Below are positions 1-32,357 of a DNA stretch of 32,357 bases, one piece after another. The notes beneath the pieces are model-generated. The model searched no databases. It saw only the letters and a list, made by a program, of their open reading frames with translations, and was not told the DNA's origin. How positions within the stretch are numbered: position 1 is the first letter of the stretch; each line of letters starts with the position of its first letter. Made by a program: the position numbers and the translations under genes. The stretch is from an uncultured Oscillospiraceae bacterium (lineage in GTDB: Bacteria > Bacillota > Clostridia > Oscillospirales > Oscillospiraceae), in NCBI GenBank assembly GCA_949494735.1, contig CATABD010000027.1, positions 1 through 32,357 on the forward strand, written 5' to 3'.

Positions 1-192
1 CTCTCCATGGGCAGCCATCCCAACAAGCGGCTGGCTGCCCTGTGGGAGCAGTACGGCGAGGAGGGCTTTGAGTGGCTGGTGCTCAAAACCCTGGACTATG
101 AAAATCCCGGGGACGATCACACCGCCGAGCTAGAGAAGCTGCGGGAGCAATGTCTGGACGAGGACGAGAAAGCGGTTAAGATCTGGAAATGA
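1..192 (+). CDS. C-terminal part of a small GIY-YIG nuclease-like protein (cut by window edge)
   Basis: The reading frame is open to the left edge and an ATG occurs at 7, so this is more likely the C-terminal end of a longer gene than a complete 61-residue protein. The visible sequence (GSHPNKRLAALWEQYG, then an acidic tail with DDHTAELEKLREQCL) resembles, from memory, the C-terminal half of small GIY-YIG nuclease-family proteins common on clostridial mobile elements. The catalytic GIY and YIG strands would lie upstream and are not visible, so nuclease activity cannot be judged. It is convergent with the giant Cna-B gene, with a long hairpin between the two. If it is not GIY-YIG it is an unrecognised accessory protein. 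Confidence 0.55.
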   Translation, partial: LSMGSHPNKRLAALWEQYGEEGFEWLVLKTLDYENPGDDHTAELEKLREQCLDEDEKAVKIWK

Positions 193-240
193 TAACAGGC
201 GCGGGACGGCCCTCAAAAAAGAGCCGTCCCGCTTATCATT
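188..240. terminator. Bidirectional hairpin between convergent genes
   Basis: A 10-bp perfect stem, GCGGGACGGC (201-210) with GCCGTCCCGC (223-232), has a 12-base loop. Outer arms AAATGATAA and TTATCATTT can extend the pairing across a 5-base bulge. It overlaps the stop of the left gene and ends just before the stop codon of the Cna-B gene, so it can end transcripts from both sides. T-runs after the stem are weak on both strands. Confidence 0.6.
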
Positions 241-3200
241 TAGTACCCCGTCTGGGGCAGGGTGGGCACAGGCCCCAGCCTGCGCACGATGGTGAGCCAG
301 GTGGCCTGGGCGGTCTGCCAGGTGCCCTGGTACTTGCCGCCCACGTCGGCCCGATTGATGATCTGATAGCCGTTGGCCACCGTGCCCAGCACCTGCACCG
401 TCAGAGTGGGGCTGGTGGTGGACTGGAAGCCCACGGGCACCTTGCCGAAATCAAAATAGACATCGGTGACATACTCGCCCGGCTGCATGGGGATGGCGTT
501 CAGGTTGTAGGAGTAGTTGCTGCTGGTGAGCAGGTTGGACGCCAGCACCTGATAGCCGGAGCGGTAGTTGGTCTTATACAGCACTCGGTAATTCAGCCGT
601 GCGCTGTAGGTGCCGGTGGTCAGCACCGTGGCCCGGGTAGCGTCGGTGGGGACGCGGTCGTGCCAGTAAAACTCAGAGAGAGGCACATTGCTGGTGTTGG
701 CCACAGTAAAGTCGTACCGCATCTGGCTGCCCGGCAGCGCCTGGGCATTGCCCCGCTTGGTGATGGTGACGCCCAGGTTGGAGGGTTTGTCGTAGTCGGA
801 CAGCTTGATGATCTGGCCAGAATACTCCAAGGTCTCGTCAAACACGGTGTTGCTGAGCTGCCAATAGGCCGGGGCGGTCACTTCAACGATTTTATACCTC
901 CCCAAGGGCAGGGGTTTGGACGCCGCCACGCCTCTGGCGTCGGTGGTGATGTAATCCACCACCTTGCCGGACCGGGCCTCGCTGATCTCATACACCGCCC
1001 CCTTCAGGGGGGCGCCTGCCGGGGTACCGGTGACCTCGTTGTACTCGGCAGCATACTTGCGGATCTGGAACTGCCCGGTGATGGGGGTGTTCTCCCACTT
1101 GACCTCCGTCGTTTCCCCGGGCTTGACGTAGACGGTCTTGTACTCCTTGTCCAACTCGTAGCCGGGGGCGGCCTCCAATTCACGAATATACAGCCGGCCC
1201 TTGCCCTGAACAGTGAGGTCGTCGATGTAAACATAGCCCTGGTCGTCAGAGGTGTACTCGCCGATGGGGTTCTTGTTCTGATCGTAGACTAGGAACTTCA
1301 CCCCATAAATTCCCTCTTTAGTGACGGAATTGATTTTGTGGATGAGGATGCCTGAGAAGGCCTTGTTGGTCACCACCAACGGGGGCGTTGTTTTGCCCGT
1401 CACCACCTCGAAATAGTGCGGGGTGGAATCCAGCTTGAATCCAGAGGGGCATTTTGTCTCCACCGCGTAATAGCTGCCCGCCTCCAGGGTGACAAACACC
1501 CGGCCATCCGTCCCAGTCGTCACAGTGTCCACCAGGGCATCGTCCATGCGGCGGATCTCAAAGGTGACGTTGGGGATGCGCTTGCTCTCGTTCCCTTCCA
1601 CCACCTTCACAATTTCAACACCGCCGATGGGGTCGTTGTAAAACCACAAATGCTGCGTGTCACCACCGGGGTTGACCACAATGGTCTGGCTGCGGGTATT
1701 GGGGTCGATGGTATAGCCAGGTACGCTGGCCACCTCCGTACAGATGACGGTGCCTGTGATATTGGAGAGGATAATTTGGCCCTCCTTGTTAGTGGTATAC
1801 AGCCCGTTGGAGGACAGCTTGCCGTCCTCGGCATCCACCACACGCCCATCCGCATAGGTGATCTTGAACTGGACCCCTTCCAGCGGCGTCTTCTTATCCG
1901 CCCCGGACAGTTTGTGGATGATCAAATTCCCCGCTTTGTGATTGATGAACTGGAGCCGTACCGTCTGCCCAGCTTTCACAACAGCGGTCTGGGCCACATC
2001 GTCCAGCAAATAGCCCGGTTTTGCCCTGACTTCCTTTACGACCAGCGTAGTGTTGGGGTCGATATCGGTCACCAGGAAGGTTCCGTCCGGCCCAGTCACA
2101 AACTTGCCGTTGGCGTCGCCCACCAGCGCTCCATCGGACTTGGTAACCAAAAACTCAACGCCGCTCAGGGGTTCGCCATTGTCCCCCACCTTGGATACCA
2201 GGAGGGCGCCCTTGGCAGAGTTGCCGAAATAGACCTGCACCACTTCCTGCTCCTCGCCGGAGAGATACACCGTCTGGGGCGGCGTGTCGATGACGTGCGT
2301 TCCATCACTGGACAATTCCTCGATGATATAAGTACCCTTAGCCAACCCGGTGACCGTGAAGCTTCCGTTGGCCGAGGTGCGGTAGGTGCCGATCACAGTG
2401 CCGCCCGTGCCGGAGGTGTTGCCAGACAGGTAACGGATCTGGAACACCGCCCCCTCGATGGCCTGGTTGGGGTGCTGCCGGTCATACTTCCAGACACAGA
2501 TGGCGGACAGCGGCTGATTGCGGAACACGAAAGTATGGCCCTGACCGGCAGGCACGAACGCCTCCTGGGTGTCGGGGTCAGCCTTGGCGAAGCCCTTCAA
2601 AGGCTCCAGCTCCTGGACACGGAACCAGCCGTCCCGGAGGCCCAGGGTGCCCATCTTGGTGCCGTCCAGTTCGATGCGGCCATTTTCATCGGTGTAAAAC
2701 ACGCCCAGGTCGTTCATCTCGCCGGTGGCGGTGTTGTTGCTGGCATACCACACCCGGAAGGGCACGTTGGCCAACCGGTCGAAGGTGACGGCGTTCTCCT
2801 TGATGATCTCGATTACAGGCCGTTTATGGTTCTTGAAGTACGCCGTGTGATCCCGGTCGGGGTACAGCGTCACCAGCTGGCTGGGGGCATCCTTCAACCA
2901 GGGGGAGGGTACGGATTTCTCGGTGATCTCATAGACGCCGGGCAGGAGGTTTTTCAGCTCGGCACGGCCTGTGGCGTCCGTCTTAATCTCATCCACGGAA
3001 TGGCCGTCTGCGGCGCGGACAGTAAAAACCGTATTGGCGATGGGCGATCCATCGTCCGCGTCATTTTTGTATACGTACAAATTGGGGCGTTTGTAGTTTT
3101 GCAGCACGATTGTGCTGATCTTCCCGGGGAACAGCTCGATATGATGCTCCTTAATGCTCAAAATGTGATCGTTCAATGTGGCCGTTTCCACCAAGGAATA

Positions 3201-5501
3201 CACACCGGGCTCCAAGCCCTCCCACAAAATTTCACCTGTTGCCGAGGTCTTGCGATCCAGGTAGTGGGTGCCGTCCTCGATTTTGGCCAGCCGGAAGGAA
3301 ACGCCCTCCAACGGGGAGCCGTCCGAACTGGTTTTCAGCAGATGCAATGAGGGCTTTTTGGAGTTCGTAAAGACGAACTGAGCCACCTCGTTGGGCTTGA
3401 GCTGGATGATGCGCTGGGCGTCGTCGATCACATAGCCCGGGCATTCCAGCTCCGTCACCACTGCGGCGCCGGCGGGTAGCTTGGACAGGTCGATGGTTCC
3501 GTCCTCCAGCGTGGTCATCTCCACCGGGCCCCAGCTTCCGTCCACCGCCTCGAATTTGAATTTCGCGTTGGCAATGGGCTTGGAGAGGTCGGCGCTGTCC
3601 ACCTTGATGAGGTGCATCCCAGGCTTGAGGTCATTGAAGAACACCAGCTCCTTGATGCCGTCGCCTGCGTGAAGCTCCACCTGCTGGGGGGTGGTGACAG
3701 TGATGTGGGCGTCGTCGCTCTGCTTTTCCTGCACCAGGAAAGTACCCGGTTTCTGATCGGTGAGGACGATCTCCCCCAAGGCATTGGTCTTGAAATCGCC
3801 CAACAGCTCGCCATCCCGCCAAACGGTAAAGGTGATGTCGGGCAAAATTGCCATAGTGGTTCGGTCATATTTGATGATTTTGAGGCCGGGCAGCTCCTTG
3901 TTGGTAAAGGTCGCTGTGGACATTTCACCCGTCACCACGGAGACGGTCTGGATGGTCTCTGTATCCGCGATCCAGCCCTTGATTCCGGCGGTTTCGCGCA
4001 CCTCGTAAGCACCCGGTTTCAGCTCATCGAAGACGGCGACGCCCCCCGGTCCGGTCTGGGCGGACTGGGTAGCGCCGCTTTCAATGTGCTTGATTTGTAT
4101 GGTGACGCCCTCCAGGCCCTCGCCGGTGTCGCTGTACTTCTCCACCCGCAAAGACCCGTAGGGGTCGTTGTAAAAGGTCACCTCGGCCTCTTTTCCTTCC
4201 ACTACAGTGACATTTTGGGCGGAGTTTTTGCAGAGCAGGTGAAATTTCGGAGCGGACCGCTCGTAAATGGTATAATTTCCGGGCTCCGCCTCGGGGATGA
4301 CGATGGTTCCGCTCCCATCGGTGGCAAAGACGCCGATGGTGTCTCCGTTGGGGCCCACCACCTCAAAAACCGCCCCGGCCAGAGGAATCTCGGTGCCCGT
4401 CTCCAGCTTTATGATCCGCAGGGAGCCGGGACCGGCCGTGGGGGTGTCCGGCGTATCGGGGATGTCGGGGGTATCGGGCACATCCGGGCCGCCGGAGTAG
4501 GCGCTGATGGCGTTGATGCGGATGGGCGTGGTGGGGTCGGTGGTGGCCATGTATCGCTGTAGGTTGCCGTACTTGTCAGACTCAGCGCAGATGGCGTAAT
4601 AGATGGCGTACTGGTACACATCCGCGTTCAGGGAGAGCTGGACGCTGCCGCTTTTCCCCTCCACAGCGTCGGCGGGATAGAGCACCTTGAACTGACCCAC
4701 ATAGCCCTGTCCCTGAACGTACTGCGTGGGGATGGCGGTGATGTCCTTGTTCTCCATGTCCACGATCCGAGTGCCGGCGGGCACATTGTCCGGGGTGGAG
4801 AAGCCCACGTTGATGTCGTAGTCGCACACCCAGGTCAGGGATGCGGCAGTGTAGACCTGCTGCTTGTAGGCTTTACCGTCGATGGTCACATCATAGGCAA
4901 CAGGCTGATCCGGGGTGCAGGTTAAGCCAGGCTCCAGGTTAGAGGTCCAGCTGATGCCACTGTAGGCTTTTTTCACGGCGGCCAGCACCCTCTGGGCCGC
5001 CGCCTGATCGGAACAGCCGGGGTTCACCGACAGGGCGGAGATGTCCCAGTTGGACAGCAGATAGCACCACAGGGCGATCTTGGTGGCGTACCACGCCTCG
5101 TACTTGGAGTTGACGCCCAGCTCAGCCAGGGTCTTGGTGGGGTAGCCGTTGGCCACGATCCCCATGACCTTGGGGTCCTTGGACTTCTCATTGGCGATGT
5201 ACTTGATGCTCTGGCCGGGGCCCACCGTCTCGGGAACGCCGTAGATGGTGGGATTGACGCAGTACACGGGAATCTCTACCTGCTCACCTTTGGAGTTGGT
5301 ATAGAGGTAGTAGTCGTAGGGCTGCTCTTTCACCCGGCCGTTGACGCACAGGTAGTCCAAGGTCACGCCGCTATTGTAGATATTGATTTCGCCCAGAGCC
5401 TCCTCCGGGGTGGAGGCGGCGGAGGCGGGAAAAATGGCGCTGGGGATCATCCCCAACGCCATGGCCAGGACCAACAGCAGGGATAAAAACCGTTTTTTCA
5501 T
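240..5501 (-). CDS. Giant secreted Cna-B repeat (SpaA/adhesin-like) surface protein ending in LPQTGY
   Basis: A 1753-residue secreted protein, probably a pilin-like adhesin or stalk. Residues 1-29 are a signal peptide ending ASA. Residues about 30-350 resemble a thioester (TQxA-type) head: C81 lies in VYCVNP and ATKIALWCY holds K141, where the family normally has the bond-forming Gln. About 358-1570 hold 13 Cna-B (SpaA-type) domains of about 93 residues, each opening with an IxK-like strand, most with a YxIxE box, and ending in an F-N strand; these usually carry Lys-Asn isopeptide bonds. About 1573-1740 is a DUF11-like domain. The protein stops at LPQTGY, with no membrane helix or basic tail after the motif. 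RBS AGGAGG lies 6 bases before the ATG. It is the last gene of a module containing a sortase. Confidence 0.9.
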   Translation of the reverse strand: MKKRFLSLLLVLAMALGMIPSAIFPASAASTPEEALGEINIYNSGVTLDYLCVNGRVKEQPYDYYLYTNSKGEQVEIPVYCVNPTIYGVPETVGPGQSIKYIANEKSKDPKVMGIVANGYPTKTLAELGVNSKYEAWYATKIALWCYLLSNWDISALSVNPGCSDQAAAQRVLAAVKKAYSGISWTSNLEPGLTCTPDQPVAYDVTIDGKAYKQQVYTAASLTWVCDYDINVGFSTPDNVPAGTRIVDMENKDITAIPTQYVQGQGYVGQFKVLYPADAVEGKSGSVQLSLNADVYQYAIYYAICAESDKYGNLQRYMATTDPTTPIRINAISAYSGGPDVPDTPDIPDTPDTPTAGPGSLRIIKLETGTEIPLAGAVFEVVGPNGDTIGVFATDGSGTIVIPEAEPGNYTIYERSAPKFHLLCKNSAQNVTVVEGKEAEVTFYNDPYGSLRVEKYSDTGEGLEGVTIQIKHIESGATQSAQTGPGGVAVFDELKPGAYEVRETAGIKGWIADTETIQTVSVVTGEMSTATFTNKELPGLKIIKYDRTTMAILPDITFTVWRDGELLGDFKTNALGEIVLTDQKPGTFLVQEKQSDDAHITVTTPQQVELHAGDGIKELVFFNDLKPGMHLIKVDSADLSKPIANAKFKFEAVDGSWGPVEMTTLEDGTIDLSKLPAGAAVVTELECPGYVIDDAQRIIQLKPNEVAQFVFTNSKKPSLHLLKTSSDGSPLEGVSFRLAKIEDGTHYLDRKTSATGEILWEGLEPGVYSLVETATLNDHILSIKEHHIELFPGKISTIVLQNYKRPNLYVYKNDADDGSPIANTVFTVRAADGHSVDEIKTDATGRAELKNLLPGVYEITEKSVPSPWLKDAPSQLVTLYPDRDHTAYFKNHKRPVIEIIKENAVTFDRLANVPFRVWYASNNTATGEMNDLGVFYTDENGRIELDGTKMGTLGLRDGWFRVQELEPLKGFAKADPDTQEAFVPAGQGHTFVFRNQPLSAICVWKYDRQHPNQAIEGAVFQIRYLSGNTSGTGGTVIGTYRTSANGSFTVTGLAKGTYIIEELSSDGTHVIDTPPQTVYLSGEEQEVVQVYFGNSAKGALLVSKVGDNGEPLSGVEFLVTKSDGALVGDANGKFVTGPDGTFLVTDIDPNTTLVVKEVRAKPGYLLDDVAQTAVVKAGQTVRLQFINHKAGNLIIHKLSGADKKTPLEGVQFKITYADGRVVDAEDGKLSSNGLYTTNKEGQIILSNITGTVICTEVASVPGYTIDPNTRSQTIVVNPGGDTQHLWFYNDPIGGVEIVKVVEGNESKRIPNVTFEIRRMDDALVDTVTTGTDGRVFVTLEAGSYYAVETKCPSGFKLDSTPHYFEVVTGKTTPPLVVTNKAFSGILIHKINSVTKEGIYGVKFLVYDQNKNPIGEYTSDDQGYVYIDDLTVQGKGRLYIRELEAAPGYELDKEYKTVYVKPGETTEVKWENTPITGQFQIRKYAAEYNEVTGTPAGAPLKGAVYEISEARSGKVVDYITTDARGVAASKPLPLGRYKIVEVTAPAYWQLSNTVFDETLEYSGQIIKLSDYDKPSNLGVTITKRGNAQALPGSQMRYDFTVANTSNVPLSEFYWHDRVPTDATRATVLTTGTYSARLNYRVLYKTNYRSGYQVLASNLLTSSNYSYNLNAIPMQPGEYVTDVYFDFGKVPVGFQSTTSPTLTVQVLGTVANGYQIINRADVGGKYQGTWQTAQATWLTIVRRLGPVPTLPQTGY

Positions 5502-5507
5502 GTATAC

Positions 5508-5545
5508 CTCCTAAAATGAAAGGGAGCGCCGGATGGCGCCCCCTT
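5508..5545 (-). terminator. Hairpin between stalk gene and Cna-B gene
   Basis: On the minus strand GGGGGCGCC, loop ATCC, GGCGCTCCC forms a 9-bp stem with one G-U pair, followed by TTTCATTTT. It sits after the stop of the 5565-6416 gene and just before the RBS of the Cna-B gene. It could be a leaky terminator that lowers expression of the giant protein relative to the sortase and stalk genes. Confidence 0.55.
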
Positions 5546-5564
5546 AGTCAGTGATTTTTGAAGT

Positions 5565-6416
5565 TTAGATAGCTGTTGCGATCTTGTACTCGGTATAGAG
5601 AAATTTGCCGTTCTTGAACACATCCCAGGCTTCCACGAAGTATTTTCCAGGCGGGCAGGAGTTGAAGTTGTTGGACAGCTCGCTCTCCCGCCAGGGCCAG
5701 AAGGAGTGGGCGGTGAGGTCGTCCGGGACGGTGAGACTGATGGAGACGTAGGGCGTCCCCTTGGAGCCGTAGCGAAGCCGCCCGCCCTGGCTGGTGTCCG
5801 GGTGGGTCCCGGCCAGATTCATCAGGGTGTACTGCATCCGACGGGTCTCATAGAGGTTGCGCAGGAACAGGTACTCGCCGTCCGGCAGGGAGAAGTGGCG
5901 GGCCTCCGCTTGGGGCAGGACCATGGCAGGAAAGCTGCTCCAATCACAGGCGGCGGTGGGCAGGGGACCCAGAGGACCCTCGGCGAACATATTCGCGTCA
6001 TAGCCACTGGCGTCGGTGACGGCGTAAACAGTGCCATCATTACAGGCGATCTTGTCACCATTTTTGGGGACGTACCGGGAGCCGTCTGTGGGGATGGTTA
6101 CGGTGCCGGAGGGCTGCTGGGTGGGAACGGATGCCGTATTCCCCGGCGCCACGCCGGTATAGGGCTTATCGCTCTCAATTCGCACTGTCCCATCCCAGTA
6201 GACGTTGAAGCCCACAGCCTCGCCGATGTCCCGAAGCCTCACATAGTTGCTGCCGCCAATCAGGTAGGCGGTCATGGTCACCTGCTGGCCGTCAATGTAA
6301 ATAGTCTGACTGCTGGGTGTAGCGGTCAAAACCGTAGATGCCGCCGCATACCCTCCACTGAGCAAAGCCATGCCCAATGCCATCCCTAAAAGCAGTGTAA
6401 TAATCCTTTTCCTCAT
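5565..6416 (-). CDS. Secreted protein with copper-amine-oxidase N-terminal-like stalk domain
   Basis: A 283-residue exported protein. Residues 1-27 form a signal peptide (MRKR, then a hydrophobic run ending AAA/AS). About 30-85 match the copper amine oxidase N-terminal-like (stalk) fold widely used as a surface domain in Firmicutes: IYIDGQQVTMTAYLIGGSNY, then VRLRDIGEAVGF and a VYWDGTVRI strand. A Pro/Thr/Ser linker follows. The C-terminal 170 residues are unrecognised, with several Trp and aromatic residues and two to three Cys. No copper or oxidase residues are expected; the name is historical. RBS AAAGGAG precedes the ATG. It lies between sortase and Cna-B genes, suggesting a cell-surface partner or accessory subunit. 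Confidence 0.75.
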   Translation of the reverse strand: MRKRIITLLLGMALGMALLSGGYAAASTVLTATPSSQTIYIDGQQVTMTAYLIGGSNYVRLRDIGEAVGFNVYWDGTVRIESDKPYTGVAPGNTASVPTQQPSGTVTIPTDGSRYVPKNGDKIACNDGTVYAVTDASGYDANMFAEGPLGPLPTAACDWSSFPAMVLPQAEARHFSLPDGEYLFLRNLYETRRMQYTLMNLAGTHPDTSQGGRLRYGSKGTPYVSISLTVPDDLTAHSFWPWRESELSNNFNSCPPGKYFVEAWDVFKNGKFLYTEYKIATAI

Positions 6417-6555
6417 GATAAAATGCTCCTTTCATTTCTTTCTGATTTGAGCATAATCCCATGCGGTATAATTGTCAAAGGATTATTTGAATTCCCTGCG
6501 CCGATAAAATGATTTTGCGTTTCCACCTCCTCAAATTTCCCATATCTGGCCGGAT

Positions 6556-7377
6556 TCAGGAACTTTTCTCTACCGCCTGCACGCAAATTCTTTTTGCGGG
6601 CTGGTTCTCCAAGCAGGTGGTGATGGTGATACGGTTGTCCGCCGTCCCTTGGAGATAGCTCCAGTCAGTGTTGGCAATAATCTTCACCATTGTCACTTGG
6701 TAGGTGCGGGTGCCGTAGATGGTGGTATAGGTGATGATATCGCCGGCCACCAGGTTTTTGATAGCGCCGATGTTATATTTTGCGCCCCGGTTGTGCCCAC
6801 ACACCCCGATGTTGCCGGACCAGCCGGAGGTGGAGCTGTAGTGGCCCAGACCCTTGGCCATGCTGGCGTTGGTCTCGCCCTCCCACACCTTCACATTGAT
6901 ACCCAGCTTGGGGATGGACAGGGTGCCGATGCTGCCGTCTTTGTAGGCCATGCCCTGCACGCTGGTGTAGCCGGGCTGCTGGATGCCGGGCGGAGCAGGG
7001 CTGACGCCCGAACCGGGGCCGCCGTCCCCGTCGATGACCAGCTCCGTGAGAGGGCTGCCACCTCCAACCCCATAGACGCCGGAACCGTCCGTGGTGGACA
7101 CAGCTCCCTGGAGCCCGGGCAGGATGGTGCGCTCCATCACGCCGGTCATGGTGGTGCTCATGCGGCCATACTCCAGCTCGGGCACATCGTAGTCCACGGC
7201 ATTCCTGCCGCCGTAGTTGTACTGGGAACCGTACACATCCTCATAGCTGGTGCTGCCGTAGTAGTCCTGGGGCGCGGTCGTCGCAAAGCTGTAATCCGAA
7301 GCGAAGGCCGGGATCGTCAGGGACAGCGCTGCGCCCGCCGCCAAAGCCAGTCCCAACAAGTTTCTCATCTTGTTCAT
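6556..7377 (-). CDS. Sortase (transpeptidase of the surface module)
   Basis: A 273-residue membrane-anchored transpeptidase that cleaves a C-terminal sorting motif and joins the protein to an amine acceptor. Residues 1-26 are a signal or anchor segment. Residues about 27-140 are a low-complexity Tyr/Gly/Ser/Pro region. The sortase fold begins near IGTLSIPKLGINVKVWEG. The catalytic triad is visible: H195 in VCGHNRG, C255 in ITTCLE, and R263 in AKRIC. I could not assign the class safely; the C-terminal catalytic domain without a trailing membrane helix is class B- or D-like. Its ATG overlaps the stop of the preceding gene (ATGA), implying translational coupling. The likely substrate is the LPQTGY protein at the end of the same module. 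Confidence 0.88.
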   Translation of the reverse strand: MNKMRNLLGLALAAGAALSLTIPAFASDYSFATTAPQDYYGSTSYEDVYGSQYNYGGRNAVDYDVPELEYGRMSTTMTGVMERTILPGLQGAVSTTDGSGVYGVGGGSPLTELVIDGDGGPGSGVSPAPPGIQQPGYTSVQGMAYKDGSIGTLSIPKLGINVKVWEGETNASMAKGLGHYSSTSGWSGNIGVCGHNRGAKYNIGAIKNLVAGDIITYTTIYGTRTYQVTMVKIIANTDWSYLQGTADNRITITTCLENQPAKRICVQAVEKSS

Positions 7378-8303
7378 GTGTCGTCTTCCTCCTGTTCATC
7401 GTCCGACTCACCGTTCCCTGCCCGCAGCGATTTGACCTCCAGGCGGGACAGAACCAGCAGCACTGTCAGTACCACCGCCGTAATGACGCCCGCGCCCCCC
7501 AGCACATTGCGCAGAAGGTTCGGGGAGGACAAAGCCCGCTGAAACAGGTTGGGATGTTCCGATCCAGGGACAGGGCTGGGCTCCGATTTGCGCTCCTCAC
7601 CCAGGTACGTTACCCGATAGGTGACGCTCTCCACCCCCTCGTGGGTGATTTCACCCACATAGTTGGCGGTGGTGACATACCCGGTGGCGGCTTTGTAGTA
7701 GCTCTTGCCGCTGTAGGTGGCCACCGCCTGATAAGAGCAGGGGGCCAGCATATCACCCGTCAGATCGGTGCCGATGACCTGCCATTCCACATTGGACAGG
7801 TTCAGCGTCACCCCGTTCTTTGTCGTGGTGGCAGGGACATAGGACATATCATTGCGATCCAGCGGGCCGATGGTCTTGGTGGCAGTGATCGTACTGCTAC
7901 CGGTGGTGTAGCCTGCCGCCTGGGTGTGGATACTAGTGTGATCCAGGGCCAGGGTGCCCGCCCAGGTGCCGTCGTCATACTCCATGGTAGGGGCCAGCTG
8001 CTCCAGGATCACATCCAGGTTCTTCTTGGCTGTCTCCACCGTCACTGTTTCGGTGTGGGTCTGGCGCTCGGCCACCCGGTTGTCCTGCTTCACGATGTCC
8101 GCGTAGGTATAAAGAAAGCCCTCCAACTGGAAGGGCTCCTCAATCAGTGTCTGGGCGTCCACCTCGGGGGAAACGGTATAGGTCTTGACCACCTGCTGGC
8201 TGCCGTTGAGGTTCTGCACCACCGTATTGGTAGGCACCTCCAGGGCGCTGGCGCTCATGGTCAACGCCGCCGTCAGCAGCAGACAAAGGCAAATCTTTTT
8301 CAT
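7374..8303 (-). CDS. Exported single-pass membrane protein of the sortase module
   Basis: An exported protein of about 309 residues of unknown function. Residues 1-20 are a signal peptide ending SASA. The extracellular part of about 225 residues is rich in Thr/Ser/Val and probably beta, with several TxTxTx stretches. Near the C-terminus a hydrophobic segment (GAGVITAVVLTVLLVL) is followed by a basic turn and a strongly acidic cytoplasmic tail (SDDEQEEDD). I chose ATG 8303; a TTG at 8312 also lies in frame but is only 3 bases from the AGGAG. The stop overlaps the sortase start. Association with the sortase and Cna-B genes suggests a membrane anchor or assembly factor, but no family is recognised. 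Confidence 0.65.
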   Translation of the reverse strand: MKKICLCLLLTAALTMSASALEVPTNTVVQNLNGSQQVVKTYTVSPEVDAQTLIEEPFQLEGFLYTYADIVKQDNRVAERQTHTETVTVETAKKNLDVILEQLAPTMEYDDGTWAGTLALDHTSIHTQAAGYTTGSSTITATKTIGPLDRNDMSYVPATTTKNGVTLNLSNVEWQVIGTDLTGDMLAPCSYQAVATYSGKSYYKAATGYVTTANYVGEITHEGVESVTYRVTYLGEERKSEPSPVPGSEHPNLFQRALSSPNLLRNVLGGAGVITAVVLTVLLVLSRLEVKSLRAGNGESDDEQEEDDT

Positions 8304-8389
8304 TAGGTTCAAATACTCCTTTCGTCAAGTTGGGTGCTGGGATATCCGGGCAAGCCCTATGGGGGGCCCGCGAATGGGCGTATGCCGGT

Positions 8390-8782
8390 TCACAGCTTTT
8401 CCTCCTTCACGATGTACTCCACTGCCAGCTCCGGCCGCTCCCGCAGCCGGGCCAGGATGTCGAGGGACTGCTCCAGGGCCTGCATGGTGTCCCGGCTCTG
8501 CCGCTTGATGAAGCCATGGAGCAGGATGACCTCCCCGTTGGGCCGGATGGTGAAGATGACCCGCACCAACACACGGCCCCGCTCGCGCAGCTCGTAAAGC
8601 TCCCGGTACCGCTCCAAGGTGAAGTGCTTGTAGTGGGGTTCCCGGAGGTTGGCCCGCGGTGTGGTGGGCAGAACGATGAGCTGACGAATCAGCTTTTCCC
8701 GCAGCCGGGGCTCCAGGCCGTCGATGAACTGGGCCACGGGCGCGGCCCGCTCCGGGGGTGCGTAGACTTTGATACCCTTCAT
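8390..8782 (-). CDS. Gp49/HigB-like RelE-superfamily toxin, apparently orphan
   Basis: A 130-residue protein resembling the phage-derived Gp49-like/HigB group of RelE-superfamily mRNA interferases. The diagnostic part is LREPHYKHFTLERYRELYEL, then VLVRVIFTIRPNGEVILLHGFIKRQSRD, matching the family pattern in which a beta strand RvxF is followed by I-LLHGFxKK. The usual antitoxin is an HTH (HigA-like) protein directly downstream, but the next gene is an exported membrane protein, so no partner is visible. A good RBS (GGAGG, 8 bases before ATG) supports translation. It may act as a stand-alone toxin, be inactive, or be paired with an antitoxin elsewhere on the element. Confidence 0.7.
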   Translation of the reverse strand: MKGIKVYAPPERAAPVAQFIDGLEPRLREKLIRQLIVLPTTPRANLREPHYKHFTLERYRELYELRERGRVLVRVIFTIRPNGEVILLHGFIKRQSRDTMQALEQSLDILARLRERPELAVEYIVKEEKL

Positions 8783-8786
8783 GGTC

Positions 8787-9221
8787 TCACCTCCTCCATC
8801 GGCGGCGCGTTATCAGCAGCCGTTCATAGCGCAGGGTTTTCGATGCCCACTTCCTGTTGGTATCCACAGGGTCGGCACGGACCCATCCCGCAGCGCGCAG
8901 GGCGGAGTCCGGCCTGTCCGCCGGCAGGAAGGCGATGATTTTCCAATAGCCCAGGGCCTGGGCCGCCCGTGCCGCCGCACCGTAGAGCATCCCGTAGGCG
9001 GCACGGCCCCCGGTGGTGTAAATGCGGTCGATCTGCACCGCCTGAGCGTCGTCCCGGCAGCGGCCCACGATGGCCGCGCCCACCAGCTCCCCATCCAGGG
9101 CACAGCCCACGGAAAATTTACAGCCGCGCATGGGCTGGCACCGGCGGATGTGCTCCGCCAAATAGTCGTTGGCCTCTTGCAACGAAGCCGGAACAATGTA
9201 AATCGCGTTGTCCTGTACCAT
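8787..9221 (-). CDS. XF1762-like (GNAT-fold) accessory protein
   Basis: A 144-residue protein resembling the XF1762 family found on phages and ICEs, with a GNAT-like acetyltransferase fold. Visible family features are the N-terminal ANDYLAEHIRRCQP, FSVGCALDGELVGAAIVGRC (a beta hairpin typical of GNAT strand 2-3), IYTTGGRAAYGMLYGAAARA and the ALGYWKIIAFLPADRPDSAL stretch ending in LRAAGW. Substrate unknown. The ATG at 9221 is chosen because AGGAGG lies 9 bases upstream; the in-frame TTG at 9230 overlaps that site. The gene is tightly packed between the toxin and the 131-residue protein. The 12-mer TTGAACCTAATG at its start also occurs at the start of the membrane protein gene ending at 8303. 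Confidence 0.7.
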   Translation of the reverse strand: MVQDNAIYIVPASLQEANDYLAEHIRRCQPMRGCKFSVGCALDGELVGAAIVGRCRDDAQAVQIDRIYTTGGRAAYGMLYGAAARAAQALGYWKIIAFLPADRPDSALRAAGWVRADPVDTNRKWASKTLRYERLLITRRRWRR

Positions 9222-9226
9222 TAGGT

Positions 9227-9622
9227 TCAACCTCCTGATGCTTCATCCAGCCGTTTCAAGTGGGCCAGGAAGCCGTCCGCGAAGGCCTCTGCAAAGGCCG
9301 GACTGCCGCTGAGCCACCAAACCGGGTCGGGCAGGGAGCGGTAGATGCTGTCATATTGCAGGCAGATCATCAGGAACTTTCCCTGGGGATTGCCGGTGTC
9401 CACGCCATCCACCAGGGGGGTGACAGCGGCTTTGACCGCCTGGACGTCGTCCTGGTGGTAGTCGCACAGATCGTCATAGAATTGTCCGGCGAAGATGCAG
9501 CAGAACACCGCCATGGCATCCCGCTCCACCGAACCGTCCGCCGTGGCCAGCCCCATCCGGCGCAGGCGGTCAATGGCGGTGCTGTCGAAGGGGCTGTGAG
9601 TGGGGCGATTGCTTCTCATCAT
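9227..9622 (-). CDS. Unrecognised 131-residue accessory protein
   Basis: I do not recognise a family. The protein is soluble, mainly helical in appearance and acidic in the middle (FYDDLCDYHQDDVQAV), with several Cys (VFCCIF, MICLQY) and a C-terminal amphipathic segment (FAEAFADGFLAHLKRL). No signal peptide or membrane helix is seen. Its ATG overlaps the TGA of the upstream ParB-like gene by 4 bases (ATGA), so the two are almost certainly co-translated, which suggests a role linked to the ParB-like protein or to element maintenance. It could be a small phage or ICE protein of unknown function. Confidence 0.6.
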   Translation of the reverse strand: MMRSNRPTHSPFDSTAIDRLRRMGLATADGSVERDAMAVFCCIFAGQFYDDLCDYHQDDVQAVKAAVTPLVDGVDTGNPQGKFLMICLQYDSIYRSLPDPVWWLSGSPAFAEAFADGFLAHLKRLDEASGG

Positions 9623-10500
9623 TTCGTTGTCATCTCCAGTAATTTTTCAAATTTCTCTACCGCATTCCGCGCACTGGCCATCTGACGTCGGAGGGCGTTG
9701 ACCTGTGCGGGCATCAGACAGGCAAAGATCTCTGAGCAACACCGTTCAGATGTTCGCCGGAGCACCTGCGCGAACTGTGACGCTTCAGCGGCCAAGGCAT
9801 CCGGGGTCAGGGCAGGGCCGGGTTGCGGGACAGGCCCCGCCCGGACGGGGGGCGCGTACTCCTCTACCGACTTGATCTCCCCGGCGGCCAGCAGGGCGGC
9901 GGCCTCCGCCTGGGGGCCCGGCTCCAGCCGGGAGAGGGCCAGGGCCTGCTTCCGGGTGACCGGCGTATCCGCTCCGCGGAGGATGTCCTTTGCCTCAGAG
10001 GTCAGGTTTTTGGCGATCTGCACCTGGCGCTCCACCGTGCGGCGGCCAATGCACAGTTTCTCGGCGGTGTCCTGAGCAAAGGATTTTGTGGTCTGCGTCA
10101 TTTTGTCGCTGACCTTCTGGTGCTGATTGCCGCGAAAGGGCCCGCCCTGGTTGGTTTGGACGCTCTCAGGGTGGAGGGCTTCGTAGACCTCCTTCCGGCG
10201 CAGAAGCAGCTCCCCGAACTCAAGAGGCGTCAGGTCGCTGCGCACAAAGTTCTCGTCGATCTCCGCCAGCTCAGCCCGCAGGCCCTCTAAGCCGCTGACA
10301 ACGCACTCGATCTCCGTCCAGCCCAGCAGCTTGGCAGCCTCCAGCCGGTGAAGCCCGGCGATGAGGGTTCGGCTTTGACTGACTGTGACGGGATTCAGCA
10401 GGCCGACCTCGACAATGCTGTCCGCCAGCTCCCGGACATCGGCCGGCGCGGCATTCCTCCGTCCGGGGTTTACCTTGATTTCGCTGATAGGAATACGCAT
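9619..10500 (-). CDS. ParB/Spo0J-like nuclease-domain protein (second ParB on the element)
   Basis: A 293-residue protein with a ParB N-terminal domain (about 1-95: RIPISEIKVNPGRRN, ADSIVEVGLLNPVTV, and LIAGLHRLEAAKLLGW, the GxHR nucleotide-binding/partition box). A helix-turn-helix follows around residues 140-180 (AQDTAEKLCIGRRTVERQVQ). The C-terminal part is Ala/Pro-rich and ends in a helix. The frame is open upstream to 10,599, but the start at 10,500 is chosen because GGAGG precedes ATG by 7 bases and a terminator lies further upstream. No ParA is adjacent. It may be a DNA-binding regulator rather than a partition protein, as ParB-domain proteins on ICEs often are. Confidence 0.8.
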   Translation of the reverse strand: MRIPISEIKVNPGRRNAAPADVRELADSIVEVGLLNPVTVSQSRTLIAGLHRLEAAKLLGWTEIECVVSGLEGLRAELAEIDENFVRSDLTPLEFGELLLRRKEVYEALHPESVQTNQGGPFRGNQHQKVSDKMTQTTKSFAQDTAEKLCIGRRTVERQVQIAKNLTSEAKDILRGADTPVTRKQALALSRLEPGPQAEAAALLAAGEIKSVEEYAPPVRAGPVPQPGPALTPDALAAEASQFAQVLRRTSERCCSEIFACLMPAQVNALRRQMASARNAVEKFEKLLEMTTK

Positions 10501-10516
10501 AGGGCCACCTCCAGGG

Positions 10517-10554
10517 CAAAAGAAAAGCCTGACGCCTTGCGGCGTCAAGCCTTT
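10517..10554 (-). terminator. Rho-independent terminator after the Bro-N pseudogene
   Basis: On the minus strand TTGACGCC, loop GCAA, GGCGTCAG forms a strong stem followed by CTTTTCTTTT. It separates the Bro-N remnant (and the parA-parB genes upstream) from the second ParB-like gene, whose RBS begins immediately after. The second ParB-like gene therefore depends on read-through, or on a promoter I did not identify. Confidence 0.75.
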
Positions 10555-10573
10555 CTCCAGTATTTTTCGATTG

Positions 10574-11094
10574 TCAGTTGTCTGATCCCTTCGGGTCATC
10601 CGGCTGAGATTCGGCCACCTGCTTGATCATATTGGTGACCACGGTATTCAACTGCATGGCATTCTGAGCCGTGACCACCGGCGCTCCCGTTTCACTCTCT
10701 AACGCCTGACGGGCAATGTGGGCGACCCCGCCGCCCCGCTATGCCACTTCACGATTTTCTTCAGAACCCTCCGGTTGCTCCCTCTTGGAGATTGCCTTGG
10801 TAGAGTTTTCCGCCAGCATATTAAGAATGAGTTCAGTGGTGCTCATATTGTCCCGCAGGTTTTCGGAGATTTTAATTTCAGTTGCTTACAATTTGTAAGC
10901 AACTGATCTGCACCTTCATCCTTTAGCCGCTTTTTCAGCACAGCCCAATAGGTACTGGCATTGTGTTGCGTCGGCTGATCTGTTAGTACGCTCGCCACAT
11001 CTACTACTGGAAAGGACTATTCTTCCTGTTCTGCATCCTACGCTGTTCAGATTGGCTGATCCTCAAATAATCGAATCTTGTCCTGTTCGCTCAT
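10574..11094 (-). pseudogene. Decayed Bro-N family antirepressor gene with internal deletion and stops
   Basis: Minus-strand translation starts MSEQDKIRLFEDQPI, then hits TGA and two TAG codons where intact relatives (from memory) have Arg, Trp and Trp. It continues with a clear Bro-N segment: FPVVDVASVLTDQPTQHNAS, TYWAVLKKRLKDEGADQLLT, NCKQLKLK. After LKLK it jumps, with a frame change, to a C-terminal segment beginning SENLRDNMSTTELILNML, passes another TAG (10,740 region) and ends with NTVVTNMIKQVAESQPDDPK. The middle of the normal protein (about 130 or more residues) is missing. Bro-N/KilA-type antirepressors are common on phages and ICEs. The gene follows the ParB-like gene and precedes a terminator. 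Short open frames on the plus strand here are not genes. Confidence 0.85.
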
Positions 11095-11131
11095 GGCAAT
11101 ACCTCCGAGCACTTGTTTTTGATATTATACA

Positions 11132-12103
11132 TTATCTCATCCGTTCCCGCAGGAACTCCAAAAACAGGGCCTCGATCTCCTTGTCGCTGCGCCCGTCCAG
11201 GTAGGGGGCAAACTGCTTGCGGGCAAAGGATATCTTCTTGGGCGGGGCGGCCAAACGCTTTTCGGCCCGCGCCCGGGCCTCCCGCCATGCCTCGTACATA
11301 TCCTGGTGCTTGGCGGAAGGGGGTGGGCACTTGGAAGCGATATACTTCATAGCGGCCTTGTTGAGCGGATAACTCTCATTGCGGCACATCTCAATGAACG
11401 CCTGCTGGGATTCCGGGTCATAGTCCGCTATCATATCGGCGCAGGCCAAGTTCAGCTGCTTCGGGGCTGTCTCCAGGATGCTGACCAGTTCCGGGATGAG
11501 ATAGGTGAGCTTGACCGCCTTGCGGATCTCGTACTCGGTGACACCAAAGAACTCAGCCACCAGCGCCCGGGCGTTGTACCTTTGGCGAGAATCGCCAAAG
11601 GTCCCCTCAGCGGCATTTCTCTGCCCATTTCTGTTCTTGGCATCCAGCAGCGCCTTATATGCCTTGCCCCGCACAATGATAGACAAATCATGACGGTGGA
11701 TCAGGTTGGTGGAGGTGGCAATGACGACTGCCCGGGCATCGTCAGCCTCTACGACCTCGGCAGGGATTTCTGACCATCCGGCCAGCCGGGCGGCGGCGGT
11801 ACGGTTATGCCCTGCCAAAATCTCATAGCGTTCCTCCCCAGGGATGGGCCGCACGATAATGCGAACCATCAGCCCATCCTCAGCAAGCTGCCCCGCAAGG
11901 GCCTGAAGCTGAGACGGGGTGTAGGGACGAAAGCCAATGTCTGCGGTGAAGAATGGTGTGAGCTTGTCCAGCCGTAAATTACAAATTTTGGCGCTCACCG
12001 CGGGCGGCGCTTTCTGGAACAGCTTCGCATAGGCTTCGTCTGAAGCCTGGAGCTCGGATGCCTGCTGCGTGGCGGACATTCGGCGCTTCAGCAAGTCGTC
12101 CAT
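11132..12103 (-). CDS. ParB-like partition protein
   Basis: A 323-residue ParB/RepB-type protein. A linker of about 50 residues leads to the ParB nuclease domain: LTPFFTADIGFRPYTPSQLQ, then ILAGHNRTAAARLAGW (the GHNR box) and an NLIHRHDLS stretch near residue 160. A helix-turn-helix region follows (ALVAEFFGVTEYEIRKAVKL). The C-terminus is basic (RARAEKRLAAPPKK). The frame is open upstream into parA, but ATG 12,103 is chosen because it lies 7 bases after the parA stop, with AAAGG just before it. With the ParA it forms the usual partition pair that helps mobile elements persist when excised. I did not find a recognisable centromere site. Confidence 0.85.
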   Translation of the reverse strand: MDDLLKRRMSATQQASELQASDEAYAKLFQKAPPAVSAKICNLRLDKLTPFFTADIGFRPYTPSQLQALAGQLAEDGLMVRIIVRPIPGEERYEILAGHNRTAAARLAGWSEIPAEVVEADDARAVVIATSTNLIHRHDLSIIVRGKAYKALLDAKNRNGQRNAAEGTFGDSRQRYNARALVAEFFGVTEYEIRKAVKLTYLIPELVSILETAPKQLNLACADMIADYDPESQQAFIEMCRNESYPLNKAAMKYIASKCPPPSAKHQDMYEAWREARARAEKRLAAPPKKISFARKQFAPYLDGRSDKEIEALFLEFLRERMR

Positions 12104-12110
12104 TGCCTTT

Positions 12111-12935
12111 TTAGCCAAGGGCCAGCACCTCCTCCGCCAGACTGCGGTAGGATTCGGCGGCGGCGTTTTTGGGGGCATACTCAAAAATGCTCTGTCCCGC
12201 CGCAGGGCACTCCGCCACTTTAATGGAATACTCGATGGGCCGCTGGAACACGTGGAAATCCTCGCCGTAGACCTCGGAAACGCTGGCTTTCACACTCTGG
12301 CACAGCTGGGGTCTGGACTGGTACATAGTCAGAAGGATCCCCGCAATCTTGAGGTTGGGATTGAATTTGGCCTGCACCGATTTGACCAGCTCCAGCACAT
12401 CGGGGATCCCCTCGCTGGCCAGAAAGTGAGCCTGTACCGGGATAATGCAGTAGTCCGAGGCTGCCAGGGCGTTGACGGTCAAAAGTTCATGTTTCAATCC
12501 GCAGTCAATTATGATATAATCATATTGGTCTTGCAGTTGCTCCAGCAACACAGACATGACCTTCTCGCAGGCCCGGTTTACCTCGCCCACGGCATTGTAC
12601 TGAGATAGTTGCATCACTTGAAGCCGTGCGGCGGCGTCAGCCAGCCGGCGGTTAGCCGGAAGCAGGTCGAGGCCGCTGTCCGTATGTATGATGGTTCGGC
12701 CAAGGTGCAGTTCCAGATCCTCCGGATAGTCGATGGCAGCCAGCAGAAGATTCGCCAAGGCATGAGATTGCTCTGCCGGGATATAGCCCAATGAAGCTGT
12801 GAGATTGCCCTGGGGATCATTATCGCACAATAGCACTCGCTTTTTCTCAGAAACAAGCGCCATTCCCAAGTTAAGGGCAGTTGTGGTTTTACCTACACCA
12901 CCCTTAGAGTTTGTAATCGAAATAATAGAAGTCAT
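12111..12935 (-). CDS. ParA/Soj-type partition ATPase
   Basis: A 274-residue ParA-family ATPase. The deviant Walker A box KGGVGKTT is at residues about 11-18. Walker A' follows in LLCDNDPQGNLTASLGY (about 41-57), and Walker B in YDYIIIDCGLKHELLTVNAL, where the usual IIDCPP is replaced by IIDCGL. The start at ATG 12,935 is set by GGAGG 6 bases upstream and by the family's normal N-terminus (MTSIISITNSKGGVGK); the open frame extends further to 13,061. It is the first gene inside the element from the attachment site, followed at once by parB-like. Likely role: segregation or stabilisation of the excised element. Confidence 0.92.
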   Translation of the reverse strand: MTSIISITNSKGGVGKTTTALNLGMALVSEKKRVLLCDNDPQGNLTASLGYIPAEQSHALANLLLAAIDYPEDLELHLGRTIIHTDSGLDLLPANRRLADAAARLQVMQLSQYNAVGEVNRACEKVMSVLLEQLQDQYDYIIIDCGLKHELLTVNALAASDYCIIPVQAHFLASEGIPDVLELVKSVQAKFNPNLKIAGILLTMYQSRPQLCQSVKASVSEVYGEDFHVFQRPIEYSIKVAECPAAGQSIFEYAPKNAAAESYRSLAEEVLALG

Positions 12936-13127
12936 ACTAACCTCCTTGTCCGTATATGGGTATAAAACCAGGTGCCTTGGGGGCTGTATCGCAAGACGTT
13001 CATATACCGGAAAACAAGGAATTCGCAATAGCCCTTTGATCTGTTGCGAAATATGTTGCAAAACCGATTAATTTGAAATCAGGAATTGGTTGTGGCGCAA
13101 CTGGTTGGAGACATTTGTGACTAAATC
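12936..13127 (-). promoter_or_regulatory. Upstream region of the parA-like gene at the element end
   Basis: This gene-free stretch lies between the parA start and the attachment site. A weak candidate promoter on the minus strand is TTGCGA (13,023-13,028), 16 bp, TATATG (13,001-13,006). An inverted pair TTCGCAA (13,022-13,028) and TTGCGAA (13,044-13,050), spaced 15 bp, overlaps the -35. This could be a ParA/ParB autoregulation or partition site, or an integrase/excisionase arm site. Near-repeats ATTGGTTG (13,085-13,092) and CTGGTTGG (13,101-13,108) lie close to the junction. None is a proven site. Confidence 0.35.
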
Positions 13128-13173
13128 CTTCACACGCAAGAGGTCACAGATTCGAGTTCTGTAGTCTCCACCA
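13128..13173 (+). other. Attachment site: 3' fragment of tRNA-Val(CAC)
   Basis: The sequence has the anatomy of a tRNA 3' half. An anticodon loop TTCACAC gives U33, anticodon CAC and A37, followed by stem GCAAG. A 5-base variable region AGGTC, a perfect T arm (ACAGA, TTCGAGT, TCTGT), the acceptor strand AGTCTCC, discriminator A and encoded CCA follow. The 5' half is missing: the bases before it do not form the partner stem CTTGC, a D arm or a full acceptor strand. The tRNA's own terminator follows at once. This is what remains when an element integrates into a tRNA gene and restores the intact copy at its other end. The anticodon assignment is an inference from the loop position. Confidence 0.8.
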
Positions 13174-13176
13174 TGT

Positions 13177-13211
13177 AAACTCCCGAAATCGTAAGGTTTC
13201 GGGAGTTTTTC
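13177..13211 (+). terminator. tRNA-operon terminator
   Basis: AACTCCCGAAA pairs with TTTCGGGAGTT around loop TCGTAAGG and is followed by TTT and CTATTGTTTT. It lies 4 bases after the encoded CCA, as expected for a chromosomal tRNA gene. It therefore marks chromosomal, not element, DNA. Confidence 0.85.
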
Positions 13212-13303
13212 TATTGTTTTCTCGTCCAAAAGTTCAGCCTGTTGGGCGTGTCCCGCAGATGCCCCGCAGGAGGCCCCCATATTCCCTGGGCTGTCAGGAC
13301 TGG

Positions 13304-13348
13304 AAAAAGGTCACGACCCCATCACATGGATGGAGGCCGTGACCTTTT
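13304..13348 (-). terminator. Terminator after the FGGY kinase gene
   Basis: On the minus strand AAAAGGTCACG and CGTGACCTTTTT form an 11-bp stem around a loop of about 22 bases, ending in a T-run. It lies just downstream of the kinase stop codon. The 90 bases between this and the tRNA terminator show no gene. Confidence 0.75.
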
Positions 13349-13370
13349 ATGTTATCCTTTTACCGAAGAG

Positions 13371-14897
13371 TCACCGGGCCAGCTGCCCCAGGCGGGCCTG
13401 CCAGTTGGGAAGCTGCTCCCGGTACTGCTCCATCTGGGAGGGAATGGGATGGACGGTTACGGCCTCCCGTCCGGCCATATGGGCGGCCGCGTCGGCGATG
13501 TCCTGAAACAGTCCCGCGCCGATACCGGCGATCATGGCCGCGCCCTTGGCCCCCGCCATATCCGGATCCACGTCCGCCCGGACGATATCCATCTGGTACA
13601 TATCGGCCAGCATTTGCGTGAACACATCCGCTTTTGTGACGCCCCCGGCCACAAAAAGCCGCTTGATGCCGGCACCGGTGGAGTCCTCCACCTCCCGCAG
13701 CGCGCCCAGCATCTCAAAGGCCATCCCTTCCAGTACGGCGCGTACCATATCCGGCATGGCGGTGTGGGTGCCGATGCCAAGGAAGGCCGCGCGTCCGCCG
13801 ATAATGTCGGGATAGTAGTACAGCCCGTTGGCGCCGATGGGGGAGGAGCCTGCGGCCCGGTTCATGGCCGCGTAGAGCGCCGGGGAACCGCCGCGTCCGC
13901 CATCCAGCCCCGCGCAGACATTTCGGTTGAGCCAGGCATAGGAAGCGCCGCAGCCGTTGACGCTGGAGCTGATCTGCCAGTCGTCCCGGAATCCGCCGCC
14001 GGTGGCGTGGAGGGAATACCTGGATCCGGGCAGGGGACGGAATCGTGCCGCATCGGTGATGCGCATTCCGGTGGAGCCGAAGGTTCCGTAATTGGCGATG
14101 GCGCAGCCCTCCCCGATGGCGCCCTGGGCCAGAACGTGGGGGACCATGTCGTTGGTGCCCAGGAAGAGGGGTGTCCCGGCGGGAATGCCGGTGGCGTCCG
14201 CCGCCTCCCCGGACACCTGTCCGCAGCACTCGTCCGCATAGTGGAGGGGGAGGAAATCGTCCCCGTGGAGACCCACGGCATCGCAGATTCGTGCCACATA
14301 TTTTCGGGCAATCGGGTCATAGTTAAAGTGCATGCTTCCCCGGCACTCTGTCTCCCACATGTGGGGGGAGCCCAGGGTGCGGAGGAACAGGGCGTGCTCG
14401 CTCACCGCCCAGCGGGTGATTTTACCGCATATGTCGGGGAAGCGGTCTTGCAGGTACAGGATATTGCTGAGCATCCAGGGGACCGGGGTGGTCACCGCGG
14501 CGGTGTATTCCTCCACGGAAATTCCGGCCCTCTCCAGGGCTTTGGAGGCATAGAAGAAGTCCCCGCGCCGGCAATCGCTGGGGAAAATGATGCCGAAGGG
14601 TATGGAACCGTCCTGGGCGTACCCGATCAGCGGCCCCCCCGCGATGCTGAAGCTGACCCCGGCAATGGCGCGGCGGGCCTCCGGGCCGGGCAGGCCGTCC
14701 ACCGCTGTCTTGACGGCCTGGAGGATGCAGGCGGCCAGCTCCTCCGGGCGGCACACCGACTGGCCCGGCCGGGGCGTGTGGATGGGTACGTCAACGTTCG
14801 CGCCGCTGGCCAGTCTCCCCCGCATGTCGAAGCAGCCGGCGCGCACCCCGCTGTGCCCGCGGTCAATGCCAACCAAGTATTTGGTCATTTTCACCAC
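13371..14897 (-). CDS. FGGY-family carbohydrate kinase
   Basis: A 508-residue kinase of the FGGY family, which phosphorylates sugars, polyols or related compounds with ATP. The N-terminal phosphate loop is VGIDRGHSGVRAGCFD. The catalytic Asp is D250 in LGTNDMVPH, followed by the second nucleotide loop ANYGTFGSTG. The C-terminal FGGY signature is FVAGGVTKADVFTQMLADMY ending in AGAKGAAMIAGIGAG. Length is normal. The substrate cannot be read from sequence; the family includes xylulose, ribulose, erythritol, glycerol and fuculose kinases. The start is GTG 14,897 or ATG 14,888; AAAGGA lies closer to the former. It is divergent from the ABC operon across a shared regulatory region and probably phosphorylates an intermediate cleaved by the class II aldolase. 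Confidence 0.88.
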   Translation of the reverse strand: MVKMTKYLVGIDRGHSGVRAGCFDMRGRLASGANVDVPIHTPRPGQSVCRPEELAACILQAVKTAVDGLPGPEARRAIAGVSFSIAGGPLIGYAQDGSIPFGIIFPSDCRRGDFFYASKALERAGISVEEYTAAVTTPVPWMLSNILYLQDRFPDICGKITRWAVSEHALFLRTLGSPHMWETECRGSMHFNYDPIARKYVARICDAVGLHGDDFLPLHYADECCGQVSGEAADATGIPAGTPLFLGTNDMVPHVLAQGAIGEGCAIANYGTFGSTGMRITDAARFRPLPGSRYSLHATGGGFRDDWQISSSVNGCGASYAWLNRNVCAGLDGGRGGSPALYAAMNRAAGSSPIGANGLYYYPDIIGGRAAFLGIGTHTAMPDMVRAVLEGMAFEMLGALREVEDSTGAGIKRLFVAGGVTKADVFTQMLADMYQMDIVRADVDPDMAGAKGAAMIAGIGAGLFQDIADAAAHMAGREAVTVHPIPSQMEQYREQLPNWQARLGQLAR

Positions 14898-14930
14898 AAT
14901 TCCTTTCTAATTTTAATGGCATTTGCACAA

Positions 14931-14959
14931 TTGACACACTTCGACAATTGCGCTATGAT
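14931..14959 (+). promoter_or_regulatory. Strong sigma-70-type promoter of the ABC/catabolic operon
   Basis: TTGACA (14,931-14,936), a 17-bp spacer and TATGAT (14,954-14,959) form a near-consensus housekeeping promoter pointing at the binding-protein gene. Transcription should start near 14,966, inside the tandem operator boxes. Confidence 0.85.
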
Positions 14960-14960
14960 T

Positions 14961-14986
14961 AGTACAACGTTATAGTACAACGTTTT
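14961..14986. promoter_or_regulatory. Two tandem 13-bp operator-like boxes at the transcription start
   Basis: AGTACAACGTTAT (14,961-14,973) is followed with no gap by AGTACAACGTTTT (14,974-14,986). Each box has a central AACGTT and partial dyad symmetry about a CG, a shape typical of LacI-family operators. The boxes begin one base after the -10 element, so bound protein would block initiation. The same 12-mer GTACAACGTTAT recurs at 29,300-29,311 before the CoA-transferase gene. The LacI-type regulator at 27,283 is the likely ligand. Confidence 0.7.
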
Positions 14987-15037
14987 AACAAGAAATGCAA
15001 TGAAAATTTGCATAATAAAAGAAGGAGGATACATGAT

Positions 15038-16687
15038 ATGAAAAAAACTGGCCGCGCAAAGAGGAGCATGGCGCTGCTCCTGGCCCTGTGCATGGGCTTC
15101 TGCCTGCTGATGGCCGGCTGCGCAAGCAAGCCGGAGGTGGAATCCCCCGGCACGTCCGGCGCACCCAGCGCCGCGCCCGGCGCATCCCAGGATGTGAGCA
15201 GCCCGTCCGGCCCCAAGCAGGGCGGCGTACTCCGCTACGCCAGCGGCAACGGCATCGTGTCCCCCGGCTATACGCCGGAGTGCACAAACAACGCGTCCCT
15301 GCTCTTCCTGACCACCGCCTACGAGTCCCTGGTGACCTACGCGGAGGACGGCTCCACCGTCGGGCTGCTGGCCACCGGCTGGGAGATTGACGCGGACGAG
15401 CCCAGCATCACCTGGACCCTGCGGGAAAACGTGAAGTTTGCCGACGGCGAACCCTTCAATGCCGAAGCGGTGAAGCGGAACATTGAGGAGTACCAGTCCA
15501 AGGAGCGCACGGAGACGGCGGTGATCACCGCCATGGAGGTGATCGACGACACCCATATCAAAATGGTGCTGAGCAATTGGTCGTCCTCCGCGGTGGAGTC
15601 CATCGGCTTCTTTGTGTACTACATGTCGCCCAAGGCGCTGGAGGACGTGGACGCGCTGCGGACTTCCTCGTGCGGCACCGGCCCCTTCCAGGTGTCTGAG
15701 TTCAACCCGGGCGTCTCCATCAAGTACACCAAGAACGCCAACTACTGGCAGGAGGGCAAGCCCTATCTGGACGGTGTGGAAATCTACGTGGTAGAGCAGC
15801 AGACCACCCTGTCCTCCGCCTTCCAAGCCGGCGAGTACGACATGATTATGCTGGCGGATATGACCATCGCCTCCGACCTGATGGCCATGGGTTCCACCGC
15901 CAGCGGAACCATCGTCAACGAGACCAACACCAACGGCCAGGGGCTGACCATCTGCGGCCTCATCCCCAACAGCGCCGACGCCGGCTCCCCCTTTGCCGAC
16001 GCCAGGGTGCGCCGGGCCATGGCGCTGGCGGTGGATTCCAAGGCCATCTGCGACGCCTTTGGCTACGGCGTGTACACCCCCACCGACCAATGGGCCACGC
16101 CGGAGGCCATCACCTACAACACCGATATCACCCCCCTGGGCTATGACCAGGACAAGGCCCGGGCGCTGCTGGCCGAGGCGGGCTATCCCGACGGCTTCAA
16201 CACCACCCTCACCGTCTCCCCCTACGTCTCCGACTACTTCACCGCGGCGGCGGCCATGCTGGACGAGGTGGGCATCCACTGCGAGCTGAACATGGTGGAC
16301 AACGCCACCGAGGTGTCCATGTACTCCACCGGCAACTGGGAGGGGATTATGGGCCACTACGCCACCATCTCCCCGGACCTGGGCCTGTATATGGGCCGCC
16401 ATCTGGACTATAACGGCACCTTCTACGCCGCCGGCATCCAGCACCCCGAGGATCACATGGAGCTGCTGGAGAAGATCCGCGCGTCGTCCGACGAGAAGGA
16501 GAAGCTGGACTATGAGTGGCAGCTCCAGGCCCTGATTTACGACCAGGAGACGGGCAGCGCCCTGTTCGGCAAGCCGCTGCTGGTCATCAAGAACATGTAT
16601 TACAAGTATGACTACCTGAAGGACGACGGGCGCGCGGTGTGCGAGGCGAACATCTGGAGCATCGCCGATGCCTGGATGGACAAGTAG
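15038..16687 (+). CDS. Dpp/Opp-type (SBP family 5) substrate-binding lipoprotein
   Basis: A 549-residue extracellular binding lipoprotein of a peptide/nickel/oligosaccharide-type ABC importer. A basic N-terminus and hydrophobic run end in the lipobox LMAGC, with C28 the lipidation site. A Ser/Pro/Gly linker follows. Family 5 hallmarks include LATGWEIDADEPSITWTLRE, NVKFADGEPFNAEAVKRNIE and CGTGPFQVSEFNPGVSIKYT, followed by NANYWQEGKPYLDGVEI. ATG 15,038 is chosen: GGAGG lies 9 bases upstream and the signal peptide begins there, while the frame extends to 15,008. It is the first gene of the operon. Such proteins also bind glycosides, opines and amino-acid conjugates, so the ligand is open. Confidence 0.92.
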   Translation: MKKTGRAKRSMALLLALCMGFCLLMAGCASKPEVESPGTSGAPSAAPGASQDVSSPSGPKQGGVLRYASGNGIVSPGYTPECTNNASLLFLTTAYESLVTYAEDGSTVGLLATGWEIDADEPSITWTLRENVKFADGEPFNAEAVKRNIEEYQSKERTETAVITAMEVIDDTHIKMVLSNWSSSAVESIGFFVYYMSPKALEDVDALRTSSCGTGPFQVSEFNPGVSIKYTKNANYWQEGKPYLDGVEIYVVEQQTTLSSAFQAGEYDMIMLADMTIASDLMAMGSTASGTIVNETNTNGQGLTICGLIPNSADAGSPFADARVRRAMALAVDSKAICDAFGYGVYTPTDQWATPEAITYNTDITPLGYDQDKARALLAEAGYPDGFNTTLTVSPYVSDYFTAAAAMLDEVGIHCELNMVDNATEVSMYSTGNWEGIMGHYATISPDLGLYMGRHLDYNGTFYAAGIQHPEDHMELLEKIRASSDEKEKLDYEWQLQALIYDQETGSALFGKPLLVIKNMYYKYDYLKDDGRAVCEANIWSIADAWMDK

Positions 16688-16708
16688 GAGGCGGCGCACC
16701 AGACAAGT

Positions 16709-16753
16709 TTTGACAGGGAAGGGGCCGTGTCCCGCGCGGCCCCTTCCGTCAAA
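16709..16753 (+). other. Intercistronic hairpin between binding protein and permease genes
   Basis: The 19-base arm 16,709-16,727 (TTTGACAGGG to GGGGCCG) pairs with 16,737-16,753 (CGGCCCCTTCCGTCAAA) with a 2-base bulge and a 9-base loop. There is no T-run, so it is more likely an mRNA-stabilising or attenuating structure that gives excess binding protein over membrane components, as in malE-malF, than a full terminator. Confidence 0.65.
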
Positions 16754-16770
16754 GATGGGGGGACTGATTT

Positions 16771-17727
16771 GTGAGCAGCAAGCTGCTTAAAATGATTGGA
16801 CGAAGGATCGTGCAGTCGGTCATTGTGATATTCATTGTGACGCTGATGGTGTTTCTGCTGATGCAGCTGGTGCCCGGCGACGCGGTCACCAATTTCCTGG
16901 GGGCCAGCGCCACCGAGAGCCAGATCGAATACTACACAAAGCTCTTCGGCTATGACCAGCCCGTGCTGGTGCAGTACTTCAAATGGCTGGGCGGCCTGTT
17001 CCGCGGGGAGATGGGCAGGTCGATCTCCCTTCAGATGGAGATCTCCGACGTGCTGGTGCAGCGACTCCAGGTCACCCTGTCCATTGTGCTCCCCGCGTTT
17101 GTCATCGCGGTGGTCATCGGGGTGTCCCTGGGCATTGTGGCGGCGAAGAACCGGGGCACCGTCCTGGATTCGCTCATCTCAGTGGTGGCCAACATCGGCA
17201 TGTCCATGCCCATGTTCTGGTTTGGGCTGATGCTGATCCTGGTCTTTGCCAACATACTGCACATACTGCCCACCTCCGGGTATGTCTATCCCCAGGACGA
17301 CCTGGGCGCGGCCATCCGGCACTCGGTGCTGCCGGTGACGGTGCTGGCCCTCAACTACATGTCCCAGTTCTGCCGGCAGACCCGCTCCTCCATGCTGGAG
17401 GTCATCCGCCAGGACTATGTGACCACGGCCAAGGCCAAGGGCGTCAGCGCCAGGACCATCACCTTCCGCCACCAGCTGCGCAACGCCCTCATCCCTATCG
17501 TCACGGTGATGGGCGCCTCCCTGGGGGCCATGGTGGGCGGCACCGTGCTGGTGGAGAGCGTGTTCGTCATCCCGGGGCTGGGCAACCTGATGATCTCGGC
17601 CATCAAGGCCCGGGACTTCATGGTGGTGGAAAACGGTGTGCTGGTCATTTCCGTGGTGGTGGCGGTCTGCAACCTGGTGGTGGACGTGCTGTATGGCGTG
17701 ATCGACCCCAGAATCAGAAACGACTGA
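16771..17727 (+). CDS. DppB-type ABC transporter permease
   Basis: A 318-residue inner-membrane permease with about six membrane segments. The start MLxxIGRRIVQSVIVIFIVT and LMQLVPGDAVTNFLG are typical of DppB/OppB proteins. The EAA cytoplasmic loop that contacts the ATPases is seen in EVIRQDYVTTAKAKGVSART, followed by HQLRNALIPIVTVMG. The C-terminus DVLYGVIDPRIRND is the family's usual ending. The start is GTG with a G-rich RBS. It forms the pore with the next gene product. Confidence 0.92.
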   Translation: MSSKLLKMIGRRIVQSVIVIFIVTLMVFLLMQLVPGDAVTNFLGASATESQIEYYTKLFGYDQPVLVQYFKWLGGLFRGEMGRSISLQMEISDVLVQRLQVTLSIVLPAFVIAVVIGVSLGIVAAKNRGTVLDSLISVVANIGMSMPMFWFGLMLILVFANILHILPTSGYVYPQDDLGAAIRHSVLPVTVLALNYMSQFCRQTRSSMLEVIRQDYVTTAKAKGVSARTITFRHQLRNALIPIVTVMGASLGAMVGGTVLVESVFVIPGLGNLMISAIKARDFMVVENGVLVISVVVAVCNLVVDVLYGVIDPRIRND

Positions 17728-17751
17728 TCCCGGCGGGAAGTGGAGGTCAAC

Positions 17752-18672
17752 GTGAACAAAAAATCATTATGGAAGAAAATAACCGGCTCCAGGGTGTTCA
17801 AGGTGCTCACCGGGAAAAAGTCCACGGTGGTGTGCCTGGCCATTCTGCTGCTGCTGGTGGTAACCGCCGCCCTGGCGCCGGTGCTGGCGCCCTGCGACCC
17901 CTATGAGCAGAAGCTGGTCAGCCAGCTCCAGGGGATGAGCCCGGAGCACTGGCTGGGGACGGACTCCATGGGCCGGGACGTGCTGTCCCGGATCATCTAC
18001 GGCAGCCGGGTGTCGCTGGTGGTGGGCATCGCCTCCACGCTGATTGCCGGGGGCTTCGGGATGCTGGTGGGGCTTATCGCGGGCATGGGCGGGCGGATCG
18101 TGGACACGGTGCTCATGCGGATCATGGACGCCATGATGTCGGTGCCCATGATTATCCTGGCCCTCTTCCTGGGCACCATTTTCGGCAAGGGGCTGGGCAA
18201 TATCTGCGTGGCTATCGGCATCTGCATGATCCCCAGCTACGCCCGGGTGACCCGGGGCCAGGTGCTGTCGGTGAAGGAGATGGACTATGTGACGGCGGGC
18301 GTGCTGTGCGGCGCGTCCAAAATCAAAAATACCCTGGTGCACATTTTTCCAAACTGCGTCTCCGCCAACCTGGTTCTCATGACCATGAACTTGGGCAGCG
18401 CCATCCTCAGCGAGGCGGCGCTGAGCTTTCTGGGCATGGGCATCAACCCGCCCACCGCTAGCTGGGGCGGGATGGTGAACGACGGCTATAAGTACCTGTC
18501 CAGGGATCCCATCATCGCCATCGCGCCCGGCATCTGCATCATGATCGTGGTGCTCTGCTTCAACATGGTGGGCGATTCGCTCCGGGACGCGCTGGACCCC
18601 AAGCTCCGCGGGACGCTGGCCCGGCGCGGGAAGCGGACCAAGCGGGCGGGCGCAGCCCGGGCCGCCGGATGA
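17752..18672 (+). CDS. DppC-type ABC transporter permease
   Basis: A 306-residue permease, partner of the DppB-type protein. After a basic N-terminus, the first membrane segment (VVCLAILLLLVVTAALAPVL) leads into the DppC hallmark HWLGTDSMGRDVLSRIIYGS. The EAA loop lies in VKEMDYVTAGVLCGASKIKN, and SEAALSFLGMGINPPTASWG is the conserved C-terminal motif. The tail is basic. GTG 17,752 is chosen because GGAGG lies 5 bases before it; an in-frame GTG at 17,740 would overlap that site. The stop overlaps an upstream in-frame ATG of the next gene. Confidence 0.92.
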   Translation: MNKKSLWKKITGSRVFKVLTGKKSTVVCLAILLLLVVTAALAPVLAPCDPYEQKLVSQLQGMSPEHWLGTDSMGRDVLSRIIYGSRVSLVVGIASTLIAGGFGMLVGLIAGMGGRIVDTVLMRIMDAMMSVPMIILALFLGTIFGKGLGNICVAIGICMIPSYARVTRGQVLSVKEMDYVTAGVLCGASKIKNTLVHIFPNCVSANLVLMTMNLGSAILSEAALSFLGMGINPPTASWGGMVNDGYKYLSRDPIIAIAPGICIMIVVLCFNMVGDSLRDALDPKLRGTLARRGKRTKRAGAARAAG

Positions 18673-18686
18673 AGGGGAGGGGGACT

Positions 18687-19667
18687 ATGTCAAAGAAACT
18701 GTTATCAATCCGGGATCTGAGCGTGGACTACAATACGGAGATATCCAGGGTATACGCGGTGAACGGCCTGTCCTTCGATCTGGACTACGGGGAGACGCTG
18801 GGGCTGGTGGGCGAGACCGGCGCGGGCAAAACCACCGCCTGCCTGAGCATCATGGGCCTTCTGCCCGAGGGGATCGGCGAGGTGGTGGAGGGGTCCATCA
18901 CCCTGGACGGCGAGGATATTCTGCGCGTACCCGACTCCAGGCTCCGGGAGCTGCGGGGGCGGACGGTGTCCATGATTTTTCAGGACCCCATGTCCAGCCT
19001 GAACCCGGTGCTCACCGTGGGCGACCAGATTTTAGAGGTGCTCCAGGAACACAACAAGGGCAAAAAGAAAGAGGAACTGGAAAAAACCGTCGATAACATG
19101 ATGGAGTTGGTGGGCATCCCGGCCAACCGCAAAAACGAGTATCCCCACGAGTTTTCCGGCGGGATGAAGCAGCGGATCGTCATCGCCATCGCCCTGGCCT
19201 GCGAGCCCAAGCTGATTTTGGCGGACGAGCCCACCACCGCCCTGGACGTGACCATCCAGGCCCAGATGCTGGGGCTGATCCACGAGCTGCAGCAGCGGCT
19301 GAACACGGCCATGATCCTGGTCACCCACGATTTGGGGGTGGTAGCCCAGACCTGCGAGAAGGTGGCGGTGATGTACGCCGGACAGTGCGTGGAATACGGC
19401 AGCGTGGAGGCCATTTTCGACAGCCAGACCCTCCACCCGTACACCCGGGGGCTGTTCAACGCCATCCCCAAGCTGGACGAGGACGCCCAGCGCCTGGAGA
19501 CCATTGAGGGCATGATCCCCGACCCGTCGGTGAAGATTGAGGGCTGCCGGTTCGCCCAGCGCTGCAAATTCGCCACCCAGCGGTGCGGGCAGGCCCCCGG
19601 CATGGTCCGGGTGGCCCCCGACCACATGATCCGGTGCCACTTGTTTGATAAGCGGACGGAGGGGTGA
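18687..19667 (+). CDS. DppD-type ABC transporter ATPase
   Basis: A 326-residue ATP-binding subunit. Walker A is GETGAGKTT with K48, the Q-loop is MIFQDPMSSLNP, the signature is FSGGMKQR (156-163), Walker B is LILADEPTTALD, and the H-loop is LVTHDLGVVA. The C-terminal oligopeptide/dipeptide transporter domain has four Cys around FAQRCKFATQRCGQAPGM and HMIRCHLF, the site of the known Fe-S cluster in this ATPase class. ATG 18,687 is chosen over 18,669 because GGAGGGGG stands just before it. With the next protein it powers the importer. Confidence 0.92.
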   Translation: MSKKLLSIRDLSVDYNTEISRVYAVNGLSFDLDYGETLGLVGETGAGKTTACLSIMGLLPEGIGEVVEGSITLDGEDILRVPDSRLRELRGRTVSMIFQDPMSSLNPVLTVGDQILEVLQEHNKGKKKEELEKTVDNMMELVGIPANRKNEYPHEFSGGMKQRIVIAIALACEPKLILADEPTTALDVTIQAQMLGLIHELQQRLNTAMILVTHDLGVVAQTCEKVAVMYAGQCVEYGSVEAIFDSQTLHPYTRGLFNAIPKLDEDAQRLETIEGMIPDPSVKIEGCRFAQRCKFATQRCGQAPGMVRVAPDHMIRCHLFDKRTEG

Positions 19668-19670
19668 GCC

Positions 19671-20630
19671 ATGGAAGAAAGAACGTTGATCCAGGTCAAA
19701 GACCTGAAAAAGTATTTCAAGACCTCAAAGGGGATGCTCCACGCGGTGGACGGGGTCAGCTTCTCCATCCCCAAAGGGCGCACCCTGGGGGTGGTGGGCG
19801 AATCCGGCTGCGGAAAGTCCACCCTGGGGAAGGTGCTGCTGCACCTGCACGAGTCCACCGCGGGGCAGATTTTTTTCGACGGGGTGGACATCACCCGCTT
19901 CAATGAGCGGCAGCTGCGGGATTACCGGAAGCGGATGCAGATGATCTTCCAGGACCCACAGGCGTCGCTGGACCCGCGGAAAAATGTGTCCAGCCTGATC
20001 GGGGAGCCGCTGAAAAACTATAAGCTCACCCAGGGCAAGGCGGAGTACGAGGAGCGGGTGGACGAGATCATGCGCACCGTTGGGCTGGCCCCCGCCTACA
20101 GGGAGAGCTACTCCCATGAGCTGGACGGCGGGCGGCGCCAGCGCATCGGCATCGGCCGCGCCCTGGCGGTGGACCCGGAATTCATCGTGTGCGACGAGCC
20201 GGTGTCCGCCCTGGACGTGTCCATCCAGGCCCAGATTTTGAACCTGCTGATGGACCTCCAGGACTCCCGGGGGCTTACGTATATCTTCATCACCCACGAC
20301 CTGAGCGTGGTCAAGCACATCAGCCATGACATCATCGTCATGTACCTGGGCCAATGCGTGGAGTACGCCGACTCCAAAACCCTGTTCAAGCGTCCCCTGC
20401 ATCCCTACACCAACGGGCTTTTGGACGCCGTGCCTATCCCCAGCCTGCGCCAGCGCAGGCTCAACACCCAGGTCATGCGGGGCGAGCTCACCAGCCCTAT
20501 CGAGCCCAAGCCGGGCTGCCGCTTCGCCGCCCGGTGTCCCCACGCCACCGACGCGTGCCGGGGACAGGACATCCCCCTCAGAGAGGTGGAGCCGGGGCAT
20601 TGGGTGGCGTGCCGGCTGGTGTGCCCATAG
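19671..20630 (+). CDS. DppF-type ABC transporter ATPase with altered signature (LDGG)
   Basis: A 319-residue second ATPase subunit. Walker A is GESGCGKST, the Q-loop is MIFQDPQASLDPRKN, Walker B is FIVCDEPVSALD and the H-loop is FITHDLSVVKH. The ABC signature reads LDGGRRQR (from residue 151), so the Ser that normally contacts the ATP gamma phosphate is Asp (D152). The C-terminal domain carries Cys residues in CRFAARCPHATDACRGQ and VACRLVC. The start ATG follows GGAGGGG and lies 3 bases after the stop of the partner gene. The Ser change may make one of the two ATP sites weak, as in asymmetric ABC transporters. Confidence 0.9.
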   Translation: MEERTLIQVKDLKKYFKTSKGMLHAVDGVSFSIPKGRTLGVVGESGCGKSTLGKVLLHLHESTAGQIFFDGVDITRFNERQLRDYRKRMQMIFQDPQASLDPRKNVSSLIGEPLKNYKLTQGKAEYEERVDEIMRTVGLAPAYRESYSHELDGGRRQRIGIGRALAVDPEFIVCDEPVSALDVSIQAQILNLLMDLQDSRGLTYIFITHDLSVVKHISHDIIVMYLGQCVEYADSKTLFKRPLHPYTNGLLDAVPIPSLRQRRLNTQVMRGELTSPIEPKPGCRFAARCPHATDACRGQDIPLREVEPGHWVACRLVCP

Positions 20631-20645
20631 GGGGGAGGGATCGCG

Positions 20646-22358
20646 GTGCCTTACACACAGGAGGAAAAGGACCGGGAGCTGGCCCGCATCCGGGACCAGT
20701 TTGCCCGATGCCCTGTCAAGCCCTTTGTGGAGGATATCCAGGTCGAGGAGCTGATGCTGCCCGCCCGGGACGGGGTGCGGCTGCGCACGGTGGTATACCG
20801 GCCTCCGGGCGGGGGGCGCTTCCCCACGGTGGTGTGCCGCTCCTGCTATCCCGACGCGGACGCGGCCTACCGCCTGACGGCGCGGGAGTACGCCCGCCGG
20901 GGGTTTGGCTACATCTACCAGTACTGCCGGGGGACCGGGGGCTCGGAAGGAACCTGGGAGCCCAACGTGAACGAGCGGGATGACGGCAAGGACATGCTGG
21001 ACTGGGCGGACGGGCTTGTGTGGGTGGGCAGCATGGGCTACGCCGGCTGCTCCTACCTGGCGCTGACCGGGTGGGTGGTGGCGGATATTCTGCCCCCCAA
21101 GGTCAAGACCATGTACCTCACCCACTACGGCGTGTTCCGCCACACCTCCGCCTATCAGGACGGGCTGTTCCGCCACGATATCCTCACCAGCTGGGCCATG
21201 TGGAACGCGGGGCGGCCCATCAGCGCGGACTATCTGGAGTCCTGCCGCTTCCGGCCCCACGCAGAGGTGGACGAGAAGCTGTGGGGCGGGCGGCTGGACT
21301 GGTATCGGAAGTGGGTCACGTCGCCGGACCGGGAGGACGCCTACTGGAACACCGGGTTCTGGGGGATGCTGAAGGATATGCCGTCCAAGGTGCGGGTTCC
21401 CCTTTACCTGGGGGAGGGGTGGTACGACCACCACCTGGGCTCGGCCATTGAGACCTACAAGGCCCTGCCCGACGGGGTCAAGGCCCACACCACCTTTCTC
21501 ACCGGCCCATGGGATCACAACTTCAATTTTGTGCTGGAAGGCCGGGAGGGCAGAAATGTGGACGCGGACGAGGTTCTGCGCTGCTTCAACTGGTTTTACG
21601 GCATCCTGGTGAAGGGGGAGCTGCCGGAGGGCAGGATTGTGAACTATGTGTGCGGCGGGGACAGCTGGCACTGCCGTCCGGACTGGCGCATCCCGGAGCA
21701 GGGGGGCTTCAAGCTGTACCTCACGGCCGGGGACGGCTTCGGAGCGGCCCTGGGCCTGGCGGAGACGCCGCAGGCGGCGGGGACGGCCTGCTTCGCCTAT
21801 GACCCGGACAACCCGGCGCCCACCCACGGGGCGGAATCGCTGATGGCGTCCTCGGAGCACCAGGGCAGCCTGCGCCAGCCGGGGCCGGGGTGGAGGGGGG
21901 ACGTGGTCTCCTTTGTGTCCGGCGCGCTGGAACGGGAGCTGACGGTGATGGGGAGCATATCGGTGCGTTTCCAGGCCGCCTCCACCGCCGGGGATACCGC
22001 CTTCGCCGCCAAGGTGATGGAGGTCCTGCCCTCGGGGGAGGCGTACCACATCAGGACGGGAATTACCACCCTGGGCTACCGGGGGCACTCCGGGCGCAGG
22101 CAGGCCTATGAGCCGGGGACGGCGGTGGAGGTGGCCATCGACATGTGGGACATCGCGTGGAAGCTCCACAAGGGCTCCCGGATCAGGCTGGACGTCACCT
22201 CCTCCGACTTTCCCCAGTATGCCGCCCACAGCAATTACCCGGGAATATGGGCGCTGCAGACGGCGGCGCGGCGGGCGGAGCAGACGATTTTCTTCGGGGA
22301 CGGGACACAGGCGTGGGTGTCCTTCCCGGTCATAAAGGAGGACGGTCAAGGTGATTAG
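20646..22358 (+). CDS. CocE/NonD-family serine hydrolase (X-Pro dipeptidyl-peptidase S15 type)
   Basis: A 570-residue hydrolase of the CocE/NonD family, which cleaves esters or amides (cocaine esterase, glutaryl-7-ACA acylase, X-Pro peptidase). An alpha/beta-hydrolase core (MLPARDGVRLRTVVYRPPGG; RGTGGSEG) leads to the nucleophile S136 in GCSYLAL. D261 in GWYDHHLG and H291 in GPWDHNFN complete the triad. From about 370 on, a jelly-roll domain follows (LMGSISVRF-type strands; LTVMGSISVRFQA, SRIRLDVTSSDFPQYAAHS). No signal peptide is seen, so it acts in the cytoplasm on an imported substrate. GTG start with GGGGGGAGGG upstream. Its 3' end overlaps the next gene by 8 bases. The substrate is unknown. 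Confidence 0.88.
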   Translation: MPYTQEEKDRELARIRDQFARCPVKPFVEDIQVEELMLPARDGVRLRTVVYRPPGGGRFPTVVCRSCYPDADAAYRLTAREYARRGFGYIYQYCRGTGGSEGTWEPNVNERDDGKDMLDWADGLVWVGSMGYAGCSYLALTGWVVADILPPKVKTMYLTHYGVFRHTSAYQDGLFRHDILTSWAMWNAGRPISADYLESCRFRPHAEVDEKLWGGRLDWYRKWVTSPDREDAYWNTGFWGMLKDMPSKVRVPLYLGEGWYDHHLGSAIETYKALPDGVKAHTTFLTGPWDHNFNFVLEGREGRNVDADEVLRCFNWFYGILVKGELPEGRIVNYVCGGDSWHCRPDWRIPEQGGFKLYLTAGDGFGAALGLAETPQAAGTACFAYDPDNPAPTHGAESLMASSEHQGSLRQPGPGWRGDVVSFVSGALERELTVMGSISVRFQAASTAGDTAFAAKVMEVLPSGEAYHIRTGITTLGYRGHSGRRQAYEPGTAVEVAIDMWDIAWKLHKGSRIRLDVTSSDFPQYAAHSNYPGIWALQTAARRAEQTIFFGDGTQAWVSFPVIKEDGQGD

Positions 22359-23493
22359 CACATTTTCAACCACAAATTATGTGGTAGGGGAGGGCGCGCT
22401 GAAAAAGCTGGCGGACTACAAGGGCAAAAAGGTGGCCCTGGTGATGGACGCGGGCATTATCGGCCCGCTGGGGCTGGAGCAGGCTCTTTACCGGGATATT
22501 CTGGAGGGGGCGGGCGTCGACTACCGGGTGGTGTGCCAGGTTCCGTCGGAGCCGGACATGGAGCTGCTGGAGGAACCCATCCGGGTCGTGCGGGACTATG
22601 ACCCGGACGTGGTGGTGGGCGTGGGCGGCGGCGCGTCCATGGACGCGGCCAAGGCGCTGATGGTATTTCTGGAACACCCGGACATGACTTGGGAAAAGGC
22701 GGTCTCCCAGGACGGGGTGGGCCCCTTCTCCGGCAGGCGCACCCTGGTCGCTGTGCCCACCACCAGCGGCACCGGCTCGGAGACCACCATCTGCGCGGTC
22801 ATCAAGGACGCCGCCCATCGGAAAGCCATGATCCTCAGCCCCCATATCCGGCCCAGCCTGGCCATCCTGGATTTCAGCCTGGTGAGAAGCATACCCCGGA
22901 AGAACGTCGCCTACTCCGGCGCGGACGCCCTGGCCCATGCCCTGGAGGCGGCGGTCTCGACGGCGGCCAGCCCCATGGTGGCCGCCCAGGGGACGGCGGC
23001 GGCCACAGCCATTCTGCGCAGCCTGAAGCCCTCCTGGGACGGGGATATGGAGGCCCGGGTGAAGATGCACGTGGCGGCTACCATGGCGGGCAGCGCCATT
23101 GACAACGCCATCACCGGCATGGCCCACGGCATGGACGGCGCGGGGGGCGATTTCGGCAAGCCCCACGGGCTCATGACCGGCCTGATTCTCCCCTATACCA
23201 TTTTGTATCTCGGCCCCCGCCCGGTGTACAGCGACGTGGCCAGAAACATTGGCCTGGCGGGGAGCGATGAAGAGCTGTGCCGGGGGCTGGCGGCGTATAT
23301 CTGGAAGCTCTACGATGAAATCGAGATGCCCAAAACCCTCCGGGAGGCGGGCATACCCGAGGGGCCGTACCTGGAGAGGCTCCCGGCCTATATTGAGCGG
23401 TCCCTTCAGGACTACAATATCATCCTCGCGCCGAAGGACCCCACACGGGAGGAGCTGGAGGCGCTCTACCGGCAGATGTACTACGGCATCTGA
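22351..23493 (+). CDS. Iron-type (group III) alcohol dehydrogenase
   Basis: A 380-residue NAD(P)-dependent oxidoreductase of the Fe-ADH family. The nucleotide-binding loop VVVGVGGGASMDAAKAL and the AVPTTSGTGSETT motif are clear. Metal ligands are D192 and H196 (GADALAHALEA), H259 (GMAHGMDG) and H272 (FGKPHGLMTG). The family reduces aldehydes or oxidises alcohols such as lactaldehyde, propanediol, butanol or hydroxy acids. The GTG start lies within the last codons of the hydrolase gene, implying translational coupling. In this locus it could reduce the aldehyde released by the aldolase or oxidise the released alcohol. Confidence 0.9.
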   Translation: MISTFSTTNYVVGEGALKKLADYKGKKVALVMDAGIIGPLGLEQALYRDILEGAGVDYRVVCQVPSEPDMELLEEPIRVVRDYDPDVVVGVGGGASMDAAKALMVFLEHPDMTWEKAVSQDGVGPFSGRRTLVAVPTTSGTGSETTICAVIKDAAHRKAMILSPHIRPSLAILDFSLVRSIPRKNVAYSGADALAHALEAAVSTAASPMVAAQGTAAATAILRSLKPSWDGDMEARVKMHVAATMAGSAIDNAITGMAHGMDGAGGDFGKPHGLMTGLILPYTILYLGPRPVYSDVARNIGLAGSDEELCRGLAAYIWKLYDEIEMPKTLREAGIPEGPYLERLPAYIERSLQDYNIILAPKDPTREELEALYRQMYYGI

Positions 23494-23526
23494 ACCGGAA
23501 CCAATTAAATTGATGCGGAGGTAACT

Positions 23527-24576
23527 ATGTCTGAGAAAATGAAAGTCGTGGCCATCACCGGCGACCACGAGGTAAGTATCAAGGAAGTGCGCAGGCCGGC
23601 GCCGGAGAAGAACCAGGTGCTCGTCCGCGTGCGCGCGTGCGCGCTGTGCACCTGGGAGCAGCGCATGTTCACCCGGGACAGCAAGGTGCCCCTGCCCTTT
23701 GTGGGCGGCCACGAGCTGGTGGGCGAAATCTGCGCCCTGGGCGGCAGCGTGGATGAAAAGGCCTATCCCGTGGGCAGCCGGGTGGCGGTGCGTCTGGTCC
23801 ACCAGTGCGGGGAGTGCTATTTCTGCCGGGTGGGCCACCCGGAGCTGTGCGCCCACCTCAACGACGTGGACATGTCCCAGATGGACATACCGGGCACCGG
23901 CGGCTTGAGCGAGTACCTGAACGTCAGCGTCAGCCAGGTCTATTTCCTCAACCAGGATATGCCCGACCAGACCGCTGTCTTTGCCGAGCCCCTGGCCTGC
24001 GTGCTCAATTCCATAGAAAAGGGACAGATTGAGATTTCCGACGACGTGGTGGTCATCGGCGGCGGTATCATGGGCCTGCTCCACGTCATGGCGGCAAAGC
24101 TGTGCGGCGCGCGGGTCATTTTGAGCGAGCCGGACCGGTCCCGCCGGGAGCTGGCCCTGGAGCTGGGGGCGGACATGGCTATCGACCCCCTGGCCGCCGA
24201 CCCGGTGGAGGAGGTCAAGCGCATTAACGGGGGCCGGGGCGCGGAGGTGGTGTTCAACACCACGCCGGTCTCCGCCGTGGCGGGGCAGGCGCTGAAGATG
24301 GCCTCGCCCATGGGCCGGGTGGTCATGTACAGCTCCCAGCACCCGGACAGGCCCGTGGAGGTCAGCCCCGGCTGGCTGCACAGCGCCAACCCGGTCATCA
24401 CCGGCGCGGTCAACCCGTCGGTGCGGTCTTTCTACCACGCGGTGCAGCTGCTCAACAAGGGCCTCATCAACCCCGCCAAGCTATTTTCCGGGGAGTTTGG
24501 GCTGGACGAGGCGCAGAAGGCTTTTGAGGCGGCCATCCGCCCAGACACCTTCCGCATCGCCATCCGAATGGCCTGA
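23527..24576 (+). CDS. Zinc-dependent medium-chain alcohol/polyol dehydrogenase
   Basis: A 349-residue MDR-superfamily dehydrogenase. Catalytic zinc ligands are C41 (ALCTWE), H62 and E63 (GGHELVGE), with E in FAEPLAC as the likely distal ligand. The structural zinc site is C94, C97, C100 and C108 (HQCGECYFCRVGHPELC). The Rossmann loop is VVIGGGIMGLLHV, and the following acidic residue in LSEPDRS favours NAD. Sorbitol, threonine and polyol dehydrogenases share this plan; the exact substrate is unknown. ATG with GGAGGTAACT upstream. It may oxidise the secondary alcohol of the imported polyol to a ketone ready for phosphorylation and aldol cleavage. Confidence 0.9.
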   Translation: MSEKMKVVAITGDHEVSIKEVRRPAPEKNQVLVRVRACALCTWEQRMFTRDSKVPLPFVGGHELVGEICALGGSVDEKAYPVGSRVAVRLVHQCGECYFCRVGHPELCAHLNDVDMSQMDIPGTGGLSEYLNVSVSQVYFLNQDMPDQTAVFAEPLACVLNSIEKGQIEISDDVVVIGGGIMGLLHVMAAKLCGARVILSEPDRSRRELALELGADMAIDPLAADPVEEVKRINGGRGAEVVFNTTPVSAVAGQALKMASPMGRVVMYSSQHPDRPVEVSPGWLHSANPVITGAVNPSVRSFYHAVQLLNKGLINPAKLFSGEFGLDEAQKAFEAAIRPDTFRIAIRMA

Positions 24577-24611
24577 GACGGGCCGGACAAAACGCAAAGG
24601 AGAGAAGAATT

Positions 24612-25433
24612 ATGCTGGTTTCCATGGTAAAATCAATGAATGAGGCCAAAAAGAAGGGCTACTGCGTGCCTGCCTTCGGCGTGGGCAACGAGGTGAACGT
24701 CCGGGCCGTGCTGGACGCCGCCGAGGCCAAGCGTTCCCCCGTGATCCTGCTGGTGATGGCCATGAACACCCCCGATATGCAGTATTTCGGGCGCATCTGC
24801 CAGGACCTGGGGGTGCGGGCCAGCGTGCCGGTGTCCGTCATCCTGGACCACGGCGCCACCTATGAGGAGGCGATGAAGGCCATCCAGGCGGGCTTCACCG
24901 ACATCATGATCGACCGCTCCACCCTCCCCTATGAGGAGAACGTGGCCCAGGTCAAAGAGCTGGTGAAGGCCGCCCACGCCATCGGCGTGGGGGTGGAGGG
25001 CGAGCTGGGCCATGTGGGCTTTGGCGACAACGACGTCCACAACGCCTTCACCGTGCCCAGTGAGGCGGTGGATTTTGTGGAGCGGACGGGCATCGACGCG
25101 CTGGCCGTCTCCATCGGCACCATCCACGGCGCCTACAAGGGCGAGCCCAACCTCCAGTTTGAGCTGCTGGAGGAGCTGGCGGCCAAGGTGGGCGTCCCCC
25201 TGGCCCTCCACGGCGGGTCCGGCACCGGGGACGAAAACCTGGCCCGGGCGTGCCGGATGGGCATCAACAAGCTGAACATCGCCTACGACCTCTACCGCGG
25301 GGCCATTGACGCCATCCAGGCGGTGGACTGCAGCGGGAACGGGGCCTATGGCCTGTTCGCCTACATCCACGACGGGATCAAAAAGACGGCGGAACACTTC
25401 ATGGACCTCACCGGCTCCACGGGCAAGGCGTAA
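24612..25433 (+). CDS. Class II (zinc) fructose/tagatose-bisphosphate-type aldolase
   Basis: A 273-residue class II aldolase. Zinc-site residues are visible: H80 with catalytic D79 (VILDHGATYEE), H172 (GTIHGAYKG) and H200 (LALHGGSGTGD). EGELGHVG carries the conserved Glu. The phosphate-binding part follows (GINKLNIAYDLYRG). The length fits the short tagatose/fructose-bisphosphate type. These enzymes split ketose 1-phosphates or bisphosphates into DHAP and an aldehyde. The RBS is GGAGAG. With the FGGY kinase and two dehydrogenases it makes a complete oxidise-phosphorylate-cleave scheme. The actual substrate, for example a deoxy or branched sugar phosphate, is not readable. Confidence 0.9.
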   Translation: MLVSMVKSMNEAKKKGYCVPAFGVGNEVNVRAVLDAAEAKRSPVILLVMAMNTPDMQYFGRICQDLGVRASVPVSVILDHGATYEEAMKAIQAGFTDIMIDRSTLPYEENVAQVKELVKAAHAIGVGVEGELGHVGFGDNDVHNAFTVPSEAVDFVERTGIDALAVSIGTIHGAYKGEPNLQFELLEELAAKVGVPLALHGGSGTGDENLARACRMGINKLNIAYDLYRGAIDAIQAVDCSGNGAYGLFAYIHDGIKKTAEHFMDLTGSTGKA

Positions 25434-25459
25434 CGGGCCGCAGCGGAAGGTGCCGGAAG

Positions 25460-26827
25460 ATGAAGAAGGTTGCGATAGGCGGCGGGCAGGGCTTCTGGGG
25501 GGACTCCCCGGACGCCGCCGTCCACATGATAAATACCGCCGACATCCAGTACATGGCCTGCGACTATTTGGCGGAGCTCACCCTGTCCATCATGGCCAAG
25601 CAGCAGCTCAAGGACCCGAAGAAGGGGTACGCGCCCGACTTTGTGACCCGCATTTTAAAGGACGCGGGGCGCACGGCCAAGGAGCGGAACATCCGGCTGA
25701 TTACCAACGCCGGGGGCATGAATATCCAGGGCTGCGTGGACGCCATCCGAGACTGGGCCCAAGGCGAGGGGCTGAAGGGGTATAAGATCGGGTATGTCAC
25801 CGGCGACGACATCAAGGCGCGGATCCCACAGCTTCTGAAGGACGGCTGGACGTTCCCCAACCTGGACGGCGAGGGGGAGTTCACCGAAATCGCCGACAAA
25901 ATTTACAACTGCAACGCCTACATCGGCCACGAGGGGATCGAGGCGTGCATCGACCAGGGTGCGGACACGGTGATTACCGGCCGCGCGGCGGACAGCGCGC
26001 TGTTCCTGGCTCCGCTCAAGCACGAGCTGGGCTGGGCGGCGGACGACTGGGACAGCCTGGCCCGGGGCATTATGGCGGGCCACCTGCTGGAGTGCGGCGG
26101 GCAGGGGGCCGGCGGCAATTATATGTACGACTGGCGCCATGTGCCCCGGATGGACGAGCTGGGCTTTCCCATCGCGGAGCTGACTGCGGACACCCTGGAG
26201 CTGACCAAGGCCCCGGACTGCGGGGGCGTGATCTGCGAGCAGAGCACAAAGGAGCAGTTCCTTTACGAGGTGCTGGACCCGGCCAACTACATCACCCCCG
26301 ACGTGGTGGTGGACGTGACCGGGGCGGCCGTCCGGCAGCAAGGGGAAAACCGGGTGCGCATCGAGGGCATCCGGGGCAGGCGCAGGCCGGACACGCTGAA
26401 GCTGTGCGTGGGCTACCACAAGGGCTGGAAAACGGTGAGTATGCTCAGCTTTGCCTGGCCGGACGCCTATGAGAAGGCCCAATACTGCGCGGAAGTGATT
26501 ATGAAGAAGATGGCGCGCATCGGGATGCGGGCCGACGACGTGCACATCAGCTACATCGGGCTCAACAGCCTCCACCTCAACGTGGCGGACACCAGCGAGC
26601 GGGCCATAAGGGATCTGAACGAATGCGTGCTGCGCATCGCGGTGTTCAGCCGGGACAAGGCCGAGTGCGCCAAAATCATCCCGGAGATCAGCCCCCTCCA
26701 GCTCAACGGACCGCCCGGGGCGTCCTTCTTCGGCGGGCGGGCCCACGTGCAGGAGGTGATGGCCCTGTGGCCCACCACCGTGCCCAGGGACGCGGTGAAG
26801 GTGTCCGGCCGCGTGATCGAAGTCTGA
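25460..26827 (+). CDS. AtuA-family (DUF1446) protein, N-terminal domain form
   Basis: A 455-residue protein of the AtuA/DUF1446 family, named after acyclic terpene utilisation in Pseudomonas; its reaction is not established. Typical features are the N-terminal IGGGQGFWGDSPDAA, then YMACDYLAELTLSIMAKQQ, LITNAGGMN, CNAYIGHEGIEACIDQGAD and VITGRAADSALFLAPLKHEL, followed by GHLLECGGQGAGGNY. In many relatives a ferredoxin-fold domain is fused at the C-terminus; here it is a separate gene immediately downstream. ATG with a weak GGAAG upstream. Its place beside an aldolase and in a locus with a CoA-transferase suggests work on a hydroxy-acyl or acyl-CoA intermediate, which is inference. Confidence 0.85.
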   Translation: MKKVAIGGGQGFWGDSPDAAVHMINTADIQYMACDYLAELTLSIMAKQQLKDPKKGYAPDFVTRILKDAGRTAKERNIRLITNAGGMNIQGCVDAIRDWAQGEGLKGYKIGYVTGDDIKARIPQLLKDGWTFPNLDGEGEFTEIADKIYNCNAYIGHEGIEACIDQGADTVITGRAADSALFLAPLKHELGWAADDWDSLARGIMAGHLLECGGQGAGGNYMYDWRHVPRMDELGFPIAELTADTLELTKAPDCGGVICEQSTKEQFLYEVLDPANYITPDVVVDVTGAAVRQQGENRVRIEGIRGRRRPDTLKLCVGYHKGWKTVSMLSFAWPDAYEKAQYCAEVIMKKMARIGMRADDVHISYIGLNSLHLNVADTSERAIRDLNECVLRIAVFSRDKAECAKIIPEISPLQLNGPPGASFFGGRAHVQEVMALWPTTVPRDAVKVSGRVIEV

Positions 26828-26845
26828 GTCCAGGAGGAATGGGAA

Positions 26846-27178
26846 ATGCCTGAGATATACTTACACGAGATCGCCCACGGCAGAAGCGGGGACAAGGGGG
26901 ACACCAGCAATGTGTGCGTGTTCGCCCGAAAGCCGGAGTATTACCCCATCATTGAGCGCGAGGTCACCCCGGAAAAGCTGAAGGCTTTCTTCGGGGACAT
27001 GGTAAAGGGCCCCATCACGCGCTACAGCGTCCCCAGCCTCGGCGGTTTCAATTTTGTGATGGAGCACGCCCTGGGCGGCGGGGCCACCATGAGCCTGCGG
27101 CTGGACAGCCTGGGCAAATCCATGGGCAGCGCGGTCATGCGCCTGAAAATCCACGTGGACGAGGGCGAGCTGACATAA
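26846..27178 (+). CDS. AtuA-like ferredoxin-fold subunit
   Basis: A 110-residue protein equal to the C-terminal ferredoxin-fold domain of long AtuA proteins. The hallmark is AHGRSGDKGDTSNVCVFARK, followed by RYSVPSLGGFNFVMEHALGG and SLRLDSLGKSMGS. It starts 18 bases after the AtuA gene with AGGAGG 7 bases before the ATG, so both halves are made together and probably form one complex. It is the last gene of the long operon; a short hairpin (GCGGG, loop TTT, CCCGC, 27,181-27,193) without a T-run follows. Confidence 0.85.
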   Translation: MPEIYLHEIAHGRSGDKGDTSNVCVFARKPEYYPIIEREVTPEKLKAFFGDMVKGPITRYSVPSLGGFNFVMEHALGGGATMSLRLDSLGKSMGSAVMRLKIHVDEGELT

Positions 27179-27216
27179 AAGCGGGTTTCCCGCGGCACAA
27201 CTTCCCCCATATAGAC

Positions 27217-27246
27217 TTGCAACCCCATACTGGATATGATATCATA
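27217..27246 (+). promoter_or_regulatory. Promoter of the LacI-type regulator with overlapping palindrome
   Basis: TTGCAA (27,217-27,222), a 17-bp spacer and TATCAT (27,240-27,245), with an extended -10 TG, form a good promoter. The perfect 12-bp palindrome TATGATATCATA (27,235-27,246) covers the -10 and may be a regulator site. It does not match the AACGTT boxes elsewhere, so it may bind another protein or be accidental. Confidence 0.6.
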
Positions 27247-27282
27247 CATATTTAGCGTGGAAAAGTTTAGAGAGAGGAGCTT

Positions 27283-28356
27283 GTGCTGCGGGATGCCGGG
27301 CTGACGGTATGCCGCGGCTTTCACGGTGGGTTGCGGATGATTACGATAAAAGAGATTGCGAAAATTGTGGGGCTGTCCCCCAGCACCGTTTCCATTGTCC
27401 TGAGCGGGAAAGCGGAGAAAAGAGGAATCTCGCCGCAGACGGTGGAAAAAATCAAACGGACGGCGGCGGAGCACGGCTATGTGCCCAATACGCCCGCCAT
27501 CCGCCTTCGGCTGGCGTCCAATGTCACCACGTATCGGATTGTGATTTTCTGGACGGCCGATTTCCGGGAAAGCGTGATGCTCCGGTTTATCAAAGAGATC
27601 GAACGCAGAATCCTCGACGAGAAAGCCATGGATTTTGAGGTGCTGCTGAAGGTCTACAAAAACGACCACCTCAGGGAAGCGATGACGGAAGAGCTGATCC
27701 GCTCCTGCCACGGCGCCATTATCTGCAACGCCTCCGCGGAGGATATGGCGTTTGTGGAGGACAGCCATTTCTCCCGGCCTGTGGTCCTCTATAACCGCTA
27801 CTCCAGGAAGTACCCAGGCGTCACCTTGGACGACAGGCGAATCGGCGCCCTCCCGGCCCAGGTGTTTGGTGCCCATGGGTGCAGAAAGCCGTCTATTATC
27901 ACCTCCCCGTCCACCTTCAGCGGGATGGATCTGCGCTGGAGCGCCTACGAGCAGACGTGCACGGACTGCGGGATGGAGCCCCCGGTGAAGATCGTGTGCG
28001 GGGCGGGGATATCCGACGGATATCAGGCCACCAGGGAGCTGATGGAGGTCCACCCGGATACCGACGGGGTGTTCTATTCCAGCGACGAGCTGGCCATGGG
28101 CGGACTCCGGTACTTTTACGAGGCCGGGGTGCCCATTCCCGGCCGGGTGAAGCTCATCGCGCTGGGCTACAACAGCCTGAAAAACACCGAGCTGAGCATA
28201 CCCGCCCTCTCGGTGATCGACATCCCCATTGAGCGGGCGGCAGATCGGTGCCTGACCATCCTCACCAAGCTGATGCGGTATGAAAAGGTTGATCCGTCTG
28301 AAAACGAATTCATCAGTTCGGAGTATATCCCGAGGGAGAGTTGCCCAGGGGTTTAA
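27283..28356 (+). CDS. LacI-family transcriptional regulator
   Basis: A protein of up to 357 residues with a LacI HTH and hinge (MITIKEIAKIVGLSPSTVSI, VLSGKAEKRGISPQTVEKIK, HGYVPNTPA), then a periplasmic-binding-like effector domain ending with VIDIPIERAADRCLTILTKL. Two starts are possible: GTG 27,283, which has GAGGAG 3 bases away, and ATG 27,337, which gives the usual LacI N-terminus (339 residues) but has a poor RBS. The hinge lacks a typical LLAL box-type sequence and reads IRLRLASNVTTYRI. It is well placed to control the upstream operon and probably binds the AACGTT boxes. The effector is unknown, likely the imported substrate or a phosphorylated intermediate. Confidence 0.9.
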   Translation: MLRDAGLTVCRGFHGGLRMITIKEIAKIVGLSPSTVSIVLSGKAEKRGISPQTVEKIKRTAAEHGYVPNTPAIRLRLASNVTTYRIVIFWTADFRESVMLRFIKEIERRILDEKAMDFEVLLKVYKNDHLREAMTEELIRSCHGAIICNASAEDMAFVEDSHFSRPVVLYNRYSRKYPGVTLDDRRIGALPAQVFGAHGCRKPSIITSPSTFSGMDLRWSAYEQTCTDCGMEPPVKIVCGAGISDGYQATRELMEVHPDTDGVFYSSDELAMGGLRYFYEAGVPIPGRVKLIALGYNSLKNTELSIPALSVIDIPIERAADRCLTILTKLMRYEKVDPSENEFISSEYIPRESCPGV

Positions 28357-28359
28357 GCT

Positions 28360-29244
28360 ATGTCAAACAAGTTCAAACAGAATCTTTTTGCCGCCGCCGC
28401 AGTGACCCTGTGGGGGTCGGCCATCCCTGTCACCAAGATGATCGGCGCCAGCGTCTCCCCCTTCGGCATGTCGGCGGTGAAGTGCCTGGTTGCCGCGGTG
28501 CTGCTGGGCGCGGCGGCCCTTGTCAGGAAGGCCCGGCGGCCCAGCGGGTGGCGGGAGCTTCTCCTGCTGCTGGCCGCCAGCCTGAGCGGGTTTTCGCTGT
28601 ATATGGTGACCTCCACCATCGGTATGATGACCACGCCCGCCTCCACCGCCAGCATCATCGCCTCCCTCAGTCCCATCATGACGGCGGTGGGCGCGGTGGC
28701 CTTTTACCGCCAGCGGATCAGCGCCGTGGGCTGGATATCCATCGCCGCAGCGTTCGCGGGGGTTTTAATCATCGTGCTGTGGAACGGGGAGCTGGTGATA
28801 CGGCCGGGCATCCTGTGGCTGCTGCTGTCTGCGGCCCTGTTCAGCGCCTACAGCCTGCTGGTCCCCCTGCTGGGCGGGAAATTCACCGCAGATGAGATTG
28901 TGACCTATGCCATGATTGCCGCCGCCATCGTGCTCTCCCCCTTCCTGCCCCAGGCGGCGGGGGAGCTGTGGGCCGCCCCGGTGTCCGCCCGCTGGCTGAT
29001 GCTCTACATGGGGGTGTTTCCCGGGTGTGCGGCCTACCTGCTCTGGTCGGGGGCCTTTACCCTGGCGGAGAACAGCGGGGACGTGGCCAACTACATGTAT
29101 CTGACCCCGGTAACCTCCACCGTGGCGGCCTTTTTCCTGCTGGGGGAGGTGCCGGACGGGGGGATCTACATTGGTGGGGCTATCATCATCCTGTCCGTCG
29201 TGGTGTTCAACATGAAGGGGGAGCGCAGGCCGGACCCCGCCTGA
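28360..29244 (+). CDS. EamA-family (DMT superfamily) transporter
   Basis: A 294-residue integral membrane protein with about ten helices in two EamA repeats. The first begins LFAAAAVTLWGSAIPVTKMI and the second near LVIRPGILWLLLSAALFSAY; each repeat ends in the conserved pattern SLSPIMTAVGAVAFYRQRIS and LTPVTSTVAAFFLLGEVPDG. Such proteins export or import metabolites. It starts 3 bases after the regulator's stop codon, with AGGGG in the regulator's last codons, so the two are co-transcribed. It may remove a toxic intermediate or end product of the pathway, or take up a related compound. Confidence 0.87.
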   Translation: MSNKFKQNLFAAAAVTLWGSAIPVTKMIGASVSPFGMSAVKCLVAAVLLGAAALVRKARRPSGWRELLLLLAASLSGFSLYMVTSTIGMMTTPASTASIIASLSPIMTAVGAVAFYRQRISAVGWISIAAAFAGVLIIVLWNGELVIRPGILWLLLSAALFSAYSLLVPLLGGKFTADEIVTYAMIAAAIVLSPFLPQAAGELWAAPVSARWLMLYMGVFPGCAAYLLWSGAFTLAENSGDVANYMYLTPVTSTVAAFFLLGEVPDGGIYIGGAIIILSVVVFNMKGERRPDPA

Positions 29245-29298
29245 AGCCGCGGCCGTATACAGGGGCGGGAAGGCCCGGAACAAGGGAAGGCCGCACAC

Positions 29299-29312
29299 GG
29301 TACAACGTTATA
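29299..29312. promoter_or_regulatory. Operator-like box upstream of the CoA-transferase gene
   Basis: GGTACAACGTTATA shares the 12-mer GTACAACGTTAT with the first box at 14,961. It stands 59 bases before the CoA-transferase ATG in otherwise GC-rich intergenic DNA. It suggests that this gene belongs to the same regulon. I see no convincing -35/-10 pair next to it. Confidence 0.6.
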
Positions 29313-29370
29313 GCGCGCCCGGAGCTGGCCGGTTTGCCTTCGGCGGGCGCGGTCAGAAGGAGAATGAAGA

Positions 29371-30564
29371 ATGTCCAACCAAAGAGCACTGGAAGGGATC
29401 ACTGTGCTGGATCTGACCAAGGTGCTGGCCGGTCCGTACTGTGGAAGCATTTTGGCGGATTTCGGCGCGGAGATCATCAAGATCGAACCCCCCGGAAGGG
29501 GGGACGACAGCCGCAGCTACGGCCCCCACCTGAACGGGGGGAGCCTCTATTATGAAAACCTGAACCGGGGCAAACGGGGCCTCACCCTGAACCTGAAAAC
29601 CGAGGAGGGGAAGCAGGTGTTCCGGCGCCTGGCGGAAAAGGCGGATGTGGTCATTGAGAACTACCGCCCGGGGGTGATGGACCGGTTCGGCCTGGGGTAC
29701 GAGGCGCTCAAGCAGATCAACCCCCGCCTCATTTACGGGGCCATCACCGGGTTTGGCTCCACGGGACCCTTCTCCCAGAGACCGGGCTACGATATCATCT
29801 CCCAGGCCATGGGGGGAATGATGAGCGTGACGGGCCAGGAGGGGGACCCCCCCACCCGTTCCGGCAACGCCCTGGGGGATATCCTGGGAGGGATGAATCT
29901 GGCCATCGGGGTGCTGGTGGCGCTGCAGGCCCGGAATGTGACCGGGGAGGGGCAGTACGTGGACGTGGCCCTGGTGGACTCGGTGGCCGCCTCCCTGGAG
30001 CAGGCATGGCAGCGGTATTTTGTCTCCGGGGAGCTGCCCACCCGGCACGGCAATTCCTATGACGCCATCGCGCCGTACGATTCCTACGCGGCCAAGGACG
30101 GGTTTATCGTCATCGGCTGCGGCAATCAAAAGCTGTTTGAGATTCTGTGCCGGGAGCTGCTGAAAAAGCCGGAGCTGGTTGAGGACGAGCGGTTCCTCAG
30201 CGTCTCCCGGCGGGTGAAGAACAACAAGGCGCTGAAGCGGTACATTGAGGACTGGCTCAAGGATTACACGGTGGAGGAGGCAATTGAGCTGGTGCTGGCC
30301 CACAAAATCCCCGCCGGGCCCATCTGGAGCCTGAAGGAGCTGGCGGAGAGCGAGCACGCCAAGGCCAGGAATATGTTTACCCAGATCGACCATCCACGGT
30401 TTGGCCCCATCAAGCTCAATTCTTCCCCCATCAAGCTCAGCGAAACCCCGGCGGAGATCCGCGCCGGGAGTCCCGGCCTGGGCCAGCACAACGGGGAGAT
30501 CCTGGGCGGCCTGGGCTACACGGAGGAGGAGATCGCGCGCTTCCGGGAGATGGGCGTGATCTGA
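29371..30564 (+). CDS. CaiB/BaiF family III CoA-transferase
   Basis: A 397-residue family III CoA-transferase, which moves CoA between carboxylic acids. Family marks are LEGITVLDLTKVLAGPYCGS, ADFGAEIIKIEPPGRGD, LNLKTEEGKQVF, NYRPGVMDRFGLGY and the catalytic Asp, D170 in GNALGDILGG, matching D169 of formyl-CoA transferase. GEGQYVDVALVDSVAA is the dimer-region motif. Length is normal. Preceded by AGAAGGAG. An operator-like box sits upstream, and a terminator follows at 30,617. It probably activates the acyl part of the imported compound, or an acid product, to its CoA ester. Confidence 0.92.
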   Translation: MSNQRALEGITVLDLTKVLAGPYCGSILADFGAEIIKIEPPGRGDDSRSYGPHLNGGSLYYENLNRGKRGLTLNLKTEEGKQVFRRLAEKADVVIENYRPGVMDRFGLGYEALKQINPRLIYGAITGFGSTGPFSQRPGYDIISQAMGGMMSVTGQEGDPPTRSGNALGDILGGMNLAIGVLVALQARNVTGEGQYVDVALVDSVAASLEQAWQRYFVSGELPTRHGNSYDAIAPYDSYAAKDGFIVIGCGNQKLFEILCRELLKKPELVEDERFLSVSRRVKNNKALKRYIEDWLKDYTVEEAIELVLAHKIPAGPIWSLKELAESEHAKARNMFTQIDHPRFGPIKLNSSPIKLSETPAEIRAGSPGLGQHNGEILGGLGYTEEEIARFREMGVI

Positions 30565-30616
30565 CGGCAGGCGGCGCGGTGCCCTCCCGCGCCCGCCCGG
30601 CCTGCGCGCGGAAACG

Positions 30617-30655
30617 GTCCCCCCGGCCCCTTGGGCCGGGGGCTTCCTTATTTTG
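30617..30655 (+). terminator. Rho-independent terminator after the CoA-transferase gene
   Basis: CCCCCGGCCC and GGGCCGGGGG pair around a CTTG-type loop, followed by CTTCCTTATTTT. It separates the CoA-transferase transcript from the regulator gene downstream. Confidence 0.8.
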
Positions 30656-30670
30656 GACGGGGCGCCAGGC

Positions 30671-30699
30671 TTGCTATTTTTTCAAAGCACGTGTATAAT
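30671..30699 (+). promoter_or_regulatory. Promoter of the PAS-AAA+ regulator
   Basis: TTGCTA (30,671-30,676), a 17-bp spacer and a perfect TATAAT (30,694-30,699) give a start near 30,706. This excludes translation from the open frame's first ATG at 30,631 and supports the GTG at 30,793. Confidence 0.7.
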
Positions 30700-30792
30700 T
30701 TCATCATCAAAGCGCTGCGTACGTTGTGCGGCCGGCGGATTATACCGTTTTTTGACAAATTTCAGGCTGCAGGGGGAAGGGAGCTGAACAGC

Positions 30793-32217
30793 GTGACAAA
30801 GAGGGTGCCGGCACAGCTGATGGGTCCGAACGGCGGCCCGGGGGGGCCGGATTTTTCCAAAAAGACCTTGGAGACGGTTTTTGAGGCCTCCTACGACGGC
30901 ATCTACATCACGGATGGAGATGCCGTTACCATTATGATTAACAAGAGCTACGAATCCATCACCGGCCTGAAGCGGGAGGATATGCTGGGCAAGCGGATGC
31001 ATGACTTGGTGAAGGCCCAGACCATCTCCCAGTCGGGCACGCTGGCCGCGCTGGAAAAGCGGGAGCCGGTGACGCTGGAGCAGGTGTTCAAGACCGGGAA
31101 GCACGCCATTATCACCAGTACGCCCATCTTTGACGAGGGGGGCCGGGTGGCCATGGTTGTGACCAATGTGCGGGACATTACCGAGCTCAACTATTTGCAA
31201 AAGGAGCTGGAGGAGAGCTGGGCCTGCAACCTGCAATACTACAGCGAGCTGGAGATTCTGCGCCGCAAGGTGGGGCGTGCGCCCAGGCTGGTGGCCCAGG
31301 ACCCGGCTATGCAGGCGGTGCTGCGGGTGGCGGACAAGGCGGCGGAGCTGGATATCCCCATACTCCTGGAAGGGGAGACCGGCACGGGCAAGCAGGATTT
31401 TGCCCGCTATATCGCCTCCAAGAGCCGCCGGAAAAAGGAGAAGTTTATTGAGGTGAACTGTTCGGCCTATTCCGAGGAGGAGCTGGAATTTGAGCTGTTC
31501 GGCAGCGCCCCCAGCCCGCAGGCCAAGTCCGGCACCATGGGCCTGCTGGAGCTGGCCAGCGGGGGGACCATTCTGCTCCAGGAGGTGGGGGAGCTGCCCG
31601 CCAAGCTGCAGATGCGCCTGGTGCGGCTGCTGCGCTCCGGGCTGGTGACCCGGGTGGGGGACGGCAAGCCCTGCCCCGTGGACATTCGGATCATTGCCAG
31701 CACCACCCAGGACCTGAAGCGGCTGGTGGAGGGCAAGAAATTCCGGGAGGAGCTTTACTATGGGCTCAACGTGCTCCCCATCCAGATGCTCCCCCTGCGG
31801 CAGAGGAAGGAGGACATCATTCCCCTGGTGGAGGAGATGTGCATTGAGCTGAACAAAAAACACCGCCAGAAAAAGCGCTTCAGCCACATGGCGCTGCTGA
31901 CCTTGAAGAGCTACGCCTGGCCCGGGAACCTGCGGGAGCTGCGCAATGTGGTGGAGTCCGCCATGATCCTGTGCGGCGGCGACATCATCGAACCCCGGGA
32001 TCTGCCCATCTGCACCGAGGGGACCCTGAGGGGCCGGGAGGCGGAGGAGCTCTCCGGCCCGGTGGATCTGCGGCGCATTGTGGAAGACCTGGAGCTGAAA
32101 TACATCCGCAGCGCCTACCGCCTCCACGGGAACGTGCGGGATGCAGCCAAGAGCCTGGGAATGGATCCGTCCACCTTCGTGCGCAAGCGAAAGAAGCTGG
32201 AGGGGCGGGACAGCTAG
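30793..32217 (+). CDS. PAS-AAA+-Fis regulator of NtrC/sigma-54 activator type with degenerate ATPase motifs
   Basis: About 474 residues from GTG 30,793 (AAGGGAG 8 bases upstream; promoter at 30,671). A PAS domain is at about 20-125 (VFEASYDGIYITDGDAVTIM; VTNVRDITELNY). A short coiled link leads to the AAA+ domain (about 165-400) and a C-terminal Fis-type HTH (YRLHGNVRDAAKSLGMDPST). Walker A is intact (GETGTGKQ, K200). Walker B reads GGTILLQEVG, with Q263 in place of the essential Asp. The GAFTGA loop that touches sigma-54 is absent: ELFGSAPSPQAKSGTMG stands there. YYRLNV, with a proposed Arg finger, is YYGLNV. The sensor II motif WPGNLREL is kept. It is probably a sigma-70-type or ATPase-dead regulator sensing a ligand through PAS. 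Confidence 0.88.
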   Translation: MTKRVPAQLMGPNGGPGGPDFSKKTLETVFEASYDGIYITDGDAVTIMINKSYESITGLKREDMLGKRMHDLVKAQTISQSGTLAALEKREPVTLEQVFKTGKHAIITSTPIFDEGGRVAMVVTNVRDITELNYLQKELEESWACNLQYYSELEILRRKVGRAPRLVAQDPAMQAVLRVADKAAELDIPILLEGETGTGKQDFARYIASKSRRKKEKFIEVNCSAYSEEELEFELFGSAPSPQAKSGTMGLLELASGGTILLQEVGELPAKLQMRLVRLLRSGLVTRVGDGKPCPVDIRIIASTTQDLKRLVEGKKFREELYYGLNVLPIQMLPLRQRKEDIIPLVEEMCIELNKKHRQKKRFSHMALLTLKSYAWPGNLRELRNVVESAMILCGGDIIEPRDLPICTEGTLRGREAEELSGPVDLRRIVEDLELKYIRSAYRLHGNVRDAAKSLGMDPSTFVRKRKKLEGRDS

Positions 32218-32323
32218 CGGGTGTTGCAAAAATGAATCTCGATGCAAAACAGCAACAGACTAAAATTTTTTTGGTGAACTCAGGAATATCCTGAAAATAA
32301 CTGGAAAACAGGGAAGAGTACCC

Positions 32324-32357
32324 GGCCCTCTTGTTGCGAATTCGCAACAAGAGGGCC
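32324..32357. repeat. Perfect 34-bp palindrome at the right edge
   Basis: GGCCCTCTTGTTGCGAA is followed directly by its exact reverse complement, centred on GAATTC between 32,340 and 32,341, and runs to the last base of the window. It may be a terminator hairpin for the PAS-AAA+ gene (a T-run would be outside the window), a protein-binding palindrome, or a sequence at which an assembly stopped. The 107 bases between it and the regulator's stop codon hold no gene. Confidence 0.8.

What the first reader, a model, noticed from the sequence alone, without database searches (positions are those of the whole stretch)
13371..30564. Unfamiliar catabolic locus joining a Dpp-type importer, CocE hydrolase, polyol enzymes and AtuA/CoA-transferase
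One regulon appears to contain an importer, a cytoplasmic serine hydrolase, two dehydrogenases, an FGGY kinase, a class II aldolase, split AtuA and a family III CoA-transferase. The first group reads as import, hydrolysis, oxidation, phosphorylation and aldol cleavage; the second as acyl-CoA handling. I know of no named pathway with this set. The hypothesis is use of an acylated or amide-linked polyol or sugar (plant, host or drug conjugate), with both halves consumed. Family roles are established; the pathway is inference.
Basis: inference. Interest (0 to 1): 0.72.

Follow-up and report, generated by a model that had tools for sequence, protein, structure and literature searches.

The report
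Gut operon for HMG-ester breakdown
This bacterium, a relative of gut bacteria, probably imports a compound in which 3-hydroxy-3-methylglutarate (HMG, the acid behind cholesterol synthesis) is esterified to an alcohol, splits the ester, and cleaves the HMG with an enzyme family whose role here was not recognised, which could explain an open step in how microbes eat HMG.

Summary
All named genes are there, but the locus has two parts of different standing.

The binding protein, both permeases, CocE hydrolase, AtuA, AtuA_ferredoxin and family III CoA-transferase recur together, all at 40% identity or more, in 7 of 80 AtuA-clade loci. A LacI-type operator core (TAYAACGTTRTA) occurs in 36 of 42 LacI-encoding relatives and three times in the window, before kinase/importer and CoA-transferase.

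The acid can be proposed. AtuA-AtuA_ferredoxin lies beside degradative HMG-CoA reductase in 15 of 80 loci and on an archaeal plasmid. In one reductase operon an HMG-CoA-lyase-like gene stands instead. AtuA's model matches citramalate lyase. I infer: ester import, CocE hydrolysis, HMG to HMG-CoA, AtuA cleavage, then thiolase or butyrate synthesis.

Kinase, two dehydrogenases and aldolase are not conserved neighbours (0-2 of 80, at most 34%); they probably serve the alcohol half, as analogous genes may in two relatives. Substrate and AtuA reaction are untested.

The parts
13371..14897 (-). FGGY-family carbohydrate kinase, divergent from the importer; likely phosphorylates the alcohol-derived ketose (inferred)
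   Evidence: FGGY_N/FGGY_C; nearest solved relatives AI-2, gluconate and glycerol kinases at about 60 bits; no other match at E<=1e-60 in 391 class genomes, own included
14962..14987 (.). two LacI-type operators 13 bp apart (TACAACGTTATA, TACAACGTTTTA) between kinase and importer
   Evidence: the same core in relatives
15008..16687 (+). SBP_bac_5 substrate-binding protein
   Evidence: 220 bits; relatives at 40% identity or more in 10 of 80 loci
16771..17727 (+). DppB-type permease
17740..18672 (+). DppC-type permease
18669..19667 (+). DppD-type ATPase
19671..20630 (+). DppF-type ATPase
20646..22358 (+). CocE/NonD serine hydrolase, proposed HMG-esterase; motif residues S136, D261, H291
   Evidence: nearest solved relatives cocaine esterases; motif positions; CocE cluster in 31 of 80 loci
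22351..23493 (+). iron-type alcohol dehydrogenase; alcohol arm (inferred)
23527..24576 (+). zinc-type medium-chain dehydrogenase; alcohol arm (inferred)
24612..25433 (+). class II ketose-bisphosphate-type aldolase; alcohol arm (inferred)
25460..26827 (+). AtuA large chain, proposed HMG-CoA-cleaving lyase
   Evidence: PF07287 419 bits; model matches citramalate lyase 9evf; relatives beside HMG-CoA reductase
26846..27178 (+). AtuA_ferredoxin-like small chain, partner of AtuA
   Evidence: PF23544 98.5 bits; in 78 of 80 loci
27283..28356 (+). LacI-family regulator, presumed reader of the operators
   Evidence: LacI cluster in 42 of 80 loci
28360..29244 (+). EamA transporter, role unknown
   Evidence: 0 of 80 loci
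29300..29312 (.). LacI-type operator upstream of the CoA-transferase
29371..30564 (+). family III CoA-transferase, proposed HMG activation; D170 in the GDxxGG motif
   Evidence: PF02515 445 bits; motif; cluster in 59 of 80 loci
30631..32217 (+). PAS/sigma-54-dependent activator, membership in the system uncertain
   Evidence: relatives at up to 36% in 13 of 80 loci, none of which has the LacI cluster

Best explanation
A LacI-controlled catabolic locus for an ester (less likely an amide) of 3-hydroxy-3-methylglutarate (HMG) with a polyol, sugar or glycoside. Shown by sequence: the genes, their order, the shared operators, the recurrence of the core in other species, and the HMG-CoA reductase linkage of the AtuA clade. 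Inferred: (1) the Dpp-type ABC importer takes up the conjugate; (2) CocE hydrolyses it in the cell to HMG and an alcohol; (3) the family III CoA-transferase makes HMG-CoA; (4) AtuA plus AtuA_ferredoxin cleaves HMG-CoA, by analogy with the Atu pathway to acetoacetyl-CoA and acetate; (5) acetoacetyl-CoA goes to thiolase (in the locus in some relatives, elsewhere in this genome) or to butyrate synthesis; (6) in this genome the alcohol is oxidised (MDR), phosphorylated (FGGY kinase) and aldol-cleaved (class II aldolase), and the aldehyde is reduced by the Fe-ADH.
For: Recurrent module: SBP, two permeases, CocE, AtuA, AtuA_ferredoxin and CoA-transferase all at 40% or more in 7 of 80 loci, e.g. Blautia schinkii L060 (LacI-SBP-permeases-ATPases-CocE-AtuA-AtuAf-CoAT-thiolase). 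Operator core: 36 of 42 LacI-encoding loci, 77 sites, against 3 in the reversed sequences; in the window's genome both zero-mismatch matches lie in this locus. HMG: degradative HMG-CoA reductase (TIGR00532; two members scanned, 488 and 467 bits, cutoff 260) clusters beside AtuA-AtuAf in 15 of 80 loci, 11 of them with TctA. Of 8 such neighbourhoods listed, L083, L110 and L112 are sigma-54 activator-AtuA-AtuAf-HMGR-TctB-TctA with no other enzyme between. The reductase is over its cutoff in only 2 of 391 genomes of the window's class: one is L112's own record, the other has an HMGL-like gene beside HMGR and no AtuA in the 20 kb fetched. CoA-transferase and HMGR alternate: 57 transferase only, 13 HMGR only, 2 both, 8 neither; they swap within one supported subclade (L090, L091 against L081, L083, L086). 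An archaeal plasmid has HMG-CoA reductase, AtuA and AtuA_ferredoxin in a row. Chemistry: 9evf is citramalate lyase, E 1.5e-28, TM 0.74; [quoted passage not shown] Thiolase in 17 of 80 loci and in this genome. Ester: all 35 loci with CocE or type B carboxylesterase also have the CoA-transferase; four of them (L065, L080, L085, L102) also hold sugar-type ABC and GH3 genes.
Against: No enzyme was assayed. HMGR is in other members of the clade, not in this genome, and takes about 4 changes on the tree, so the Fisher p of 9e-11 overstates independence; it also compares loci with genomes. The alternation of HMGR and CoA-transferase has only 3 independent pairs (p 0.25), and the deep order of the tree is unresolved. 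The CoA-transferase is about equally similar to several specificities and below every equivalog cutoff. An AbgT transporter (G055 = L064; also L051) and a beta-Ala-His dipeptidase (G032) near the module could point to an amide or a free acid. 45 of 80 loci have neither CocE nor type B carboxylesterase in the stretch held. 12 of 38 loci without a LacI gene in view also have the operator core. The polyol arm is not conserved.
Confidence: 0.72

Rival explanations
1. AtuA/AtuA_ferredoxin is a lyase of the free acid (HMG to acetoacetate plus acetate, as citramalate lyase gives pyruvate plus acetate), and the CoA-transferase activates the acetoacetate afterwards.
For: The only full-length fold match is citramalate lyase in complex with ADP and pyruvate; CoA-transferase and thiolase would then follow in order.
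Against: In HMGR-type operons the reductase delivers HMG-CoA, and in three of the eight neighbourhoods listed no other enzyme gene stands between; AtuA of the terpene pathway is described with a CoA ester.
Confidence: 0.2
2. The acyl part is attached by an amide (HMG- or other acyl-amino acid or dipeptide), and CocE acts as an S15-type amidase or peptidase.
For: CocE matches Peptidase_S15 in Pfam; Dpp-type importer; AbgT transporter beside CocE in G055 and a beta-Ala-His dipeptidase-like gene beside CocE in G032.
Against: 7 of 80 loci carry a type B carboxylesterase, four of them with GH3 and sugar-type ABC genes; nearest solved CocE relatives are cocaine esterases.
Confidence: 0.2
3. Two unrelated systems lie side by side: a polyol/sugar operon and an acyl-CoA operon, with no common substrate.
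For: FGGY, Fe-ADH, MDR and aldolase are absent as orthologues from the 80 related loci and rare in relatives.
Against: The four genes are woven into the module: the kinase shares the operator region with the importer, the other three lie between CocE and AtuA at most 35 bases apart; analogous sugar genes lie next to the module in L047 and L101.
Confidence: 0.2
4. The acid is another 3-hydroxy-3-methyl acid such as citramalate or a longer 3-alkyl-3-hydroxyglutarate.
For: Citramalate lyase is the solved relative; the Atu substrate has a longer side chain.
Against: HMG-CoA reductase linkage within the same clade at 52-66% identity and in archaea.
Confidence: 0.13

Closest known systems
Acyclic terpene utilisation (Atu) pathway of Pseudomonas and Thauera
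   Same: AtuA and AtuA_ferredoxin domains; acetate-releasing cleavage of a 3-hydroxy-3-alkylglutaryl-CoA proposed (PMC4847356, passages)
   Different: No geranyl-CoA carboxylase or hydratase here; the domains are two genes; the proposed substrate has methyl in place of isohexenyl and comes from ester hydrolysis plus CoA transfer
Citramalate lyase CmlA (PDB 9erq, 9evf)
   Same: Same fold over full length, 18% identity; analogous retro-aldol chemistry
   Different: Citramalate as substrate; distant branch (E 5e-5 by sequence)
Mevalonate catabolism through degradative HMG-CoA reductase and HMG-CoA lyase (recalled)
   Same: HMG-CoA is the intermediate; HMGR operons of the same AtuA clade
   Different: AtuA in place of the HMGL-type lyase; here no HMGR, a CoA-transferase and esterase instead
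Succinate-hydroxymethylglutarate CoA-transferase (PDB 9br6)
   Same: Family III CoA-transferase named for HMG; 276 bits to the window protein
   Different: YfdE (301 bits) and a formyl-CoA transferase (290 bits) score higher, so specificity is not shown
E. coli fuc/ydj-type kinase-aldolase-dehydrogenase sets (recalled)
   Same: Kinase, class II aldolase, dehydrogenase; the aldolase matches YdjI among others
   Different: No orthologous set found; attached to an HMG module

Membership tests
AtuA family (PF07287) | Pfam AtuA domain plus AtuA_ferredoxin domain | tested here: met
   419 and 98.5 bits on adjacent genes
Acyclic terpene utilisation pathway | geranyl-CoA carboxylase, hydratase and citronellyl-CoA dehydrogenase in the cluster | tested here: not met
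   None among the Pfam results for the window's genes
HMG-CoA lyase (functional) | cleavage of HMG-CoA | not testable with these tools
   Inferred from HMGR linkage and the HMGL-like replacement
HMGL-like lyase family (PF00682) | HMGL-like domain | tested here: not met
   AtuA and AtuA_ferredoxin match only their own Pfam families
CocE/NonD hydrolases (TIGR00976) | score above curated cutoff and Ser-Asp-His motif | tested here: met
   248 bits vs 66.3; motif residues present (their catalytic role is recalled from cocaine esterase)
Succinyl-CoA:mesaconate, oxalate or glutarate CoA-transferase equivalogs | score above the NCBIfam equivalog cutoff | tested here: not met
   Best 338.6 bits against cutoff 700; only the family, not the specificity, is established
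Nickel, dipeptide or oligopeptide binding protein equivalogs | score above NCBIfam cutoffs | tested here: not met
   NikA 148 vs 393; DppA 71 vs 1005; OppA 36 vs 947
LacI regulon | shared palindromic operator upstream of genes of the module across species | tested here: met
   36 of 42 LacI-encoding loci; three sites in the window; binding not tested

The most novel reading that the evidence does not exclude
A pathway, not described as far as my searches show, by which gut and rumen anaerobes consume HMG conjugates (for example plant HMG-glycosides), in which a non-homologous enzyme, AtuA plus AtuA_ferredoxin, replaces HMG-CoA lyase and cuts HMG-CoA into acetoacetyl-CoA plus acetate, feeding thiolase or butyrate formation; the same enzyme pair may be among the missing first steps of HMG use in Snodgrassella alvi.
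Probability: 0.45. Interest if true: 0.85.

Novelty: new variant of a known kind. Interest (0 to 1): 0.74.

Why it matters
AtuA-family genes are widespread and few have an assigned reaction (my knowledge); this gives one clade a concrete, testable substrate. It outlines a cross-species regulon with a readable operator, so further members can be found by sequence. It offers a route by which gut bacteria would consume HMG, HMG-flavonoid glycosides such as those of bergamot (PMC9598738 abstract; PMC5748778 passages) and mevalonate. It also speaks to a stated gap: Snodgrassella alvi consumes host HMG and produces acetate, while the first two steps are not annotated in its genome (PMC11343714, passages).

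Tried and rejected
Plasmid-wide DNA comparison of the locus listed only short stretches, of ABC-transporter genes where annotated (20 of 34 records shown). Protein comparison of CocE and the FGGY kinase with plasmids showed nothing above 32% among the 20 and 15 rows listed. Sigma-54 promoter pattern: 3 matches against 5.9 expected by chance, so no support for sigma-54 control. Rfam and tRNA scans: nothing. The 16-base palindrome scan did not pick up the window sites because these are imperfect; the 12-base core was used instead. The first AtuA tree contained one outgroup row read on the wrong strand (L011) and suggested that HMGR loci are the deepest; the repeat without that row and without L136 leaves the deep order unresolved, so I do not claim that HMGR is ancestral.

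Literature: ten searches of an open-access library in which most subscription papers are missing. In what I saw nothing links AtuA with HMG catabolism. One search lists 6 papers holding both 'AtuA' and 'hydroxymethylglutaryl-CoA': four are Portuguese cardiology papers by title, PMC4847356 I read in passages (it names AtuA and HMG-CoA lyase as separate enzymes), PMC12148953 I did not open. PMC10434189 and PMC5069950 were not opened either.

Rows dropped before counts: the search for related loci kept the best 80 of 482 relatives, and all counts of 80 refer to these; many are cut by contig ends, so absences are soft. Two of the 80 are records also met as relatives (L064 = G055, L086 = G033) and L112 is the record of G298. 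Counts by clustering and by tblastn differ slightly (CoA-transferase 59 and 58, LacI 42 and 41, SBP 9 and 12).
Full report
WHAT IS THERE. The window is the whole contig C27 (32,357 bases) of a 3.18 Mb, 214-contig assembly, 84.9% complete. Family scans confirm every gene in the finding and add LacI, EamA and a sigma-54 activator. CocE, Fe-ADH, MDR, aldolase, AtuA and AtuA_ferredoxin follow each other with at most 35 bases between them.

CO-OCCURRENCE. I searched one-genome-per-species contigs with an alignment of four AtuA proteins (482 relatives, best 80 kept) and clustered the neighbouring reading frames. In these 80 loci: AtuA_ferredoxin 78, family III CoA-transferase 59, LacI 42, CocE 31, thiolase 17, HMG-CoA reductase 15, sigma-54 activator 13, Dpp-type permeases 13, TctA 11, type B carboxylesterase 7, aconitase X 5. 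Seven loci have SBP, both permeases, CocE, AtuA, AtuA_ferredoxin and CoA-transferase at 40% identity or more (L047, L053, L054, L056, L057, L060, L103). By contrast the aldolase and EamA occur in 0 of 80, the FGGY kinase in 1 (23%), the Fe-ADH in 1 (25%) and the MDR in 2 (34%, 25%). Among 99 genomes (own included) the aldolase has, at E<=1e-60, matches of 47-48% in G015, G021 and elsewhere in this genome, the MDR one other match of 46%, the kinase none but itself, nor in a draw of 391 genomes of the class, own included. Two relatives (G032, same genus; G055, same family) carry AtuA, AtuA_ferredoxin, CoA-transferase and CocE without the polyol genes; G055 is L064 of the 80, G032 is not among them.

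REGULON. A 12-base core TAYAACGTTRTA occurs three times in the window with at most one mismatch, 0.01 expected: twice between kinase and importer, once before the CoA-transferase. In the 80 loci, 36 of the 42 that encode LacI have it (77 sites in 709 kb), as do 12 of the 38 without a LacI gene in view (17 sites in 639 kb); the reversed sequences give 3 and 3 sites. Perfect 16-base copies (AGTACAACGTTGTACT) lie before AtuA in L043, L047, L048, L050 and L082. Single sites stand before AtuA, importer, CocE, LacI, sugar ABC, carboxylesterase, CoA-transferase, thiolase and GH3 genes. In the window's genome the core at zero mismatches is found only in this locus; four places elsewhere have one mismatch, and the backward control pattern gives 12 places, so those four are no evidence. 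That LacI binds this site is inferred.

WHICH ACID. The strongest clue lies in relatives. Cluster 9 is degradative HMG-CoA reductase: two members scanned score 488 and 467 bits against a cutoff of 260. It lies beside AtuA-AtuA_ferredoxin in 15 of 80 loci, including two Planctomycetaceae, and 11 of the 15 also have TctA. I listed 8 of the 15 neighbourhoods: L083, L110 and L112 are sigma-54 activator, AtuA, AtuA_ferredoxin, HMGR, TctB, TctA with nothing between; L113 has the CoA-transferase as well; L087 has further genes between; L074, L089 and L105 have aconitase X. The reductase run oxidatively gives HMG-CoA from mevalonate (established for the degradative class, recalled), and in the simple operons AtuA is the only candidate to cleave it. 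A background search found this reductase over its cutoff in 2 of 391 genomes of the class. G298 is L112's own record, so it adds nothing independent. In G120 no AtuA was seen in the 20 kb fetched; directly beside HMGR lies an HMGL-like gene whose best NCBIfam match is HMG-CoA lyase (164.7 bits, under the cutoff of 246). This looks like one lyase replacing the other; it is a single case. On an archaeal plasmid (Halalkalicoccus) a gene annotated by others as degradative HMG-CoA reductase directly precedes AtuA and AtuA_ferredoxin. On a Sagittula plasmid the two AtuA domains are fused and sit with enoyl-CoA hydratase and biotin-carboxylase genes, as in the terpene pathway; on a Paraburkholderia plasmid they are two genes among other acyl-CoA genes. 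I looked at these three plasmid regions only.

CoA-transferase and HMGR alternate: 57 loci with the transferase only, 13 with HMGR only, 2 with both, 8 with neither. In a supported subclade (96/97) L090 and L091 have the transferase where L081, L083 and L086 have HMGR. Both would supply HMG-CoA. HMGR needs 4 changes on the tree and there are only 3 independent pairs (p 0.25), so this is suggestive, no significance claim. All 35 loci with CocE or type B carboxylesterase also have the transferase; none of the 15 HMGR loci has such an esterase or the thiolase.

CHEMISTRY. The AlphaFold model of AtuA (mean pLDDT 89.5) matches one solved structure over its length: 9evf, citramalate lyase with ADP and pyruvate, TM 0.74, E 1.5e-28, 18% identity. 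By sequence the same protein is found at E 5e-5. [quoted passage not shown] PMC4682846 (passages) notes a gene of the AtuA family (DUF1446) in an E. coli glutamate-fermentation cluster and that the fate of citramalate there was unclear. HMG differs from citramalate by one CH2 and from the terpene intermediate by the side chain. All three would release acetate from a CH2-COO group next to a tertiary alcohol. I therefore propose that this clade cleaves HMG-CoA, most likely to acetoacetyl-CoA plus acetate. The thiolase in 17 loci and a thiolase gene of this genome (50% identity) fit.

WHICH ALCOHOL. Two unrelated esterase families accompany the module, and L065, L080, L085 and L102 also hold sugar-type ABC genes and GH3 glycosidases, which suggests HMG-glycosides; in L065 the GH3 gene lies about 8 kb from AtuA with other genes between. 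Such compounds exist in food: HMG is esterified to the glucose of bergamot flavonoids (PMC9598738 abstract; PMC5748778 passages). In the window the extra genes form a plausible route of oxidation, phosphorylation, aldol cleavage and aldehyde reduction; the kinase is too distant from known ones to name a substrate. L047 has a short-chain dehydrogenase, split transketolase and FGGY kinase after the thiolase and an MDR one gene further; L101 has an MDR after CocE. This is support for an alcohol arm from two loci only.

ALTERNATIVES. A free-acid lyase, an amide substrate, an unrelated polyol operon and another 3-hydroxy-3-methyl acid are listed as rivals. The AbgT transporter in G055 (and in L051) and the beta-Ala-His dipeptidase in G032 count for an amide or free-acid substrate.

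NOVELTY. The parts belong to known families. New, as far as ten searches of an open-access library can tell (not every listed paper was opened), are the module, its operator, and HMG as the substrate of an AtuA clade. A published gap fits: Snodgrassella alvi uses HMG and makes acetate, and the first two steps are not annotated (PMC11343714 passages). I did not test its genome.

Recounting changed one fact: L136 and L112 are one record, so the reciprocal search for HMGR adds one new case (G120) and not two. A further scan confirmed the archaeal trio. I leave the odds as they were.

Noticed in passing
L074 11730-14728, L089 14579-18701, L105 4169-13807: HMG-CoA reductase next to both aconitase X subunits, near Dpp-type ABC genes and (L089, L105) an S-Me-THD protein. 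It may be a route for anhydromevalonate, the acyl group of some fungal siderophores (recalled), hydrated by aconitase X to mevalonate.
   Followed up: partly
L035, L036, L037, L038, L043, L048, L050, L059, after AtuA_ferredoxin or the CoA-transferase: A VWA-like/metallopeptidase-domain protein (DUF2201) and an ATPase-like protein (weak RuvB match only) follow AtuA in 8 of 80 loci, in 7 of them with a BspA-type leucine-rich-repeat protein (one scanned). ATPase-VWA pairs can mature cofactors (recalled); why here is unexplained.
   Followed up: partly
L036, L037, L038, L059, L066: A CitMHS citrate-type symporter in AtuA/CoA-transferase loci without CocE or carboxylesterase in view, as if free HMG were taken up.
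   Followed up: no
L135 8371-12325 (G120): HMG-CoA reductase, TctA and a sigma-54 activator with an HMGL-like lyase in place of AtuA.
   Followed up: yes
L149 4721-7660 (NZ_CP144462.1): Haloarchaeal plasmid with HMG-CoA reductase, AtuA and AtuA_ferredoxin in a row.
   Followed up: yes
window 240-5501 (-) and 6556-7377 (-): A 1753-residue surface protein with a thioester (TED) domain and 12 SpaA stretches, with a sortase gene near by.
   Followed up: no
window 9619-13061 (-): ParA and two ParB-like genes next to the kinase end of the locus; whether the contig is chromosomal or mobile was not settled.
   Followed up: no
window 16710-16752: An inverted repeat (TTGACAGGGAAGGGGCC...GGCCCCTTCCGTCAA) between the binding-protein gene and the first permease gene, perhaps a stem-loop that lets the binding protein be made in excess (sequence).
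   Followed up: no
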